Source of the DNA: Amycolatopsis sp. NBC_01480
Lineage (GTDB): Bacteria > Actinomycetota > Actinomycetes > Mycobacteriales > Pseudonocardiaceae
DNA length: 64,000 nucleotides
Assembly (NCBI RefSeq): GCF_036227205.1
Contig: NZ_CP109442.1
Coordinates: 5,642,001-5,706,000, forward strand
Direction of reading: 5' to 3'
The position numbers and the translations under genes were made by a program. Below the pieces are notes generated by a model, which ran no database searches, was not told where the DNA came from, and saw only the letters and a program-made list of their open reading frames with translations. Each line of letters starts with the position of its first letter. Positions within the stretch are counted from its first letter, which is position 1. Positions 1-64,000 of this stretch are shown piece after piece.

Positions 1-390
1 CCGTTTGGTCACGATCTTGAACGCGTTTACCGGCACCGCGCGATGCTCGGACGCGTTGTAGGCCGAGATGGTTCCGCACAGCGCCACCCGCCCGAAGTCA
101 TTGAGGACTTCGACTGCCGCGGCCAGGTGATCCGACCCCACGTTGTCGAAGAAGATGTCCAGTCCTTCGGGAAACGCGCTCTGCAACTGCTGGAGTACGG
201 GACCATCCTTGTAGTTGAACGCCGCGTCGTATCCCAGCTCGTCGACGAGGTATTTCGTCTTTTCGACGCTCCCCGCGCTTCCGACAACTCGTTTGGCGCC
301 GGCGAGCGCGGCGAACTGCCCCGCCATGCTGCCTACGGCACCTGCCGCGCCGGACACGAAGACAGAGGCGCCCACGCTGACAACGTCCGC
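1..390 (-). pseudogene. CurA-like NADP-dependent oxidoreductase, N-terminally truncated
   Basis: The open frame reads as the nucleotide-binding half of a zinc-independent medium-chain reductase of the CurA/PTGR type. The Rossmann stretch FVSGAAGAVGS is followed by the conserved FDNVGSDHL-type strand and a GRVALCG-like loop. These enzymes reduce C=C bonds of enones with NADPH. A TGA lies directly before the frame (391-393) and there is no room for the usual GroES-like N-terminal domain of about 140 residues, because the LuxR-like gene ends at 410. The frame runs off the left edge, so its C-terminus is unknown. This is most simply a decayed gene; a sequencing frameshift in the 383-410 region is the alternative. 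Confidence 0.6.
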
Positions 391-409
391 TCACGCCGCT
401 TATCGGAAG

Positions 410-1093
410 CTAGCCAAGCTCTCCCGGCATCCCAGCCAGTCCGAGTTCGCCTGCCCGCACCCCGCCCTGGAACCGCGAGCTGGCTTCGAGCACGGCCATC
501 AGGTCGGCGACCCGCCGCCGATACGTGCGCAGCGAGGTGCCGAGGCTCCGTGCGGCTGCCTCGTCGGTATTGCCCGCGCAGAGCGCCCGCAGGACCATTC
601 TTGCCTCGGGAGCGAGTTCGGGTATGTCGCCGCGCAGGTAGACGTCGAGTTCGGTGGCTGTGTCCCAGGCCGCGGTGAACAGCGAACGAATCCCGCTCAC
701 CAGGATCGGGGAGGCTGTCACTGTGTATTCCCGGCCGAGCGGTGACGGCTCTCCGGCCACGATGGCCACCCGCCGGTCCATGATGATCGTCTCGTGCGGG
801 AGCGACGCAGAACTGATCCGCATCCGGGTGCCTCCGGCGTCGAGCCGCCGCATCAGGGCACGCTGCGCCTCGGCGGCGAGCGCCAGCGGGCTCAGCAACT
901 TGCGCACCGCGACGGTTCGCTTGCCGGGCGCCAGGACCCTGCGGGCGAGTGCCGATCGCAGCCCTGGCTGTGACCAGGAATCCAGGTCGCCGGCCACGAG
1001 CACGAACTCCTCCCGCACCGCGTCGAACAGATCCCCCGCCCTGGCCACGAGTTCCGCGTCGCCACGCACCGTGCTGGTCTGTGTATCGGTCAC
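410..1093 (-). CDS. LuxR-like helix-turn-helix transcriptional regulator
   Basis: A 227-residue protein starting at GTG. The last 70 residues carry a LuxR-type helix-turn-helix (PELAPEARMVLRALCAG followed by DEAAARSLGTSLRTYRRRV). The N-terminal part has no receiver domain. It resembles the TrmB/PLD-like sensory half of small actinobacterial LuxR regulators, with phrases such as ETIIMDRRVAIVAG and an SLFTAAWDTA stretch just before the DNA-binding part. The gene is divergent from the NmrA-like gene, with 114 bp between them holding a near-palindrome, so it probably controls that neighbour and itself. The longer upstream frame was rejected because it is antisense to the NmrA gene. The ligand is not evident. 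Confidence 0.75.
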   Translation of the reverse strand: MTDTQTSTVRGDAELVARAGDLFDAVREEFVLVAGDLDSWSQPGLRSALARRVLAPGKRTVAVRKLLSPLALAAEAQRALMRRLDAGGTRMRISSASLPHETIIMDRRVAIVAGEPSPLGREYTVTASPILVSGIRSLFTAAWDTATELDVYLRGDIPELAPEARMVLRALCAGNTDEAAARSLGTSLRTYRRRVADLMAVLEASSRFQGGVRAGELGLAGMPGELG

Positions 1094-1134
1094 GTCTCCA
1101 GTGTGACAGGCGCTGCCGAGGAGGCCGTGTGGCA

Positions 1135-1150
1135 GGAAATGGCCAGTTCC
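1135..1150. promoter_or_regulatory. Near-palindrome between divergent LuxR-like and NmrA genes
   Basis: The 16-base sequence GGAAATGGCCAGTTCC is a palindrome broken at one position pair. It lies 42 bp upstream of the LuxR-like start and 58 bp upstream of the NmrA start, a typical place for an operator. Binding by the neighbouring regulator is an inference. Confidence 0.3.
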
Positions 1151-1207
1151 TGGCCGTGGCCGCCGGACCGGGAAAGGCTTGTAGGTGCCACCTTGAAAGG
1201 ACTTCAG

Positions 1208-2050
1208 ATGTACCTCGTCATCGGAGCGACAGGCAACGTCGGCGGCTCGGTCGCACGACAGCTGTTCCACCAGGGCGCCGACGTGCGGGCACTCGTGCGA
1301 GATCCCGCCAAAGCCGACCTGCCGGCGGGCGTCGAACTCGCCGTCGGCAATCTTGACGACCGCGACAGCGTGTCGAAAGCGGTTCAGGGCGTCGATGCCA
1401 TTTTTCTGATGCACGGTGCCGGCGGGACCGAGCAGACCAAGACGATGATCGCCGCCGCGCAGGACGCCGGTGCGCCGAGGATCGTCATGCTGTCCTCCGC
1501 CGGCGCGCGTCTCCTGCCGCTGGACGGTCCCATGCCGACCGCGCTCGCGGCTCGTGAACAGCTGCTGCGCGAGTCCGGTCTCGGGGTGACCTACCTCCGG
1601 CCCAGCGCGTTCGCGTCCAACACCCTCGGGTGGCGCGACGCGATCCGAGCGGGCAAAGTCGTCGACCCGACCGGTGACGGCCAGCTTGCCGTGACCGACC
1701 CGGACGACATCGCGCGCGTCGCCGTAGCCGCGCTCACCGAAGAGGGCCACGTCGGCAAGGGCTATCTGCTCACCGGCCCGGAGGCCCTGACCTCACGTCA
1801 GCAGGTCGAGATCATCGCCGACGTGATCGGGCGGCCGATCGACTTCGAGGACGTCACTCCGCACGAATTCGCCACGGCCGCCATCGAGCAGGGAACCCCG
1901 CCCGAGCACGCGCACCTCATGGAACGCCTGCACGAGGTGTTCCGCGCCCGCCGCCAGGTGACCATCACCGACGACGTCCAGAACATCACCGGAACCGCAC
2001 CGAACAGCTTCCGCGACTGGTGCGAGCATCACGCGGACGCCTTTCGCTAG
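1208..2050 (+). CDS. NmrA-family NAD(P)-binding protein
   Basis: A 280-residue atypical short-chain dehydrogenase fold. It opens with MYLVIGATGNVGGSVA, the GxxGxxG dinucleotide-binding motif, and continues with the NmrA hallmarks of this group: ALVRDPAK after strand 2, DAIFLMHGAG, and YLRPSAFASN. Members include quinone oxidoreductase QorB-like enzymes and redox sensors. The YxxxK catalytic pair of true SDRs is not seen. The start at 1208 is preceded by GAAAGG and puts the first strand at residue 1; an upstream GTG in the same frame would add 35 residues with no domain. It is divergent from the LuxR-like regulator, which is its likely controller. The substrate is unknown. Confidence 0.85.
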   Translation: MYLVIGATGNVGGSVARQLFHQGADVRALVRDPAKADLPAGVELAVGNLDDRDSVSKAVQGVDAIFLMHGAGGTEQTKTMIAAAQDAGAPRIVMLSSAGARLLPLDGPMPTALAAREQLLRESGLGVTYLRPSAFASNTLGWRDAIRAGKVVDPTGDGQLAVTDPDDIARVAVAALTEEGHVGKGYLLTGPEALTSRQQVEIIADVIGRPIDFEDVTPHEFATAAIEQGTPPEHAHLMERLHEVFRARRQVTITDDVQNITGTAPNSFRDWCEHHADAFR

Positions 2051-2329
2051 TCGGGACGCCGGCACCGCCACGGGCCACGTTCTGGACTCTGCCTCGTCTG
2101 ATGGCGTGATCCCCGTGGACAAGGTGACCAGACAACCTCGGGCAGCGCCGTTGGCGGGCGTGGACCGGCAGTCCGGCGCGCCCGACACGTCTTCCCGAAC
2201 GAGGGCGCGGCAAGCGCTCAACAGTCTCACCGAGACCGCCGCCACCGAAATGATCGACTAGTGGAAAGTGGCGGCGAGTCCCGGCCTCGGTGAGTGATGA
2301 GTGCTGTCGGAGGGGCGGGTGAGGCTGCA

Positions 2330-2761
2330 TCAACCGCCCGAGATTCCCAGTGCGGCGAGCTTGTCCTGGTGCTTCGCGAACCAGGCGGCCTCTTGACCGG
2401 CAGGGGGGAAGAGGAGCCCGAGTTCCATCGCGGCGAGGGGGTCGGTCTCTTGGATGGCGAGGAGGACTTCGGTTTCGGGGGCGCCGGTGATCTCGACCCA
2501 CATCGCTGAGAGCTGCCGGAGCATGGTCTGCCGCACCTCGATGTCACGGCCCTCGCGGATGTTGCCGATGATGAGTGACAGGCGTGAGGGCTTGCCGGCG
2601 CTGAACACCCGACCGGCCGGGAGGTCGGTGAAGACCACGTTGACGAACAGCGCGGGAGCGCCGGTGTTGCTCGTGTGGATGCGGGTGATTTCGTCGACGA
2701 TCTGCTGGCGCTGCTCGTCGGAAAGCAGATTGTCGGGGCTGAAGACCTGATAGACGGGCAT
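2330..2761 (-). CDS. Tautomerase-family protein (cis-CaaD/Tautomerase_3 type)
   Basis: A 143-residue protein beginning MPVYQVFSPDNLLS, so removal of Met exposes Pro-1, the catalytic base of the tautomerase superfamily. The length and the phrases FVNVVFTDLP and SLIIGNIREGR match the fused-type tautomerases related to cis-3-chloroacrylic acid dehalogenase rather than the 60-residue 4-oxalocrotonate tautomerases. The start is preceded by AGAGGAA. The gene faces away from the HxlR regulator across a 445-bp gap, an arrangement common for HxlR targets. A role in tautomerising a 2-oxo or enol intermediate is inferred; the physiological substrate cannot be read from sequence. Confidence 0.85.
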   Translation of the reverse strand: MPVYQVFSPDNLLSDEQRQQIVDEITRIHTSNTGAPALFVNVVFTDLPAGRVFSAGKPSRLSLIIGNIREGRDIEVRQTMLRQLSAMWVEITGAPETEVLLAIQETDPLAAMELGLLFPPAGQEAAWFAKHQDKLAALGISGG

Positions 2762-3206
2762 AGCCGGTTCCTCTGTGGTGGTCGGGGTCGGGTGGGGGCA
2801 CGCCGGTCGACGTCGTCCGGCGCTGGTGCGGGCCCTCGACGAGTCGCCGCGAGCCGAGCCGGGGTTGGTCATCCGTGTTGGCTGACGCTGCATGCTCGAG
2901 GGGAGGGCGATGTGCCGACGGCACTTGGTCCCGGAACGGGGAGCGGCTGCCGGCGGCGACAGGTGGAACGTATCATGGTTCTATGATGGAACGCACTGAT
3001 CCGGCAGGTCTTCAGGGGTTGTGGCACTGTTGCGGCGGTGATCGCTCCGTCTCCGTCGGCATCGGCGCGAGTATCGGGGCGCAGGCACTCCATCCGGCGG
3101 GAGCTCGATCAGCTTCTCGTTGATGCGGATGGCAAGTGCGTCGCGCACGGCATGATGACGTGCCTGATCTCGGCCGTCTGATCCGTGACCGACCTTGAGA
3201 GAATTG
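2762..3206. promoter_or_regulatory. Divergent intergenic region with ATCAT-N6-ATGAT palindrome
   Basis: This 445-bp gap separates the tautomerase and HxlR genes. At 2972-2987 it holds ATCATGGTTCTATGAT, an interrupted palindrome with 5-base arms. It is the only AT-rich patch here and could be an operator or a promoter. Reading frames in 2988-3180 do not match a family I recognise. Nothing else is evident. Confidence 0.35.
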
Positions 3207-3689
3207 ATGAAGCGCACCGACACCTCAGCGTGGCCCTGCACGATCGCTCGCGCCACGACCGTCTTCGGCGACCACTGGAACGTCCTGCTGCTCCGTGAGG
3301 CTTTCTACGGTGTCCGCCGCTTCGAGGACTTCCAGCGGTCCCTCGGTATCGGGCGCGGCATCCTCACTGAGCGGCTAAGCGGCCTCGTCCACGACGGTCT
3401 GCTCGTCAAGGTCGAGTACCAGGACAAGCCCGTCCGTCATGAGTACCGGCTCACCGGCAAGGGACGAGACGCCTTCCCGGTGCTGATGTCGATGGCGGTC
3501 TGGGCCGATCGCCACATGGTCGGCCCGGAAGGCACCCCGGTGATCTTCGAGCACAAGACCTGCGGCTATGACCTCCACATCGAGGTCGCCTGCTCTCACT
3601 GCGGAGATCCGGTCGATCTGCGCGAGACAGGGGTTCGGTGGGGTCCCGGGCACCCGTCTCACCGGCAGGACGATGATCGCCAGGCTTAA
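3207..3689 (+). CDS. HxlR-family winged-helix transcriptional regulator
   Basis: A 160-residue protein with the HxlR/MarR-like winged helix in its first 105 residues. The signature CTIARATTVFGDHWNVLLLR contains Cys-11, the redox-active or effector position in HypR/QorR-type members. It is followed by RRFEDFQRSLGIGRGILTERLSGLV, the recognition helix, and a wing ending in LTGKGR. A C-terminal tail with ACSHCGDPV has two more cysteines. ATG 3207 is preferred over an in-frame TTG at 3195 because GAGAG lies just upstream. HxlR proteins answer to electrophiles such as quinones or aldehydes; a role controlling the divergent tautomerase is inferred. Confidence 0.88.
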   Translation: MKRTDTSAWPCTIARATTVFGDHWNVLLLREAFYGVRRFEDFQRSLGIGRGILTERLSGLVHDGLLVKVEYQDKPVRHEYRLTGKGRDAFPVLMSMAVWADRHMVGPEGTPVIFEHKTCGYDLHIEVACSHCGDPVDLRETGVRWGPGHPSHRQDDDRQA

Positions 3690-3711
3690 GCGATGTTCTG
3701 ATGTTGGCCTT

Positions 3712-4305
3712 TCATTCTTTGGTTTCGCGCTGACTCACGTTCGAGACCATCTCGACGAGGGTGTCGACGAGCTCTTCCGCCTTGACGCCCCACTTCGGGT
3801 CGGCGAGCTGGTTGCTGACCTCCATGCCGGTGATCCCGTTCACGCTGCCGATGAGCAGGGCACCGTATCGGCGGGCGTTCTGCTCGCCGACCAGGTCGGC
3901 GACGATCATCAGGAACTCGTCCTGGCTGCGCTGGGCGGCACGGGCCATGGCGGTCGGGTCGCCGGCCGGATTGCTGAACATCAGCCGGTAAAGGTGAGGC
4001 TGACGGCGGCCGAGCTCGAGGAATGCGGTGACGACGCCCCCAAGTTTGTCGGCGGAGGAAATCCCGGTATTCGCGCGTAGCGCCGCCGACTGGTCCGCGA
4101 GCCGTTCCCATGCTCGTGTCCCGATCTCGATGAGCAGGCTCTCCTTGTCGGGGAAATGGGTGTAAGGCGCACCGCGGGTCACCCCGGCACGTGCCCCGAC
4201 CGCCCGGAGCGTCACGGCGCCGAGACCACCGAGATCGAGCAGTTCGGCCGCCGCGTCGATCAAGGCTCGGCGAGTGGCGGCAGCGGATTCGGCACGACTG
4301 ATCAC
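3712..4305 (-). CDS. TetR-family repressor of the divergent SDR
   Basis: A 197-residue TetR protein. Residues 10-58 form the DNA-binding domain, with RALIDAAAELLDLGGLGAVTLRAVG and the YTHFPDKESLL turn that ends the domain. The C-terminal half is the TetR_C_13-like ligand/dimer domain found with reductases and aldehyde enzymes. Transcription is away from an SDR gene, and three copies of TGACAACGTCA fill the 80-bp gap between the two starts. Repression of both genes through those sites, relieved by a ligand of the SDR, is the simple reading, but the ligand is unknown. Confidence 0.88.
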   Translation of the reverse strand: MISRAESAAATRRALIDAAAELLDLGGLGAVTLRAVGARAGVTRGAPYTHFPDKESLLIEIGTRAWERLADQSAALRANTGISSADKLGGVVTAFLELGRRQPHLYRLMFSNPAGDPTAMARAAQRSQDEFLMIVADLVGEQNARRYGALLIGSVNGITGMEVSNQLADPKWGVKAEELVDTLVEMVSNVSQRETKE

Positions 4306-4329
4306 GCGGCCATGCTACCGCAGCTCCGA

Positions 4330-4397
4330 TGACAACGTCATCCCATTCACTTGACAACGTCACGCGAAGTCGCGATGCTGATTGCATGACAACGTCA
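4330..4397. promoter_or_regulatory. Three TGACAACGTCA operator copies
   Basis: The 11-base word TGACAACGTCA, itself palindromic as TGAC-N3-GTCA, occurs at 4330-4340, 4352-4362 and 4387-4397, spaced 22 and 35 bp apart. The first copy is 25 bp from the TetR start, the second overlaps the -35 hexamer of the SDR promoter, and the third overlaps the SDR start codon. This layout fits cooperative repression by the adjacent TetR protein. Confidence 0.6.
4351..4379 (+). promoter_or_regulatory. Candidate promoter of the SDR gene, probably leaderless
   Basis: TTGACA at 4351-4356 is followed after 17 bp by GATGCT at 4374-4379. Transcription would then start at about 4386, which is the A of the SDR start codon, and no ribosome-binding site precedes that codon. 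A leaderless mRNA, common in actinobacteria, would explain this. Confidence 0.45.
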
Positions 4398-5288
4398 TCC
4401 GAAATTCGAGAGCTTGTGGTCGTGACCGGTGCGTCGACCGGGATGGGTGCGGCCACCGCGCGCGAACTTGCTCGCCGTGGCTTTCACGTCCTGGCTGGGG
4501 TCCGGCGTGAGAGCGACGGTGCGGCGCTGCGCGCCGCGGCCGTCGAGCCGGTGATCCTCGACATCACCAACCCGGAGCACGTCGCGGCATTGGTGGCACG
4601 CATCGACGGCGACCCGCAACGGCGTACGTTGCGGGCGCTGGTCAACAACGCCGGCGTCCCCGGCGCCGGCCCGGTCGAAGTCACGCCGCTCGACGAGTGG
4701 CGGCGCATCTTCGAGGTGAACCTGTTCGGCCACGTCGCCGTGACTCAGGCTCTGCTTCCCGCGCTGGTGCGCAGCAAGGGCCGCGTCGTCAACATCAGCT
4801 CGGTGAACGGCAAGCTCTCCATGGCCGGCTACGGCCCCTACGCGAGCAGCAAGCACGCGATGGAAGCCCTGAGCGACGCACTGCGCAACGAATTGGCTCC
4901 TCACGGCGTGCAGGTGGTCGTGGTCGAACCGGGCGGTGTCAAGACCGAGATGGCCGGCCACGGCCTGGCCGGACTGAGCCGGCTCAGCGCCGGCATGACA
5001 CCGGAGCAGGATGCCCGTTACGGCACTCTGGTGCAGGCGTTGCCCTCCCACGTTGCCGCGTTCACCAAGGCCGGCGTGACCTCCGACGTCGCGGCCAAGA
5101 CGATCGTCAAGGCCGTGACCGACCGCAGGCCCCGCACCCGCTATGTCATCGGCGCTGTGGCCGGGCTACTCATCCGTGCCTCTCGCTTCCTCCCTGACCG
5201 GCTGCTCGACCGGATGACGACCTCCGACCTGCGCAAGCACTACCCGGCTGAGAAGCACAACCGAACCGCTGCGGCGCACCACGCCTGA
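4386..5288 (+). CDS. Short-chain dehydrogenase/reductase
   Basis: A 300-residue classical SDR. The cofactor motif TGASTGMG is near residue 14, NNAG follows strand 4, and the catalytic Ser (NISSVNG) precedes YASSK, the Tyr-xxx-Lys pair. No acidic residue follows strand 2 in the NAD-specific position and an Arg pair (GVRRE) is there instead, which favours NADP. The C-terminal extension of about 50 residues is hydrophobic then basic (AVAGLLIRASRFLPDRLL), as in retinol-dehydrogenase-like SDRs that sit on membranes. An upstream ATG at 4329 also begins MTTSS because it lies in another operator copy; the start at 4386 fits the promoter. It is probably repressed by the divergent TetR protein. Confidence 0.88.
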   Translation: MTTSSEIRELVVVTGASTGMGAATARELARRGFHVLAGVRRESDGAALRAAAVEPVILDITNPEHVAALVARIDGDPQRRTLRALVNNAGVPGAGPVEVTPLDEWRRIFEVNLFGHVAVTQALLPALVRSKGRVVNISSVNGKLSMAGYGPYASSKHAMEALSDALRNELAPHGVQVVVVEPGGVKTEMAGHGLAGLSRLSAGMTPEQDARYGTLVQALPSHVAAFTKAGVTSDVAAKTIVKAVTDRRPRTRYVIGAVAGLLIRASRFLPDRLLDRMTTSDLRKHYPAEKHNRTAAAHHA

Positions 5289-5609
5289 TCGGCGACCCGC
5301 GCCGCCGCCCGATATTCCGAACCGCAGGATCCGGGCGGCGGTCCTGACAGTCGATGCCAGGCATCGACTGTCAGGACCCGGCAAGAGGGTGCGCACCAAA
5401 CAATCCTCTCAGCTGGTTCAGCGACGGCGTTGCATTGTCGGAGAAGCGTTTTCGAGGTGTCCGCCAGCCGCGGCAAGGTCTGCTCGGCCCGCGCGGTACC
5501 GGGGCCAGTTCGACGGTTCTGGCGGTATTTCGTGATCATCGCGTCCCGCGTGGCGGCGGGCCGGGCGAGAGGCGACAAACCGAGATCGCGTGAGGCAAGA
5601 AAGTCCGAG
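5289..5609. repeat. Non-coding gap with a perfect 19-bp inverted repeat
   Basis: This 321-bp gap lies between the convergent ends of the SDR gene and the transporter operon. At 5340-5378 it holds a perfect inverted repeat with 19-base arms (5340-5358 and 5360-5378) and a single A at the centre. It could be a two-way terminator, although the one-base centre makes it better suited to a cruciform or a protein site. From 5380 to 5605 no gene could be supported. Confidence 0.6.
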
Positions 5610-6344
5610 TCAAGAAGATCTCCGACCGGGCACCGCCGCCAGCAGCCGGCGCGTGTAGTCGTGAACGGGACGCTCGAGCACCTCGGAGACCGGCCCCTGC
5701 TCGATCACGCGGCCTTGGAGCATGACCGCGACGTGGCTCGCGACATACCGGACGACCGCGAGGTTGTGGGAGATGAAGAGCAGCGACAGCCCGAGTTCGC
5801 GCTGGGTCTGACGGACGAGGTTGAGCACCGCGCCCTGCACCGAGACGTCGAGCGCCGAGGTGATCTCGTCGGCGATGAGGACCTCGGGCAGGCCGGCCAG
5901 GGCCCGCGCCAGCGCGACCCGCTGACGCTGCCCGCCCGACAGCTCGCTGGGCAGGCTGTCCGCGCAGGCGGGGTCGAGGTGCACGAGCTCGAGCAGCCGG
6001 GTGACCTCGGCCGCGCGAGCCGCCCGGGTCAGCCGGTGCGGGATCGCCTCGGTGACGCTGTGCCCGATCGTCATGCGCGGGTCGAGCGACGAGTACGGAT
6101 CCTGGAAGACCAGCTGCAGCGGACGGCGGCGGCCGCGGCGCGGGAGCTCGGCGCCGTCGAGCAGGATCCGGCCGCCGCTCAGCGGGACCAGCCCGACGGC
6201 CGCCCTGGCCAGCGTGGACTTTCCCGAGCCGGATTCTCCCACCAGCCCGACGACCTGGCCGTCGGGCACGGTGAGGCTCACCCGGTCCAGGACTTTTGCG
6301 GTGCCGTAGCGCACCGAAACCTCGTCGAACACCAGCTCGCTCAT
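5610..6344 (-). CDS. dppF: Peptide ABC transporter ATP-binding protein (DppF/OppF type)
   Basis: A 244-residue nucleotide-binding domain. Walker A GESGSGKST is near residue 35, the Q-loop QDPYSSLDPR is typical of the OppF branch, the signature is LSGGQRQRVALARAL, Walker B is LIADEITSALD and the switch His is in ISHNL. It powers uptake of peptide-like solutes together with the fused permease-ATPase. It is shorter than many DppF proteins and lacks the usual C-terminal cysteine-bearing oligopeptide tail. Its ATG overlaps the TGA of the gene upstream by four bases, so it is last in a five-domain, four-gene operon running from 10862. Confidence 0.92.
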   Translation of the reverse strand: MSELVFDEVSVRYGTAKVLDRVSLTVPDGQVVGLVGESGSGKSTLARAAVGLVPLSGGRILLDGAELPRRGRRRPLQLVFQDPYSSLDPRMTIGHSVTEAIPHRLTRAARAAEVTRLLELVHLDPACADSLPSELSGGQRQRVALARALAGLPEVLIADEITSALDVSVQGAVLNLVRQTQRELGLSLLFISHNLAVVRYVASHVAVMLQGRVIEQGPVSEVLERPVHDYTRRLLAAVPGRRSS

Positions 6345-8263
6345 CGGGTGACCGCCTCGTCGATCGTGACCGCGGGATCGAGCGAACACGTCTCGTTGGC
6401 ACGCCAGCAGGCGACCCGGTGGCCGGCCGCGTCCGTGACCAGCTCGGGTTCGGCCGTCCGGCACCGGTCGTCGGCCAGCGGGCAGCGCGCGGCGTAGGCA
6501 CAGCCGGCGGGGACCTCGGCCGGCCCGACCGGGCGACCGGGGATGCTGGCCAGCGGCGCGTCGACGTCGGTGGCCATGTCCGGCACCGCCGCGACCAGCG
6601 CGCGGGAGTACGGGTGCCGCGCCCCGGTCCACAGCTCGGCGGCGGGCAGCTCCTCCACGACCCGGCCGGCGTACATCACCAGCACCCGGTCGCAGACCTG
6701 CGCGAGGACTGACACGTCGTGGCTGATCATCAGCAGCGCGGCGTCGTCCCGGGCGCGGATCTCGGCGAGCAGGTCGAGAACCTGCTGCTGCACTGTGACG
6801 TCGAGGGCGGTGGTCGGCTCGTCGGCGATGATCAGCCGTGGTGAGCCCATCAGGCCCATGCCGATCATCGCGCGCTGGCGCATGCCGCCGGAGAACTCGA
6901 ACGGGTACTGGCGCGCGCGCCGCTCGGGTTCGCCCACCTTGACCGCGCGGAGCCGGTCGACCGCCCGGGCGAGCGCGGCTTTGCGGCTGAGCCCCTGGTG
7001 CCGGCGGGCGCCCTCGGCGAGCTGGGGACCCACCCGGTGCCCCGGGTTGAACGACGTCATCGGGTCCTGGAAGACGATGGCGAGGCCTTGGCCCAGCAGC
7101 CGTCCGCGGTGTCGGGGATCGGAGCCGTCCAGCAGGTTCTGCCCGGCGAAGCGCAGCCGGTCGGCCTGCACCCGGCCCGGCTCTTCGACGAGCTGGGCGA
7201 TGGCGAGCGCGGTGAGCGACTTGCCCGAACCCGACTCTCCCACGACGCCCAGCGCCTGACCGCGGCCCACGCGGAAGCTCACGCCGCGCACCGGCCGGAT
7301 CGGCCCGGTGGCGCCCGGGAACGACACGTGCAGGTTGTGCACGTCGAGGACGGTGTCGAGCCGGGGATCGGCGTCCGCCGCGGCCGGTTCGGCGGGTGTG
7401 CCGGGGCCGGCCGCCGCCGTCGCGGGCGGGAAGCCGAGGATCCGGGTGATGCCGAAGCTCCGGGCGAACGCTTCGCCCGTGAGGTTGAACGCCAGCCCGG
7501 CGAGGATGACCGCGACGCCCGGGGCGAGCGCGGCCGACGGCTGGGTGTAGATGCCGGACAGGCCGTCCTGCATCAGCCGGCCCCAGTCGTAGGCCGGGGA
7601 CTGGACGCCGAGGCCGAGGAACGACAGTCCCGCGAAGGCGAGCAGCGTGCTCCCGGCGCCGATGGTGACGTTGACGATCAGCGGCTCCGCGATGTTGGGC
7701 AGCACGTGGCGCACCAGGATCCGCCACCGGCGCACCCCGGAGATCCGGGCCGCCGCAACGAAGTCGAGGCTCTCCACGCCGGCCACGAGCGTCTGGCACA
7801 AGCGGCCGAAGACGGGCGCGCCGGCGAGGCCGACCGCGAGCACCGCACCCGTCGTCCCGACGCCGAAGACGACCGCGAAGAAGAGCACGAGCAGCAGCGC
7901 GGGGAACGCGACCAGGATGTTGACCACCGCCCCGATCAGCCGCCCGGCCCGGCGTCCCAGCAGGATCGGCGCCGCGCCGAGAAGCAGGCCGGCGACGAGG
8001 GAGACGGCCGTGGCGCAGACGGCGAGCAGGATCGAGAGCCGGGTCGCGACGAGAACGCGGAAGAAGTTGTCGCGCCCCAGGGCATCGGTGCCGAGGAGGT
8101 GCTCCGCCGACGGGCCCGCGAGGATGTTCGAGGTGTCGGCGGCGTCCGCGCGGTCCTGCCACAGGATCGGCGCGAAGACGGTCAGCAGCACCACGATCGC
8201 CAGCAACGTGAGGCCGACGACTCCCACGGGGGTGCGCAGCACGCGGCTCGGACGGCGCACCAT
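6341..8263 (-). CDS. Fused peptide ABC transporter permease and ATPase (DppC-DppD)
   Basis: A 640-residue fusion. Residues 1-275 are a DppC-type permease: a first membrane segment near 15-35, the periplasmic LLGTDALGRDNFFRV motif, and the EAA loop AAARISGVRRWRILVRHVLPN. An Ala/Pro-rich linker near 285-305 leads into a DppD-type ATPase with Walker A GESGSGKSL, QDPMTSFNP, signature FSGGMRQRAMIGMGL, Walker B IADEPTTALD and ISHDV. The C-terminus has the oligopeptide tail CAYAARCPLADDRC, which binds a [4Fe-4S] cluster in DppD homologues. Such fusions are known in actinobacteria. The start codon shares one base with the upstream stop (TGATG). Confidence 0.92.
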   Translation of the reverse strand: MVRRPSRVLRTPVGVVGLTLLAIVVLLTVFAPILWQDRADAADTSNILAGPSAEHLLGTDALGRDNFFRVLVATRLSILLAVCATAVSLVAGLLLGAAPILLGRRAGRLIGAVVNILVAFPALLLVLFFAVVFGVGTTGAVLAVGLAGAPVFGRLCQTLVAGVESLDFVAAARISGVRRWRILVRHVLPNIAEPLIVNVTIGAGSTLLAFAGLSFLGLGVQSPAYDWGRLMQDGLSGIYTQPSAALAPGVAVILAGLAFNLTGEAFARSFGITRILGFPPATAAAGPGTPAEPAAADADPRLDTVLDVHNLHVSFPGATGPIRPVRGVSFRVGRGQALGVVGESGSGKSLTALAIAQLVEEPGRVQADRLRFAGQNLLDGSDPRHRGRLLGQGLAIVFQDPMTSFNPGHRVGPQLAEGARRHQGLSRKAALARAVDRLRAVKVGEPERRARQYPFEFSGGMRQRAMIGMGLMGSPRLIIADEPTTALDVTVQQQVLDLLAEIRARDDAALLMISHDVSVLAQVCDRVLVMYAGRVVEELPAAELWTGARHPYSRALVAAVPDMATDVDAPLASIPGRPVGPAEVPAGCAYAARCPLADDRCRTAEPELVTDAAGHRVACWRANETCSLDPAVTIDEAVTR

Positions 8264-9267
8264 CACGACTCTCCGATCGTCGAACGGGGATCGAGGACCG
8301 CGATCGCGACGTCGGCGAAGGTGTTGACCAGCAGCACCCCGACCCCGTACACGAGCACGATTCCCTGCACGACTGCGTAGTCCTTCGAGACGATCGAGGC
8401 GACGATCGTGCGGCCGAGGCCCGGCCAGGCGAAGACGTTCTCGACGAGCACGGTCCCGGCGATGAGGGAGCTGAGCAGCAGCCCGCCGAGGGTCAGCGTC
8501 GCGGTCACGGCGTTGGGCAGTGCGTGCACCAAGGTGATCCTCGACGTGGGCAGCCTCTTGGCCCGGGCCGTCCGGATGTAGTCGGTTTCGAGGACGGCGA
8601 GCAGCTCGACGCGCACGATCCGGGCCAGCACCGCCGCGGGGCCGAGGGCCAGCGCGACGACCGGAAGGATGTAGGACGACCAGGTGTCGTTCCCGGCCAC
8701 CGGAACCCAGCCGAGGGTCACCGAGAAGACGAACACGAGACCGACCCCGAGGAGGAAGTCCGGGATCGTCCCGAGCACCACGCTGGTACCGGCGAAGACG
8801 AGCTCCGTGCGCCGGCCGCGGCCCCGCCGGGTCCGCATCGCGACCGCGACGCCGACCGGGACCGCGATGACTGCGGCGAGCAGGAACGCCAGCCCGGCCA
8901 GCACGGCCGTGGCCGGGAGCAACTGCCCGATGATCTGACCGACCGGGAGTTGCGAGACGATCGACGAGCCGAGGTCGCCGCTGAGAACCCCCTTGAGGAA
9001 GTGCAGGTACTGGACCGGCAGCGGGTCGTCGAGGCCGAGCGCCGCCCGCCTGGCGGCGACGACGGCGGGCGTCGCGGTGGGCCCGAGCGCGGCCCGGACG
9101 GGGTCGCCCGGCACGAGGTGGATCATCAGGAAGGTGGCGCTCACCAGTACCCACAGGGAGACCAGCAACCGGCCGGCCCGCCGCAGGGCGAACCGGGTCC
9201 ACCGTCCGTTGAGGATGGCCAGCCGGGGTTCGGTCGCCGTCGCCGTCGCGCTCAGGGTTTCCGGCAT
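8263..9267 (-). CDS. dppB: Peptide ABC transporter permease (DppB type)
   Basis: A 334-residue integral membrane protein with about six hydrophobic segments. It has the features of DppB/OppB permeases: a first segment at 35-52 followed by HLVPGDPVRAAL, the long periplasmic loop, a QYLHFLKGVLSGDLG stretch, and the EAA motif DYIRTARAKRLPTSRITLVHALPNA that docks on the ATPase. The N-terminus has about 30 extra polar residues. It lies 5 bp after the solute-binding protein gene and overlaps the next gene by one base, so the subunits are translated as a set. Confidence 0.92.
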   Translation of the reverse strand: MPETLSATATATEPRLAILNGRWTRFALRRAGRLLVSLWVLVSATFLMIHLVPGDPVRAALGPTATPAVVAARRAALGLDDPLPVQYLHFLKGVLSGDLGSSIVSQLPVGQIIGQLLPATAVLAGLAFLLAAVIAVPVGVAVAMRTRRGRGRRTELVFAGTSVVLGTIPDFLLGVGLVFVFSVTLGWVPVAGNDTWSSYILPVVALALGPAAVLARIVRVELLAVLETDYIRTARAKRLPTSRITLVHALPNAVTATLTLGGLLLSSLIAGTVLVENVFAWPGLGRTIVASIVSKDYAVVQGIVLVYGVGVLLVNTFADVAIAVLDPRSTIGES

Positions 9268-9272
9268 TCCGA

Positions 9273-10862
9273 TCAGCCCAGCATGTGGATGCTGGACGGG
9301 ACGATGCTGCCCGTGGACACGAACTCGGCGTCCTTGCCGAAGGTCGTGAGGACCTGGTTCGCGAACGGCACCAGGTCCGCGGCCTTGAAGAGGGCGGCTT
9401 CGCCCTTGAGCCAGTCGGGGCAGCCGTCCGTGCCCGTCTGCCCCATCGCCTTGGTCACGGCGGTGGTGTAGCCGGCGTTCTCGACGGCGGAGAAGTTGCT
9501 GCCGTCCGGGACCGTGGCGCCCGAGAGCGTCGGGACCATCTGGTCGGGGGTCGTCACGTTGATCGGCTCCCAGGCGATGTCCCAGTCGCCGGTGCTGAAC
9601 AGCGGGCCGGCCATCTCGGTCGTGGCCAGCTGCTTGACGGTGACCTTGATCCCCAGCGCTTTCCATTGGGAGACCGCGAGCTCCGACGCCGCCGCGCCGC
9701 CGGTGCCCAGCGCGGAGTCGGAGATGAAGGCGAGCGAGAGCTCGGCGCCGTTCTTGGCGCGGACCCCGTCGGGGCCCTTCGTCCAGCCGGCGGCGTCCAG
9801 CGCCGCGGAGGCGGCGGCCGAGTCGAACGGCGGCACGCTGCCGGCCACCGAGTTGCCGGTGCAGCCCGCGGAGGAGATCGTGGCGAGCTGAGTCGCCGCG
9901 GTGCCCTTTCCTGCCGTGAGCACCTTCGCCAGCTGCGTGTAGTCGGCGCCCTGCGTCAGCGCCTGCCGCACCGCGGGATCGCCGGTCGCGTGCCCGGGGG
10001 CGTGGTTGTACCACTGCTCGCCGACCAGTGTCGTGGTGTCGGCCGACTTGAGCCCGGCGGCCTGCAGCCGGGCGGCGTCGGGCCCGACGATCTGAGCCGC
10101 GTTGAGCTGTCCGGCGAGCAGCTGGTTGGCCGCGGTGGTCTCGTTGGCGACGATCTTCACCACGATCTTGGCGGGCGTACCCTTCGCGGCCGTCGACGCC
10201 CCGTCCGGCCCCCAGGTGTAGCCCGGGCGGACCTGGTAGACGTACTCCGCCCCCGGGGTGGCCTGCGTGAGCTCGTAGGGACCGGTCCCCGCGGTGTGGT
10301 CCTTGAGCCCGGCGCGGTCCTTCAGGCCCGACGCGCACACCATCGGCAGGAACGAAAACGAGCTCAGGACGAATGGCGCCGGGGCCGCGAGCTTGAGCGT
10401 GACCGTCGAGCCGGTAGCCGTCGCCGTGGCGCCGGCCGGCACGAAGACGCCCAGGAACGGGCTCTTGTTCTTGGGGTCCTCGACGTAGGAGATGTTGTCG
10501 GCGGCCGTCTTGGCGTCGAAGACCGAGCCGTCGGAGCAGGTGATGCCCGGCTTGATGTCGAAGGTGACCGTCATGGCGTCGACGGTCTTCCAGGCGGCCG
10601 CGAGCTGGGGCCGGACTTCGCCTTTCGCGTCGACGGCGACGAGCGCGTCGTAGGCGAACTGGTTGAGCTGCAGGAGCGAGCTGACGGCGGAACCCTGCGG
10701 GTCGAGCGCACCGGGGTCCGAGGACAGCGCCAGGGTGAACGTCTTACCGTCGACGTAGGTCTTGGGGCCGCCCGATGATCCGCCGCTGCCGCAGGCGACC
10801 AGACCCCCACCGGCCAGCAGGAGACAGAGCGCGAGCTGGGCACCCTTGTATGTCGGACTCAT
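9273..10862 (-). CDS. dppA: Peptide ABC transporter solute-binding lipoprotein (SBP family 5)
   Basis: A 529-residue family-5 extracellular solute-binding protein. A lipoprotein signal peptide ends in LVAC with the lipidated Cys at residue 24, then a Gly/Ser linker. The mature part starts with FTLALSSDPGALDPQ, the usual family-5 opening, and contains the conserved NDSP-like region PAPFVLSSFSFLPMV and EQWYNHAPGHATGDPAVRQALTQG. Family members bind di- and oligopeptides, nickel or other amides. It is first in the operon and its promoter should lie in the 155-bp gap shared with the deacylase gene, which links the cargo to N-acyl-amino acids or peptides. Confidence 0.9.
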   Translation of the reverse strand: MSPTYKGAQLALCLLLAGGGLVACGSGGSSGGPKTYVDGKTFTLALSSDPGALDPQGSAVSSLLQLNQFAYDALVAVDAKGEVRPQLAAAWKTVDAMTVTFDIKPGITCSDGSVFDAKTAADNISYVEDPKNKSPFLGVFVPAGATATATGSTVTLKLAAPAPFVLSSFSFLPMVCASGLKDRAGLKDHTAGTGPYELTQATPGAEYVYQVRPGYTWGPDGASTAAKGTPAKIVVKIVANETTAANQLLAGQLNAAQIVGPDAARLQAAGLKSADTTTLVGEQWYNHAPGHATGDPAVRQALTQGADYTQLAKVLTAGKGTAATQLATISSAGCTGNSVAGSVPPFDSAAASAALDAAGWTKGPDGVRAKNGAELSLAFISDSALGTGGAAASELAVSQWKALGIKVTVKQLATTEMAGPLFSTGDWDIAWEPINVTTPDQMVPTLSGATVPDGSNFSAVENAGYTTAVTKAMGQTGTDGCPDWLKGEAALFKAADLVPFANQVLTTFGKDAEFVSTGSIVPSSIHMLG

Positions 10863-11017
10863 CTCGTACCTCGTTCGTACCGCTGCTCGATGGATGGGCC
10901 GTCAACCTTGCGGCCACATTAAAGCCGGGCAGCGCGCCGGTGTCTGTGCGACTCCACCAGGCACCCCCGCCCCATTGGTGGAATGCGCCAAGTTCGGGCC
11001 CGGCCGGCGGCACGACA

Positions 11018-12505
11018 ATGACCGGCATGGAGACGACGATTCTGCGCGGTGGCCGCGTCATCGACCCGGCGGCCGGCACGGAGGTGGTGGCCGACGTCGT
11101 GGTGCGCGACGGACGGGTGGCGGCCGTGTCCCCCGTCCCGGTTCTCGAACCCGAAGCGACGGTCGTGGACGTGACCGGCCTCGTCGTCGGGCCCGGGTTC
11201 GTCGACCTGCACAGCCACGTCCATTCGGTGGCGGGGCAACGCTTGCAGGCCTTCGACGGCGTGACGACGAACCTCGACCTCGAGGCCGGTCTCATGCCGG
11301 TCGAGCGTGCCTACGCCGAAGCCGCGGCCGCCGGGCGCGTGCTCAACTACGGCTACTCCGCCTCCTGGGCCGAAGCTCGCGGCCAGGTGCTGGCCGGCGT
11401 CGAGCCCACGAGCCGGTTCGACGGCTCGCTCGAACTGCTCGGCAATCCTGCTTGGCAACGCGACTCGTCGGCCACCGAGCTCGCGGCGTGGCTGGCGCTG
11501 CTGGAGGGCGAGCTCGCGGCCGGCGCGCTCGGCATCGGCGTGCTCCTGGGGTACGCGCCGCGCTCGGACCCGGGGGAGTACCTGGCCGTGGCCCGGCTCG
11601 CGGCCGCCGCCGGCGTGCCCACCTACACCCACGTGCGCGACCTCGTCGAGGTCGACCCGACCACCCCGATCGACGGTTCCCGGGAGGTCACGATCGCGGC
11701 GGCGGAGACCGGCGCCGCGATGCACCACTGCCACGTCAACAGCACCTCGCGCCGCCACGTGGACCGGGTCCTCGCGACCCTCGACGACGCGCGGGCCGCC
11801 GGAGCGCCGGTCACCGTGGAGGCCTACCCGTACGGCACGGGCAGCACCGGGGTCGGGGCGTTCTTCCTCGCCCCGGACCGCCTGCGCGCCGCCGGGCTGG
11901 CACCGTCGAACATCGTGCTGCTCGGCACCGGCGAGCGGATCGCCGACGAGCGCCGGCTCGAGGAGGTCCGCGCCCTCGATCCGGCCGCGACCTGCCTCGT
12001 GGAGTTCCTCGACGAGCGCGCCGAGGCCGATCGTGAACTGCTGCGCCGCGCCCTAGCCTTCCCCGACACCATCGTCGCCAGCGACGCGATGCCGATCGAG
12101 TGGCCGGACCGACGCGCCGACACGCGGGAGTGGCCGTTGCCCGCCGGTGCCACCACCCATCCGCGCACCGCGGGCACGTTCGCGCGCAGTCTGCGGCTGA
12201 TGGTGCGCGAGCACGCGTTGTGGGACTGGCCCGAGGCCTTCCGGCGGTGTTCCCACCTGCCCGCCCGCGTCCTCGACGGTGTCGCGCCGGCCATGCGGGC
12301 CAAGGGTTTCCTCGCGCCCGGCGCCGACGCCGACCTCGTGGTGCTCGACCCGGCGGCGATCACGGACCACGCGACCGCCGCCGACCCGGTCCGCCCGTCC
12401 GGCGGGGTGCGCCACCTCCTGGTGGGCGGCACGTTCGTCATCAAGGACGGGCAGCTCGATGTGACCGCCTACCCGGGCCGAGCGGTCCGCGCCGAACCGC
12501 GCTGA
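11018..12505 (+). CDS. N-acyl-D-amino-acid deacylase (amidohydrolase family)
   Basis: A 495-residue metal-dependent amidohydrolase of the D-aminoacylase group. After a small beta-sandwich (ILRGGRVIDPAAG) comes the first metal pair in VDLHSHVHSVAGQR, then GVTTNLDLEAG where D-aminoacylases carry a metal-bridging residue. Further motifs are the metal His in YTHVRD, HHCHVNSTS, and the catalytic Asp in ASDAMPIEWPD. The C-terminus rebuilds the sandwich with GADADLVVLDP. Family enzymes hydrolyse N-acyl-D-amino acids to D-amino acid and acid; the stereochemistry here is inferred. ATG 11018 or ATG 11027 could be the start. The gene is divergent from the peptide transporter operon, which suggests that its substrate is what the transporter imports. 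Confidence 0.8.
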   Translation: MTGMETTILRGGRVIDPAAGTEVVADVVVRDGRVAAVSPVPVLEPEATVVDVTGLVVGPGFVDLHSHVHSVAGQRLQAFDGVTTNLDLEAGLMPVERAYAEAAAAGRVLNYGYSASWAEARGQVLAGVEPTSRFDGSLELLGNPAWQRDSSATELAAWLALLEGELAAGALGIGVLLGYAPRSDPGEYLAVARLAAAAGVPTYTHVRDLVEVDPTTPIDGSREVTIAAAETGAAMHHCHVNSTSRRHVDRVLATLDDARAAGAPVTVEAYPYGTGSTGVGAFFLAPDRLRAAGLAPSNIVLLGTGERIADERRLEEVRALDPAATCLVEFLDERAEADRELLRRALAFPDTIVASDAMPIEWPDRRADTREWPLPAGATTHPRTAGTFARSLRLMVREHALWDWPEAFRRCSHLPARVLDGVAPAMRAKGFLAPGADADLVVLDPAAITDHATAADPVRPSGGVRHLLVGGTFVIKDGQLDVTAYPGRAVRAEPR

Positions 12506-12508
12506 CGG

Positions 12509-15500
12509 TCAGCTCTCGGCGGGCAGCAGCTCGGCACGGACGGCCGCCAGTTCACGGCGGTACTTCGCCACATTGCCAAGCTTGATCGCCTCGTAACCCC
12601 GGACCAGATCGGGCAGTCCGGCGAGCTTGACCACGACATCTGCGTTCTCCGGCCGCAACGCCGTGAGCGCTTCCCGCACGGCGTCGCGGTACTCCACGAC
12701 GAGGGCGCGCTCGACCTTCCGGACCTCGGCGTAGCCGAACAGGTCGAACGGCGTCCCCCGCAGCCGGCGCATCGCCACGAGCAGGCGGAAAACGGGCTTG
12801 AACCACGGGCCGAGGCTGATCTTCCCGCGCATCCCGAGGGCCCGCAGCACCGGCGGGTGCAGCCGGTAGGCAACCTTGGCGTCCGGCCCGTACTCGGCCG
12901 CGAGGGCGTCGCGCACGTCGTTCCCGATCGACAGGCGCGCGACTTCGTACTCGTCTTTGTAGGCCATCAGCTTGTACAGCTGCCGCGCGACCGCCTCGGA
13001 CACCGCGCCGCGGTCGGCTTCGGCCCGGTGCACCTCGGCGACGAAATCGGCGTATGCCTTGGCGTACCGGATGTCCTGGTACGCCACGAGATCGGCGACG
13101 CGGACCGCGACCAGCTCGGCGAGCACGGAACCCGGCCGCGCGCCGACGCTGTCCACCAGTGCCTGTACCTCGGGGGCGACGGGCGCCGCGGCCGGGGCGC
13201 CCGTGCCCACGGCGGTGTGAAAAGCGTCCGGGTCGCTCACGAGCTGCCGGCCCCGGCGGAAGGCCTGGACGTTGGCGTCGACCTGGGCGCCGTTGAGCTC
13301 GATGGCCTGCTCGATCGCGGTGGCCGGGATCGGCAGGACGCCGGTCTGGTAGGCCACCCCGACCAGGATCAGGTTGGCGAACTGGTCCCGGCCGAAGAGC
13401 GCGTTCGAGATCGCCCGCGCGTCGGCGAACAGGTTCTTGGCCGGGTCGGTGTGCTCGCCGATGAGGCCGGTCAGGGTGGTGACGTCCGGGAAGCCCACCC
13501 TGGTGTCGGCGACCATGCCGCCGGTCGCGACCTTCGCGGTCGAGACGACGGCGACGGTGCGTCCGGGGTCGGCGGCGGCCAGGTGCGCCGGATCCGCGGC
13601 GACCAGCAGGTCGGCGCCCAGATAGAGGTCGACTTCGCCGGCGGCCGCCTTGTTCGCGCCGCCGTCGTCGGCACGGCTGATCTTGAGGTCGGAGACGACC
13701 GCGCCGCCCTTCTGGGCCAGGCCGGTCTGGTCGAGCGACCGGACCCGCAGCCCGGCGAGGGCGGCGGCGACCCCGAGGATCTGGGACACCGTGACGACAC
13801 CGGAACCGCCGATGCCGAGGATCCGGGTGGTGTGGTGGTCCCACCCGGCCGGGGCCGCGGGCGGTTCCGGCAGCGACGTCCCGAGCGCGGCCACGGCGCC
13901 CCGGGCCGGGCGCTTCTTGCCCGCCGTGACGGTCAGGAAGGACGGGCAATCGCCCTTGAGGCAGGAGAAATCCTTGTTGCAGGAGGACTGGTCGATGCGG
14001 GTCTTGCGGCCGAACTCGGTGTCCACCGGCTGCACCGAAAGGCAGTTCGACTGGACGCCGCAGTCACCACAGCCCTCGCAGACGCGTTCGTTGATCACGA
14101 CGCGCTCGACGGGCTCCGCGGCGAGGCCGCGCTTGCGCTTGCGGCGCAGCTCGGTCGCGCACTCCTGGTCGTGGATGAGCAGGGTGACCCCGCCGATGGC
14201 GGCCAGCCGCTCCTGGGCCGCCACGATCCGGTCGCGGTGCCAGACCTCGACCCCGCGGGGCAACCCGCGGCGGCGGTAGGACTTGAGGTCGTCGGTCGTG
14301 ATGATGATCTTCTTGACGCCCTCCGCGGTCAGGGCGCGCGCGATCTCCGCGACGGTCATCTGGCCGGCCGCTTGCTGCCCGCCGGTCATCGCGACCGCGG
14401 AGTTGTACAACAGCTTGTAGGTGATGTCGACGCCACCGGCGACCGCCGCCCGCACGGCGAGGCTGCCCGAGTGGTGGAACGTGCCGTCGCCGAGGTTCTG
14501 CAGCAGGTGCTTGCGCTCGAGGAACGGCGCCATGCCGAGCCACTGGGCACCTTCGCCGCCCATCTGGGTCAGGCCGATGACGTCCCCGACGAGATCGGGG
14601 GTCATCACCAGCGCCAGCGCGTGGCACCCGATCCCGGCGCCGACCAGGGAGCCCGGGGGTGTCCGGACCGAGCTGTTGTGGGGGCACCCGGAGCAGAAGT
14701 ACGGCGTGCGGACGGCGAGCGGGAGCAGGGCGCGCCGGGCGCGCGGACGGCCGCGCTCCAGCCAGTCCGCGACCGTCGGCACGTGCCCGTGGGCCTGGAT
14801 CCGGGCGGCCAGCGCGGCCGCGACCTCGTCGGGGCCGAGTTCTCCGTGTGTGGCAAAGAGCTTGCTGCCGTCCGGTGTCGTCTTGCCGGTCACCAGCGGC
14901 ACGCCGGACCGGCCGAAGAGCAGGTCCTTGACGGCGGTCTCGAGGAACGGCCGCTTTTCTTCCACGACAACGACTTCGTCGAGCCCCGAGACGAACTCGG
15001 TGACGATCTCCGGGTCGAGCGGGTGGATCAGGCCGAGCTTCAGCAGCCGGATCCCGGCCCCGGCGAGGTCGGCCTCGCCGAGCCCGAGCAGGGTCAGCGC
15101 CTGGCGCACGTCCGCGTAGGACTTGCCGGAGGCGATGATCCCGAGGCGTGCGCCGGACGTGGCGCCGGTGATGGTGTTCAGGCCGTTCAGCCGGGCGTAG
15201 CGCAGGGCGAGCTCGAGGCGGGGGCCGTTGCGGCCGCGTTCGAGCTCGATCAGCGTCGGTCCGGCCAGCTTGGCGGTGACCGTGTGCGTGAAGGGTTTGC
15301 CGTCGACTTCGCGGGAGGGCATCGCGCGGGTCAGGCGGTCCGGGTCGACGCGGACGGTGCCGGACCCGTCGGCGATGTTCGTGACGATCTTCAGTGCGGT
15401 CCACAGGCCGCTCGCCCGGGACATGGCGACCGCGTGCAGGCCGAGGTCCAGGACCTCCTGCGGGCTCCCGGGGTAGAGCGTCGGCATGCCCAGATCGGCG

Positions 15501-15985
15501 AGCAGCAGCTCCGACGCGCCGGGGACGGTGGACGACTTCGCGGTCGGGTCGTCACCGACCAGCGCGACGGCGCCCCCGGCGTGGTGGGTGCCGCACAGGT
15601 TGGCGTGGCGCAGGGCGTCGGCCGCGCGGTCCAGGCCGGGTGACTTGCCGTACCAGAAGCCCGTGACGCCTTCGACGCGCTTGTCCGGCATCGTCGAGGC
15701 GAGCTGGGTGCCCTGCACCGCGGTCGCCGCGAGCTCCTCGTTGACGGCCGGGCGGAAGACGATGTCGAGCTGCTCGAGGAGCGCGGCGTGCTTGGCGAGC
15801 TCGAGGTCGTAGCCGCCCAGAGGTGAACCCTCGTAGCCTGAGACGTAGAGCGCGGAGTCGTGGCCGGCCGCCGCGTCGGCGCGCCGGACGTCCAGGGCGA
15901 GGCGCACCAGGGCCTGGATGCCGGTCAGGTGGACGACCCCTTCGCCGGCCAGGTACCGGTGGTCGAGCGAGGCCGGCGTGGTCAT
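12509..15985 (-). CDS. Indolepyruvate ferredoxin oxidoreductase-type 2-oxoacid oxidoreductase, fused subunits
   Basis: A 1158-residue protein combining the alpha, iron-sulfur and gamma parts of a 2-oxoacid:ferredoxin oxidoreductase. The N-terminal pyrimidine domain is followed by the thiamine-diphosphate motif NLGDGTFHHSG near residue 498 with NSAVAMTGGQ. Cysteines in CEGCGDCGVQSNC near 635 and CNKDFSCLKGDC near 670 can hold iron-sulfur clusters. A gamma domain starts at ILGIGGSGVVTVSQ near 720. The reaction is oxidative decarboxylation of an aryl- or branched 2-oxoacid to acyl-CoA with reduction of ferredoxin. It is third in an operon behind two serine hydrolases (4-base overlap), so it probably uses 2-oxoacids made from the released amino acids. 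No ferredoxin gene is adjacent. Confidence 0.9.
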   Translation of the reverse strand: MTTPASLDHRYLAGEGVVHLTGIQALVRLALDVRRADAAAGHDSALYVSGYEGSPLGGYDLELAKHAALLEQLDIVFRPAVNEELAATAVQGTQLASTMPDKRVEGVTGFWYGKSPGLDRAADALRHANLCGTHHAGGAVALVGDDPTAKSSTVPGASELLLADLGMPTLYPGSPQEVLDLGLHAVAMSRASGLWTALKIVTNIADGSGTVRVDPDRLTRAMPSREVDGKPFTHTVTAKLAGPTLIELERGRNGPRLELALRYARLNGLNTITGATSGARLGIIASGKSYADVRQALTLLGLGEADLAGAGIRLLKLGLIHPLDPEIVTEFVSGLDEVVVVEEKRPFLETAVKDLLFGRSGVPLVTGKTTPDGSKLFATHGELGPDEVAAALAARIQAHGHVPTVADWLERGRPRARRALLPLAVRTPYFCSGCPHNSSVRTPPGSLVGAGIGCHALALVMTPDLVGDVIGLTQMGGEGAQWLGMAPFLERKHLLQNLGDGTFHHSGSLAVRAAVAGGVDITYKLLYNSAVAMTGGQQAAGQMTVAEIARALTAEGVKKIIITTDDLKSYRRRGLPRGVEVWHRDRIVAAQERLAAIGGVTLLIHDQECATELRRKRKRGLAAEPVERVVINERVCEGCGDCGVQSNCLSVQPVDTEFGRKTRIDQSSCNKDFSCLKGDCPSFLTVTAGKKRPARGAVAALGTSLPEPPAAPAGWDHHTTRILGIGGSGVVTVSQILGVAAALAGLRVRSLDQTGLAQKGGAVVSDLKISRADDGGANKAAAGEVDLYLGADLLVAADPAHLAAADPGRTVAVVSTAKVATGGMVADTRVGFPDVTTLTGLIGEHTDPAKNLFADARAISNALFGRDQFANLILVGVAYQTGVLPIPATAIEQAIELNGAQVDANVQAFRRGRQLVSDPDAFHTAVGTGAPAAAPVAPEVQALVDSVGARPGSVLAELVAVRVADLVAYQDIRYAKAYADFVAEVHRAEADRGAVSEAVARQLYKLMAYKDEYEVARLSIGNDVRDALAAEYGPDAKVAYRLHPPVLRALGMRGKISLGPWFKPVFRLLVAMRRLRGTPFDLFGYAEVRKVERALVVEYRDAVREALTALRPENADVVVKLAGLPDLVRGYEAIKLGNVAKYRRELAAVRAELLPAES

Positions 15986-17343
15986 GCCGCCGGCCGGCCG
16001 GTGCGCGGGGCCGCCTGCCCACCGAGGTGCAGGTACCGAGTCCCGTCGTCGAGGTCGTAGAAGATGACGGACAGCCACTCCGAGCGACCCGGGATCTGCA
16101 GGACGTAGGTGTCCGGGGCGATCGGGACCAGCGCGGCCTCGATCCGGTCGGTGCCGAGCGAGGCCGCGAGCACGCCGCTGGGGCGCGCGACCAGCGCCAG
16201 CCCGTCGCCGTGGTCGGCCACTTCGTAGCTCATCAGGACGCGCTCGTAAGTGCCGGTGACGTCCGCGGGGCCGGCCGCCACCGGGGCGGCGGGCGGCTCC
16301 GGCCGGGCCGGCATGGTGACGCCCGCGTGCTCGGCGGCCAGCTCCGCGACCAGGTCCCGGTAGAGCTCGGCCGAGTCGGCGGAGTTGACCAGCAGCGCGA
16401 TCGACACGGGTACCGGGCCGGGGATGACCTGCAGGTACGCGGTCTGGCCCAGGGTCTGCCCGTCGTGGCCGAAGACCGGCCGGCCCCAGTCGCCGAGCAT
16501 CCAGCCGAGCCCGACGTGCGTCCCCTCCGCGTCCGTCCCGGGGATGGCCACCTGGGGTGCGCGCATCGACCGGGCCGCCTCGGCCGACAGCAGCCGCTTT
16601 CCCGCGGCCGTGACGCCGTCGGCCAGGTGCAGCTGGGCGAAGGTGAGCAGGTCCACGGCGCGGGCGTGGATCAGCCCCTGGGGGCCGGCCGCGCGCGGCA
16701 GGCCCCACTGCGCCGTGACCTCGGTTCCGATGTGGCCGACGGCCGCGCCCCACAGCAGCGCCTCCTCGGGAAGGGTGCCGGCGGCGTCGAGCCCGAGCGG
16801 CGTGAGCAGGCGTTCGCGCAGTACCGCGTCCCACGTCTGCTTCCGCAGCACCTCGACGAGCCGGCCGAGCAGCGCGAACCCGGAATTGCAGTAGCTCATC
16901 GTCGCGCCGAGCGGGTGCGTGGTGGCGAGCTGGGCCATCTCGCCGACGTAGCGGGCGAGGCAGTCGTCGCCGCGGCCGGTGTCGGCGAAGAAGTCGCCCC
17001 CGATGCCGCTGGTGTGGGTCAGCAGGTGCCGGGCGGTCACCCCGGCGGTGATCCGCTCGTCGAGGACCCGGAAGCCGGGCAGGTAGGTGCCGATCGGGAC
17101 GTCGAGGTCGAGCAGCCCGTCGTCGACGAGCTGCATGACCAGCGTCGCGGTCCAGACCTTCGTGATGCTGCCGATCTGGAACACGCTGTCGACGGTGGCG
17201 GGGGCGCCGGTGCGGGTGTTCAGCACCCCGGTCGCGGCGAGCACCGTTTCGTCGCCGACGGCGAGGGCGACGCTCGCGCCGGGGACCTGGTGCTTCCCGG
17301 CGAGTTCGGTGAGCCGGGTTTCGAGGGTGGCGGGGTCCATCAT
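15982..17343 (-). CDS. Beta-lactamase-family (S12) serine hydrolase 2
   Basis: A 453-residue penicillin-binding-type serine hydrolase. The nucleophile motif is S59-I-T-K62 in FQIGSITKVW, the second element is Y-C-N in MSYCNSG, and the third is H-D-G in FGHDGQT. There is no signal peptide, so it should act in the cytosol. A C-terminal lipocalin-like domain of about 100 residues follows. Family S12 includes D-aminopeptidase, D-amino-acid amidase and D-Ala-D-Ala carboxypeptidase as well as esterases. Its start codon overlaps the stop of the preceding paralogue by four bases, and its stop overlaps the start of the oxidoreductase, which implies a joint catabolic task. Confidence 0.85.
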   Translation of the reverse strand: MMDPATLETRLTELAGKHQVPGASVALAVGDETVLAATGVLNTRTGAPATVDSVFQIGSITKVWTATLVMQLVDDGLLDLDVPIGTYLPGFRVLDERITAGVTARHLLTHTSGIGGDFFADTGRGDDCLARYVGEMAQLATTHPLGATMSYCNSGFALLGRLVEVLRKQTWDAVLRERLLTPLGLDAAGTLPEEALLWGAAVGHIGTEVTAQWGLPRAAGPQGLIHARAVDLLTFAQLHLADGVTAAGKRLLSAEAARSMRAPQVAIPGTDAEGTHVGLGWMLGDWGRPVFGHDGQTLGQTAYLQVIPGPVPVSIALLVNSADSAELYRDLVAELAAEHAGVTMPARPEPPAAPVAAGPADVTGTYERVLMSYEVADHGDGLALVARPSGVLAASLGTDRIEAALVPIAPDTYVLQIPGRSEWLSVIFYDLDDGTRYLHLGGQAAPRTGRPAA

Positions 17344-19028
17344 GCCTCCGGGAGGAAGATGCCGACCTGGTCGACGACGATCCGCTGCACGGCGCCGTCG
17401 GGGTCCAGGTCGGCGGTGACGCCGATGCCGGGCTTGGCAGGGCAGCGGAACGCGGTACCGCCCGCGCTCGTGAGGACGAGGTCGCCGAGGACGTCGGAGA
17501 CGGCGACGAGCTCCGAGCCGCGCGGGCGGATGGTCAGGGTGATCGGACCCATCCGGTAGCGGCCGGCCATCGCGGCGAGCAGCGCGTCCGACGCGGGTTC
17601 GGGTCGCCGGGTGAACACGGCGGGGGCCACCTGGGGCTCGAGTGTCACGCAGAGGCCGGCGACCGCACCGTCGGCGTCCTGGGTGAACACCAGCGGGCAG
17701 TCGATCTCTTCGTCGACGAACACCAGGTCCCAGGAGTCGTGCCCCCGGTGCTCGAGCCGGATCCGGCTCGTGGCGTCGTGGAAGCCCGGCACGAGCTCGC
17801 CGTCGGAGAGCCGGATGGTCAGGTCGCCGTAGGCGGGATGGGTGTAGGTGCCGGCGAAGCCGTCGAGCGCCCGCGACGGCGGTGCCCCGGATGCCCGCGC
17901 CCGGCGCTGCTCGCGGGCATCGGTGTAGCCGGCGTCGAGGGCGGTCTGGAGGTCGTGGAACCGGGCGCCCCAGCTCACAGTGGTGTCGCCGGTCAACCGG
18001 TCGACGATCCCGTAGATCAGCGGCAGGCGCAGGAAGCTGCTGTCGAGGTTGGTGAGCACGGCGACGCCGAGGCCGGCGTCCGGGACGACGCAGACGTCCG
18101 AGGAGAACCCGAGGGTGTTGCCGCCGTGGTGCACGAGCCGCCGGCCGCGGTAGCTCTCGACCTGGCAGCCGAGGCCGTAGCCCAGCGAGGCGATCTCGGC
18201 GAAGCGGTCGATGCTGATGCCGCCGAGCATGGCGGGCCGGTGCAGCTGCTCCAGCGCCGCGGCGGACAGCACGTCGGTCCGCCCGCCGAGCCGGGCCGAC
18301 AGCCACCGGGCGAGATCGGCGATGGTCGACACGATCCCGCCGGCGGGGCCGGCCTTGACCGCCGTGGCCCGCGCCGGCAGCGCCTGCCGGACGAAGCCCG
18401 TGGACGTGGCCTTGTAGGGCTGCGCCGGCTCACCGGCCGGCACGTCCTGCACGGAGAACACGGTTTCGGCCATCCCGAGCGGCGCCAGCAGGCGGGCGCG
18501 GACGGCCGCCGCCCACGGCTGACCCGTCAGCACCTCGATGAGGTGCCCGGCCGCGAGGTAACACAGGTTGTTGTAGTCCCACACCGTGCGCAGCGGCCGG
18601 GACACCGGCAGGTGGCGCAGCCGCCGGGTGGTCTCTTCCAGCGACATCTCGGCGTCGCCGAACCACAGGAAGTCGTGCCGGGGCAGGCCGGTCCGGTGGC
18701 TGAGCAGATCGCGCGGGGTGACCAGCTCCGTCGCGTGCGGATCGTGCATCGCGAACCACGGCAGCACATCGCGGACCGGGGCGTCGAGGTCGACGAGCCC
18801 GGCGTCCGCGAGCAGGCAGAGGGTCGCGGCGGTGAAGGCCTTGGTGTCGGAGGCGAGGGGGAACGGCGTGCCGGCGTCGACCGGCCGCCCGGTCTCCAGG
18901 TCGGCGTGGCCGAACCCGTCGCACACCACCACTTCGCCGTCGGACACGACCGCGACGGCCAGGCCCGGGACGGTGAACCGGGCCTGTTCGGCCGCGATGA
19001 AGGCGCGGATCGCGTCGATGTCGGCCAT
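17340..19028 (-). CDS. Beta-lactamase-family (S12) serine hydrolase 1
   Basis: A 562-residue serine hydrolase of the same family as its downstream neighbour but longer. The nucleophile motif is S60-D-T-K63 in LASDTKAFTAA, the second is Y-N-N in VWDYNNLCYLA, and the third is HHGGNTLGFSS. The C-terminal 190 residues include a DUF3471-type beta domain with the phrase FAGTYTHPAYGDLTI. No signal peptide is present. It is first in the operon with S12 hydrolase 2 and the oxidoreductase and is divergent from the PucR regulator. The start at 19028 is preferred over the in-frame start 24 bases upstream, since it begins right before the first helix. Confidence 0.85.
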   Translation of the reverse strand: MADIDAIRAFIAAEQARFTVPGLAVAVVSDGEVVVCDGFGHADLETGRPVDAGTPFPLASDTKAFTAATLCLLADAGLVDLDAPVRDVLPWFAMHDPHATELVTPRDLLSHRTGLPRHDFLWFGDAEMSLEETTRRLRHLPVSRPLRTVWDYNNLCYLAAGHLIEVLTGQPWAAAVRARLLAPLGMAETVFSVQDVPAGEPAQPYKATSTGFVRQALPARATAVKAGPAGGIVSTIADLARWLSARLGGRTDVLSAAALEQLHRPAMLGGISIDRFAEIASLGYGLGCQVESYRGRRLVHHGGNTLGFSSDVCVVPDAGLGVAVLTNLDSSFLRLPLIYGIVDRLTGDTTVSWGARFHDLQTALDAGYTDAREQRRARASGAPPSRALDGFAGTYTHPAYGDLTIRLSDGELVPGFHDATSRIRLEHRGHDSWDLVFVDEEIDCPLVFTQDADGAVAGLCVTLEPQVAPAVFTRRPEPASDALLAAMAGRYRMGPITLTIRPRGSELVAVSDVLGDLVLTSAGGTAFRCPAKPGIGVTADLDPDGAVQRIVVDQVGIFLPEA

Positions 19029-19175
19029 CAGACGGCCCTGCCTGCCGAGCACCTGTTCATGTCCTCACGCTAGGGCGGCTCGGGCACCCGGTGTTGGTGG
19101 TGAGGCGCAAAACCGCCGGTTACGGTTGTTGCCCCGGCACTAGGTTCGGGCCGCTCGACCGGCCATGCTGGAGCG

Positions 19176-20750
19176 GTGCCCGCTATCCACGACCTGCTGA
19201 ACCGGCTCGGCCACGAGCTCGCCACCTTGGCCGTCGCCCCGGCCGACGTCACCGGCGACTTCACCGACGTGGTCGTCTACGACCCGCTGGACGCTCCGGC
19301 TTTCGAAGCGGGGGCGCTGGTGCTCGCGGTGGGCGTGAGCGCGGAGTCCGCACTGGCGCTGCGGCTGGCCGCCGCGCGGCCGGCTGCGCTCGTGGTGCGG
19401 CACGACGGACCGGTGGGGCAGCCGCTGCTGGCCGAGGCCCTCGACGCCGGGGTCGCTCTCCTCGTCGTGCCGGCCGGCTGCCCGTGGTCGAGCGTGTTCG
19501 CGATCGCCTCGTCCCTGCCGGGGCAGCTGCCCCCGGTCCACGCCGACTCCGGGTCCGAGGTGATCAGCGACCTGTTCGCGGTCGCCAACGCGCTCGCCGG
19601 CACGCTCGACGCCCCCATCACCATCGAGGACAACCAGTCACGCCTGCTGGCCTACTCCGCGCTGCAGGGGGAAGTGGACGTGGCCCGCGCCGCCACGATC
19701 CTCGGGCACCGCGTCCCCACCTCGTTCCGCCACCAGGTGCGGCGGCTCGGCGTCACCAAGAGATTGTTGCGGGAGACGGAACCCTTCTTCCTGAAGTCCT
19801 CCGAACCGGACATCCACTCGCGCACCGTGGTGACGTTGCGCGAGCACGGCGAGGTGCTCGGCTCGATCTGGGCGGTCACCGACACGCCGCTCGACGCCGC
19901 GCGCACCGCGGCGCTGGCGGAAGCCGCCCGGAGCATCGCCGTCCGGCTGGCCCACCACCGGCTCATCACCGACCTGCGGCGCCGGCACGACCTGGCGTCG
20001 ATGACGCTGCTGCTGCGTGGCGGGGCGGGTGCGGCCGGGGCCGGCCGCCGGCTGGGGCTGGCCGGGGCCGCGTACCGGCTGGCCGCCATCGCCGCCACCC
20101 GGGCGGCGAACGGGAACGAAGCCCTGCTCGACCGCTGCGCGACGGCCCTCAAGCAACACCTTTCCGTGACGTGCGAAGCAAGCGCGATCGCGCGGATCGA
20201 CGACGTCGTGTACGCCGTGATCCCCGGCTCCGCCGATCCCGGCGAGAGCTTGGCGGCGGTGCGCAAGGTCGTGCTCGCTGCCCGCGCCGCGGCCCGCCTC
20301 GACTCGCCCGAGCAGGTCGTCATCGGGGTGAGCGGACCGGTGGCCGGCCTCGACGATCTCGACGAAGCTCGCGAGGAGGCCGATCGGGTCCTGCAGGTGC
20401 TCGCCGGCGCGCGCAGCCATGACGGGTGCGCCGAGGTCGGCGAGGTCGGCCTCGCGGTGAGCATGCTCCGCCTCGCGGAGCTGGAATCGGCCCGCCGGGC
20501 CGGGCGGCGCAGCGTGCTGGACGACATCGACGACTACGACTCGGCCCATGGAACGAGCTACGGCCCGACCATGCGGGTCTACCTGGGCTCGTTCGGCGAT
20601 CCGGCCGTGGTGTCCAAGTCCCTCGGGGTGCACACGAACACCTTGCGCTACCGCGTGCGCCGGCTGCACGAGCTCTTCGCCGTCGACCTGGACGACGCGG
20701 ATACCCGGTTCGAGCTCATGGTGGACATCCGCCTCAGGGCGCCGGCTTGA
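19176..20750 (+). CDS. PucR-family transcriptional regulator
   Basis: A 524-residue regulator. The N-terminal half has a PucR-like purine-catabolism sensor domain (VLAVGVSAES, VVRHDGPVGQPLLAEAL) and a GAF-like middle. The C-terminus has the PucR helix-turn-helix, VVSKSLGVHTNTLRYRVRRLHEL, which is the hallmark of the family. PucR proteins switch on catabolic genes in answer to nitrogenous substrates. It begins at GTG 148 bp from the divergent S12 hydrolase operon, which is its most likely target. Its 3' end overlaps the convergent RidA gene by 17 bp. Control of the transporter operon as well is possible but not shown. Confidence 0.85.
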   Translation: MPAIHDLLNRLGHELATLAVAPADVTGDFTDVVVYDPLDAPAFEAGALVLAVGVSAESALALRLAAARPAALVVRHDGPVGQPLLAEALDAGVALLVVPAGCPWSSVFAIASSLPGQLPPVHADSGSEVISDLFAVANALAGTLDAPITIEDNQSRLLAYSALQGEVDVARAATILGHRVPTSFRHQVRRLGVTKRLLRETEPFFLKSSEPDIHSRTVVTLREHGEVLGSIWAVTDTPLDAARTAALAEAARSIAVRLAHHRLITDLRRRHDLASMTLLLRGGAGAAGAGRRLGLAGAAYRLAAIAATRAANGNEALLDRCATALKQHLSVTCEASAIARIDDVVYAVIPGSADPGESLAAVRKVVLAARAAARLDSPEQVVIGVSGPVAGLDDLDEAREEADRVLQVLAGARSHDGCAEVGEVGLAVSMLRLAELESARRAGRRSVLDDIDDYDSAHGTSYGPTMRVYLGSFGDPAVVSKSLGVHTNTLRYRVRRLHELFAVDLDDADTRFELMVDIRLRAPA

Positions 20751-21084
20751 CCGGGGCGTGGGCGATCACCTCGATTTCGACCAGCGCACCACCGATCAGG
20801 GTCACTTCGACGACGGAGCGCGCCGGGTACGGGTCGGCGAAGAGCTCGGCGTAGACCTCGTTCATGGCCGGCCAGTCCGCCATCGAGGTCAGGAACACCG
20901 TGGCCTTCACGACATCGCTCAAGTGTGCGTCGTGGGAGGCGAGAACCTTGGAAACGTTGGAAATCGCCTGACGGGTTTCCTCGGCGACTCCGCCCGGAAC
21001 GAGGCCTGTGTCGCCGAGGCCGAGCTGGCCCGAGACGAACAGGAGGTCGCCGGCGCGAAAGGACGGTGACAGCGGGATGGTCAC
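20734..21084 (-). CDS. RidA-family enamine/imine deaminase
   Basis: A 116-residue RidA/YjgF protein. The core phrases FVSGQLGLGD, VKATVFLTSMADWPAMNEVYAELF and PARSVVEV match the family, with the Arg of PARSVVEV in the substrate-binding position of active RidA enzymes. It hydrolyses 2-imino acids to 2-oxoacids and ammonia and so protects PLP enzymes. The gene follows the FAD amino-acid oxidase by 31 bp on the same strand. The oxidase makes just such imines, so the two act in sequence. Confidence 0.92.
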   Translation of the reverse strand: MTIPLSPSFRAGDLLFVSGQLGLGDTGLVPGGVAEETRQAISNVSKVLASHDAHLSDVVKATVFLTSMADWPAMNEVYAELFADPYPARSVVEVTLIGGALVEIEVIAHAPVKPAP

Positions 21085-21115
21085 GAGAACTCCTCGGTCG
21101 GGAAATGCGGACTGG

Positions 21116-22231
21116 TCAGTGATCGAGCTTGGCCGGCAGCCGGTCCGCGGCGATGGCGGCCGCCAGCGCGCGGTCGGCCAGCGTGCCGGTGCGGAACAGT
21201 TCGGCGCCCGCCTTCGCCAGCGTCGGTGCCATCTGGACGCCGTAACCGCCCTGGCCGACGAAGCTGAACAACGCGGGTTCGCCGGCGTGCCGGCCGACCA
21301 CGGGCGCCCGGTCCGGCGCGAACGTGCGCAGCCCGGCCCAGCTCGTCCGGACGCTGCGCAGCTGCAACGTCGTCACCGCGTTGACCCGTTCGAGCACCAG
21401 CGCCACGTCGAGCGGGTCCGGTTTGACGTCCCCGGGAAGCACTTCGCTCTCGTCGCCCGGCGACATCAGCACCGCGCCGCCCTCCGGCTTGAAGTACCAG
21501 GTCTCCGCGATGTCGGCGACCACCGGCCAGGCGCCGGCGACGGGTCGTGCCGGGCGCGAGATCACCACCGTGCGCCGCCGCGGGGACAAGCCGTGCCCGG
21601 CGTCGCCGCAGAGCCCGGCGACCTCGTCCCCCCAGGCGCCGGCCGCGTTGACGAGCACGTCGCCCTGCCACCGCCGGCCGTCCGCGGTTTCGACGTCCCA
21701 CCCGGAGGCGAGCCGGGTGGTGGCGGCGAGGCGGGCGCCGGTGACGATCTCGCCGCCGCGGTGGCGAAGGGTTGCCGCGTAATAACTGTGGAGCGCGTGC
21801 ACGTCGATGTCGCGGGTGCTGGGGTCGTACCCGCACAGCAGCACGTCGTCGGTTCGCAGCGCGGGGCACAGCGCCGAGGCTTGCTCCGCGGTCAGGGCCG
21901 TCATCGCCGGTTGAGCCGCGATCATGGCCTCCAGCGCGGCGGCGCCCGGCTCGTCCCACGCGGTCAGCAAGCCGCCGCGCGGGGCCAGCAAGGCGGGCAT
22001 GTCCGGGAGCGCCGACAGCCGGGCGAACTCCGCCTCGCTGCGTCGCGTCAGCTCCCGCACGGGAGCCGGACCGTAGCCGGTCATGAACAAGGCGGCCGAC
22101 CGCCCCGTGCTGTGCACGCCGAGCGAGGACTCCGCCTCGAGCAAGATCACGTCGTGGTCGAGGGCGAGTTCACTGCCAAGAGAAACACCCGCGATGCCAC
22201 CACCGACGATGATTACCCGCTCCCGTGTCAT
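21116..22231 (-). CDS. FAD-dependent amino-acid oxidase/dehydrogenase (DAO family)
   Basis: A 371-residue DAO-fold flavoprotein. The N-terminus has VIIVGGGIAGVSLGSELA with the FAD-binding GxGxxG, and the acidic end of strand 2 in LLEAESSLGVHSTGRSAALF, which places the flavin ring. The C-terminus has FSFVGQGGYGVQMAPTLAK, the second FAD signature. Members include D-amino-acid dehydrogenase, glycine and sarcosine oxidases; the HSTGRSAA stretch is like that of D-arginine dehydrogenase. Oxidation of a D-amino acid to an imino acid is favoured by the downstream RidA gene and the nearby N-acyl-D-amino-acid deacylase. The exact substrate is inferred. Confidence 0.85.
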   Translation of the reverse strand: MTRERVIIVGGGIAGVSLGSELALDHDVILLEAESSLGVHSTGRSAALFMTGYGPAPVRELTRRSEAEFARLSALPDMPALLAPRGGLLTAWDEPGAAALEAMIAAQPAMTALTAEQASALCPALRTDDVLLCGYDPSTRDIDVHALHSYYAATLRHRGGEIVTGARLAATTRLASGWDVETADGRRWQGDVLVNAAGAWGDEVAGLCGDAGHGLSPRRRTVVISRPARPVAGAWPVVADIAETWYFKPEGGAVLMSPGDESEVLPGDVKPDPLDVALVLERVNAVTTLQLRSVRTSWAGLRTFAPDRAPVVGRHAGEPALFSFVGQGGYGVQMAPTLAKAGAELFRTGTLADRALAAAIAADRLPAKLDH

Positions 22232-22290
22232 TCCGTGAGTGTCGGCCGCCCGGGTGGGCCAAGGCTTGTGCACGGGACGAAAACCGTCGA

Positions 22291-22310
22291 CGGTGATGTC
22301 TGCATCACCG
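22291..22310. terminator. Short hairpin downstream of the epoxide hydrolase gene
   Basis: An 8-bp perfect stem (CGGTGATG and CATCACCG) with a TCTG loop lies in the 149-bp gap between the epoxide hydrolase stop and the oxidase start, both on the minus strand. It has no U-tract, so terminator activity is only inferred. Confidence 0.35.
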
Positions 22311-22380
22311 ACAAGACAACCGTTCCCGCCCGCGACTCGACGCCACCTTCTCGTGCCGAACGTCCACTCGGGACGGACGG

Positions 22381-23502
22381 TCAGCGGAAGAGGCGGAAGA
22401 ACCCGCGCACCTGCTCGACCAGCGACTCCGGCTGCTCCAGCGCGGCGAAGTGGCCTCCTCGTGGCAGTTCCTCGAACCAGCGCAGGTCGGTGAACCGCAG
22501 TTCGGCCTCCCGCCGCGACGGGCGGGTGATGTCGCGCGGGTAGACCGACAGTCCGGCCGGCGCGGTGACCTTGTCCCGGAAGTTGGCGAAGCTTTCCCAA
22601 TATAGGCGCGCCGACGACGTGGCCGAGGCGGTGAACCAGTAGACCGAGATCTCGTCGAGGATCTGCTGCCGCGACACCGCGTCTTCGTGGTGGCCGTCGT
22701 GGTCGGTCCAGGCCCGGAACTTCTCGGCGATCCAGGCGGCCTGGCCCGCCGGGGAGTCGGTGAGGCCGTAGCCGAGCGTCTGCGGCCGGGTCGCCTGCAG
22801 CGCCGAGTACCCCCGGCCGGTGCGCTGGAACTCCTTCTCCGCCTCGAGGTTCGCCAGTTCCGACGGTGTCGGGTCGTCGAACGTGCCCGCTGCCACGGAT
22901 CCCAGGTTCAGGTGCACGGCCGCGGCCCGCTCGGGCGCCACCTCGCCCAGTGCACCGGACACTGCCGAGCCCCAGTCACCGCCCTGCGCGCCGTAGCGCT
23001 CGTAACCCAGCGAGACCATCAACGTGTCCCAGGCGCGCGCGATGCGCGTGACGCCCCACCCGGTCGTCGACGGCTTGTCGCTCCAGCCGTAGCCGGGCAA
23101 CGAGGGCGCGACCACGTGGAACGCGTCCGCCGGATCGCCGCCGTGCGCGCGTGGATCGGTCAGCGGGCCGAGGATCTCCAGGAATTCGAGCACCGAACCC
23201 GGCCACCCGTGCGTGAGCACCAACGGGAACGCGTCCGGCTCCGGGGAGCGGACGTGCAGGAAGTGGATGCCCAGCCCGTCGATCGTGTCGCGGTACTGCG
23301 GGAAAGCGTTCAGCCGCTGGGCGAATCCGAAGTCGTAGTCCTCGGCCCAGCTGCGGCACAGGTCCTGCGCGTAGGCCAGCGGCAATCCCTGTGACCAGTC
23401 GTCCACCGGCTCGGGCTCGGGCCACCGCGTCCGGCGCAGCCGTTCGCGCAGATCCGCGATCTCGGCTTCGGTGACGCTGACTTCGAACGGCTTGGCGACC
23501 AT
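22381..23502 (-). CDS. Epoxide hydrolase (EHN domain plus alpha/beta hydrolase)
   Basis: A 373-residue epoxide hydrolase of the microsomal-type bacterial family. The N-terminal EHN domain (residues 5-110) precedes the oxyanion motif HGWPGS at 98-103. The nucleophile is D176 in AQGGDWGSA, and the closing His is in LPRGGHFAALEQP near the end. It opens epoxides to diols by a covalent ester intermediate. It follows an MFS transporter by 30 bp in one operon, divergent from a CGNR regulator. A second, clearly related epoxide hydrolase is at 28609-29850. The substrate cannot be read from sequence. Confidence 0.9.
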   Translation of the reverse strand: MVAKPFEVSVTEAEIADLRERLRRTRWPEPEPVDDWSQGLPLAYAQDLCRSWAEDYDFGFAQRLNAFPQYRDTIDGLGIHFLHVRSPEPDAFPLVLTHGWPGSVLEFLEILGPLTDPRAHGGDPADAFHVVAPSLPGYGWSDKPSTTGWGVTRIARAWDTLMVSLGYERYGAQGGDWGSAVSGALGEVAPERAAAVHLNLGSVAAGTFDDPTPSELANLEAEKEFQRTGRGYSALQATRPQTLGYGLTDSPAGQAAWIAEKFRAWTDHDGHHEDAVSRQQILDEISVYWFTASATSSARLYWESFANFRDKVTAPAGLSVYPRDITRPSRREAELRFTDLRWFEELPRGGHFAALEQPESLVEQVRGFFRLFR

Positions 23503-23532
23503 GGCTTCCTTCCTCGGTGAGGTTTTGCCGGA

Positions 23533-24897
23533 TCAGGCGCCGGGGCGCCGGGTCAGGCTGACGATGAGCCCGCACAGGGGGAGTGCTGCGAGCACGGTGA
23601 GGGCCACCGGCACAGGCACGATGCCGGACAGGCCCGCGACCGCGGCCGGGCCGATCCCGCCACCCAGTGCGTTCATGAAGTTGAGCAGGCTCTGTGCGGT
23701 GTCGCGGTCGCTCGTGGCGACGAGGTCGGTGGCGAGGCCCACCAGTACGGCCTGGGCGCCGGCGAACCCGCACACGGTGAGCGCCGTGCCGAGGATGACC
23801 GGGACCGGCCCGGTCCAGACCGCGACCACGAGCACGCCGGCGACGGTGACCGCGGCGAGCCCGGCCGACACCTGCCAGCCGGTGAACCGGCCGGTCAACG
23901 TGCCGATCAGCCGCCCGGCCAGTACGGAGCAGGCGGCGGCCGGGACCAGGAGCACGCCGGCTTCGAGGGGGCCGCCGCCGGTGGCCTGCTCGATCAGGGA
24001 CGGGGCGAGGAACAGCACCCCGTAGTAGCCGGCGAAGACCGTCCCGCCGATGAGCCCGGCCGCCGGGAAACCGCGGGCCGTGAGCACCCGCCGGGGCACG
24101 AACCCGTCGGGCGTGCGCCGCACGCGCCACCACAGTCCCGCGGCGGCGAGCACCCCGGCGGCGGTCACGACGAGCGTGACCGGTCCGGGCAGGCCGACCG
24201 AGTGGGCCTGCAGCACCGTGATCACCGAACCGGCGAGCACCGACAGCACGGCCGCGCCGACGACGTCGAATCGCCCGGCCGGGCCGCCGCTCTTCCGCGT
24301 CAACACGCGCCTGCTCGGCAGGGCGGCCGGCAGGAGGGGCAGTGCGAGGACCGGGATCGCGAGCACGGCGCGCCAGCCCAGCCAGGCGGTGACCGCCCCG
24401 CCCAGCAGCGTCCCGGACCCCGACGCGGTCGCGCTGGCGGCGGCGATGATCCCGAGCGCGCGGATCCGGTCCCGCCCGGGAAGGGCGGTGGCGGCGGCGA
24501 AGACAGCGATCACGGTCGCACCCGCCCCGGCGCCACCGATCAGCCGGCCGGCGATCACGACCGGCAGCGTCGGGGCGAATCCCGCCAGCGCGGAGCCCGC
24601 GGCGAGGGTCACGACCCCGGTGACGAGGACCTGGAAGGGGTTCCACCGGGCCAGCAGCCGGCCCGCGACCGGCATCGCGAGCGCGGAGGTCAGCGACCAG
24701 GCGGCGAGGATCCACGCGGTGGCCCCGAACGGCACCGCGAGCGCGCGGCCGATGGCCGGCAGCGCCACCGACGGTGCGCCGAGCGCCACGTACATCGGCA
24801 GCACCAGCAGTCCCAGGGTGAGCCCCAGCCGCCGTCCGTCCGGTGCCGGGTCCGCCTCCTTGCCGGGAGCCTCTTCGGACGGGATCGCCTGCGGCAT
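23533..24897 (-). CDS. MFS transporter
   Basis: A 454-residue major-facilitator protein with 12 or more hydrophobic segments. The loop 2-3 motif A region is weak (GRLLARW), and motif C-like GIIAAASATASGSGTLLGG is in segment 5, which is typical of drug:H+ antiporters of the DHA type. Two ATG codons lie in tandem; the second (24897) is taken because AGGAGG is five bases before it and only two before the first. It leads an operon with the epoxide hydrolase. Export of a toxic epoxide or diol, or uptake of the substrate, is possible. Confidence 0.8.
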   Translation of the reverse strand: MPQAIPSEEAPGKEADPAPDGRRLGLTLGLLVLPMYVALGAPSVALPAIGRALAVPFGATAWILAAWSLTSALAMPVAGRLLARWNPFQVLVTGVVTLAAGSALAGFAPTLPVVIAGRLIGGAGAGATVIAVFAAATALPGRDRIRALGIIAAASATASGSGTLLGGAVTAWLGWRAVLAIPVLALPLLPAALPSRRVLTRKSGGPAGRFDVVGAAVLSVLAGSVITVLQAHSVGLPGPVTLVVTAAGVLAAAGLWWRVRRTPDGFVPRRVLTARGFPAAGLIGGTVFAGYYGVLFLAPSLIEQATGGGPLEAGVLLVPAAACSVLAGRLIGTLTGRFTGWQVSAGLAAVTVAGVLVVAVWTGPVPVILGTALTVCGFAGAQAVLVGLATDLVATSDRDTAQSLLNFMNALGGGIGPAAVAGLSGIVPVPVALTVLAALPLCGLIVSLTRRPGA

Positions 24898-24920
24898 CAT
24901 CGCCTCCTCTCCCGTATGGT

Positions 24921-24951
24921 TGTGACATGTGACATCCGGTTTGAGTGTCAC
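24921..24951. promoter_or_regulatory. TGTGACAT repeats between MFS and CGNR genes
   Basis: TGTGACAT occurs at 24921-24928 and again at 24928-24935, and an inverted GTGTCAC is at 24945-24951. The cluster lies 24 bp from the MFS start and 28 bp from the CGNR start. It is the likely operator for this divergent pair. Confidence 0.45.
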
Positions 24952-24978
24952 GCTACGGAACCCGAGGAGACACGTCAA

Positions 24979-25542
24979 ATGCTGGATGCGTGTTACAGCA
25001 CGTCGGCGGTCCAGACGGCCGTCGACCTTGCCAACACCTTGAAGCCGGTCAAGGGCGAGGACGAGCTCGAGACCGTGGAGCAACTGCGGGACTTCCTCGA
25101 CGGCCATCCCCCGGCCGGAACGGCCGGTCCGCGGCGGCGTCTCACCCGCGCCGACCTGGCGGAAGTCCGCGAGGTGCGTGAGACGGTGCGTGCCGTGCTC
25201 GAACGAGCGAGCACCGACGCGGCCGGAGTCGCGGACCTGATCAACGGCGGGCTGCGTCGCAGCCGCGCCACCCCGGCGCTGCGTCACGATCACGACCGTT
25301 GGTGGACCGAGGTGACCTCCGACACCGACCGCTGCTCGGCGCACCTGGCCGCGATCACGCTCAGCGCACTGGCCTCGGTGATCGCCACGCTCGGTCCCGC
25401 TCGTCTCGGGGTGTGCGCCGGGCCGACCTGCCGGGCCACTTTCGCGGACCTCTCGCGCAACGGCTCGAAGCAGTACTGCACCCGAACCTGCGCGCACCGG
25501 GCCAGTGTCGCGGCCTACCGGAGCCGGAACAACCCTCGCTGA
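24979..25542 (+). CDS. CGNR zinc-finger / ABATE-domain regulator
   Basis: A 187-residue protein of the CGNR family. The N-terminal ABATE domain, found in stress-related actinobacterial regulators, covers residues 10-135 (VDLANTLKP near the start). The C-terminal zinc finger is built from CAGPTC and YCTRTC, with basic residues (HRASVAAYRSR) that follow the second pair as in other CGNR proteins. It starts at ATG with GAGGAGA nine bases upstream. It probably binds the TGTGACAT repeats and controls the divergent MFS-epoxide hydrolase operon. Confidence 0.85.
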   Translation: MLDACYSTSAVQTAVDLANTLKPVKGEDELETVEQLRDFLDGHPPAGTAGPRRRLTRADLAEVREVRETVRAVLERASTDAAGVADLINGGLRRSRATPALRHDHDRWWTEVTSDTDRCSAHLAAITLSALASVIATLGPARLGVCAGPTCRATFADLSRNGSKQYCTRTCAHRASVAAYRSRNNPR

Positions 25543-25725
25543 GGGTCGGCACCCCGCCGGGCCGGTCGCTGATCATGCCGGCTGACGCTCGTCGCGGCCG
25601 CGTGCCGGGCGCTGTTCCGCGTGCCGGAACATGCCGGACCGACGGACCCGGCTTGCTGGCAGCGTCGGTCCTCGGCCCACGTTGTTTCGGCCGTCCGAAG
25701 ACCGAACCGCAGAGGGAGAGGGACT

Positions 25726-26172
25726 ATGCCAGAGCTGACCGCCGAATGCCGGTCCATGATCGAAGGCCGCAACTTCGCTTACCTGGGCACGATTCGCTCC
25801 GACGGCAGCGCTGCGGTGACCCCGGTCTGGGTGGATCTCGCCGGCGACCACGTCGTCGTCAACGGGGTCCCCGGTCGAGCCTGGGCGAAGCACCTGCTTG
25901 CGGACCCTCGCGTCACGGTGTGCGTCACCTCGCTGCTGAATCCGTACCAGTGCGTGACCATCACCGGTCGCGTCGTCGCCCACGAGCCCGATGACAACGC
26001 CGAGCACTTCGCCAAGCTGGTGACCAAGTACCGCGGCGGCAGGCCGGCGTCGGAGCTGCTGCCCGACGGCCAGCAGCGGCTGATCTTCAAGATCGCGGTC
26101 GACCGGTTCGGCTACCGCACCGAGGATCCGCCGGCCGAGACCCGCGACCTCGTGTCGGCGAATCATCAGTAG
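25726..26172 (+). CDS. PPOX-class (F420-binding) split-barrel oxidoreductase
   Basis: A 148-residue pyridoxamine-5'-phosphate-oxidase-like split-barrel protein. Phrases such as FAYLGTIRSDGSAAVTPVWVDLAGDHVVVN and RAWAKHLLADPRVTVCV match the F420-dependent class common in actinobacteria. These proteins reduce enones or biliverdin-like compounds, or only bind F420. AGAGGGAGAG precedes the start. It stands 73 bp upstream of the MHS transporter gene and could be first in a run of four same-strand genes to 29850. Its substrate is unknown, but it adds to the F420 theme of the following 20 kb. Confidence 0.85.
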   Translation: MPELTAECRSMIEGRNFAYLGTIRSDGSAAVTPVWVDLAGDHVVVNGVPGRAWAKHLLADPRVTVCVTSLLNPYQCVTITGRVVAHEPDDNAEHFAKLVTKYRGGRPASELLPDGQQRLIFKIAVDRFGYRTEDPPAETRDLVSANHQ

Positions 26173-26244
26173 CCCTCGCCCCCCGGACCTGAGCGGGCGC
26201 GCCTTCCGAGGTCGTGCCGCCACCAACTCGATGAGAGGGAAGAC

Positions 26245-27600
26245 ATGAGCGCCGACCTCCACCACGCGGTGGCCAAGCCGTCAGGGGCGGAACAGAAGAA
26301 GAGGGTGCGGAGAGCGGCTCTCGCGGCTTACCTGGGCGGGACTCTCGAGTACTACGACTTCTACCTCTACGGGACGGCCGCGACCATCGTCTTCCCGAAG
26401 ATCTTCTTCCCGGCCGGCAATCCCGCCCTCGCCACCATCTCGTCCTTCGCCACGTTGGGTGTCGCCTACGTCGCCCGGCCGTTCGGCGCGATTCTCTGGG
26501 GGCACCTGGGCGACCGCATCGGGCGCAAGCGCACCCTGGTGATGACGCTGTCGCTCATGGGCATGTCGACGTTCCTGATCGGGCTGCTGCCGGCCTATGG
26601 TCAGGCCGGCACCTGGGCACCCATCCTGCTCGTGCTGATGCGGGTGCTGCAGGGTGTCTCGGCCGGCGGGGAGACCGCGGGCGCGGCATCCGTGGCGATG
26701 GAGGAATCGCCGATCGGCAAACGCGCCTTCTACCCGTCGTTCACGATGTCCGGCATCGCCGGCGGTCTCATCCTGTCCGCTGTCGCATTCCTCCCGATCG
26801 CTGCCATGAACGAAGCTGATCGGCTTGCCTGGGGCTGGCGGATCCCGTTCCTGGCTTCGGCCCTGGTCCTCGTCGTTGCCTTCCTCGTCCGCCGGACCCT
26901 CGCCGAGCCGGTGATCTTCGAGGAGGCGGCGGAGCAGCGCGAGATCCAGAAACTTCCGATCGTGACGATGCTCAAGACCCACCCGAAGCAGCTCGCCCAG
27001 GTCGCGCTCATGACACTGTCGAGCGTCCCGCTCATCGTCATGCAGTCGTTCGGACTCTCTTTCGCGGTCCGCGCCGGCATCGCGTCGTCGACGATGCTGT
27101 GGGTCACGATCAGTGGGAACGTCCTGTCCTCGATCACGATCCCGCTGATGGCGCTGCTGTCCGACCGGTACGGGCGACGGCCGGTCTTCGCCGGCGGAAT
27201 TCTCCTCTGCGCCGTCCTGATCTGGCCCTACCTCTCCGCGATCTCGGCGCTGGACGTCCCGCTCGTCTTCGTGGTCGGCATCGTCATCATCGCGGTCGGA
27301 AGCGCCATGCCCACCGGGGTGTACCCGGCGTTCTTCGCCGAGCTGTTCAACGTCAAGGTTCGCTACAGCGGCATGTCACTCGGCATGCAGATCGGCTTCG
27401 TCGTCGGCGGATTCACGCCGCTGTTCGCGACCACGCTGGTCGGCGGCTCGCTGGACTGGTCGCCCGCGGCCTGGATCGTGTCCATCACCTCCGTGGTCGC
27501 CGCCGCCGCGGCGCTGTGGGCCCGGGAGACGAACCGGTCGTCCCTGGAGGACCTCGGCAACCCGATCACCCGGTCGGATCGTCGGCAAGCGCACGTCTGA
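26245..27600 (+). CDS. MFS transporter, metabolite:H+ symporter (MHS) family
   Basis: A 451-residue 12-segment transporter of the ShiA/PcaT/ProP-like MHS family. The diagnostic features are YLGGTLEYYDFYLYGTAA in segment 1, the motif A loop GDRIGRKR between segments 2 and 3, and LQGVSAGGETAGA in segment 4. MHS members carry organic acids such as shikimate, citrate, proline or aromatic acids by proton symport. It is followed by a short reading frame, a lactonase and an epoxide hydrolase on the same strand. A related MHS protein is encoded at 35191-36528. Uptake of the substrate of this block is the likely task. Confidence 0.9.
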   Translation: MSADLHHAVAKPSGAEQKKRVRRAALAAYLGGTLEYYDFYLYGTAATIVFPKIFFPAGNPALATISSFATLGVAYVARPFGAILWGHLGDRIGRKRTLVMTLSLMGMSTFLIGLLPAYGQAGTWAPILLVLMRVLQGVSAGGETAGAASVAMEESPIGKRAFYPSFTMSGIAGGLILSAVAFLPIAAMNEADRLAWGWRIPFLASALVLVVAFLVRRTLAEPVIFEEAAEQREIQKLPIVTMLKTHPKQLAQVALMTLSSVPLIVMQSFGLSFAVRAGIASSTMLWVTISGNVLSSITIPLMALLSDRYGRRPVFAGGILLCAVLIWPYLSAISALDVPLVFVVGIVIIAVGSAMPTGVYPAFFAELFNVKVRYSGMSLGMQIGFVVGGFTPLFATTLVGGSLDWSPAAWIVSITSVVAAAAALWARETNRSSLEDLGNPITRSDRRQAHV

Positions 27601-27614
27601 AAGGACGGAATACC

Positions 27615-27662
27615 ATGACGTTCTTCGCTGCAGAGCCGCATCGAGAGATGGTCCCCGCATGA
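27615..27662 (+). CDS. 15-residue reading frame, possible translational leader
   Basis: ATG 27615 opens a 15-codon frame (MTFFAAEPHREMVPA) ending in TGA 27660-27662. The ATGA overlaps the start of the lactonase gene at 27659. GAAAGGA lies about ten bases upstream, whereas the lactonase start has no good site of its own. It could serve to deliver ribosomes to the lactonase start. It may also be the remnant of an N-terminus. No codons suggest amino-acid attenuation. Confidence 0.4.
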   Translation: MTFFAAEPHREMVPA

Positions 27663-28612
27663 CAGAGATGAAGCTCCTGGCCGAGGGACTGAGCTTCCCG
27701 GAGGGCCCGGTCGTGGCGCCGGACGGATCGGTCCTGGTCGTCGAGATCCGGCGCGGGACCGTCACGCGGATCTTCCCCGAGGGGCGGGTGGACCGGATCC
27801 TGGACGTCCCGGGCGGCCCGAACGGGGCGGCCGTCGGGCCGGACGGCCGGCTCTACCTCTGCAACAACGGCGGCTTCTCGTGGGCGCGGCGCGACGGGCT
27901 CGACCTCGTGACCGGCCGGGCCGACGACTGGATCGGCGGCCGCATCCAGGCTGCGGACCTGGCGACGGGCACGCTGGAGACGCTGTTCACGGAGTGCGAC
28001 GGCCGGCCGCTGGGGGCGCCCAACGACCTGGTGTTCGACCACGCCGGAGGCATCTACTTCACCGACAACGCCTCGACGTACCCCCGCCACCAGGACCGCG
28101 GCGGCCTGTACTACATCTCACCCGGGCTCGACCGCATCACCGAGGTGGGGTTCCCGCTCGGGCACCCCAACGGGGTCGCGCTCTCGCCCGACGGGTCACG
28201 GGTCTACGTGGCCGACACGCTGACCTCCGCGATCTGGTACTGGGACGTGGAGTCGCCCGGCGTCCTCGCGCGGGGGCCGCACGACGGCGGCGCGAACTTC
28301 CTGTACCGGCTCCCGAACGTCAAGACCTTCGACTCCATCGGCGTCGACGCCGAGGGCAACATCGCCGCCGCGACTCTCGTCGAGGGTTCCGTGGTCGTCA
28401 TCAGCCCCCGCGGCGAGACCGTCGCCGTGCACGAAGTGCCGGAGCCGGACCCGCTCGTCACCAACGTCGCCTTCGGCGGAGACGACCTGCGCACGGCGTT
28501 CGTCACGTCGGGCGCGCGCGGCCGGCTGTACGCCATGGAATGGCACTGCCCCGGGCTCCGGCTCAACTTCACCGAAGTCCGCCTTCCCCCCGACGAGGAG
28601 GTTCCTGCGTGA
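27659..28612 (+). CDS. SMP-30/gluconolactonase/LRE-family lactonase
   Basis: A 317-residue six-bladed beta-propeller. The family pattern is clear: LSFPEGPVVAPDGS, GGPNGAAVGPDGRLYLCNNGG, GAPNDLVFDHAGGIYFTD and HPNGVALSPDGSRVYVADT. The conserved Glu, Asn and Asp of these motifs bind the catalytic divalent metal in gluconolactonase and SMP-30. Hydrolysis of a sugar or alkyl lactone is expected. Its start overlaps a 15-codon frame, and its stop overlaps the start of the epoxide hydrolase as GTGA, so translation of the set is coupled. Confidence 0.88.
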   Translation: MTEMKLLAEGLSFPEGPVVAPDGSVLVVEIRRGTVTRIFPEGRVDRILDVPGGPNGAAVGPDGRLYLCNNGGFSWARRDGLDLVTGRADDWIGGRIQAADLATGTLETLFTECDGRPLGAPNDLVFDHAGGIYFTDNASTYPRHQDRGGLYYISPGLDRITEVGFPLGHPNGVALSPDGSRVYVADTLTSAIWYWDVESPGVLARGPHDGGANFLYRLPNVKTFDSIGVDAEGNIAAATLVEGSVVVISPRGETVAVHEVPEPDPLVTNVAFGGDDLRTAFVTSGARGRLYAMEWHCPGLRLNFTEVRLPPDEEVPA

Positions 28613-29850
28613 CCGCAGGCCGACAGCAGCACGTGACCCCGTTCAAAATCGACATCCCCCAGGACGACCTCGACGACCTGGAGCAGCGGCTGCGGCGCAC
28701 CCGCTTCGCGCCGGACTTCGGGAACGAGGACTGGCGCTACGGCCACAACGGCGACTACCTCCGTCGGCTGGTGCGGTATTGGATCGACGAGTACGACTGG
28801 CGTGACGTCGAGCGGCGGATGAACGAGCTGCCACAGTTCAAGGTCGAGCTCATGGGTGTGCCGCTGCACTTCATCCACGTGAAGGGCACGGGCCCGGACC
28901 CGATGCCGCTGCTCCTGCACCACGGCTGGCCGTGGACCTTCTGGGAGCTACGCAAGGTGATCGGGCCGCTCACCGACCCGGCGGCCCACGGCGGCGACCC
29001 GGCCGACTCCTTCGACGTCGTGCTGATCTCGCTGCCGGGCTACGGCTTCTCCTCGCCGCTCACCCACACGGGCTGGAACTGGTGGAACACCGCCGACCTG
29101 GAGCACGCCCTGATGCGCGACGTCCTGGGCTACGAGCGCTACGCCACCGCCGGCGGCGACTGGGGCGGACTGATCGCGCAGCAGCACGGCCACAAGTACG
29201 AGCAGGACGTCATCGGCGTCTACACGCACTTTCCCGCGCAGCTGAGCCATTACCTGCCCAAGCACCCCGACGCCCCGCCCGGGGTTGCCTACGACCCGGT
29301 CCTGGGCGTGCCGGCCGAGAGCGAATACAGCGATGACGAAGAAGGCTGGTTCGCCCGCGGCAAGCAGTTCGCCGGGAACGAGAGCGGCTACGGCGCGATC
29401 CAGCTGACCAAGCCGCAGACCCTGGCCGCGCTGCTCGCCGACTCCCCGGCGGGCCAGCTCGCCTGGATCACGGACCGGCGCTACATCGGCGGCCTGGCGG
29501 AGCGCGGGGCCGGCGTGGCGGCGTTCGAGCGGGCGTGGCCGAAGGAGGACCTCGTTACCACGGCGGCGGTCTACTTCCTGACCAACACCGGTGGCACGTC
29601 GTCGCGCTACTACTGGGAGTCCCGCGGAAATCCGTGGACGCCCTCGCACGACCGGTTCCCCGTGGTGGGAGTGCCGACCGCGGTCAGCATCTTCGCTGGC
29701 GAGTCCTACAAGCCCCCACGGACCTTCACCGAGAAGTACTTCAACCTCCAGCAGTACCGCGTCCACGACGAAGGCGGCCACCTCGCACCGGCGGAGGTAC
29801 CCGCGACCTTCGTCGACGACGCCGTGACGTTCTTCCGCACCTTGCGCTGA
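28609..29850 (+). CDS. Epoxide hydrolase (second copy)
   Basis: A 413-residue member of the same EHN-type epoxide hydrolase family as 22381-23502. The EHN domain covers about residues 10-115, the oxyanion motif is HGWPWT at 105-110, and the nucleophile is D184 in TAGGDWGGLI. The His near the C-terminus is in VHDEGGHLAPAEVP. The motif HGWPWT in place of HGWPGS and a longer cap suggest a different substrate from the first copy. It starts at GTG overlapping the lactonase stop, with GAGGAGG upstream. A 16-bp hairpin ends the unit. Confidence 0.9.
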   Translation: MTAGRQQHVTPFKIDIPQDDLDDLEQRLRRTRFAPDFGNEDWRYGHNGDYLRRLVRYWIDEYDWRDVERRMNELPQFKVELMGVPLHFIHVKGTGPDPMPLLLHHGWPWTFWELRKVIGPLTDPAAHGGDPADSFDVVLISLPGYGFSSPLTHTGWNWWNTADLEHALMRDVLGYERYATAGGDWGGLIAQQHGHKYEQDVIGVYTHFPAQLSHYLPKHPDAPPGVAYDPVLGVPAESEYSDDEEGWFARGKQFAGNESGYGAIQLTKPQTLAALLADSPAGQLAWITDRRYIGGLAERGAGVAAFERAWPKEDLVTTAAVYFLTNTGGTSSRYYWESRGNPWTPSHDRFPVVGVPTAVSIFAGESYKPPRTFTEKYFNLQQYRVHDEGGHLAPAEVPATFVDDAVTFFRTLR

Positions 29851-29866
29851 GCCACGGGGTTGGTCG

Positions 29867-29902
29867 CCGGTGGCCGCCGCCCACTCGGGCGGCGGCCACC
29901 GG
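29867..29902. terminator. Strong bidirectional hairpin terminator
   Basis: A perfect 16-bp stem (29867-29882 with 29887-29902) closes on the four-base loop ACTC. It lies between the convergent ends of the epoxide hydrolase (29850) and the FrhB-like gene (29908) and can serve both. There is no T-tract, as is usual in high-GC actinobacteria. Confidence 0.75.
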
Positions 29903-29907
29903 CCGTC

Positions 29908-31203
29908 TCAGCAGCCGGAGCCCGTACGCGCCGGCAGCGATGCCGGGTCGACCATCGGCTCGACGTTGTCGTGGCGCCGGATCCGGCGCAGAGTGCCGGC
30001 GAACTGCTGCCACAGCCGCCGGGGGCCCGCCGCCCGGAGAGCGGCCAGCGGCCGGTACTTGCGCAGCGCGACGCGACGCGAGCCCGTCACCTGCAGGGCC
30101 AGCTGCTGCGCCGGGGCGCCGAGGCGGCGGTCGAGGTGGTTGACGTGCATCTGTTCGAGTTCCACGGTCGAGAGCGGGGAAAGCACCAGCGCTCCGGCGG
30201 CGACGGCGCGCCGGACGAGGTCCTGACCCCGCGCGGTCCGGACGAGCAGCGCGTTCGTCCCGGGCGCCTCCTCGTAAATGGGCTTGCCGTCGCGCAGGAT
30301 CCAGCCGTCCGGGGCGGACAGGTCGGCGGACTCGCCGACCGCGTCCGGGCAGATCTTGCACCGGAACTGCAGGTCGTAGCGCCAGCTCTGGGCGCCGGTG
30401 GTGTGCCACGCCTGCTCGTAGGTCAGGTCGTGCCGGGTGCCGTCGGTGGTCTCCACCCGGGTCGGCCCGGGCCAGCCGTCCCCGCGGTAGCGGAAGACGC
30501 TCACCTCATCCGTCTCCACGCCGTGGTGCCGGATGATCTGGAGCGGGACCTTCTCGTTGTGCACGCCCCCGCAGAAGATCGTCAGCAGGTAGCGCACCTG
30601 CTGGTCGACCCGCGGGTCGACGCGGCCCAGCGAGCGCACCGCCGAGATGTCGCACGGCTTGGCGAGCACCGCGAACCGCAGCCCCTCGTCGAGCAGCCGT
30701 TTGATGTTCACCAGCGGAGCCGCCGGGCCGTAGCGCGACTGGGCACCGCTCAGCGCCGTGTCGGGGTCGGTCGAGACCAGTGCGTCGGTCAGCCACGGGG
30801 TCGTCGTCGACGCCCGCACCTGTACCACGGCGTCGATCTCCCCGGTTTCGAGCAGGAACCGGCCCAGCGCGGTGAGCGTGCCGCCCGCCGCGGCGCGGTG
30901 GCGCACTGCCTCGTCGCCCGCCCACGACCGGTGCAACGCCCGGACCGGGCCCCAGGCGGCGGTGGTGCGCGCCCCTGCGGGGCGGCCCTCACCGGTGAGC
31001 GTGGCGCCGGGGCAGGCGGCGAGGATGCGCTGCTCGGTCGCCGCCGGCAGCGGCCCGAGGAAGGCCGGGCGGGAGTGCCCCGACGCGTTCAAGCCCATCC
31101 GGACGGCCTCCCCGCCGGTCAGGCTTGCGCAGAGCCCGCATCCGGTGCAGAGCCCGGACGTGACGACTTCCTGCAGTGTGCGAGGTGCTCCGCGCGAGGT
31201 CAC
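29908..31203 (-). CDS. FrhB-like F420/iron-sulfur oxidoreductase, copy 1
   Basis: A 431-residue protein of the coenzyme F420 hydrogenase/dehydrogenase beta-subunit family (FrhB_FdhB N and C domains). The N-terminal cluster motif is C19-TG-C22-GL-C25, with a fourth Cys in ACPGATL. Further conserved points are KPCDISAVRSL, FCGGVHNEK and RCKICPDAVGE, a second cluster motif. Relatives pass electrons between F420 or ferredoxin and a flavin; the plant homologue reduces a hydroxymethyl group on chlorophyll. It starts at GTG. More than half of its residues match the copy at 37165-38424 by eye. A palindrome GTTCCG-N5-CGGAAC lies 76 bp upstream. An electron-transfer or reductive step in the aromatic pathway is inferred. 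Confidence 0.82.
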   Translation of the reverse strand: MTSRGAPRTLQEVVTSGLCTGCGLCASLTGGEAVRMGLNASGHSRPAFLGPLPAATEQRILAACPGATLTGEGRPAGARTTAAWGPVRALHRSWAGDEAVRHRAAAGGTLTALGRFLLETGEIDAVVQVRASTTTPWLTDALVSTDPDTALSGAQSRYGPAAPLVNIKRLLDEGLRFAVLAKPCDISAVRSLGRVDPRVDQQVRYLLTIFCGGVHNEKVPLQIIRHHGVETDEVSVFRYRGDGWPGPTRVETTDGTRHDLTYEQAWHTTGAQSWRYDLQFRCKICPDAVGESADLSAPDGWILRDGKPIYEEAPGTNALLVRTARGQDLVRRAVAAGALVLSPLSTVELEQMHVNHLDRRLGAPAQQLALQVTGSRRVALRKYRPLAALRAAGPRRLWQQFAGTLRRIRRHDNVEPMVDPASLPARTGSGC

Positions 31204-31278
31204 GACGTGTCGATCCTTTCTCGGGGTGAACGATCCCGTACCACGATGCGGGGTCGCACCCCCCGGGCGCCGCGCTTC

Positions 31279-31295
31279 GTTCCGGCGCCCGGAAC
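31279..31295. promoter_or_regulatory. Operator site A (exact GTTCCG-N5-CGGAAC)
   Basis: This exact copy of the repeated palindrome sits between the divergent FrhB-1 and LLM genes, 76 and 83 bp from their starts. Here the symmetry extends outward to 13-base arms (31273-31285 and 31289-31301). The IclR protein encoded at 39437-40228 is the best local candidate to bind it. Confidence 0.6.
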
Positions 31296-31377
31296 GAAGC
31301 GTGCTCGGTCTTCCGCGCGCTGCCTAGGTTCGACTGTGCGTGCGTCGCGTCCTGACCCGTCCACTGAGGAGCAGTTG

Positions 31378-32253
31378 GTGCACATCGGAGTCGTCCTCCC
31401 GCAGACCGAGATCGGCGCGGACACCGCCGGCATCCGCCGGTACGCCCAGCGCGTCGAAGAGCTCGGCTACCGCCACGTGATGGTCTACGACCACGTCGTC
31501 GGTGCCGACCCGGAGGTCCACGCACCGTGGACCGGGGCCTACGACGTGCACACCACCTTCCGTGAACCGATGGTCCTGTTCGGCTACCTCGCCGCGCTGA
31601 CCGAACTCGAGCTGGTCACCGGAATCCTGGTCCTGCCCCAGCGCCAGACCGCGCTGGTGGCCAAGCAGGCCGCCGAGGTGGACCTGCTCACCGGTGGCCG
31701 GTTCCGCCTGGGCGTGGGCGTGGGCTGGAACGCCGTGGAGTACGAGGCGCTGGGCAAGGAGTTCCACAACCGCGGTCGGCGCAGCGACGAGCAGGTGACG
31801 CTGCTGCGCAGGCTGTGGACCGAGCGGATCGTCACGTTCGCCGGCGAGCACGAGCGGGTCACCGCGGCCGGGCTCGCCCCGATGCCGATCCAGCGCCCGA
31901 TCCCGATCTGGTTCGGTGCGCACTCCGCCCCCGCCTACCGCCGGGCCGGACGCCTGGGCGACGGCTGGTTCCCCGAGATGGCGCCGGGCCCCGCGCTCGA
32001 CGAGGCGATCGCGATCATCGAGAAGTCCGCCCGCGACGCCGGCCGCGACCCCGCGGAGATCGGCATGCACGCCCGGGGCCGCTGGAAGGGCGACCTCGAT
32101 GGGCTCGTCGCCGAGGTCGAGGCGTGGCGCGACAGGGGAGCGACTCACCTCGCGGTGGACACCATGAAGCAGGGGCTGACCACGGTCGACGAGCACCTCG
32201 ACGTCCTGGAGCGGGTGGCCAGGGAGCTGCGGCTGGCCGACGCCCCGAGCTGA
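31378..32253 (+). CDS. LLM-class F420-dependent oxidoreductase
   Basis: A 291-residue luciferase-like (TIM barrel) protein of the F420-dependent class. The start VHIGVVLPQTEIG, YDHVVGADP, LVTGILVLPQRQTALVAKQAAEVDLLTGGRFRLGVGVGWN and RADGWFP-like GRLGDGWFPEM motifs match the family. Actinobacterial members of this group use reduced F420 for hydride transfer to diverse substrates, and the assignment to F420 rather than FMN rests on those motifs. GTG 31378 is preceded by GAGGAG. It is divergent from FrhB copy 1 and shares operator site A with it, so the two probably belong to one response. Confidence 0.87.
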   Translation: MHIGVVLPQTEIGADTAGIRRYAQRVEELGYRHVMVYDHVVGADPEVHAPWTGAYDVHTTFREPMVLFGYLAALTELELVTGILVLPQRQTALVAKQAAEVDLLTGGRFRLGVGVGWNAVEYEALGKEFHNRGRRSDEQVTLLRRLWTERIVTFAGEHERVTAAGLAPMPIQRPIPIWFGAHSAPAYRRAGRLGDGWFPEMAPGPALDEAIAIIEKSARDAGRDPAEIGMHARGRWKGDLDGLVAEVEAWRDRGATHLAVDTMKQGLTTVDEHLDVLERVARELRLADAPS

Positions 32254-32265
32254 TCCCCCGGCGCA

Positions 32266-32307
32266 CGAAGGAGGGGCCACCCCGGACGCGGGGTGGCCCC
32301 TCCTTCG
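32266..32307. terminator. Strong bidirectional hairpin terminator
   Basis: A perfect 18-bp stem (32266-32283 with 32290-32307) closes on a six-base loop. It lies between the convergent ends of the LLM gene (32253) and the extradiol dioxygenase gene (32328), ending both units. Confidence 0.8.
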
Positions 32308-32327
32308 CATGGTGCGCGCTGCCTCCG

Positions 32328-33212
32328 TCAGGAGGCGGGGGTGAGGCCGGCCGACGCGGCGACTCCCATGCCCGTGATCCATTCCTCGACCGGCTCGTAG
32401 GCCACCGTCGCCAGCGGCCTGCCGCCGGTGAACTGGGCCGCGACCCAGGTCCGGACCTCGGCACCGCCCGTGCCGGCCGGTTGCAGCTCGGCCGGGGTAA
32501 GGGTCGCCATTGACGACCAGGAGTCACCGGCCATGCGTGCGAGGAAGTCTTCGTCCCAGCCCGGGTTGATCGCCTCGGCGGCCTTGGCGATGTTGTCGGC
32601 GATCAGGGCCTGCCGCTCCGCCTCGGAGAGCTTCTTGACCCCGGGGATCAGCGATGGCGGGGCGTGGGAGATGCCGCCCGAGGCGACGACGAGCACCCGC
32701 TCGTCGTCGGGCAGCGTGCGCAGGTGGTCTCCGACCGCTCGGCCGAGTGCCGCGGTCCGCTCCAGCGTGGCGAGCGGGGTGCCGACGCAGTTGATGACGA
32801 TGGGGATCATCGGCACCGCGGCGAGCGAGCCGAACAGGTCCGCCGTCGTCTGCCCGAAGCCGTGGTCCAGCGAGAGGTGCTCCGCGACCGCGATGTCGAT
32901 CCCCGCGGCGACCAGGTGGTCGGTCAGTGCCTCGGTGCGCTCCGGGGGAACCAGGTAGTCCTCCTTCGGCGTGCCCCAGTCGCCGTAGCCGGTGGCGGTC
33001 TCCACCACCGTGAAGCACGGGGCGATACCCGCCAGGGCCCGCATGTGGTCGGGCCCGAAGTACACCAGGAGGGTCGGGTCGAACTCCTGGACGGCCGCGG
33101 CCACCCGTTCGAAGCCGGCGCGGAACCGCAGGCCCTCGCGCTTCTCGACGTCCTGGGCCATCTGGGGGCTGTGCGAGGCGCACAGCACTTCAATCGTGGG
33201 ACCGGTTCCCAT
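32328..33212 (-). CDS. LigB/MhpB-type extradiol ring-cleavage dioxygenase
   Basis: A 294-residue class III extradiol dioxygenase close to 3-(2,3-dihydroxyphenyl)propionate 1,2-dioxygenase MhpB. The Fe(II) or catalytic histidines appear as H14 in ASHSPQM and H56 in FGPDHM. D116-H117 is in SLDHGFGQTT and H183 in GGISHAPPS; the latter three correspond to Asp114, His115 and His179 of E. coli MhpB. The phrases YGDWGTPKEDY and PIVINCVGTPLATLERTAALG are also MhpB-like. It opens a catechol ring next to the hydroxyls. It is last in an operon with an ADH and an SDR, controlled from operator site B. The ring substituent is unknown, so mhpB is not assigned. Confidence 0.88.
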   Translation of the reverse strand: MGTGPTIEVLCASHSPQMAQDVEKREGLRFRAGFERVAAAVQEFDPTLLVYFGPDHMRALAGIAPCFTVVETATGYGDWGTPKEDYLVPPERTEALTDHLVAAGIDIAVAEHLSLDHGFGQTTADLFGSLAAVPMIPIVINCVGTPLATLERTAALGRAVGDHLRTLPDDERVLVVASGGISHAPPSLIPGVKKLSEAERQALIADNIAKAAEAINPGWDEDFLARMAGDSWSSMATLTPAELQPAGTGGAEVRTWVAAQFTGGRPLATVAYEPVEEWITGMGVAASAGLTPAS

Positions 33213-33241
33213 GCGTGTCGTCTCCTCGGTCGGTGTGTCGG

Positions 33242-33994
33242 TCAGGTCAGCAGTCCGCCGTCGACGCCCAGCGACTGGCCGGTGATGCTGTTGGCGTCGG
33301 GCGAGAGCAGGAACGCGGTGGCGCCCGCGACGTCGTCGGCCGTCTGCGGCCGGCGCAGCGGCATCCGCGAGGCGAACTCCGCCATCAACGCGTCCGGGTC
33401 GTCGACCTGCTGCGCCTCGGCGCTCCAGATGGCGGTTTTGATCACGCCGGGGCAGACGGCGTTGACGCGGACCTGGTCGGGCCCCAGCTCCCGGGCCATC
33501 GCGCGGGTCAGGCCGATGACGGCGTGCTTGGACGCGGCGTAGTGCGACCACAGGGGGAACCCGTCGCGGCCCGCGATCGACGAGATGTTGACGATGGCCC
33601 CGCCACCCGCCGCCACCAGCAGGGGGGCGACGTGGCGCGACATGAGGAACACGCCCCGGGCGTTGACGGCCTGGACCTGGTCCCAGTCCTCCACCCGCAT
33701 CTGCAGGAACGGGGTCGCCCGCCCCACTCCGGCGTTGTTCACCAGCCCGTAGAGGCCGCCGAATCGCTCGGCGATCGCGGTCACGGTGCTCTCCACCGCC
33801 GCGGGGTCGGCCACGTCGAGCCGCCACGACTCGGCCCGGCCGCCCGCTTCCTCGATCTCCGCGGCGACGCGCTTCGCGCCGTCGGCGTCGACATCGGTCA
33901 CCGCGACCTGGTACCCGTCACGGCCCAGCCGGGCGGCGATGGCCCGGCCGAGGCCGGTGGCCGCACCGGTGACGATCACACCTTGGTTGCTCAT
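33242..33994 (-). CDS. SDR-family oxidoreductase
   Basis: A 250-residue classical SDR. It has TGAATGLG near residue 9, VTDVDADGAKR with an Asp at the end of strand 2 favouring NAD, NNAGVG, the catalytic Ser in NISSIAG and YAASK. The C-terminus is DGGLLT, as in FabG-like tetrameric SDRs. The start at 33994 follows AGGAGAG; earlier starts are in antisense to nothing but lack a binding site. It sits between the alcohol dehydrogenase (34 bp) and the extradiol dioxygenase (29 bp). Rearomatising a dihydrodiol to a catechol, or oxidising a side-chain alcohol, would fit. Confidence 0.88.
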   Translation of the reverse strand: MSNQGVIVTGAATGLGRAIAARLGRDGYQVAVTDVDADGAKRVAAEIEEAGGRAESWRLDVADPAAVESTVTAIAERFGGLYGLVNNAGVGRATPFLQMRVEDWDQVQAVNARGVFLMSRHVAPLLVAAGGGAIVNISSIAGRDGFPLWSHYAASKHAVIGLTRAMARELGPDQVRVNAVCPGVIKTAIWSAEAQQVDDPDALMAEFASRMPLRRPQTADDVAGATAFLLSPDANSITGQSLGVDGGLLT

Positions 33995-34028
33995 CTCTCC
34001 TCTTCCTCTGCAGTCGTCGGGGCGGTTC

Positions 34029-35081
34029 TCAGGGCCCGACAAGGATCTTGATGTGGTCCGCGCCGTGCTCCAGCAACGCCGTGAAGCCGTCGTCGATCAC
34101 GTGGCCGAGGTCCGTGCGCCGGGTGACCATCGGCTTGGCCGGGATCTTCCCGGCGGCCAGCAGCGCCAGCGCGCGCGGGAAGTCGCGCTGGTAACCCAGC
34201 GACCCGCGGATGTCGCGCTCGTTCATGGTCAGCTCGTTGAGGTCGAACGTCACCGGCTCGCTGTGCAGTCCGACCGTGACGACGACCCCGCCGCGGCGGG
34301 TGAGCGCGATCGCCGAGGCGAGTGCGGTGGGTTGGCCCGAGCACTCGACGACGACGTCGTAGCCGCCGGTGGCGCGCAGCTCCGCGTCCTCGTCGTGCTC
34401 GCCGGCCGTCGCCGCGTCCGCGAAGGTCCGGTCCGCCCCGAATTCGCGGGCGAGGCCGGTGCGGCGCGCGAGCGGGTCGACGATGGTGATCAGCCCGGCG
34501 CCGTGGGCGCGGGCCACCGCCGTCACGCCGAGCCCGACGGCCCCCGCGCCGAGCACCGCGACCGAGTCGCCGATGTCCGGGGTGCCGCGGCGGACGGCGT
34601 GCACGGCGACCGCCAGCGGCTCGAGCAGGGCCGCGGCTTCGTCGTCGACGTCGTCGGGAATGCGCACGGCCTGCGCCGGGTCGACGGTGACGTACTCCGC
34701 CAGGCCGCCGTCGGCGTTGAAGCCTAGGTAGGCCGCCATGTCACAGAGGTGGTAGTCGCCGCGCCGGCACTGCCGGCAGGCACCGCAGCGCAACTCGGCC
34801 TCCAGCGCGACGCGGTCCCCGGCCGCCCATCCGGCGACGGCCGGCCCGACGTCGGCGACCACCCCGACGAACTCGTGCCCCATCGTGATCGGGGGCTCGG
34901 CGTGGGTCGCGGGGTGCGGGCCGTCGGCGATGACGACCGGCCCGGCCTGCCACTCCTTGAGGTCGGAACCGCAGATGCCGCACCAGGTCACCTTGACGAG
35001 GAGCTCGGCCGGGCCGGGGACCGGCACGGGGACGTCGTCGAGGCGGATGTCGCCGCGTCCGTGCCACCGCAGTGCCTTCAT
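34029..35081 (-). CDS. Zinc-dependent medium-chain alcohol dehydrogenase (butanediol-DH type)
   Basis: A 350-residue zinc alcohol dehydrogenase. Catalytic zinc ligands are C37 in WCGICGSD and H69-E70 in TMGHEF. The structural zinc site is CGACRQCRRGDYHLC near 98-112, and the cofactor motif is VAVLGAGAVGLG with an Asp later in ITIVDPLARR, favouring NAD. The LEPLAVAVHAVRR stretch is typical of 2,3-butanediol and sorbitol dehydrogenases. It is first in the operon with the SDR and the extradiol dioxygenase, 91 bp downstream of operator site B. It probably oxidises a side-chain secondary alcohol. Confidence 0.88.
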   Translation of the reverse strand: MKALRWHGRGDIRLDDVPVPVPGPAELLVKVTWCGICGSDLKEWQAGPVVIADGPHPATHAEPPITMGHEFVGVVADVGPAVAGWAAGDRVALEAELRCGACRQCRRGDYHLCDMAAYLGFNADGGLAEYVTVDPAQAVRIPDDVDDEAAALLEPLAVAVHAVRRGTPDIGDSVAVLGAGAVGLGVTAVARAHGAGLITIVDPLARRTGLAREFGADRTFADAATAGEHDEDAELRATGGYDVVVECSGQPTALASAIALTRRGGVVVTVGLHSEPVTFDLNELTMNERDIRGSLGYQRDFPRALALLAAGKIPAKPMVTRRTDLGHVIDDGFTALLEHGADHIKILVGP

Positions 35082-35140
35082 GCCTTCCTCCTCGTGTGCG
35101 GAGCGGCGGCCAGCGGGGCCACCCTGCCACGGGTGATCGT

Positions 35141-35164
35141 GCCCCGCCCGGTATCGGGCGGGGC
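35141..35164. terminator. Hairpin in the leader between MFS and ADH genes
   Basis: A perfect 10-bp stem (35141-35150 with 35155-35164) closes on GTAT. For minus-strand transcription it follows the transporter stop and operator site B and precedes the ADH start by 60 bp. It may end the transporter transcript or lie in the ADH leader. Confidence 0.5.
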
Positions 35165-35171
35165 AGCGTTC

Positions 35172-35188
35172 GTTCCGGGAACCGGGAC
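35172..35188. promoter_or_regulatory. Operator site B (GTTCCG-N5-CGGGAC)
   Basis: One mismatch from the repeated palindrome. It lies directly after the stop of the MHS transporter gene and 91 bp before the ADH-SDR-dioxygenase operon on the minus strand, so it should control that operon. Confidence 0.5.
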
Positions 35189-35190
35189 GC

Positions 35191-36528
35191 TCAGTCCTCG
35201 ACGACGACGCGGGGCCCGCTGCGCGGCTCCACGAAGGCGACCGGCAGGGCGATCAGCGCGGCGATCGCCAGCAGGACGACCATCCAGGTGACGGTGCCGG
35301 TCGAGGCCACGATGGACGCGGTGGCCAGCGGCGCGAGGCCGGCCATCACGTAGGCGAGGTTGTAGGACAGCGACACCCCGCTGTAGCGGATCGCGACGGG
35401 GAACAGCGCCGCGAGCACCGACCCGCGGGTCGCCTCGATGGCCCCCACCGCGAAGAACACCAGGCAAAAGGCGATGGCCACGGCCACGATGCTGCCGAGC
35501 GCCATCAGCGGGAACAGCAGGACCGCAGCCGGGATCTGGAGCACTGCGACGGTGATGAGCACGGTGCGGCGCCTGCGGTCGACCAGGCGCCCGACCGTCA
35601 GGAGCGCGATCAGGCCGAACACGTAGCTGAGGTTGAGGATCATGAGGACCGTCCCTCGCGAGGCGCCGGTGCTCTGGATCGCGTAGGTGATCCCGTAGGT
35701 GTTGACGACGTAACCGGTCGCCCCGCTCACCAGCACCCACGACATGGCGCGCAGCACCCCGAGCGGGTGTTTGCGCAGGACCGGGATCAGCGGCACCCGC
35801 GGCGGCTCGTGCGCCAGCGCCGACTCGAACAGCGGGCTCTCGGTGACGCGCCGCCGCAGGTAGAACCCGAAGACGAGCAGGACGAAGCTCAGCCCGAAGG
35901 CGATGCGCCAGCCACCCCCGACGAATCCGCCGGGGTTGACCGCCGAGAGAACCACGAACACGGTGGTCGAGAGGAGCGGGCCCGCCGTGGTGCCGAACGC
36001 CGGGGCCGACCCGTAGAGCCCGCGCTTCTCCGGCGGCGCGTGCTCCACGGCCATCAGCGCCGCCCCGCCCCACTCGGCGCCCGCGGCGATGCCTTGGATC
36101 GCGCGCAGCAGGACCAGCAGCGCGGGGGCGGCCAGGCCGATCGTCGAGTAGGTCGGCAGGAAGGCGATCAGCAGCGTCGAGAAGCCCATCACCAGGAAGC
36201 TCCAGATCATCACCTGCTTGCGGCCGATCCGGTCCCCGAAGTGCCCGGCGACGATGCCGCCCACGGGGCGGAAGAAGAAGCCGATGGCGAACGAGGCGAG
36301 CGCGCCGAGCTGGCCCGCGACCGGGTTGGCGGTCGGGAAGAACTGGGGGGCGAAGACCAGCGCCGAGGCGAGGCCGTAGAGCGCGAAGTCGTAGAACTCG
36401 ATGGTCGTGCCGACCGCGCTCGACAGCACGACGGTGCGCGCCTCCCGGGGGTCGATGCGCGCGACGGGGGTGGATGGCGTACCGGACGTGGCTTCGTCGC
36501 CGGTCGTCGTAGGAGTGCTGTCCGTCAT
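35191..36528 (-). CDS. MFS transporter, MHS family (second copy)
   Basis: A 445-residue MHS-type symporter with 12 hydrophobic segments. It has GTTIEFYDFALYGLASALVF in segment 1, GDRIGRKQ between segments 2 and 3, and IQGIAAGAEWGGAALMAVEH in segment 4, which are the family marks seen in aromatic-acid and shikimate carriers. The start at 36528 gives a polar N-terminus of about 30 residues before segment 1. It is divergent from the VOC-FrhB-cyclase unit and operator site C lies 100 bp upstream. Import of the aromatic substrate of the island is the natural inference. Confidence 0.9.
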   Translation of the reverse strand: MTDSTPTTTGDEATSGTPSTPVARIDPREARTVVLSSAVGTTIEFYDFALYGLASALVFAPQFFPTANPVAGQLGALASFAIGFFFRPVGGIVAGHFGDRIGRKQVMIWSFLVMGFSTLLIAFLPTYSTIGLAAPALLVLLRAIQGIAAGAEWGGAALMAVEHAPPEKRGLYGSAPAFGTTAGPLLSTTVFVVLSAVNPGGFVGGGWRIAFGLSFVLLVFGFYLRRRVTESPLFESALAHEPPRVPLIPVLRKHPLGVLRAMSWVLVSGATGYVVNTYGITYAIQSTGASRGTVLMILNLSYVFGLIALLTVGRLVDRRRRTVLITVAVLQIPAAVLLFPLMALGSIVAVAIAFCLVFFAVGAIEATRGSVLAALFPVAIRYSGVSLSYNLAYVMAGLAPLATASIVASTGTVTWMVVLLAIAALIALPVAFVEPRSGPRVVVED

Positions 36529-36627
36529 CGGTGTCCCTCTACTGTCCTGGGTGCCGTTGGGGCTGGTCCCGTGCGGAGACGGGGTGGCGCACAGGGTGCG
36601 ACCGCCGAGCCGGGCAGCCCACACATC

Positions 36628-36644
36628 GGTCCGCTCTGCGGAAC
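36628..36644. promoter_or_regulatory. Operator site C (GGTCCG-N5-CGGAAC)
   Basis: One mismatch from the repeated palindrome. It lies between the divergent MHS transporter (100 bp) and the VOC-FrhB-2-cyclase unit (69 bp) and can serve both. Confidence 0.5.
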
Positions 36645-36712
36645 GCGCGATGGCGGGCGGACAGTGCTCCAATGATGCTGGTTGCCGGCTCCGCAGGAAA
36701 GGGAGATCACCC

Positions 36713-37168
36713 ATGGATCTCGTCGTGAACCACGTCGGCCTGACGGTCGCCGACCTCGACCGCTCGACCGCGTTCTACACCGCGCTCGGGGGCGAGGTCG
36801 TCGGCGGTGACCGGTTCGACGGCCCGCACATGGACCGCGGGCTCGGCGTCGAGGGCGTCGATCTGCACGTCCGCATGGTCCGTTTCGGCTCGGTGATCCT
36901 CGAGCTGCTCCAGTACGCGGCGCCTCCCGGGCAGCCGTGGACCGGGCGGAACAACGACGTCGGCGCCTCGCACCTCGCCTTCACCGTGGACGACATCCAG
37001 GCCGTGCACGCCGCGCTGGTCGCGCAGGGCGTCGAATTCTACTCCGAGCCGATCGAGATCAAGACCGGCGCCTTCGCCGGCGGCTTTTTCGTGTACGCGA
37101 AGGATCCCGATGGGGTGACGGTCGAGTTCCTGCAGGCGGGCCCCACGCTCGCGGGCCTGGCCCCGTGA
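36713..37168 (+). CDS. VOC-family (glyoxalase/bleomycin-resistance fold) protein
   Basis: A 151-residue two-module vicinal-oxygen-chelate protein. The first module opens NHVGLTVADLDRSTAFYTALGGE with a metal His, and the second has ASHLAFTVDDIQAVHAALVAQG and ends DPDGVTVEFLQ with the metal Glu. VOC members include isomerases, epimerases such as methylmalonyl-CoA epimerase, and type I extradiol dioxygenases; at this length an isomerase or lyase is likelier than a ring-cleaving enzyme. AAAGGGAGA precedes the start. Its stop overlaps the start of FrhB copy 2 (GTGA), and operator C lies upstream. Confidence 0.85.
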   Translation: MDLVVNHVGLTVADLDRSTAFYTALGGEVVGGDRFDGPHMDRGLGVEGVDLHVRMVRFGSVILELLQYAAPPGQPWTGRNNDVGASHLAFTVDDIQAVHAALVAQGVEFYSEPIEIKTGAFAGGFFVYAKDPDGVTVEFLQAGPTLAGLAP

Positions 37169-38424
37169 CCGCCCTCCCGCTGCGCGCCCGCCGGCCGGCG
37201 TCGCTCACCGAGGTCGTGCGTTCCGGGCTCTGCTCGGGCTGCGGCCTGTGCGCGAGCCTCGCCGGCCCCGGGAAGATCACGATGGGGCTCAACATGAAGG
37301 GCAACTCGCGCCCGCTCGTGGTCGGCGAGCTCGACGAGCGGACCCACCGCACGATCCTCGACGTCTGCCCCGGCGCCACCCTCACCGGCCCCGGCCGCCC
37401 GGCGGGCGCGAAGACCCACCCCGTGTGGGGGCCGATCCGCGAGATCCACCGGGTGTGGTCGGCCGAATCGGAGGTCCGCCACCACGCCGCCGCGGGCGGC
37501 ACGCTGTCGGGCCTCGGCCGCTACCTGATCGACAGCGGCGAAGTCGACGCGATACTTCACGTGCGCGCGTCGGCGAAGACACCGTGGCTGACGGAGGCGA
37601 CGGTCTCGCGGAACGCCGACGACGTGTACGGCGGCGCCCAGTCCCGCTACGGGCCTTCGGCGCCGCTGGTCCACGTCAAGCAGCTGCTCGATGGCGGCGA
37701 GCGGTTCGCCGTCGTCGCCAAGCCGTGCGACATCTCCGCGGTACGGGCGCTGGCGCGCGTGGACCCGCGGGTGGACCGGCAGGTCCGCTTCCTGCTCACG
37801 AACTTCTGCGGCGGGGTGTTCAACGCGCAGGTGGCGCGGGCGATGATCCGCTTCCACGGGGTCGAGGAGTCCGAGGTCGACACCTTCCGCTTCCGCGGGG
37901 ACGGCTGGCCGGGCCCGCACCGCGTGCAGGCCAAGGACGGGCGGACGTTCGACCTCAGCTACGAGAGCGCCTACAAGGATCGGCCCTGGGGTTACGACAT
38001 GCAGTTCCGCTGCAAGATCTGCCCCGACGGGGTCGGCGAGTCCGCCGACATCTCGGTGCCCGACGCGTGGATCCTCAAGGACGGCAGGCCCGTCTACGAC
38101 GAGGCACCCGGGGTCAACGTGGCGGTGGTCCGCACCGAGCGCGGCCGGGATCTGCTCGCCCGCGCGGTCGAGGCCGGCTACCTGGAACTGTCGTCGATCT
38201 CGATGACCGAGCTCGAGCAGATGCACGGCAACCACCCGGCCCGCAAGGTCGGCGCTCCCGCGACGTTCACCGCTCTGCGGGTACTGGGTCAGCCCGCGCC
38301 GCGGGTGACGGGGTACCGGCCGCTGGCTTCGGTGCTCCGTGCCGGGTGGCGCGTGTCGTGGGGGCAGTTCGCCGGCACCGTCCGCCGGGTTCTGAAGCGC
38401 GACAACCGCGAACCGGTCATCTGA
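37165..38424 (+). CDS. FrhB-like F420/iron-sulfur oxidoreductase, copy 2
   Basis: A 419-residue paralogue of 29908-31203. The cluster Cys are C23, C26 and C29 (CSGCGLC) plus DVCPGATL, with KPCDISAVRAL, NFCGGVFN and RCKICPDGVGE conserved. The two copies run in step over nearly their whole length, so they probably act on related substrates or form one complex. It starts at GTG overlapping the VOC stop. The next gene is a cyclase-family hydrolase. It is unusual to meet this family inside an aerobic ring-cleavage island; a reductive step fed by F420 or ferredoxin is an inference. Confidence 0.82.
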   Translation: MTALPLRARRPASLTEVVRSGLCSGCGLCASLAGPGKITMGLNMKGNSRPLVVGELDERTHRTILDVCPGATLTGPGRPAGAKTHPVWGPIREIHRVWSAESEVRHHAAAGGTLSGLGRYLIDSGEVDAILHVRASAKTPWLTEATVSRNADDVYGGAQSRYGPSAPLVHVKQLLDGGERFAVVAKPCDISAVRALARVDPRVDRQVRFLLTNFCGGVFNAQVARAMIRFHGVEESEVDTFRFRGDGWPGPHRVQAKDGRTFDLSYESAYKDRPWGYDMQFRCKICPDGVGESADISVPDAWILKDGRPVYDEAPGVNVAVVRTERGRDLLARAVEAGYLELSSISMTELEQMHGNHPARKVGAPATFTALRVLGQPAPRVTGYRPLASVLRAGWRVSWGQFAGTVRRVLKRDNREPVI

Positions 38425-38468
38425 GCCGGGGCGTCCTCGCCCCATCGCCGAGGAGGAGTCGGAACCGC

Positions 38469-39404
38469 ATGACGACCCAGGACCACCGGACCGAAGACTG
38501 GCGAGCGCTCGGCAAGCGTTTCGGCAACTGGGGCCGGTGGGGTGCCGACGACCAGCTCGGCACCCGCAACCTCATCACCGCCGACCGCGTCAAGGCCGCG
38601 TCCGCGCTGGTCCGCCGGGGCGCCGTGTTCGACCTCGGGATCCCCTTCGACGAGGACGGGCCGCAGATCGGCGGCGGGCGCACCAACCCGACCCGGGTCA
38701 TGTCGGTGGTGGGCGGTGCCGCCGCCGACTACGGCGCCCAGCGGTACAACGACGACTACGTCTTCATGCCGCTGCAGGCCGCGACGCAGTGGGACGCGCT
38801 GTCCCACGTCTACTACGACGACCTGCTCTTCAACGGCTTCCCGAGTTCCTCGGTGGACCGTCACGGCGCGCACAAGCTCGGGATCGAGACCCAGTCCAAG
38901 GGGATCGTCGGGCGCGGCGTGCTGCTCGACGTGGCCGCCCACCTCGAGGTCGACTGGCTCGCCGCCGACCACGTGATCACCCCGGAGCAGCTCGACGAGG
39001 TCGCCGGCCGCCAGGGCGTCGAGGTCGGTGCGGGCGACATCGTGCTCATCCGCACGGGGTGGCGGCGCAAGTTCGTGCGGGAGGGCGACGGGCGCGCGTT
39101 CCTCGCCGAGGAACCGGGCATCGGCCTGGAGTGCTGTGCCTACCTGCGAGAGCACGACGTCGCCGCCGTCGCCAGTGACAACTGGGCGGTGGAGGTCGTC
39201 CCGTCGCAGCTGGCGGACGAGACCTTCCCCGTGCACATGGTGCTGATCCGCGACATGGGCCTGCTGCTGGGGGAGATGTTCGACCTCGAGGAGCTCGGGG
39301 CGGACTGCGCCCGGGACAGGGTCTACGAGTTCTTCCTGTCCGCGCCCGTCCTCAAGTTCACGCACGGCGTCGGGTCGCCGGTCAACCCGCTGGCGATCAA
39401 GTAG
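38469..39404 (+). CDS. Cyclase-family (kynurenine-formamidase-like) hydrolase
   Basis: A 311-residue cyclase-family protein. The metal-binding region is ATQWDALSHVYYDD, the variant of HxGTHxDxPxH found in the bacterial branch that starts with NWGRWGADDQLGTRN. Later landmarks are GAGDIVLIRTGW and ECCAYLREHDVAAVASDNWAVEVVPS. Members hydrolyse cyclic amides or formamides such as isatin or N-formylkynurenine, or act on lactones. It follows FrhB copy 2 by 44 bp and closes that unit. Its place in the aromatic island suggests hydrolysis of a lactone or amide intermediate. Confidence 0.85.
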   Translation: MTTQDHRTEDWRALGKRFGNWGRWGADDQLGTRNLITADRVKAASALVRRGAVFDLGIPFDEDGPQIGGGRTNPTRVMSVVGGAAADYGAQRYNDDYVFMPLQAATQWDALSHVYYDDLLFNGFPSSSVDRHGAHKLGIETQSKGIVGRGVLLDVAAHLEVDWLAADHVITPEQLDEVAGRQGVEVGAGDIVLIRTGWRRKFVREGDGRAFLAEEPGIGLECCAYLREHDVAAVASDNWAVEVVPSQLADETFPVHMVLIRDMGLLLGEMFDLEELGADCARDRVYEFFLSAPVLKFTHGVGSPVNPLAIK

Positions 39405-39436
39405 AGAGGGAAGGCGCTGACAGGGGAGGGGCGAGG

Positions 39437-40228
39437 TCAGCCGGCCAGACCGTCGAGCGCAAGCAGGTCGAGGTGCCCGGGGATCCGGTACAGGTCGCGG
39501 CCCACCCGGGCCGCGGTCTCCTGGAGCGCGAACAGCCCGTCCTTGGGCAGCTCGGTGTCGCTGGAATGCGCGATCGAGATCGCCGCGACCGTTTGACCGC
39601 CGACCTGGACCGGGACGGCCAGACAGCGCAAACCGACCGCCGCCTCCTCGTCGTCGCGGGCGAAGCCGCGCTCCCTGATCTGGAGCAGGCACCGGCGCAG
39701 CTGGTCGACCGAGGTGATCGACGTCGTGGTCCGGCCGGGGAGGCTACGGCGCTCGCGCAGGACCTCGGCGGTGTCGAGGGAGCCCCACGCCATCAGCACT
39801 TTGCCGGCGGCGGTGCAGTGCGCGGGCAGGCGTCCTCCGATCGACGACGGGGACGCCGCGGTCGCCCGGCTCTGCAGCTTCTCGATGTAGAGGACGTCCG
39901 CGCCGCACAGCGTGGCCAGGTGCACCGTGTGGCCGTAACGGCGGTTGAGCTCGGTGAGGTGGGGCAGCGCGACGTCGCGCACCGTGGCTTCGCGCGAGCG
40001 CGCGCTCACGGCGAACACGCGGGTGCCGACCTGGTAGCGGTGGCCGACCCGCTCGATCGCCCCAACCGACAGCATCTGCTGCAGGATCCGGTGCGTCGTC
40101 GTCTTGGGCAGGCCGCTGCGGCGGGTGATGTCGCTCAGGCTCAGTGCCTGCCGCGTCGGTCCGAACGTGTCGAGGACGTCGAAGGCCTTGCTCAGGACCC
40201 CGGTGACGTCGTTGTCGATGGCAGTCAT
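39437..40228 (-). CDS. IclR-family transcriptional regulator
   Basis: A 263-residue IclR protein. The winged helix is at residues 10-70 (LSDITRRSGLPKTTTHRILQQML) and the effector domain follows, with YIEKLQSRATAASPSSIGGRLPAHCTAAGKVLMAW, the family hallmark. IclR proteins of this type control aromatic catabolism (PcaR, PobR, MhpR) as activators or repressors that bind short palindromes. It is first in an operon with a ring-fission-product hydrolase and an epimerase. It is the best candidate to bind the five GTTCCG-N5-CGGAAC sites; no such site is seen before its own gene. Confidence 0.88.
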   Translation of the reverse strand: MTAIDNDVTGVLSKAFDVLDTFGPTRQALSLSDITRRSGLPKTTTHRILQQMLSVGAIERVGHRYQVGTRVFAVSARSREATVRDVALPHLTELNRRYGHTVHLATLCGADVLYIEKLQSRATAASPSSIGGRLPAHCTAAGKVLMAWGSLDTAEVLRERRSLPGRTTTSITSVDQLRRCLLQIRERGFARDDEEAAVGLRCLAVPVQVGGQTVAAISIAHSSDTELPKDGLFALQETAARVGRDLYRIPGHLDLLALDGLAG

Positions 40229-40250
40229 GTCCTCTTCCTCTTTCTGTGTC

Positions 40251-41066
40251 TCAGTCCTGCAGCTCGCGCGGCCGTGCCGCCCTCGCGAGGAGGTCGAGGA
40301 TCAGCGGGGTCACCGTGGCGGCTCGCTCCAGGAGGAACCAGTGCCCGGTCCCGGCGAAGACGTGTAGGTCCGCGTCGGGAAGCAGTCCGGCCAGCTCCAC
40401 GCTGTCCCCGAAGGGCACGACGCGGTCCTCGCGACCGGCTACGACGAGCGCCGGCACGGAGAGCGCGCGCAGGTCGTCCCCGGAAGGCCCTGGGCCGGCG
40501 GCGGGCAGGCCGGCGAACAGGGACTGCAACGCCTCGTGCGCGCCCGGCGCCGCGCTGTCCCGGTAGCGCTGATCAACCTGTTCAGGGGTTACGGCGGCCG
40601 GATCGGTGGCGAAGCACTCCCGCAGCAGCTCCGCCATCGCGGCGCGGTCCGGGTGGTAGGCGCGGATGAGGTCCTGGGCCTGCGACCGCGACGGATGCAG
40701 CCGCGCGCTGAACAGGACCAGCCCGCGCACGAGCCCGGGGCGCCGGAGGGCCATGGTGAGCGCGACCCGGGCACCCATGGAGTTGCCGAGCACGACCGCG
40801 TCGCCGATCCCGAGCGCGTAAAGGAGCGCGAAGGCCTGCTCGACCCACAGCTCCGGGCCGTAGGCGAGCCCGGCGGGCTTGCCGCTGGCGCCGAAACCCC
40901 ACAGGTCGGGAGCGACGACGCGGTGGTGCTGTGCCAACGCCGGGACCAGGTGGTCGAAGTTGGCGGCGGCCGTCGTCCCCGGCGCGGTGCCGTGCAGAAG
41001 CAGGACCGCCGGGCCCTGGCCGAGGTCGACGTGGGCCGTCGCGGGCCGGGCGCCCACGGAGCTCAT
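40251..41066 (-). CDS. Alpha/beta hydrolase, meta-cleavage-product hydrolase type
   Basis: A 271-residue alpha/beta hydrolase of the MhpC/BphD type. The oxyanion motif HGTAPGTTAAANFDHLVPAL resembles HGxGPG-xxWxNF of C-C hydrolases. The nucleophile is in GNSMGARVAL, the acid in GREDRVVP and the His in GTGHWFLLE. It would cleave the dienoate product of the extradiol dioxygenase into 2-hydroxypentadienoate and an acid. It lies between the IclR gene (22 bp) and the epimerase (4-base overlap). A second candidate for the same step is encoded at 46712-47581, so one of them may act on another substrate. Confidence 0.82.
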   Translation of the reverse strand: MSSVGARPATAHVDLGQGPAVLLLHGTAPGTTAAANFDHLVPALAQHHRVVAPDLWGFGASGKPAGLAYGPELWVEQAFALLYALGIGDAVVLGNSMGARVALTMALRRPGLVRGLVLFSARLHPSRSQAQDLIRAYHPDRAAMAELLRECFATDPAAVTPEQVDQRYRDSAAPGAHEALQSLFAGLPAAGPGPSGDDLRALSVPALVVAGREDRVVPFGDSVELAGLLPDADLHVFAGTGHWFLLERAATVTPLILDLLARAARPRELQD

Positions 41067-42040
41067 GGTGTGGCCACCTGTGTCCGGTCCAGCGCCAGCC
41101 GCTCCGCGGCGGTGCGCTCCCAGCGCCGGCGCTCCGGATCGTCCAGCAGCGCCAGCAGCGCCCCGTCGACCATCTCCCGCAGGTCGAGGAACGGCGGGAG
41201 CAGGCCGGCGTCGCGCGCCGCGCCGAGGTCGGCGACGGTGTTCTCGTTGGTGAAGGGGAAGACGCAGTCGAGCTGGTCGAACACGGGCCGGTCCAGGCCG
41301 GTCGGGCCGCCGCCCACGGTCCGCACCGTCGCCGGCACGCCCGCCACCTCGGCGCAGATCTGCACGAACCCCTCCAGCGACGTGACGCAGCGCGGGGAGG
41401 CCACGTTGTAGGCCGTGAAGCCTGGCGTCGTCGTGGTGACGGCCCGGGCCAGCGCGTCGGCCGCGTGGCTGAGGTGGACGTACTGGTGCACGGCCTGCCC
41501 GTCCCCGGGCAGCAGGACGGTCGCGCCGTCGAGCAGCCGGTTGAGCACGAACTCCTCGCGCGGGATGAAGTTGCGCGGCCCGAGCACCAGCGGCAGGCGC
41601 ACCGCGACGGTGCGCAGCGGGGCCGGCCGGGCCGAGCGCAGCTCCTGCTCACACCCGATCTTCTCGACCGCGTACTGCCCCCAGAGGGGGTGTGGCCCGT
41701 ACGGCGTGTCCTCGGGCCAGGGGAGCAGGGGGGACGGGCGGTAGACGTTCAGCGTCGAGGCGTGCACCAGGTGCGGCACGGAAGGGAGCACGTCGAGCAG
41801 CAGAGCGGTCTGCGCCCGCGTGTAAGCGGACAGGTCGAGCACGGCGTCGACGTCGAGAGCGGCCAGCGGCATCAGGTCGGCACGGACCGTGCGGTCGCCC
41901 AGCACCTCGCCCACCGGCGTGCTCCACCGCGGGCGGCGGCTGCCCCGGTGGAACACGGTGACCTCGTGCCCGTGTGCCAGCAGCGCCTCCACGGCCGCCA
42001 CTCCGACGAACCGCGTGCCTCCCATGACGAGAACCCGCAT
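41063..42040 (-). CDS. NAD-dependent epimerase/dehydratase-like protein
   Basis: A 325-residue extended-SDR protein. It starts MRVLVMGGTRFVGVAAVEALL (GxxGxxG) and carries HASTLNVY and QYAVEKIGCE, the Ser/Thr and Tyr-xxx-Lys of the family. GDGQAVHQYVHLSHAADAL fits the substrate domain. It is closest in form to NAD-dependent epimerases and isoflavone-reductase-like proteins of plastid CSP41 type. The start at 42040 places the nucleotide motif at the N-terminus. It leads the minus-strand operon with the hydrolase... its stop overlaps the hydrolase start by four bases. The substrate is unknown. Confidence 0.8.
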   Translation of the reverse strand: MRVLVMGGTRFVGVAAVEALLAHGHEVTVFHRGSRRPRWSTPVGEVLGDRTVRADLMPLAALDVDAVLDLSAYTRAQTALLLDVLPSVPHLVHASTLNVYRPSPLLPWPEDTPYGPHPLWGQYAVEKIGCEQELRSARPAPLRTVAVRLPLVLGPRNFIPREEFVLNRLLDGATVLLPGDGQAVHQYVHLSHAADALARAVTTTTPGFTAYNVASPRCVTSLEGFVQICAEVAGVPATVRTVGGGPTGLDRPVFDQLDCVFPFTNENTVADLGAARDAGLLPPFLDLREMVDGALLALLDDPERRRWERTAAERLALDRTQVATP

Positions 42041-42162
42041 CTGCACCCCTTCCCGGCAGCGTGCTCCACCTCGTGTCCTGGAGGTCGAATCTCGCTCCGG
42101 CGGGTGTCCACTGTCCAATACCGGTCAGGGGTGCGCGAGAAGCTGTGCTTCTCAGGTCCCCC

Positions 42163-43062
42163 TCATGCGGGAGCGGGGAGCTCCCCGTGCAGCGACCTGC
42201 AGATCTCGAGGAACTCGGCGACCGGCGTACCACGGGCGTGCGCCAGATAAGCCACCCCGAAGCCCGCGGTGACCCGGTTCCGGAACCGTCGGACCGCCAC
42301 CCCGGAGGGCCGCAGTTTCAGTGCCCGGTTCCGGTCCATCACGCCGACGCCGGCCCCGGCGGCGATCGCGCGCAGGATGCGCTCGGGATCGGGTTCCCAG
42401 GTCGTCGACGACGGCGGTACGCCGCCCCAGAGGCGAGCCTGCACGTCGTCGAAGTAGCCGGGCGCCTGGGCGCGGGGCCAGAAGACGAACGGCAGGCCGC
42501 GCAGATCGGTGGGCTCCAGAGCGCGCCGCTTGGCGAGGGGGTGATCCGCGGGGAGGACGGCCACCAACTCGGTCTCGCCGAGGGCGAGCACCTGCACGTC
42601 CCCGGGGTCCGCCACCGGCAGGCGGACGAAGGCGACGTCGACCTCGCCGGCTCGCAGCATCACGAGGTTCTGCGTGGTCCAGGCGGTGTCGATCACCAGC
42701 CGCACCCGGGGATGGCACTCGGAGAAGCGCGCGATCGCCTCGTCCGGGAGAGCACCGACGACCGAGCGGGTGTGGGCGATGCGCAGTTCGGGCTGCTCCT
42801 GCTCCACCGCGTCGCGGACCCGTTGTTCGACGCGGTCGATCTGGCCGAGCAGGGGGACACCCTCCTCCAGCAGGATCTGACCCGCAGCGGTCAGCGTCAC
42901 CCCGTCGGGCCGGCGGTCGAACAGTTCGGCTCCGAGCTCACCCTCGAGGATCTTGATCTGCTGTGACAGGCCCGGCTGGGCGATGTGCAACCGGGCTGCG
43001 GCCCGCCGGAAGTGCCGCTCCTGCGCGAGCACGGCGAAGTACTGCAACCGCCGCAGGTTCAT
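42163..43062 (-). CDS. LysR-family transcriptional regulator
   Basis: A 299-residue LysR protein. The helix-turn-helix covers residues 1-60 (LRRLQYFAVLAQERHFRRAAARLHIAQPGLSQQIKILEGELG) and the periplasmic-binding-like effector domain follows from about 90. This branch includes CatR/BenM-like regulators of aromatic catabolism. It is divergent from the ThDP enzyme gene, with 134 bp between starts and an interrupted dyad at 43090-43106 that could be its box. It would then control the ThDP-MBL unit separately from the palindrome regulon. Confidence 0.9.
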   Translation of the reverse strand: MNLRRLQYFAVLAQERHFRRAAARLHIAQPGLSQQIKILEGELGAELFDRRPDGVTLTAAGQILLEEGVPLLGQIDRVEQRVRDAVEQEQPELRIAHTRSVVGALPDEAIARFSECHPRVRLVIDTAWTTQNLVMLRAGEVDVAFVRLPVADPGDVQVLALGETELVAVLPADHPLAKRRALEPTDLRGLPFVFWPRAQAPGYFDDVQARLWGGVPPSSTTWEPDPERILRAIAAGAGVGVMDRNRALKLRPSGVAVRRFRNRVTAGFGVAYLAHARGTPVAEFLEICRSLHGELPAPA

Positions 43063-43089
43063 GCGCTCGATGATTGATGATCACCGAGC

Positions 43090-43106
43090 GATAGTCAACG
43101 CTTATC
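43090..43106. promoter_or_regulatory. Candidate LysR box
   Basis: GATAGTCAACGCTTATC has GATA and TATC ends around a nine-base centre, matching the short dyad with AT-rich arms that LysR proteins bind. It lies 28 bp from the LysR start and 91 bp from the ThDP gene start. Confidence 0.4.
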
Positions 43107-43196
43107 GGGCCGGTGGACGCGCTATTGGACGACTCCGGGGACCCCGGCCGACGATCGGGCGATGCAGCTCACCGCAATCGTCTTCCGGACCCTGTC

Positions 43197-44927
43197 GTGA
43201 CGTCGCCCACCGTGGCCGAGGCGCTGGCCGCCGGTCTGGCCCGCCATCACGTCACCACCATCTTCGGGCAGAGCCTGCCGTCGGCGCTGTTCCTCGCCAC
43301 GCCGCACCACGCGATCCGGCAGGTGGCCTACCGCACCGAGAACGCCGGTGGTGCGATGGCCGACGGCTACGCCCGCGTGAGCGGCCGCATCGGGGTGGTC
43401 GCCGCCCAGAACGGGCCCGCGGCGACCCTGCTGGTCCCGCCGCTCGCCGAGGCGATGAAGGCGTCGGTCCCCGTTCTCGCCCTCGTGCAGGAGGTGCCCC
43501 GGGCGAACCGCGACCGCAATGCCTTCCAGGAGTTCGACCACGAGGCGCTGTTCGCCTCGTGCGCGAAGTGGGTCCGGCGGCTGGACGATCCGGCGCGCGT
43601 CGACGACTACCTCGACATGGCGGTCGCGACGGCCTGCTCCGGGCGGCCCGGCCCGGTCGTGCTGCTGCTGCCGCGGGACGTGCTCACCGCTGCGGTACCG
43701 CCGGGGACGACCGCGCGGCGGGCCCGGCTCGGCACCTTCCCGCAGGATCCGACGCGCCCCGCGGCCGAGCCGGTCGCGCGGGCCGCGGAGCTCCTGCGCA
43801 CCGCGCGCCGGCCCGTGGTCGTCGCCGGGGGCGGGGTGCACCTCTCCGGCGCGAGCGCGGCGCTCGCCCGGCTGCAGGAGCGGGCGTCGCTGCCCGTCGG
43901 CACGACCACCATGGGCAAGGGCGCCGTCGACGAGCAGCACCCCCTGTCGCTGGGCATCGTCTCGAACTACATGGGCCGCGGCTCGACGGGCCGGCACGTG
44001 CGCCCGGTCGTGCAGGAGGCCGATGTGGTGCTGTTCGTCGGCACCCGCACCAACGAGAACGGCACCGACGCCTGGCGTGCCTTCCCGCCGGGGGCGACCT
44101 ACGTCCACATCGACGTCGACGCCGCGGAGGTCGGCCGCAACTACGAGTCCGTTCGGCTCGTCGGCGACGCCCGGCTGACCCTCGAAGACCTCTGTGCCGC
44201 GCTGGAGGCCGGGGACCTCGCCGCCCGCAAGGCCGCCCGCGTCGACGTCGTCGAGCGGATCGCCGGGGCGCGGCGGGCGGCCGACGCCGATCTCGCCCCG
44301 CTGGTCACGGGCGAGTCCGTACCGCTACGGCCTGAGCGGGTCGTGGCCGAGCTCGACGCCGTGCTGCGCGACCACGACGTCGTCCTCGCGGCGGACGCCA
44401 GCTACTCGACGATCTGGATGGGCAACCAGCTCCGGGCCCGCCGGGCCGGCCAGCGGTTCCTCGCCCCGCGGGGGCTCGCGGGGCTGGGCTGGGGCGTCCC
44501 GCTCGCCCTCGGGGCCCGGGTGGCCCGGCCCGACGCCGTCGTGGTCGCGCTGGTGGGCGACGGCGGTTTCGGCCACGTCTGGTCCGAGCTCGAGACCGCC
44601 GTCCGCGAGGACCTGCCGATCGTGGTCGTGCTGCTGAACAACGGCATCCTGGGTTTCCAGAAGCACGTGGAGCTGGTGCAGTTCGGCGCCCACACCAGCG
44701 CGACCGACTTCGCCTCGGTCGACCACGCCGCCGTCGCCCGCGCCTGCGGTGCCGACGGGGTGCGGGTGGACACCGTCGCCGACCTGGGTCCCGCGCTCGC
44801 CAAGGCCGTGGGGAGTGGCCGGCCGACCCTGGTCGAGGTGCTCTGCGACCCGGACGCCTACCCTCCGATCACGGCGTGGGACGAGGTGGGCGAGCGGGCG
44901 ATCCGCGGCACGGGGGGCGCCGCGTGA
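43197..44927 (+). CDS. Thiamine-diphosphate enzyme, acetolactate-synthase-like
   Basis: A 576-residue ThDP enzyme of the acetolactate synthase/benzoylformate decarboxylase superfamily. The N-terminal Pyr domain has the catalytic Glu (E48) in RTENAGGAMADGYAR, the central domain begins ARRPVVVAGGGVH, and the PP domain has GDGGFGHVWSELETAV with the metal-binding NNG at LLNNGILGFQK. Reactions in the family are decarboxylation or C-C ligation of 2-oxoacids. It starts at GTG and its stop overlaps the MBL gene by four bases. It may process a 2-oxoacid from the ring-fission pathway, but a biosynthetic-type acetolactate synthase role is unlikely in this context. Confidence 0.85.
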   Translation: MTSPTVAEALAAGLARHHVTTIFGQSLPSALFLATPHHAIRQVAYRTENAGGAMADGYARVSGRIGVVAAQNGPAATLLVPPLAEAMKASVPVLALVQEVPRANRDRNAFQEFDHEALFASCAKWVRRLDDPARVDDYLDMAVATACSGRPGPVVLLLPRDVLTAAVPPGTTARRARLGTFPQDPTRPAAEPVARAAELLRTARRPVVVAGGGVHLSGASAALARLQERASLPVGTTTMGKGAVDEQHPLSLGIVSNYMGRGSTGRHVRPVVQEADVVLFVGTRTNENGTDAWRAFPPGATYVHIDVDAAEVGRNYESVRLVGDARLTLEDLCAALEAGDLAARKAARVDVVERIAGARRAADADLAPLVTGESVPLRPERVVAELDAVLRDHDVVLAADASYSTIWMGNQLRARRAGQRFLAPRGLAGLGWGVPLALGARVARPDAVVVALVGDGGFGHVWSELETAVREDLPIVVVLLNNGILGFQKHVELVQFGAHTSATDFASVDHAAVARACGADGVRVDTVADLGPALAKAVGSGRPTLVEVLCDPDAYPPITAWDEVGERAIRGTGGAA

Positions 44928-45796
44928 CCGGCGGCGCGCGAGACCGGGTGACGGCTGACGGCGTTGTATTGGAACGAGTGTCCGAGCACGCCTGGTGGGC
45001 GCAGTGCGAGGGCTACCAGACCACCGCCGTGGTGTCGGGGACGGCGGCGCTCCTGCTCGACCCGCTGAGCGGCGGGCGCGGGCCGCGTGTCCGCGACGCC
45101 GTGCGCTCGGTGCTTGGGGCCGACGTCACCGCCGTCGCGTACAGCCATGCCCATCGCGACCACGCCGGCGACGCGGCCGAGCTGGTGGGGACCGCCGGCG
45201 GGGAGGTGGCCGTGCTCGCGGCCCGGGACTGCGCCGCCCGGCTCCCGCGCCTGCGGGGGACGGTCGCCCCGACCCGCCTCCTCGACGACGGTGAGGTCGT
45301 CGACTTCCACGGCGTCGCGGTCGAGGCACGCGTCGTCGGCGGCCACACCGTCGATTCGACGTGGTTCCGGCTGCCCGACGAGGGCGTCCTGCACCTGATC
45401 GACCTCGTCCACCCCGGTCAGGCCGAGTTCGACGGGTTCGGGATGGCCCCCGACCTCGGCGACTACCGCGCGGCGCTGCACCGCGCGCTGGAGGCCGACT
45501 GGCAGGTGCTGACGGCCGGGCACGGCCTCCCGGGTACGCGGGCTGACGTGGCGCTCGTCCTTGACTACTTCGCGGACCTGGAAGTGGCGGTCGCCGGTGT
45601 GCTGGACGCCCGGCCGCCGGCGGAGTTCGCCGACGCGGCTCCGCACAACTACGGCCGCATCGAGGCCCGGGTGGCGGCGGTGCAGGCGGACGCGGTGGCC
45701 GTGCTTACTCCGCGGTGGGGCGGCCTGCCCGGCTTCGGCGACGCGGCACCGTCCCACGTCAAGCGCATGTACTCGCACCTCGTCTGGTTCGGCTGA
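44924..45796 (+). CDS. MBL-fold metallohydrolase
   Basis: A 290-residue metallo-beta-lactamase-fold protein. The zinc motif is H75-A-H77-R-D79-H80 in YSHAHRDHAGD, with VGGHTVDSTW and LTAGHGLPGT giving the later His ligands. There is no signal peptide. Such proteins hydrolyse thioesters or lactones. It is translationally coupled to the ThDP enzyme (GTGA overlap), so it may hydrolyse a product of that enzyme. It ends 18 bp before the convergent racemase-like gene. Confidence 0.85.
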   Translation: MTGGARDRVTADGVVLERVSEHAWWAQCEGYQTTAVVSGTAALLLDPLSGGRGPRVRDAVRSVLGADVTAVAYSHAHRDHAGDAAELVGTAGGEVAVLAARDCAARLPRLRGTVAPTRLLDDGEVVDFHGVAVEARVVGGHTVDSTWFRLPDEGVLHLIDLVHPGQAEFDGFGMAPDLGDYRAALHRALEADWQVLTAGHGLPGTRADVALVLDYFADLEVAVAGVLDARPPAEFADAAPHNYGRIEARVAAVQADAVAVLTPRWGGLPGFGDAAPSHVKRMYSHLVWFG

Positions 45797-45813
45797 GCGG
45801 GGCCGGGGCGGCG

Positions 45814-46575
45814 TCAGGGTGCCTTCGGGTAGCTGTACCGGCGCCCGACACCGGCCGCGCCCGAGCGCAGCAGGCGGGCGAGCATCGCGGTGTGGGCGAT
45901 GGCCACCTCGACGCAGTCGAGGACGGGGACGCCGTCGACCGCGGTGATGTCGTGGGTGCGGGCTACCTCGGACAGGATGCCCTCTGCGGGGACGACGAGA
46001 TCGGCGCCGGCCTCGGTGGCGCTGCGGCAGGCGCGGACGAAGGCGTCGGGCAGCTCCCCGCCCCCGGCGGTGGCGTCGAGGGCGGCCGACACCGTCGCCT
46101 CGTCCGCGGGCACGTCGACCGGCAGGGCCACCACGTAGTGGTCGTCCAGGCCGAGCGCCGTGATCAGGTCCGTCGCCGTGCCCACCTGGTGCTCGTTGAG
46201 GCACACCAGGCCCACCCGCCGCGACAGCGACCGCGCGGTGAGCAGGACGCTCTCGGTCATCGACGTCACCGGTACGTCCACCGCGCTACGGGCCTCGCGC
46301 AGCAGCGGGGCGACGAACGACCCCATGAGGAACGCGTCGAACCCCCGGCCCGGGGCGGCCTCGACGTTGTCGAGCACCTGGGAGAGCGCCCGGTGGAAGC
46401 CGAGCGGGTAGCGCAGCACCTCCATCGGCGCGCGGTCCCCGTACGTTCCCGCCCGCAGGCCGTGCACCTCGACGGTCACACCGGGCGAGCCGGCCGCGGC
46501 GACGTGCTGGCGGAGCACGCGGGCGTACCCCGGAACCCGGTCGAGGTCGGTCATCGACTGATACCAGATCCGCAT
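45814..46575 (-). CDS. Asp/Glu/hydantoin-racemase-like protein lacking both catalytic Cys
   Basis: A 253-residue protein of the Asp/Glu racemase superfamily, of hydantoin-racemase length. The two active-site positions are altered: the first loop reads LMGSFVAPLL where the family has GCF, and the second reads VVPAEGIL where the family has a GCxGM-type motif. The Cys residues that are present lie elsewhere. A two-base racemase mechanism is therefore unlikely; it could be a decarboxylase- or isomerase-like relative (compare arylmalonate decarboxylase and maleate isomerase, which also belong to the superfamily). Operator site D lies 43 bp upstream, so it belongs to the aromatic regulon. Confidence 0.7.
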   Translation of the reverse strand: MRIWYQSMTDLDRVPGYARVLRQHVAAAGSPGVTVEVHGLRAGTYGDRAPMEVLRYPLGFHRALSQVLDNVEAAPGRGFDAFLMGSFVAPLLREARSAVDVPVTSMTESVLLTARSLSRRVGLVCLNEHQVGTATDLITALGLDDHYVVALPVDVPADEATVSAALDATAGGGELPDAFVRACRSATEAGADLVVPAEGILSEVARTHDITAVDGVPVLDCVEVAIAHTAMLARLLRSGAAGVGRRYSYPKAP

Positions 46576-46617
46576 GGGCGCCACGCTAGGGACCGCGGGG
46601 ATCACCCGGCGGCCGGC

Positions 46618-46634
46618 GATCCGCAGAGCGGAAC
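46618..46634. promoter_or_regulatory. Operator site D (GATCCG-N5-CGGAAC)
   Basis: One mismatch from the repeated palindrome. It lies between the divergent racemase-like gene (43 bp) and the alpha/beta hydrolase gene (78 bp). Confidence 0.5.
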
Positions 46635-46711
46635 GATCGGCCGCGGCGACAGCCGGGTGCGGGGGAGGGTCGCGGTTCGTGCGGGGCCGCCCGGCCCCGG
46701 GGAGGAGAACC

Positions 46712-47581
46712 ATGACGACCCGTCCCTACAGCAGCGTGTGGTCCGACTTGGCCCCGCTGCCGTTCTCCCAGGGATACCTGCAGGCGGGCCCGTACCGGAC
46801 CCGCTACCTGCACGCCGGCGGCGAGGACAAGCCGGTGCTGCTGATGCTGCACGGCATCACCGGGCACGCCGAGGCCTACGTCCGCAACCTCGCCGCGCAC
46901 GCCGAGCACTTCTCGGTGTGGGCGATCGACTTCATCGGCCACGGGTGGTCGGACAAACCCGATCACCCGCTGGAGATCCCGCACTACCTCGACCAGGTCG
47001 AGCACGTCCTCGACGCGCTCGGGGCGCGGAAGGCGTACTTCACCGGCGAGTCGCTGGGCGGGTGGGTCACCGCGAAGTTCGCGCAGACCCGGCCCGGCCG
47101 GGTCGACCGGATCGTGCTCAACACCATGGGCGGCACTATGGCCAACCCCCAGGTCATGGAGCGGCTCTACACCCTGTCGATGGAGGCGGCGAAGGACCCG
47201 AGCTGGGAGCGGGTGAAGGCCCGGCTGGAGTGGCTGATGGCCGACCCGTCGATGGTCACCGACGACCTGATCCGCACGCGGCAGGCGATCTTCCAGCAGC
47301 CGGGGTGGCTCGAGGCGTGCAAGGCGAACATGGCGTTGCAGGACCTCGAGACCCGCAAGCGCAACATGGTCACCGACGACGACTTGCGGGCGATCGCGGC
47401 TCCCGCGTTGGTGCTGTGGACCACCAAGGACCCGTCCGGCCCGGTCGACGAGGCACGGCGGATCGCCTCGCTGATCCCGGACGCACAGCTGGCGGTCATG
47501 GAAAACTGCGGGCATTGGCCGCAGTACGAGGACACCGCCACCTTCAACGGGATCCACCTCGACTTCCTGCTCGCCCGGTGA
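46712..47581 (+). CDS. Alpha/beta hydrolase, ring-fission-product hydrolase type
   Basis: A 289-residue alpha/beta hydrolase. The oxyanion motif is MLHGITGHAEAY, the nucleophile is in FTGESLGGWV, the acid in WTTKDPSGPVDEA and the His in NCGHWPQYED. The first 30 residues include the strand QAGPYRTRYLHAGG, as in C-C bond hydrolases of meta-cleavage pathways. GGAGGAG is upstream. It starts the run hydrolase-hydratase-dehydrogenase-aldolase, with 95 bp and operator E before the hydratase gene. That order makes it the likelier partner of the extradiol dioxygenase than the hydrolase at 40251-41066. Confidence 0.84.
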   Translation: MTTRPYSSVWSDLAPLPFSQGYLQAGPYRTRYLHAGGEDKPVLLMLHGITGHAEAYVRNLAAHAEHFSVWAIDFIGHGWSDKPDHPLEIPHYLDQVEHVLDALGARKAYFTGESLGGWVTAKFAQTRPGRVDRIVLNTMGGTMANPQVMERLYTLSMEAAKDPSWERVKARLEWLMADPSMVTDDLIRTRQAIFQQPGWLEACKANMALQDLETRKRNMVTDDDLRAIAAPALVLWTTKDPSGPVDEARRIASLIPDAQLAVMENCGHWPQYEDTATFNGIHLDFLLAR

Positions 47582-47618
47582 CGTCTACTCGTTGACCGGC
47601 ACCTTCGGCGGATGAGCC

Positions 47619-47635
47619 GTTCCGGGGGTCGGAAC
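47619..47635. promoter_or_regulatory. Operator site E (exact GTTCCG-N5-CGGAAC)
   Basis: An exact copy of the palindrome, 41 bp upstream of the hydratase start. It should control the hydratase-dehydrogenase-aldolase operon. Confidence 0.6.
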
Positions 47636-47676
47636 ACTGCGGTTCCACCGGGTGAACGTCCGGGCAGGGTGGCGTC

Positions 47677-48492
47677 ATGACCGGTTCGATCCTCACCGAC
47701 CAGATCGCCAAAGCGGCTCAGCGTCTGCAGGAGGCACAGCGGTCGCGGACCCCGTGCCCACCCGTGCGCGAGCACCTGAGCGATCACGGCGTGGCCACGG
47801 GGTACGCCGTGCAATCGGTGCTCACCCGCGCCCGGCTCGACGAGGGACGCCGGGTGGTCGGGCGCAAGGTGGGCCTGACCTCTCCCGCTGTCCAGGCCCA
47901 GCTCGGGGTCGATCGGCCGGACTTCGGCGTGCTGTTCGACGACATGGCCTGCGCGCCGGACCACCCGATCGACATCGGGCGGCTGCTGCAGCCGCGGATC
48001 GAGGCCGAGATCGCGTTCGTGCTGGCCGGGGACCTCGACCGGGACGACCTGGACGAAAACACCGTGCGCGCGGCGGTGGCGGAAGTGGCGCCCGCGTTGG
48101 AGATCGTCGACAGCCGGATCACCGGTTGGGACATCACCTTCGTCGACACCGTGGCCGACAACGCCTCCAGCGGGCTGTTCGTCCTCGGGGACGACCGCCA
48201 CCCGCTGGGCGACCGGGATCTGCGCGAGGTCGCGATGACCCTTGACGACGGCTCCGGCGTCGTCAGCTCCGGGAGCAGCGCCGCCTGCCTCGGCGACCCC
48301 GTCTCCGCGCTGCTCTGGCTCGCCCGGACCGCGTACGAACTCGGCGACCCGCTGCGCGCCGGCGAGGTCGTCCTGTCCGGGGCGCTGGGGCCGATGGTCC
48401 CGGTGCGGCCGGGGTCGCGGTTCATCGCCACCCTCACCGGCCTGGGCACCGTTCGCGCCGCGTTCACCGATCCGACAGGAGCCACGGAATGA
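47677..48492 (+). CDS. mhpD: 2-hydroxypenta-2,4-dienoate hydratase
   Basis: A 271-residue member of the hydratase/decarboxylase family (MhpD, BphH, HsaE). Family marks are [29 protein letters not shown], the metal-ligand Glu pair in [11 protein letters not shown], the third Glu in [12 protein letters not shown], and [16 protein letters not shown]. It adds water to 2-hydroxypentadienoate to give 4-hydroxy-2-oxovalerate. Its stop overlaps the start of the acetaldehyde dehydrogenase gene by four bases. The symbol marks the reaction step, not orthology to a particular pathway. Confidence 0.92.
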
Positions 48493-49487
48493 CCGCCTCC
48501 ACAGCGACCGCGACGACCGCCCGCTGGGGCGACCCGGCCGAGACCCAGGTCGCGATCATCGGGTCGGGCAACATCGGCACGGACCTGATGATGAAGATCA
48601 TCCGGCTGTCCGGCACTCTGCAGGTCGCCGCACTGGTCGGGATCGACGCCGACTCCGACGGTCTGGCCCGGGCGCGGCGCCTCGGTGTCCCCACCACCGC
48701 CGAGGGGGTCGGAGGGCTGATCGCCCTGCCGCACTTCGAGAAGATCGCGGTGGTGTTCGACGCGACCTCGGCCGGGGCGCACCAGGCGAACGCGAAGGCG
48801 CTGGAGCCCTACGGCAAGGTCCTGATCGACCTGACCCCGGCCGCGATCGGGCCGTTCGTCGTGCCGACGGTGAACCTCGACAGCCACCGCGAGGCTCGCA
48901 ACGTCAACATGGTGACCTGCGGCGGTCAGGCCACGATCCCGATCGTCGCCGCGATTTCCGCGGTCGCCCCGGTGGCCTATGCCGAGATCGTCGCGTCGAT
49001 CGCGTCGCGGTCCGCCGGTCCGGGCACTCGGGCCAACATCGACGAGTTCACCGAGACCACCGCCCGGGCGATCGAAGAAGTCGGGGGCGCCGAGCGCGGC
49101 AAGGCGATCATCGTCCTGAACCCGGCGGACCCGCCGATGATCATGCGCGACACGGTGTTCTGCCTGGTCGGGGACGCCGACCCGGCCGCCATCCGGGCCA
49201 GTGTCGAGGCGATGGCCGGGCAAGTCGCCGGGTACGTGCCCGGCTACCGGCTCAAGCAGGAGGTCCAGGTCGACCCGGTGGCCGACGACGAGCCGCTCGC
49301 CACGCTCGTCGGCCCCGGCGTTCGGCCGCGGTGGAAGGTGTCGGTGTTCCTGCAGGTCGAAGGCGCCGCTCACTACCTGCCCGCCTACGCGGGCAACCTC
49401 GACATCATGACCTCGGCCGCGCTGCGCACCGCCGAGGAGCTCGTCCGCCACGCCGGAACTGGCCAGGCCGCGGAGGCCCTGCGATGA
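48489..49487 (+). CDS. mhpF: Acetaldehyde dehydrogenase (acetylating)
   Basis: A 332-residue acylating aldehyde dehydrogenase of the MhpF/DmpF/HsaG type. The NAD site is [17 protein letters not shown] at residues 22-37, and the catalytic Cys is C144 in [12 protein letters not shown]. Later conserved pieces are [16 protein letters not shown] [17 protein letters not shown] and [14 protein letters not shown]. It converts acetaldehyde with CoA and NAD to acetyl-CoA. It forms a channelled complex with the aldolase encoded next, with which it overlaps by four bases. The N-terminus is about 12 residues longer than in E. coli MhpF. Confidence 0.94.
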
Positions 49488-50506
49488 CCAACGCCGCCCC
49501 CCGCCTCTACCTCCAAGACGTCACCCTGCGGGACGGCATGCACGCCGTACGCCACCGCATGCGCCCGTCCGACGTCCGCCGGATCGCCGCCGCGGTCGAT
49601 GCCGCCGGCGTCGACGCGATCGAAGTCGCCCACGGCGACGGCCTGGCCGGGGCCAGCCTCACCTACGGGCCCGGCAGCAACACCGACTGGGAGTGGATCA
49701 CCGCCGCCGCCGAGGTCCTCCAGCACGCCGTGCTGACGACGCTGCTGCTGCCCGGGATCGGGACGTTGCACGAGCTGCGGAAGGCCCACGACCTCGGGGT
49801 CCGGTCGGTCCGGGTGGCCACCCATGCCACCGAGGCCGACATCGCGGCCCAGCACATCGGCGCCGCCCGCGAGCTGGGCATGGACGTCTCGGGCTTTCTG
49901 ATGATGTCGCACATGGCCCCCGCCGCCGAGCTGGCCGCGCAGGCGAAGCTGATGGAGCAGGCGGGCGCGCAGTGCGTGTATGTCACCGACTCCGGCGGCC
50001 GGCTGACGATGGGCGACGTCCGCGACCGGGTCCGCGCCTACCGCGACGTCCTCGACCCGGACACGCAGATCGGGATCCACGCCCACGAGAACCTGTCGCT
50101 GTCGGTGGCCAACTCCGTCGTCGCCGTCGAGGAAGGCGTCATTCGTGTCGACGCGTCGTTGGCCGGGCATGGCGCGGGTGCCGGCAACTGCCCGATCGAA
50201 GCCTTCGTCGCTGTCGCGGACCTGCTCGGCTGGAAGCACGGCGCCGACCTGTTCGCCCTGCAGGACGCCGCCGACGACATCGTCCGGCCGCTGCAGGACC
50301 GCCCCGTGCGAGTCGACCGCGAGACGCTCAGCCTGGGCTACGCCGGGGTCTACTCCAGCTTCCTGCGCCACGCCGAGCGCGCCGCAGCCGAACACGGCCT
50401 CGACACCCGCACGATCCTCGTCGAGGTCGGGCGACGCGGACTCGTGGGCGGCCAGGAGGACATGATCACCGACATCGCCCTCGACCTGACGCGGGCCAGG
50501 ACCTGA
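49484..50506 (+). CDS. mhpE: 4-hydroxy-2-oxovalerate aldolase
   Basis: A 340-residue DRE-TIM metallolyase. The catalytic start is [13 protein letters not shown] with R16, D17 and H20. The metal-binding pair is in [16 protein letters not shown], and [17 protein letters not shown] and the C-terminal tyrosine loop GYAGVYSSF complete the DmpG/MhpE pattern. It splits 4-hydroxy-2-oxovalerate to pyruvate and acetaldehyde, and the aldehyde passes to the coupled dehydrogenase. It is the last gene of the meta-cleavage run; only recombinase and IS debris follows. Confidence 0.94.
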
Positions 50507-50517
50507 CGGACGGCCGT

Positions 50518-50665
50518 TTGTCCGGGACGGACGAGGCCATCCATCTCTACAAGCTCGGCTGGTCCTTGGCGCGAGTCGGTGATCACGTGGGTGTCAACCA
50601 CGCCACTGTGCTGAACAAGCTGCGCGAACGAGGCATCCCCACCCGAGACACACCCACGGGTGACC
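50518..50665 (+). pseudogene. C-terminal helix-turn-helix remnant of a recombinase or regulator
   Basis: One frame reads DEAIHLYKLGWSLARVGDHV followed by NHATVLNKLRERGIPTRD, the terminal HTH of serine-recombinase or Hin-like proteins. No catalytic domain precedes it, because the aldolase gene ends 11 bp upstream. The following 240 bp to 50905 show no recognisable gene. Confidence 0.5.
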
Positions 50666-50905
50666 CTGCGCCGAAGCAGGTGGAACTCGATGACCCGGCC
50701 TGCGGCTATGTCCACTCGGTCAGTTTGGATGCGGCTTCTGTCGTTCACGTCGTAACGGTGGCCATCGGAGTTGTCGTCGGCCTGACCTTGTGTTCGGCTT
50801 CGGCAACGTCCTTAACCTCGCACTCGACTCGAAGCGCCAGTTCGGGTCGCGCCTCTCGTCGTACCCGCGGTCGACCTCGATGCCCGTCCAGTTGTTCGAG
50901 CATTA

Positions 50906-50942
50906 CATGAGGATCCTTGACTCAGCATTAAAGATCCTCATG
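50906..50942. terminator. Inverted repeat downstream of the TetR gene
   Basis: Ten-base arms (CATGAGGATC at 50906-50915 and GATCCTCATG at 50933-50942) enclose a 17-base loop, 29 bp beyond the TetR stop on the minus strand. It can act as a terminator; an IS end repeat is the alternative. Confidence 0.45.
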
Positions 50943-50971
50943 ACCCGCAACCGCCAGCTGGTCCTGCCCGG

Positions 50972-51571
50972 TCACGCCCGCAAGCCGTTGATCGCGGCGT
51001 CGACCGCGGCCAGGGCCGCCTTCCTGTCGAGACCTGCCCTCGAGACGAGCGAGAGGCCTTGGACCACGTACAGCAGTAGCTGGGCCTGGGCCTCAGGGCT
51101 GGCGCTCTCGGTGACTTCCCCGGCGGCCTGTGCGCGGCGCAGCGCGTCGGTAACGATGTCGGTGAACCGGCGATATGAGCGGACGACGATTTCCGTGGCT
51201 TCACTGTCGTGCGGTACGAGTTCGGCAGTCGTGTTTCCGACGAGGCAGCCGTTCGGCATCCCCACGTCGGAAATCAGTTCGTCCAGGCGAGCCGGGTGGG
51301 TCAGGATCTCGCGAAGCGCCGGGAGGAGTGGAGCAGTGTCGAGCGTGACGGTCAGGCGCCGCTCGTACACCTCCCAGTAGAGCCTGACGGCTTCGAGGTA
51401 GAAGCGGCGTTTGTCCCCGAACGTTCCGTAGAGGCTGCCGCGCTCGACGGCCAGTGCGTCGACCAGGTCTTGGATCGACGTAGCCCCGTATCCCCGGGAC
51501 CAGAACAGTTCGAGCGCGCGCTCCAAAGCCTTGCCTTTGTCGAACTCGCGGGGGCGTCCGGTTCGTGCCAC
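50972..51571 (-). CDS. TetR-family regulator
   Basis: A 199-residue TetR protein starting at GTG. Its opening [39 protein letters not shown] and [17 protein letters not shown] are typical of the AcrR subgroup that often represses a neighbouring SDR. The C-terminal domain contains [13 protein letters not shown], the TetR_C_16-like pattern. An upstream in-frame start would place the operator inside the coding region, so 51571 is chosen. It is divergent from a truncated SDR gene, and a 28-bp dyad lies between them. Its target gene is broken, so it may now regulate only itself. Confidence 0.87.
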
Positions 51572-51585
51572 GTCTCCGACTCTAC

Positions 51586-51613
51586 GACTTCTTGACAGTC
51601 CGTTCAAGAAGTC
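51586..51613. promoter_or_regulatory. TetR operator with 10-bp arms and overlapping -35
   Basis: GACTTCTTGA (51586-51595) and TCAAGAAGTC (51604-51613) form a perfect 10-bp dyad with an 8-bp centre. TTGACA at 51592-51597 overlaps it and could be the -35 of the truncated SDR gene at 51628. Binding by the adjacent TetR protein is inferred. Confidence 0.55.
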
Positions 51614-51627
51614 ATAGCGTCCCCCTC

Positions 51628-51987
51628 ATGACTTATGGAACGGACGCACAGAAGTCGATGAGCGCCGCTGTCGCGAAGGGTGAAGCAACGGAATTAACAG
51701 GCAGGACTGCACTCGTCACCGGATCCGGCGCGGTCGGCGGACTCAGGCATGCGACAGCCAGGGTCCTGGCCGCACAGGGCGCCGACGTGATCGTCACCGG
51801 CACCGATCCGGCGCGGTCACCGGCATTCGACCCGCAGGTTTACAAGCAGCGTCATGCCGTGGAATGCGGCATCAACCAGCTCAAACAACACCGGGCTGTG
51901 GCCACCCGCTACGACAAGTCAGCCGTGCGCTACGAAGCGACCGTTCACATCGCCTCCATCAATATCTGGCTACGACCACACATATGA
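51628..51987 (+). pseudogene. Truncated SDR fused in frame to an IS5 transposase C-terminus
   Basis: A 119-codon frame with an intact start and stop. The first 63 residues are the beginning of an SDR ([34 protein letters not shown]). At about 51817 the sequence switches without a frame change to the end of an IS5-family transposase: [20 protein letters not shown] followed by [16 protein letters not shown]. The SDR thus lost its catalytic Ser-Tyr-Lys part and more than 180 residues. A protein could still be made, but no known activity would remain. The TetR gene upstream keeps its operator. Confidence 0.75.
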
Positions 51988-51990
51988 AAC
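51817..51990 (+). mobile_element. IS5-family transposase, 3' fragment
   Basis: About 170 bp encoding only the C-terminus of an IS5-family DDE transposase ([20 protein letters not shown]). It is closely related to the C-terminus at 54950-55110. The catalytic Asp residues and both element ends are absent. Confidence 0.7.
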
Positions 51991-52197
51991 GCGCTCTAGC
52001 CTCGCGCCTTCACGAGATGGGTTGGCCGATGCTTGATCAAATCAAGCAGAGAGTACTTCTGACCTGCGACGATGGGCCTTGACTATGGTCCTGTCGGTTG
52101 CACGGACAGAAGCGCTCTCCAGGTGAGTTGCGCATCGGATCGTACCCGCGTGTCCGCGTCGAGGGCGGTGGCAGCGGGGCGGTCTTAGACTGGCACG

Positions 52198-52611
52198 GTG
52201 CTGTCGGTCGAGACGGTCCACAAGTTGGGTACTGGACGCCGCGATGTCGACGGCGTTGGCGCCGTGGAGCGCACGGTCTCCCGGCTCATGGACAGCCTCG
52301 CCGAAGCTGGACCGAAGGCGCTCACCGCGATCCGGTCGCAGTCGGCCGAAGTACGGTTGCCGGCCTGGGAACTGGCCGAAGCGAACGGTCCGGCAGCCGA
52401 CGGCTCGGTGATCGAAGACGTCGACGGCATGCTGGTCCTTGCGCACGCCGGGAACCAGGACGTCATCGCGACCTGGAAGAAGAACTTCGGCCATCATCCG
52501 CTCGTCGCATTCGTCGACCACGGCCAGGTTGGTTCCGGTGAGCCGGCGGCCGCGCTGCAGCGGCCAAAAACTAGGTTCCCCGACCACGGAGCCGATCGAA
52601 GAACTCGATAA
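52198..52611 (+). pseudogene. IS1380-family transposase fragment
   Basis: The frame from GTG 52198 reads LAEAGPKALTAIRSQSAEVR, then DGMLVLAHAGNQDVIATWKK and FGHHPLVAFVDHGQVGSGEP, which is the middle of an actinobacterial IS1380-type transposase including the first Asp region. Sequence beyond about 52565 leaves the family, and no N-terminal or C-terminal part is found. The remaining stretch to 52826 holds no gene that I can support. Confidence 0.65.
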
Positions 52612-52826
52612 CGAAACAGATGCAAGTCCGTAGCACCTGTCCAAAGATCTACTGTGGTGGTCTCCGCATAAGAACCCCCGTCCGATTTGTGGGCAACACC
52701 AAGTAGCGGTGAAGGCCACGTGGGTACGTTCGAGGTTGCCGGCGAGTCACGCGCCGCCGTGCAGTCATCCCAGGTGAATCCCGAGGGGTTCAGCTCTGGT
52801 CCATGAAACCCGGTCAAGGAATCCTC

Positions 52827-54314
52827 GTGAGCAAACGTCATGCAGTCGCAGCCGTAGCAGCCGTCCTGGTGGTGACGGGCTGTGCCGACGACACCGAATC
52901 GCCGAAACCCTCGAACATGACGACCTCGGCCGCCTCGAGCCGGCTGTCTCCATGCGAGGTGCCGCAAATCCCCACTGCGACGTGTGGCAGCATCACGGTC
53001 CCACTGGACCGTGCCCAGCCAAACGCGGGCACGACGACAGTGGGGTTCGTCCTCATTCCGCGCACCGACCAGTCGCAGCCTTCGCTGGGCACCATCGTCA
53101 CGAATCCCGGCGGTCCCGGCAACGCGACGACCGACGGCCTCGGCCACCTCTACGCCGACGGGTTGCGGCCGCTCCTGGACCGGCGTGAGCTGCTGCTCAT
53201 CGACCCGCGCGGAGTCGGCAGGTCCGATCCGATCAATTGTGCCGCGCTGGCAGGCCCGGAGGTGGTCTTCGCTCCATTGGACCAGCAGCGGTCGGCCATC
53301 GGGGAATGCGGAAGGCAGCTGGGCGGCAAGGCCCGGTACTACGGCACCGCTGCCGTCGCCGACGACTTCGACGATGTGCGCACAGCGCTGGGGCTCGAGC
53401 GTCTGGACCTGCTCGGAGACTCGTACGGCACGTACCTGATGGCCACCTACGTCGCACGCCATCCCGAACACGTCAGGTCGGTCGTACTGTCCGGCGCCTA
53501 CCCGGTCCACACCGACAACAACGTCTCGGGTGGTGTCGCCGTGGCAGCACTCCGACGCGCGATCGAGCTGGTGTGTGAGCGATCGACATCATGCTCCGGT
53601 GACACGGTCCTCGACGACCTCGGCCGGCTCGCGGCGAAGCTTCGCGCCAACCCGGTCAGCATGGATGTGCAGTACGAGCAGAAGAATTACCGGGTGGACC
53701 TCGACGAACGAATGCTGGCAAGCACCGTCGGTATGATCTACTCGGGCTCCGCTGACCTCGAGAAGGACTTGAAACTCGCTAAGGCCTTGGCCGCGGCCAA
53801 GACCGGCAACCTCGACCAGATACAGGAGCTGGTCCGCGAACACCTGGTCACGATCGCGAAAGACTTCGCACTAGGCGCCAAGTTTGTCTCGCAGACGCTG
53901 CTGTGGGCCACCACGTGCCATGACTACCCGGAAGACTTCGACTACGCCGACAGCTTCCCCGACCGCAAGCATGACTTCGACGACTCGGTGAAACGGCTCC
54001 CGCCTCAGGACTACACCCCCTTCTCCACCGAGGCTTGGCTCAGCAGGGACTTCTACGACCTCGGCGCCTGCCTGGAGTGGCCATCCGACCCGACGGCTGG
54101 CGCGCCCTTCGCCAAAGGCACCGAACTCCGTGACGTTCCGGCACTGGTGCTCACGGGGGATCTGGATGCCAACACGTCGATCGCCTCCGGCAAGGAAGCT
54201 GCCGCCCAGTTCCCGAACGCCAGGTTCGTCGAGGTCACAGGCGCCGGCCACACTCCCACGTACACCCCGGACGGCTTGAAGCAGATTTTGGAGTTCATTG
54301 CCCAAGACCGGTGA
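52827..54314 (+). CDS. Secreted lipoprotein alpha/beta hydrolase (tripeptidyl-aminopeptidase-like)
   Basis: A 495-residue hydrolase of the TAP-like/S33 family. The N-terminus is a short lipoprotein signal with lipobox VVTGC and the lipidated Cys at residue 19. The catalytic Ser is in LLGDSYGTYL near 200, the acid in LTGDLDANTS and the His in GAGHTPTYTPDG. TNPGGPGNATTDGL is the oxyanion loop. GTG 52827 is chosen because AAGGA precedes it; an in-frame ATG at 52803 would add eight residues. Family enzymes are anchored or secreted exopeptidases and esterases. It stands alone between IS remnants and has survived intact, perhaps because it was picked up with them. Confidence 0.87.
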   Translation: MSKRHAVAAVAAVLVVTGCADDTESPKPSNMTTSAASSRLSPCEVPQIPTATCGSITVPLDRAQPNAGTTTVGFVLIPRTDQSQPSLGTIVTNPGGPGNATTDGLGHLYADGLRPLLDRRELLLIDPRGVGRSDPINCAALAGPEVVFAPLDQQRSAIGECGRQLGGKARYYGTAAVADDFDDVRTALGLERLDLLGDSYGTYLMATYVARHPEHVRSVVLSGAYPVHTDNNVSGGVAVAALRRAIELVCERSTSCSGDTVLDDLGRLAAKLRANPVSMDVQYEQKNYRVDLDERMLASTVGMIYSGSADLEKDLKLAKALAAAKTGNLDQIQELVREHLVTIAKDFALGAKFVSQTLLWATTCHDYPEDFDYADSFPDRKHDFDDSVKRLPPQDYTPFSTEAWLSRDFYDLGACLEWPSDPTAGAPFAKGTELRDVPALVLTGDLDANTSIASGKEAAAQFPNARFVEVTGAGHTPTYTPDGLKQILEFIAQDR

Positions 54315-54326
54315 TTGCGGCACGAG

Positions 54327-55108
54327 GCGGAGTCCTCGCCCGCGGTACACAGTACCGGCCTCCCTGGCGCGCCGTGGCGGACATGGCTGGGGCATATGGG
54401 TCCTGGGCAGCTGTTTATGGATTGTTCCGGTGCTGGCAACGCGCGGGTGTCTGGTCAGCAATCCTGACTGCGCTGCAGGCGGTGGCTGAGGTGGCTGGTC
54501 GGATCATGTGGGACGTGAGTGTGGATTCCACGATCGTGCGGGCGCATCAGTATGCGGCGGGTGCGCGGAAAAGGGGGATCTTCAGGCCGGGCCGCCGGGC
54601 GGGGTCACCGCCGAACCGGATGATCACGCGTTGGGGCCGTCGCGGGTGGGTGGACTACGAAGGTGCATTTGGGGTGTGAGCAGGGGCAGAAGCCGTTGTC
54701 GGTCGTGCTGACCGCCGGGCAGCGGGGTGATAGCCCGCAGTTCGTTCCGGTCCTGGCCGGGATCCGGGTGCCCCGGACGGGTGGTAGGCGGCCGCGGACG
54801 TGTCCTGATCGGGTGCCGGCGGACAAGGCTTACACGTCGAAGCCAATCGGGCTCACCTGCGCGGTCGCGGGATCAAGGCGACCATCCCGAGTAAGGCTGA
54901 TCAGGACGCGTACCGCAAGGCCAAGGGGTCGAAGGGCGGGCGGCCACCGGCCTTCGACCCGAGATCTACAAGCAGCGTCACGCGGTGGAGCGCGGTATCG
55001 ACCGGCTCAAATGCCACCGCGGGGTGGCCACTCGTTACGACAAGTTCGCTGTCCGCTACGAAGCCATTGTCCACGGGGCTGCGATCAACGAATGGCTCTG
55101 GCCGACTT
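54327..55108 (+). pseudogene. IS5-family transposase, multiply frameshifted
   Basis: Pieces of one transposase appear in order but in different frames: WDVSVDSTIVRAHQYAAGAR with the first Asp at about 54510-54570, then CEQGQKPLSVVLTAGQRGDS and VPADKAYTS from 54663, then [20 protein letters not shown], then [20 protein letters not shown] to 55108. The N-terminus is missing and at least three frameshifts are present. It lies between the lipoprotein gene, whose stop is at 54314, and a TetR gene. No terminal repeats could be placed. Confidence 0.75.
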
Positions 55109-55182
55109 CGATACAGGCGTTAGGACATCATGCGCCGCCCAGGTAACAGATCAGGCGGGTAGTTCCTGCCGCCGTGACCCGC

Positions 55183-55779
55183 CTAGGGTCGAGGTGCGAG
55201 GAGCGTCTGCAGCGCCGGACCGATGTGCCGGACGATCGCCTCGGTCTCTTCTTTGGCGAGTACGGCCACTTGCACGATCTGCCGGCCGACGACGATGCCG
55301 ACGAGCATCGAGGCCGCGAGAGCGACGCGGACCTCGGTGTCGTGACTGTCCGAAGCGGACTGCCGGGCGCCTTCGGACAGGCGCGCTTCGATGAACTCGC
55401 GGAGCAGCGTGTTCGCCTTCTCGTTGGCTATCGCTCCACGAAGCATCGCGCGCAGCGCGTCGGCGTCAGGCTGATCACTCTCCCAGACGGCGAGGTGCGC
55501 ACGTGCCACCCGCTCGCCAACGGACTCGGCGGGACCGCGGTACGCGCTCGCGATGCGGGAGAGCGCTTCGGGCGAAATCGACATCACGGCGCCGAACAGC
55601 TCGTCCTTCGACCGGAAGAACTGCATGACGAGGGCGGCGTCGACGCCGGCGTCCGCGGCGATCGCCCGGATCGTCGTGGCTTTGAAGCCGTCTGCCGCGA
55701 ACCGCCGGCGGGCGGCGTCGAGCACCGCCTGGCGGGTCGTGTTCTGCCCGGGCCTGCGGCCGCGCCGGGTGTGCGACAT
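55183..55779 (-). CDS. TetR-family regulator of the divergent CocE-type hydrolase
   Basis: A 198-residue TetR protein (206 if the GTG at 55803 is used). The DNA-binding domain contains RQAVLDAARRRFAADGFKATTIRAIAADAGVDAALVMQFFRSKDELF. The C-terminal part with MLVGIVVGRQIVQVAVLAKEE belongs to the TetR_C_17-like group. The start at 55779 is preferred for the nearby GAAGGG. A 20-bp palindrome with ATATCAACA arms sits 46 bp upstream, between this gene and the CocE-type hydrolase gene, and should be its operator. Confidence 0.87.
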   Translation of the reverse strand: MSHTRRGRRPGQNTTRQAVLDAARRRFAADGFKATTIRAIAADAGVDAALVMQFFRSKDELFGAVMSISPEALSRIASAYRGPAESVGERVARAHLAVWESDQPDADALRAMLRGAIANEKANTLLREFIEARLSEGARQSASDSHDTEVRVALAASMLVGIVVGRQIVQVAVLAKEETEAIVRHIGPALQTLLAPRP

Positions 55780-55825
55780 CGGCCCTTCGGGTTGCTCTTC
55801 CACGTCGGCAGTCTACGATCACCAG

Positions 55826-55845
55826 ATATCAACAGATGTTGATAT
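55826..55845. promoter_or_regulatory. Perfect palindromic TetR operator
   Basis: ATATCAACAGATGTTGATAT has perfect 9-base arms with a two-base centre. It is AT-rich against the local background and lies 46 bp from the TetR start and 25 bp from the hydrolase start, close enough to block both promoters. Confidence 0.65.
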
Positions 55846-55870
55846 GCTCACCGTAGTGAAGGGAGCTCCG

Positions 55871-58117
55871 ATGACGCACACAGGAGTTCTGGCCGGTCCG
55901 ATCAGCGGGCTGAAGTACGAAACCCCGACGCACCGTGGGCTCACGGGCAAGCAGGGCGAGTTCCGGTACGAGGAGGGGGAGCGGGTCGCCTTCCTCGTGG
56001 GAGCGACGCCCATCGGCAACGTCTCCGCGCGCCCCCGCGTGAACCTGGCGCAAATCGTCGCCCGCGTGGACGGCGACGTCGCCAAGCTGCGCGATCCGGG
56101 GCTGACGAACGTCGCCCGGTTCGTGTTCTCCCTCGGCCGGCGCGCCAGCCGGGACGAGGGGACGGAGATCGCCCCGGAGGTCCACGACATCGTCGGCCAC
56201 CGGCGGATCGACTTCCGGCACGACGCCGACTTCGCGGGCACCGCCGTCGCCGACAAGGTCCAGGCGTTCGCCGACGACCCGGTCGTCGGCGAGCTCCTGC
56301 GTGACTTGACCGAAGCCGGGGTCTTCGAGGAGCTCGGGCCGCGGACGCTGTGCACGCCGGCGAGCGCCCGCAACGAGGTCCGCCGCAACGCCATGGGCAT
56401 TCTGCGGTTCCGGGACGTCGAGATCCCGCTGCGGAACGGCGGGTATGTCCTCGCGGACGTCTTTCGGCCCGCCGAACCGGGGAACTACCCGGTCGTCCTC
56501 AGCTCGGGCCCCTACGGCAAGGCGTTCAACCACCACTCCATCGCGACGGCCGCCGACCTCGAAGCGCACGAGCTCATGGAGGACGACTACTTCTCGGGCA
56601 ATCCCGGCGGCCAGCCGTTCGAGAACCACGAAACGGTCAACACCGCGTCCTGGGTCCCCGACGGCTACGTGGTCGTGCGGACGGACATGCCCGGCGCCGG
56701 CAACACTCCCGGACAGCTCGCTCCCTGGGGCATCGCCGGCGCCGAGGCGCTGCGCGACTGCATCGAGTGGGCGGGCGGGCAGCCGTGGTGCAACGGCAAC
56801 GTCGGCACCTGGGGCATGTCCTACCTGGCGATGAACCAGCACCAGGCCGCGAGCTTGCACCCGAAGCACCTCAAGGCGATGATCGCCATCGGCACGGATG
56901 TCGACCTCTACGAGGAGGTCGCCTACAACGGCGGGATCTTCAACGAGCAGTTCTGGTCCGTCTGGAAGGCCTCCGGGATCGACCCGGCGATCGTGGGGGA
57001 GCCCGACATCGCCGATTTCATCCGGACCCTGAAGGACAGTCCGTTCCGAGACAGCGATCCGGACGCCGTCTTCGGACCGCGGGCGGACGTCTTCATGAGT
57101 CCCGATCTGACCGGCGTGACCGTGCCGCTCTGGGCGGTCGCCGCGACGACCCACTCCGCGCACTTCCACCAGCTCGGCGGCAGCAACGCTTATCTCGCCA
57201 CGCCCACCTCGGACAAGAAGCTCGACCTCTGGGACGACTGGTTCCAGAAGGCCTACGCCGACGAGACCGTGGCCGCGCACAAGGCGTTCTTCGACCATTG
57301 GCTCAAAGGGATCGACAACGGGATCATGGACGCTCCGCCGGTGCGCCTCGAGATCCGGTCCGGTAACGGTGCCGCGGTCGTCCGCCACGAGGACGAGTGG
57401 CCCGTCGAACGCACCCACTACCGCCGCTGGTACTTCGACGCGGCTTCCCGGGAGCGACGGTACTTCCGGCTCACGACGACCGAGCCGACGGCCTCGGCCG
57501 AGGCGTCGTACTCGGCGGAGATCGCGCTCGTTCCGCCCGCCGCCGGCGCGGCTCTGCGCGTCGATCCCGCGTCGCCCCGGTCCGATCCGCGCGTCACCGG
57601 AATCTCGTTCCTCAGCGCGCCGTTGCCGGCCGACGCGGTCCTCGCCGGGTACGGCAAGGTCGGCATGGTGGTGTCCGCCACCAGTCACGACATGGACATC
57701 TACGTGTCGGTCCGGGTCATCGACGAGGCCGACCGCGAGGTCGACTTCACCGGTTTCGCCACGAGTGGCTTCGGTGACCGCCCCATCCCGCTCATGAAGG
57801 GCTGGCTGAAGGCGTCGCACCGCCGGATCGACGAAGAACGCAGCACGGACTACACGGTCAAGCACACCCATCGCAAGGCCGACTACGCGCCGCTCGTCCC
57901 GGATGAGGAGGTCGAGGTCGAGATCGAGCTGATCCCGAGCACCGGCCTGCTGCGGAAAGGACACCGGATCCGCGTCGACGTGCAGCCCTACGACGGGGTC
58001 GCGCACGGCATGCACCACGCCTACGACCCCACCTTTCACGACGGAGCCGTCAACACGATCCACACGGGCCCGTCGCGCCTGGGTTACGTGCAATTGCCGA
58101 TCATCGATGAAGGGTAG
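55871..58117 (+). CDS. CocE/NonD-family hydrolase with extra N-terminal domain
   Basis: A 748-residue hydrolase. From about residue 180 it is a CocE/X-Pro dipeptidyl-peptidase type enzyme: strand IPLRNGGYVLADVFRPA, the catalytic Ser near 316 in GTWGMSYLAMNQ, and a C-terminal jelly-roll domain from about 500 (RWYFDAASRERRYFRL). The first 75 residues, with GLKYETPTHRGLTGKQGEFRY and ERVAFLVGATPIG, resemble a small repeat domain of surface lipoproteins (YET-T-G-T-G-F-Y-GE-V-F-G pattern) and are followed by a helical link. No signal peptide is seen. GAAGGGA precedes the start. It probably cleaves an ester or amide and is controlled by the divergent TetR. Confidence 0.85.
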   Translation: MTHTGVLAGPISGLKYETPTHRGLTGKQGEFRYEEGERVAFLVGATPIGNVSARPRVNLAQIVARVDGDVAKLRDPGLTNVARFVFSLGRRASRDEGTEIAPEVHDIVGHRRIDFRHDADFAGTAVADKVQAFADDPVVGELLRDLTEAGVFEELGPRTLCTPASARNEVRRNAMGILRFRDVEIPLRNGGYVLADVFRPAEPGNYPVVLSSGPYGKAFNHHSIATAADLEAHELMEDDYFSGNPGGQPFENHETVNTASWVPDGYVVVRTDMPGAGNTPGQLAPWGIAGAEALRDCIEWAGGQPWCNGNVGTWGMSYLAMNQHQAASLHPKHLKAMIAIGTDVDLYEEVAYNGGIFNEQFWSVWKASGIDPAIVGEPDIADFIRTLKDSPFRDSDPDAVFGPRADVFMSPDLTGVTVPLWAVAATTHSAHFHQLGGSNAYLATPTSDKKLDLWDDWFQKAYADETVAAHKAFFDHWLKGIDNGIMDAPPVRLEIRSGNGAAVVRHEDEWPVERTHYRRWYFDAASRERRYFRLTTTEPTASAEASYSAEIALVPPAAGAALRVDPASPRSDPRVTGISFLSAPLPADAVLAGYGKVGMVVSATSHDMDIYVSVRVIDEADREVDFTGFATSGFGDRPIPLMKGWLKASHRRIDEERSTDYTVKHTHRKADYAPLVPDEEVEVEIELIPSTGLLRKGHRIRVDVQPYDGVAHGMHHAYDPTFHDGAVNTIHTGPSRLGYVQLPIIDEG

Positions 58118-58392
58118 TGAAGTTCGGGGAATGCGGTGCTCGGGCTCGAGGTCAGGAAGCTGTCCTGTGATAGTGCCGCGGGCACGGTTGTGGAGCGGTG
58201 GCATAAGTTCCGTAGAACCGAGCCATTAGTTGTCCTGGCAATGACCTGGCCGGACCTCGGCTCGGCACCACTCGCCGGCACCGGCCAGGGAGTCAGCCGG
58301 CGCCGGTGGTGGCGTGCCGTTTCCTGCGCGCCTCGCACCGGAACCAACCAGCCCGCAGACCGGCTCGGATCAGCCGGGATTTTGGGCCACAC

Positions 58393-59145
58393 TCAGGGGA
58401 TCGTTGCCCAGAAGCCGGTCAGGACCGCAGCGCCACGAGCCGGGTCTTCGGTCATCCACCAGTGGCCCAAGCCTTCGAGGACCGCCACCTGGGCACCGGC
58501 ACGGGCGGCGGCTCGCCGGCGTTGTTCTTCGGTGCCGACGGCTTGGTCTGCCGTGGCCAGGATCGCCAGACCCGGACACGCCGCAGCGCGCTCCATGTCC
58601 AGCCCGAGCCCGAGCGTCCCCGGATCGGCGGCCGAGCGGTACAGCGCGAGGACCGCCCGTCCCATCGCAGCGTCCTGCCCGGCCGCGACGCGAGCCGCGA
58701 CCTGCCGGCTCATTCCCCGCTCCGCCAACGCTTCTGCACGCTCCTCGGCCGTACCGCCGAACCGCGCTACGACATCGGCTTCGCCGACATCCGGTGTCTG
58801 CCAAAGGCGGGCCAGCTCGTGCCACCGGTAGCCGGGGTCGTAGATCCCGAGCACGTCGCTGACCCAGCTGCGCACGAGGTCCGGGCGGCTCAGCACGACG
58901 TTCAGCACGTGGCCACCGCCCCAGTCGTGACCCACCAGGTCCACCGGCTCGCCCAACGCCGTCAGCTCCTCGACGAGCCAGTCCCGGTAATCCGCCTGGG
59001 TGGCGCCGAACCCGGCGGGCAGCGGCGCGCCGAAACCGGGCGGTGACAGGCAGATCAGGTCGGACCGGACGCCCGCCAGTTCGGCCAGCAGCGGCTCCCA
59101 GACCGCCGTCGTCTCCGGGTTGCCGTGAACGAAGACCGCGGGCAT
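58393..59145 (-). CDS. Alpha/beta hydrolase with Asp nucleophile (dehalogenase/epoxide-hydrolase-like)
   Basis: A 250-residue alpha/beta hydrolase. The oxyanion motif is HGNPET, and the nucleophile elbow is LVGHDWGGGH with Asp in place of Ser, as in haloalkane dehalogenases and soluble epoxide hydrolases. The acid is likely in ATADQAVG and the His is in EGLGHWWMTED. The start ATG shares one base with the stop of the upstream DUF1330-like gene (TGATG). The 275 bp from 58118 to 58392 between the two convergent genes hold only GC-rich imperfect repeats. Confidence 0.85.
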   Translation of the reverse strand: MPAVFVHGNPETTAVWEPLLAELAGVRSDLICLSPPGFGAPLPAGFGATQADYRDWLVEELTALGEPVDLVGHDWGGGHVLNVVLSRPDLVRSWVSDVLGIYDPGYRWHELARLWQTPDVGEADVVARFGGTAEERAEALAERGMSRQVAARVAAGQDAAMGRAVLALYRSAADPGTLGLGLDMERAAACPGLAILATADQAVGTEEQRRRAAARAGAQVAVLEGLGHWWMTEDPARGAAVLTGFWATIP

Positions 59146-59513
59146 CAGACGGCGAACGGCGTGGTCGGCTGCAGCACCGATTCCACCAGCGCCTCGCTGC
59201 GCAAATGGGCGACCGCCTGGTAGTCCGGGTCGCCGATCATGGCCGCGAACGCCTGCCGGTCCGGGTAACGGACCAGCACCACCATGTCCCAGGCTTGTCC
59301 GTCCTCGGCGACCAGGGCTCGCCCGCCGTCGCCCAGGTACTCCAGGCTCAGGCCGTAGCGGGCGTTGATCGACTGGCCGAGTGCCTCCGCGTAGCGCTGG
59401 TAGCTCTCGCGGCCGCCGTCCGGGCGGAATCGCAGCAGGTTGAGCATCACGACCGGGCCGCCCGGGTCGTCGGCCAGCAGGGCGTCGAGGGCGCGGTCGT
59501 CGATTTCGATCAT
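59145..59513 (-). CDS. DUF1330-like dimeric alpha/beta-barrel protein
   Basis: A 122-residue protein with the ferredoxin-like fold of the DUF1330/EthD group. GPVVMLNLLRFRPDGGRESYQRYAEALG opens the fold, and VVLVRYPDRQAFAAMIGDPDYQ is the conserved second half with the DPDYQ turn. Its biochemical role is unknown in this family; relatives bind or act on small organic molecules. It is the first gene of a two-gene operon with the Asp-nucleophile hydrolase and is divergent from a TetR gene. Confidence 0.8.
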   Translation of the reverse strand: MIEIDDRALDALLADDPGGPVVMLNLLRFRPDGGRESYQRYAEALGQSINARYGLSLEYLGDGGRALVAEDGQAWDMVVLVRYPDRQAFAAMIGDPDYQAVAHLRSEALVESVLQPTTPFAV

Positions 59514-59556
59514 CGGAAGCCTCCTGTAGCGGGGTACGGGTACGTCACCACACTAC

Positions 59557-59582
59557 ACATGCTTGTTGGGCGACATGCAAGT
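59557..59582. promoter_or_regulatory. ACATGC repeats upstream of the TetR gene
   Basis: ACATGCTTGT (59557-59566) and ACATGCAAGT (59573-59582) are similar decamers spaced 16 bp apart in the 89-bp gap between the divergent DUF1330-like and TetR genes. They are the best operator candidates there. Confidence 0.35.
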
Positions 59583-59602
59583 TACTTTGCTAGACTCCAG
59601 GC

Positions 59603-60205
59603 ATGACCACCACCCGCCGCACCCAGCAGGAACGCCGAGACCAGGCCGAAGCCGCCCTGCTGGCCGCCGCCGCCGAACTGGTCGTCGAGCAAGGCGTTCG
59701 CTCGCTGACGCTGGCACGCGTCGGGCAACGTGCCGGCTACAGCCGCGGCATCGTCACCCATCACTTCGGCGGTAAGCAGGCACTGGTGGAACGCCTCGCC
59801 CGGGCAACGCAGGCCGGGTTCGTGCCCGGCCTTGACGATCTGCCGCCCGGGCTCGACCGTCTCCTGCGGCTGATCGACGGCTACCTCGGCGAACTCGCCC
59901 GCCTCGGCGTGTTCAACCAAGCTTTTCTGCTGTTGTGGGCCGAGGCTGCCACGCAACCCGACTTGGCGTCGATCTTCCGCGAGCGCGACGCCGCCTTCCG
60001 CGCCGACTTGCGCGTCGACGTCGAGGCCGGCATCGCGGCCGGTGTCATCGACCCCGGTCTGAGGCCCGACGACGTCGCGGTCGCCATCGTCGGGCAGCTA
60101 CGCGGGATCGCTTTGCAGCGACTGTTGGACCCGCGTGGTGTGGACATCGAGCAGGTGCGCCACAGCGTCACCGGCTACTGGCGCCGGGCGCTCGCCCCGG
60201 CATAA
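59603..60205 (+). CDS. TetR-family regulator
   Basis: A 200-residue TetR protein. The DNA-binding domain reads RDQAEAALLAAAAELVVEQGVRSLTLARVGQRAGYSRGIVTHHFGGKQALVE. The C-terminal domain has FLLLWAEAATQPDLASIFRERDAAFRADL, a pattern of the TetR_C_6-like group near BetI. It is divergent from the DUF1330-hydrolase operon and probably represses it. It ends 33 bp before the convergent recombinase gene. Confidence 0.87.
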   Translation: MTTTRRTQQERRDQAEAALLAAAAELVVEQGVRSLTLARVGQRAGYSRGIVTHHFGGKQALVERLARATQAGFVPGLDDLPPGLDRLLRLIDGYLGELARLGVFNQAFLLLWAEAATQPDLASIFRERDAAFRADLRVDVEAGIAAGVIDPGLRPDDVAVAIVGQLRGIALQRLLDPRGVDIEQVRHSVTGYWRRALAPA

Positions 60206-60238
60206 TCGAACCTCCCCTTGTTCGCTCAGTGCCGGGCG

Positions 60239-61117
60239 CTACGAGCGGGCTCGGCCGCGACTGCGCGAGAAGTACCGAGACGCTGCCTTGGTCGATTGCA
60301 GGCCGAGACGCTCCCGCACGAGGGAGACGTCCGCGCCGTCCTCGCGAAGCCGGACGCCACAGGTATGGCGCAACCGGAACGGGCGGAGCCCGGGTATTCC
60401 AGCGGCTTCACCCGTCAAGACCACGACGCGGGTGATCCCCGCGACAGTCATCGGCATTCCCCCCGGACCGATCCACAACGGACCTGGTCGCTCGCAGCAT
60501 GCCACCCATGCTGCGAGGCGTTCCCTCGCGATATCCGGCAACGGAACCACTCGGACGTGGCCATCTTTGCGTCGCAGGTGAACGCTCGCGGCAGCGTCCA
60601 CCAGGCTGAGGTCTTCGACGCGAAGGCGTACACACTCCTCCGGCGTCGCTCCGGCGTAGAGCAATACCGCAACAATCGCAGCATTGCGCACCCCACTGCG
60701 CACGGACGCACGGTCGACGTTCCGCTGTTGCATCAGGCTGAGCGGATGAACGTCCGCCGGCTGCTTCCGCGGCACGCGTTCCACCTGGATTCGTAACCCT
60801 GCACCGCGCTCGTAGAGCAGAGTCGCCGCGATGAGAGCCTGATTGATCGACGATGGAGCGGTCCCGGACTCCACGAGGTAGGCGCGCCATGACGCTACGG
60901 CAGCTTCAGCGCCACCGACGTCGGAAAACGCCGCTGAATGATTTGCCTCGTTTGCCGTGACCCATTGCACATACGCCGCAACCTGCCCTTTGTAGGCACG
61001 AACGGTGTTGACCGCGAAGCCGCAGCTGTCCAGATAGCGGCCCATGGCACCCGCGGCGTGATTGGCGAGATCGCTGACACCGCGCGCGGGAGGAACACCG
61101 ACGGACTCAGCGTTCAT
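60239..61117 (-). CDS. Tyrosine recombinase-like protein with altered catalytic residues
   Basis: A 292-residue integrase-family protein. The N-terminal SAM-like domain (YLDSCGFAVNTVRAYKGQVAAYVQW) is followed by the catalytic domain with the first Arg in ATPEECVRLRVEDL. In box II the usual HxLRHT reads FRLRHT, so the first His is Phe, while the Arg remains. The usual LGH reads LGL, so the second His/Trp is also gone. The nucleophile Tyr is kept in AASRYFSRSR. Two of the six catalytic positions are thus replaced. It may be a slow or inactive recombinase, or one with a DNA-binding role only. No att site could be identified nearby. Confidence 0.75.
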   Translation of the reverse strand: MNAESVGVPPARGVSDLANHAAGAMGRYLDSCGFAVNTVRAYKGQVAAYVQWVTANEANHSAAFSDVGGAEAAVASWRAYLVESGTAPSSINQALIAATLLYERGAGLRIQVERVPRKQPADVHPLSLMQQRNVDRASVRSGVRNAAIVAVLLYAGATPEECVRLRVEDLSLVDAAASVHLRRKDGHVRVVPLPDIARERLAAWVACCERPGPLWIGPGGMPMTVAGITRVVVLTGEAAGIPGLRPFRLRHTCGVRLREDGADVSLVRERLGLQSTKAASRYFSRSRGRARS

Positions 61118-61174
61118 ACGCCGTCTCCAGAAATTGTCAGAACGGGGAGCAGGTGCGCAGTCACGTACCGGAGT

Positions 61175-62200
61175 TCAAATGAGCTGCCGTTCGGCCAGGC
61201 TGCGTCCGGTCTGCTCGATCGCGTCGGGGATCGATCGCAATGGGTGTCCGAGGAGAGTCTCGGCGGTGGTGCTGTCGAAGCGCTGGTTCTGGCCGATCAG
61301 CCATCGGTTGTCGCGCAGTTGGGGTTCGAACACGCTGGCGAGCCAGGTGAACCAGGTCGGCATCGCCCGTGCAGGCATCCTCCGGCTTGCTTCGGGAAGG
61401 CGTTCGCGGATCACTCTGGCGACGTCGATGAGTGACATCGGGTCGGTGGCGATGATCGTGCGGCGACCGGCGGCGCTCGTGGAGGTCATCGCGGCGATGT
61501 GGGCGTCGGCGACGTCCCGCACATCGACCCACGGAAGCCGAAGGTCGGGGATCATCGGGAGTGCCCCCGACATGATCTGTTGGATCGCGGTGACTGAGGT
61601 CCCAGGATCGTTCGTCAGGAGTGGCCCGACCACCGCGCCCGGGTTGATGACTGCAAGCCGGTCCGGGACCCCACGCTGCTGCACAAGCTCTCGCGCGGCC
61701 CGCTCGGCCTTGACCTTCGAGACGGTGTACGCGTTGAGGCGCGGATCGTCCGGGTCGGTCCAGTCGGCGTCGGTGTAGATGTGCCCTTTGGGTGCGCGGG
61801 CGAACTGCATCGTCGCCAACGCCGAGGTCATGACCACTCGCTCCACGCCCTCGTCCAGTGCCGCTCCGACCGCCCGGATCGCCCCCTCGACGGCGGGACG
61901 GATCAGCTCGTCCGGGTCTTTCGGTTTCGCCAACACGAACGGGGAGGCCACATGCAGTACGTATCGGCAGCTGCCGACCGCTTCCGTCCACCCCTGATCG
62001 GACAGCAGGTCGAGCTGGCAGATCTCGAGCTCTGCGGTGTCGACGCCCGCTGCCGCCATCGCCGCATGCACCTCGCCGACACGAGAGTGCGACCTCACCG
62101 AGCCACGTACCGCGTATCCGCGCCGCAGCAGCTCGGCTGCGATGTGACCACCGATGAACCCCGAGATGCCCGTGACCAGCACCATATCCGGCATATCCAC
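61175..62200 (-). CDS. NAD-dependent epimerase/dihydroflavonol-reductase-like protein
   Basis: A 341-residue extended SDR of the DFR/cinnamoyl-CoA reductase-like group. The start MVLVTGISGFIGGHIAAELLRRGY is the cofactor site, VLHVASPF is the family's strand 4, and the catalytic Tyr-xxx-Lys is in NAYTVSKVKAE. Members reduce aldehydes or ketones with NADPH (methylglyoxal and DFR-like). GTG 62200 or ATG 62194 can be the start; a GGGGG stretch is upstream of the latter. It is divergent from a TetR gene with a 20-bp-arm inverted repeat between them, which is its likely control site. Confidence 0.85.
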   Translation of the reverse strand: MDMPDMVLVTGISGFIGGHIAAELLRRGYAVRGSVRSHSRVGEVHAAMAAAGVDTAELEICQLDLLSDQGWTEAVGSCRYVLHVASPFVLAKPKDPDELIRPAVEGAIRAVGAALDEGVERVVMTSALATMQFARAPKGHIYTDADWTDPDDPRLNAYTVSKVKAERAARELVQQRGVPDRLAVINPGAVVGPLLTNDPGTSVTAIQQIMSGALPMIPDLRLPWVDVRDVADAHIAAMTSTSAAGRRTIIATDPMSLIDVARVIRERLPEASRRMPARAMPTWFTWLASVFEPQLRDNRWLIGQNQRFDSTTAETLLGHPLRSIPDAIEQTGRSLAERQLI

Positions 62201-62205
62201 CCCCG

Positions 62206-62263
62206 CCCGTCATCTTGACAGTGAGTAGTTTACGAAGCATCTGCTCACTGTCAAGATGACGGG
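62206..62263. promoter_or_regulatory. 58-bp operator with perfect 20-bp inverted arms
   Basis: Arms at 62206-62225 and 62244-62263 are perfect reverse complements around an 18-bp centre. Each arm contains TTGACA pointing inward, a possible -35 for the opposite gene, and the right arm ends directly at the TetR start codon (62264). It fills the whole space between the divergent epimerase and TetR genes. Confidence 0.7.
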
Positions 62264-62896
62264 ATGGACAAGGAACCACTCACCGGGGATCAGTACCACC
62301 ACGGCAACCTGCGCGCCGCGCTGCTCGACAGCGCGCTCGTCGTGCTGACCGAGAAAGGTGTCGCCGGGTTCAGTATGCGCGAAGCCGCACGACGGGCGGG
62401 GGTGTCGCAGTCTGCTCCCAAACATCACTTCGGTGACGCGCGCGGGCTCCTCGGTGCGCTCGCGACCCGTGCGTACCGGCAGCTCTGTGATCGGCTCGAA
62501 TCACTCGAACTCGCAGGGCTCGATGCGCGAGAGAGCGTCACGTGCATCGCTGCGGAGTACGTCGCCTTCGCGGGTGAGAACCGTGCCCTGTTCGACCTGA
62601 TGTGGCGGATGACGCAGTTCGACTTCACCGCACCCGAACTGGCCGAGCAGAAGCACCGCGCCCTCCTCGTCCTGGATCGAGGCCTGCGCGGTGAGGACGC
62701 CGAACCGGCGGCTGGCGACACCGACCCCGCACTGCTGCCGAGCTACGCGGTCTGGTCTCTCGTGCACGGGTACACGACCCTCGCCTTGGAGGGGGCAATC
62801 GACCGCAGCAACCCGGATCCACTGAACAGCGAACTGCTTCCCGCCATGCTCGCGCTTCTTGACGTGTCCGGCCCTCAGCGGACGAGCATTCCGTAG
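62264..62896 (+). CDS. TetR-family regulator with WHG-type C-terminal domain
   Basis: A 210-residue TetR protein. It begins with the DQYHHGNLRAALLDSALVVL stretch and GVSQSAPKHHFGDARGLLGALA typical of the WHG-domain TetR group, and the C-terminus has YAVWSLVHGYTTLALEGAI, the WHG signature (here LVHG). The ATG lies right after the inverted repeat, with no ribosome-binding site, so the transcript may be leaderless. It probably represses itself and the divergent epimerase-like reductase. A broken ISL3 transposase begins 55 bp downstream. Confidence 0.87.
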   Translation: MDKEPLTGDQYHHGNLRAALLDSALVVLTEKGVAGFSMREAARRAGVSQSAPKHHFGDARGLLGALATRAYRQLCDRLESLELAGLDARESVTCIAAEYVAFAGENRALFDLMWRMTQFDFTAPELAEQKHRALLVLDRGLRGEDAEPAAGDTDPALLPSYAVWSLVHGYTTLALEGAIDRSNPDPLNSELLPAMLALLDVSGPQRTSIP

Positions 62897-62949
62897 GGGA
62901 TGAAGTACAGCCCTACACCCTCAATTGCGTTGAGCTACTACCGCACCGC

Positions 62950-63745
62950 TGAGGGAACTCGGGGATACGACTGGCTCTCCGCCGGCGCTGGGCTCTGGAA
63001 GCCCTCGTGATCGACCACCTCACCGTCGCCCGCGTCGCTGCCGGTCTCGGAGTCTCCTGGCACACGGCGAACATCGCCGTCGACGAACACGTCTGGCGGC
63101 ACACGAAACTCGGCGACAAATACGTGACCGTGATCATCGACCTGACCCCGGTCCGCGGCAAGACCGGCCCTGCCCGCTTGCTGGACGTGGTCGAGGGTCG
63201 TTCGCAGGCCGGGTTCAAGACCTGGCTCGCCGAACGGCCCGACACTTGGCGGGACGGGATCGAGGTCGTCGCGCTGGACGGATTCACCGGCTTCACGACC
63301 GCCACCGCCGAGGAGATCCCTACCGCTGTCACGGTGATGGACCCCTTCCACGTCGTCCGCCTCGCCGGCGACGCGCTCGACACCTGCCGTGGCCGGGTCC
63401 AGCGCGACAGGTTCGGCAGACGCGGGCGGAAACACGCCCCGCTCTACAAGGCCCGCCGCACACTCCACACCGGCGCAGCCCTCCTCACCGAGAACAGCAG
63501 ACCCGCCTGGAGGCACTGTTCACCGACGACCGGCACGTCGAGGTCGAGGCGACCTGGGGCATCTACCGGCGCATGATCACCGACTACCGGGAACCGGACC
63601 GCGAACTTGGGAAGAAGGTCATGCAGACCGTCATCGACACTCTCAGCAGCGGCGTTCCCACCATGCTGGCATAGCTCCGCAAGCTCGGCCGCACGCTGAA
63701 GAAACGCGCTGGAGGCATCCTCGCGTTCTTCGACCGGCCCGGCAC
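62950..63745 (+). pseudogene. ISL3-family transposase, truncated and frameshifted
   Basis: The frame from about 62950 reads RWALEALVIDHLTVARVAAG, VIIDLTPVRGKTGPARLLDV and VTVMDPFHVVRLAGDALDTC, the DDE core of an ISL3-family transposase. A frameshift near 63495 moves the rest (EATWGIYRRMITDYREPDRE) to another frame, and TAG at 63672-63674 interrupts it. The N-terminal zinc-finger part is missing on the left. On the right the sequence stops at FFDRPGTE, where the IS3 element end begins. Confidence 0.75.
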
Positions 63746-64000
63746 TGAGGTTCCCCCCGAACAGTGGACAGGTCTTCAAGCAGCTTTCGCTGCGCCTGTC
63801 AGGGACTGTTCGTAGCACACAGGATTGAGCATCCCGATAGCCGAGTGACGCCTCTCATTGTTGTACCGACCGATCCACTTGTCAACTGCAGCAACAAGTT
63901 CTGCCTTGACTGTGAACGTGTGGCGGTAAAAGTACTCGTGCTTGAACGTTGACCAGAACGATTCCGCGGGGCTGTTGTCCCAGCAGATACCGGTCTCACC
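63746..64000 (-). mobile_element. End of an IS3-family element inserted in the ISL3 transposase
   Basis: The sequence from TGAGGTTCCCCCC at 63746 looks like an IS3-type terminal repeat, and the transposase frame on the minus strand ends 30 bp inside it. The left part of the element lies beyond the window edge. Confidence 0.55.
63776..64000 (-). CDS. IS3-family transposase, C-terminal part (OrfB integrase core)
   Basis: A 74-codon partial frame entering from the window edge. It reads TGICWDNSPAESFWSTFKHE and RYNNERRHSAIGMLNPVCYE, the last Glu region of the DDE integrase core of IS3 OrfB proteins. The third catalytic Glu is in SPAESFW. The frame ends at TGA 63776. Whether the complete gene is intact cannot be seen. 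Confidence 0.8.
   Translation of the reverse strand, partial: GETGICWDNSPAESFWSTFKHEYFYRHTFTVKAELVAAVDKWIGRYNNERRHSAIGMLNPVCYEQSLTGAAKAA

Follow-up and report, generated by a model that had tools for sequence, protein, structure and literature searches.

A block of 11 genes lies at positions 5610–22231 of the window, the 64,000-nt stretch of Amycolatopsis sp. NBC_01480 analyzed here (GCF_036227205.1, NZ_CP109442.1, 5,642,001–5,706,000, forward strand). Genes were called from codon-position GC and domains were assigned by Pfam and NCBIfam scans (Table 1), which recover every gene named in a preliminary description of this DNA. Four junctions have 4-base overlaps: OppF/OppCD, OppCD/OppB, S12b/S12a and S12a/IOR; the last two, by which the description had linked both S12 genes to the IOR gene, are exact. 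The amidohydrolase gene is divergent from OppA, and the PucR-type gene from S12b. For the DAO gene the caller gave a start at 22150, and the longer form was adopted because it agrees with the 375-aa counterpart in Umezawaea endophytica.

Table 1 Genes of the locus, with window positions, strand and supporting matches
Gene product	Position	Strand	Basis
OppF, ABC transporter ATPase	5610–6344	-	ABC_tran and dipeptide/oligopeptide ATPase models
OppC-OppD fusion (permease and ATPase)	6341–8266	-	BPD_transp_1, ABC_tran and oligo_HPY in a single 641-aa ORF
OppB permease	8263–9267	-	BPD_transp_1
OppA peptide-binding lipoprotein	9273–10862	-	SBP_bac_5, 1e-48; lipobox-like start LVACG
Amidohydrolase, D-aminoacylase-related (NF006560)	11018–12505	+	632 bits against a cut-off of 340
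IOR, fused indolepyruvate-type ferredoxin oxidoreductase	12509–15985	-	TPP, POR, DUF6537; NF009589
S12a serine hydrolase	15982–17343	-	PF00144, 1.4e-55; motifs SITK, YCN, HDG
S12b serine hydrolase with DUF3471 domain	17340–19052	-	PF00144, 1.1e-70, and PF11954; motifs SDTK, YNN, HGG
PucR-type regulator	19176–20750	+	HTH_30 and GGDEF_2
RidA-type protein	20734–21084	-	PF01042, 5.1e-31
DAO, DauA-like FAD D-amino-acid dehydrogenase/oxidase	21116–22231	-	PF01266

No GNAT-like, N-succinylamino-acid racemase (NSAR) or M20 gene is present among the 11 locus genes or the nine other genes scanned (1.2–31 kb), and none of the 11 encodes an L-Ala-D/L-Glu epimerase, LD-carboxypeptidase or NlpC/P60 peptidase. 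An epoxide hydrolase and an MFS gene adjoin the DAO-RidA pair on the same strand. A repeat search found three inverted pairs in the intergenic region of Umezawaea and nothing in the two of the window; a TTGGTGG heptamer, noticed post hoc, is common to all three and is mostly missing from the promoters of other loci.

Enzymes and regulator of the locus

All 36 aligned proteins, S12a and S12b among them, have the SxxK, YxN and HxG catalytic motifs, and by eye neither S12a nor S12b starts with a signal peptide. The best solved relative of both is IS11, which is not a D-peptidase. For S12a the next are 6ksu and the peptide cyclase Ulm16, and its best NCBIfam model is methyl acetate hydrolase AcmB, at 77 of 550 bits; in the tree it groups in a 33-member clade with the S12 domains of S9-S12 fusions (support 0.96). 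S12b can be aligned with D-aminopeptidase 1EI5 over residues 11–465, but 1EI5 scores well below IS11, and the best NCBIfam model, D-aminopeptidase (NF009622), is matched at 80 bits, far below the curated cut-off of 443.

The amidohydrolase matches D-aminoacylase in the PDB (2.3e-25) and has relatives at 50% and 57% identity in loci L124 and L139. Aligned to D-aminoacylase, it keeps the HxH metal motif and the equivalents of His220, His250 and Asp366 (HSH, THVRD, MHHCH, ASDAM), residues to which we assign metal-ligand roles; the Cys96 position of the NCG motif we take to be the bridging Cys. It belongs to the superfamily of D-aminoacylase and N-acyl-D-glutamate deacylase and shares most metal-ligand positions, but has Glu (LEAG) where Cys96 stands, as do two close relatives. 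The GNCG Cys is kept in 13 of 18 aligned amidohydrolases, the window protein counted. Given this Glu, the earlier label of N-acyl-D-amino-acid deacylase is overstated.

Among solved structures the DAO is closest to D-arginine dehydrogenase DauA (8.5e-61). DauA Tyr53, Arg222, Glu246, Tyr249 and Arg305 are all kept; Tyr53, Arg222, Glu246 and Arg305 are identical in the window and Umezawaea proteins. Arg222 and Arg305 are described as carboxylate-binding and Tyr53 and Glu246 as a gate (PMC11193025). In both DAO proteins the guanidinium-binding Glu87 is replaced by Gly and His48 by Leu, which makes D-Arg unlikely as the main substrate.

The RidA-type protein scores 91.9 bits, below the TIGR00004 cut-off of 106.25, and contains a PARSVVEV stretch. 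Its PARSVV may hold the equivalent of RidA Arg105, needed for deamination. The protein is probably an imine deaminase. In Pseudomonas aeruginosa, for which DauA and Rid proteins acting on its imino product are described (PMC5619798, PMC11193025), Rid2 and Rid3, not RidA/Rid1, were found active on iminoarginine. The window resembles that system in having DauA as the closest solved relative of its DAO and a Rid-family gene adjoining it, but its DAO is without Glu87 and His48 and its Rid gene is of the RidA type.

The IOR passes the subfamily cut-off of NF009589 (1440 bits against 816, residues 5–1153), like fused indolepyruvate ferredoxin oxidoreductases of the PRK13030 type, and has no PDB relative at E ≤ 0.001. 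Its coupling to S12 hydrolases sets it apart: none of 16 fetched IOR neighborhoods (of 42 other rows) matches the window's S12, Opp, PucR or DAO, one has a RidA match, and in 9 of 16 the IOR is near one gene family whose single scanned member is Lrp/AsnC. The IOR was rejected as an anchor for the cluster, given this result for the 16 neighborhoods and the presence of an IOR in 35 of 150 genomes of the order (E ≤ 1e-100). The PucR-type protein lacks the N-terminal domain of PucR at E ≤ 0.001; it is 70% identical to its Umezawaea counterpart and 33–37% identical to the regulators at six loci that are racemase-type or related.

Conservation of the locus and its relatives

The core of DAO, PucR, S12b, S12a and IOR recurs at 67–74% identity in Umezawaea endophytica (IOR 74%), the sole other genome found. 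There too the S12 and IOR genes overlap, and next to the core lie genes for an Opp transporter, whose OppA is of the window's subfamily, and for a D-aminoacylase-type amidohydrolase; the DAO gene ends 18 bases before this D-aminoacylase-family gene. Both neighbors come from other branches than the window's (OppA in the tree; the amidohydrolase with LSHAW/GEAV motifs and without the first His of HxH), and it looks as if OppA and amidohydrolase functions had been recruited separately to one core. The preliminary description had staked its reading on a conserved neighborhood in relatives, and conservation is found, in Umezawaea and at related Opp loci. Its exact gene set was overstated, being seen here in these two genomes, with no RidA match at the Umezawaea locus (L039).

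A search with OppA alignment A3 (E ≤ 1e-90) places the OppA subfamily in 33 of 394 genomes of the class. Window OppA is sister to that of L120, and OppF is 62–65% identical to OppF of L039, L048, L057 and L074. The OppC-OppD fusion is seen again in relatives' loci, and most loci of the subfamily have it. Compared with control Opp loci, OppA-subfamily loci are rich in S12 genes (32 of 38 versus 3 of 40), M20 peptidases (22 of 38 versus 0 of 40), the D-aminoacylase family (17 of 38 versus 0 of 40) and GNAT-like genes (16 of 38 versus 0 of 40). Class-A-beta-lactamase-like proteins occur in 14 of the 38, those inspected being without a signal peptide by eye, and S9-S12 fusions and, in some, NSAR also lie near the subfamily. 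A retest whose models were built on sequences not in the test set found S12 genes at 32 of 38 versus 2 of 40 loci; the window together with L039, L048, L057, L074 and L139 supplied the models for S12, D-aminoacylase and PucR, and the other five were drawn from L199–L218, whose members were picked by test-set-derived models. Enrichment was not significant for MR_MLE proteins counted broadly (7 of 38 versus 2 of 40, p = 0.083), and in the retest racemases at ≥200 bits (NSAR type) gave 7 of 38 versus 0 of 40 (p = 0.005), although all survey p-values are too small since the loci are non-independent, 15 of 38 being from one genus. Among the other OppA-subfamily loci, in sets of 38 and 20, none has a DAO or IOR gene. 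Genes of the D-aminoacylase type are present in 3 of 12 genera and at 0 of 20 further family loci.

The own genome holds a paralogous, racemase-type locus, L119, with an Opp of the same subfamily. Its racemase matches the Amycolatopsis N-acylamino acid racemase (4.7e-215) and is NSAR-type, scoring 295 bits against TIGR01928 (cut-off 201), with two models of L-Ala-D/L-Glu epimerases giving 56 and 41 bits; a separate MenC-type match above cut-off lies elsewhere. The NSAR pathway of Sakai et al. 2006 reportedly comprises D-amino acid N-succinyltransferase, NSAR and N-succinyl-L-amino acid hydrolase. L119 and its relative L124 likewise hold GNAT-like, NSAR and M20 genes beside the Opp genes (the GNAT-like protein might be a succinyltransferase, a guess based on weak matches), whereas in the window all three are missing and a D-amino-acid flavoenzyme, RidA and IOR take their place. 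In L139, relatives of the window S12b (50%) and amidohydrolase adjoin NSAR and M20 genes, and L120 has the gene order M19-S12-OppABCDF-S12-GNAT-NSAR-PucR, in which four junctions overlap by 4 bases.

Proposed function and alternatives

Peptides with D-residues, such as non-ribosomal peptides, cell-wall fragments and lipopeptides, withstand ordinary peptidases, and their use by soil bacteria is poorly known. With moderate confidence, we propose that the locus imports small or N-acylated D-residue peptides and catabolizes them, as the oxidative form of an Opp/S12 system widespread in actinobacteria; every substrate and the step order are what we infer. OppA/B/CD/F would take up the peptide, cytosolic S12a and S12b would cleave bonds at D-residues, and the amidohydrolase would strip N-acyl groups off D-amino acids. 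The DauA-like flavoenzyme would convert the freed D-amino acid, probably hydrophobic or aromatic, to an imino acid, RidA would release 2-oxo acid and ammonia, and the fused IOR would decarboxylate the 2-oxo acid to acyl-CoA, with the PucR-type protein as putative regulator of the locus. Other forms of the system would rely on genes for N-acylation, racemization (NSAR) and deacylation of D-amino acids. Given the S12, D-aminoacylase-type, M20, GNAT-like and racemase genes around the OppA subfamily, own-genome locus included, D-amino-acid handling may be the common theme, in which the window would swap the racemase route for the oxidative one. This variant appears rare beside a much commoner gene set and is known from two genomes. 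The direction of the preliminary description (D-peptide import, hydrolysis and oxidation) is backed by the Umezawaea core and by the S12, D-aminoacylase-type, M20 and GNAT-like enrichment, but "self-contained" went too far.

An ordinary L-peptide or ester catabolic island, with the DAO-RidA pair and the IOR as chance neighbors, would suit the functional breadth of the S12 and amidohydrolase families (S12 enzymes include esterases, and IS11 is closest to both S12 proteins), the epoxide hydrolase and MFS gene on the DAO-RidA strand, and the Lrp/AsnC-containing family near IOR elsewhere, as in general amino-acid catabolism. We consider it unlikely, because DAO, PucR, both S12 genes and IOR stay together in Umezawaea, S12/IOR overlap included, and D-amino-acid-linked families are far commoner at related Opp loci than at control ones. 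Salvage of murein peptides (L-Ala-D-Glu-Dap-D-Ala), as by the Bacillus ykf and E. coli mpp/opp routes, would draw on Opp transport and on S12 proteins related to D-alanyl-D-alanine carboxypeptidases, and an M19 dipeptidase lies in 4 of 38 relatives' loci, though not significantly over 1 of 40 controls. However, no NlpC/P60 or LD-carboxypeptidase was found among the scanned recurring neighbor clusters (clusters 18, 20–23, 27 and most single genes excluded), the L119 racemase is NSAR-type, and a separate own-genome Opp locus, L169, has a different MR_MLE protein and an S12 protein; murein salvage is quite unlikely.

Detoxification or self-resistance, in which S12 and related enzymes destroy D-residue antibiotics or beta-lactams in the cell and amino-acid salvage is a by-product, seems very unlikely. 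S12 and class-A-like proteins do recur and S12a does match Ulm16, but the inspected members of both groups are without signal peptides by eye, importing a toxin would be a poor defense, and nutrition would better fit DAO, IOR, NSAR and M20.

If D-peptide catabolism is right, the locus offers a concrete gene set for D-peptide use, predicts D-specific cytosolic S12 peptidases useful in biocatalysis, and would give a natural role to the biotechnological Amycolatopsis N-acylamino acid racemase, so far studied mainly in vitro. No account of this locus type was found in the literature searched, subscription papers (Sakai 2006 and later NSAR/OSBS work among them) being outside its scope. More tentatively, at somewhat short of an even chance, the loci may represent an unnamed, widespread actinobacterial D-peptide system: an OppA subfamily, mostly with fused OppC-OppD, cytosolic S12 and S9-S12 hydrolases and often PucR-type regulators, combined with exchangeable disposal modules. 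One importer and hydrolase core would then work with different disposal routes for one kind of product, namely GNAT-like/NSAR/M20, the D-aminoacylase type, DauA-like oxidase with RidA and IOR in the window, and a D-serine-dehydratase-domain enzyme; in Streptosporangium and Sphaerimonospora the Opp and S12b block contains a protein with this last domain.

The window locus and its Umezawaea counterpart

Gene calling and profile scans of the window, which lies in a 10.1-Mb actinobacterial genome of two contigs, recovered every gene named in the preliminary description.

Coordinates of the window locus and of adjacent features (window numbering)
Feature	Position	Strand	Arrangement
OppF	5610-6344	-	
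OppC-OppD fusion	6341-8266	-	
OppB	8263-9267	-	
OppA	9273-10862	-	
Amidohydrolase	11018-12505	+	divergent from Opp set
Fused indolepyruvate-type ferredoxin oxidoreductase (IOR)	12509-15985	-	coupled by 4-base overlaps (IOR, S12a, S12b)
S12a	15982-17343	-	coupled, as IOR
S12b	17340-19052	-	coupled, as IOR
PucR-type regulator	19176-20750	+	divergent
RidA-type protein	20734-21084	-	
DauA-like FAD oxidase (DAO)	21116-22231	-	
Epoxide hydrolase, MFS transporter	22381-24900	-	upstream of DAO, short gaps
Second MFS-SMP30-epoxide hydrolase set	26245-29850		
TTGGTGG	10975; 19094		both divergent gaps of the block

The epoxide hydrolase and MFS genes next to DAO may be co-transcribed with it. The heptamer TTGGTGG occurs seven times on either strand of the whole window, and in the Umezawaea S12b-PucR gap (L039, 9885-9902) it forms a perfect palindrome with CCACCAA; it is a possible, post hoc candidate for a PucR operator.

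An S12b alignment found 130 relatives in the named genome collection, and the window proteins were run by tblastn on the best 80 loci. Among these 80, one near-complete counterpart was found, in Umezawaea endophytica (L039), with identities of 71% (DAO), 70% (PucR), 73% (S12b), 67% (S12a) and 74% (IOR). There the amidohydrolase starts 18 bases after DAO, the Opp set is convergent with IOR, and RidA was not found by tblastn of the window proteins. Identities in the importer are 43% for OppA, 55-56% for OppB and OppCD and 63% for OppF. Its OppA (same subfamily) and its amidohydrolase both sit on branches other than those of their window counterparts; the core looks inherited, with importer and deacylase apparently recruited separately. 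Upstream of the Umezawaea DAO (25-5275) lie same-strand CoA-transferase, cyclase, MmgE/PrpD, hydantoinase-like and CitE-like genes.

S12b was found at E ≤ 1e-100 in 2 of 297 family genomes (our own and G593, taken as Umezawaea), and its profile at E ≤ 1e-110 in 3 of 394 class genomes, namely our own, G159 (locus L139) and G261 (locus L140). The evidence for the oxidative variant comes from two genomes. In the distant genome G261, tandem S12 genes on a 7-kb contig (G261:C9), 35-36% identical to window S12b and S12a, share a 4-base overlap; no Opp gene was found on this contig.

Gene families around the OppA subfamily

An OppA alignment made from the window, L039, L048 (Streptosporangium), L074 (Sphaerimonospora) and L057 matched 52 places in 33 of 394 class genomes (E ≤ 1e-90) and 69 places in 65 of 297 family genomes (E ≤ 1e-150). 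For the class-level matches 38 neighbourhoods were fetched, together with the two S12b matches, leaving out seven lower-scoring places. Recurring clusters were named after scanning one to a few members of each with Pfam/NCBIfam. The 40 control loci, other SBP_bac_5 loci, were taken by stepping down a score-ranked list and skipping close neighbours.

Number of loci in which a family matched at least once at 1e-10; the test loci are non-independent (15 of 38 from one genus) and cover more genomes than the controls, which are higher-ranked entries of the list and come from seven of eight searched genomes
Family	Test (38)	Control (40)	Genera (12)	Family places (20 of 69)
S12	32	3	11	16
S9 (recurring cluster: prolyl-oligopeptidase fused to S12, ~1,100 aa)	31	0	10	18
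M20	22	0	9	9
D-aminoacylase-type amidohydrolase	17	0	3	0
GNAT-like (~260 aa)	16	0	11	12
Class-A-beta-lactamase-like	14	0	5	7
PucR	11	0	8	4
MR_MLE, counted broadly (recurring cluster: N-succinylamino-acid racemase, NSAR, type)	7	2	5	7 (NSAR)
M19 dipeptidase	4	1	3	2
DAO, IOR	0	0		0
D-serine-dehydratase type	0	0		

The NSAR-type cluster scores 295 bits to TIGR01928, and the GNAT-like name reflects weak matches in three of four members scanned, two of them above the Pfam cut-off. Models built from sequences not in the test set agree: S12 in 32/38 test versus 2/40 control loci, the D-aminoacylase family in 16/38 versus 0/40, and NSAR at ≥200 bits in 7/38 versus 0/40.

Eleven loci of family f34 (L136, L138, L141, L142, L144-L147, L149, L151 and L155) have trigger factor, clpP-type and clpX genes next to the Opp-S9/S12 set, and ten of them carry a D-aminoacylase-type gene. 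Three OppA-subfamily loci without S12 (L156, L157 and L158) have gene families in common, represented in L156 by members similar to caprolactamase/hydantoinase and to thiohydantoin desulfurase; these loci are perhaps a lactam or hydantoin variant. In two control loci, L169 (G000:C1:1101401-1121400, own genome) and L163, an MR_MLE gene of another kind occurs with an S12 gene closest to PBP4B, possibly a separate dipeptide or murein-peptide system.

Racemase forms

Several loci tie the window's proteins to racemase forms. L124 combines M20, GNAT-like, NSAR, PucR, Opp and two S12 genes with a 50% relative of the window amidohydrolase. L139 places a relative of S12b (50%) and one of the amidohydrolase (57%) next to NSAR and M20; its NSAR and amidohydrolase genes share a 4-base overlap. 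The OppA of L120 is sister to that of the window (58%), and this locus has the operon M19-S12-OppABCDF-S12-GNAT-NSAR-PucR with four 4-base overlaps. The L048 and L074 blocks include a D-serine-dehydratase-domain protein, for which the best NCBIfam match, 3-hydroxy-D-aspartate aldolase, is below cut-off.

Our own genome holds a second Opp/S12 locus of the racemase form (L119, G000:C1:7535001-7555000), with M20 (truncated at the border of the fetched region), GNAT-like, racemase, PucR, two class-A-beta-lactamase-like, S12 and S9-S12 fusion genes; Umezawaea likewise has both forms (racemase form, L205). A D-to-L pathway was reportedly described by Sakai in 2006. The L119 racemase is a near-twin of Amycolatopsis N-acylamino acid racemase (4.7e-215), and a MenC-type match elsewhere in the genome (449 bits, over cut-off, with one flagged TGA inside the match) suggests that it is dispensable for menaquinone. 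Passages of PMC8142540 and PMC7431475 describe racemase activity in vitro and the enzyme's application together with D- and L-acylases, and give no natural role.

Proposed hydrolysis and disposal of D-residues

D-amino-acid handling is the theme common to these loci. The best explanation would therefore be import and hydrolysis of D-residue peptides by a common core, with disposal modules that differ between loci; in the window, disposal would be oxidative. The D-peptide pathway proposed in the preliminary description stands in part, and is also widened to a larger Opp/S12 system. A widespread, modular D-peptide system is a tentative reading, one that falls slightly short of probable. Against the D-peptide reading, the best solved match of both S12a and S12b is IS11, not a D-peptidase, followed for S12a by 6ksu and Ulm16, and the S12 family spans peptidases and esterases; in addition, the window amidohydrolase has Glu at the bridging Cys position and that of Umezawaea is without the first His of HxH.

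The window DAO keeps the carboxylate-binding arginines and gate residues of DauA and is without Glu87 and His48 (residue roles after PMC11193025), a pattern that favours hydrophobic over basic D-amino acids as probable substrates. The Rid protein misses the TIGR00004 cut-off; as reported in PMC5619798, Rid2/Rid3, not RidA/Rid1, acted in vitro on the DauA imino product. IOR fits oxidation of a 2-oxo acid. The window S12 genes were absent from all 16 fetched IOR neighbourhoods; in nine of them IOR is near members of one gene family, the single scanned representative of which is Lrp/AsnC. At L023 (1376-15605), an IOR homologue (64%) from the same family is part of an extended series of tightly spaced or overlapping genes that includes hydantoinase B, an AMP-binding ligase, an FAD-linked oxidase and a CoA-transferase.
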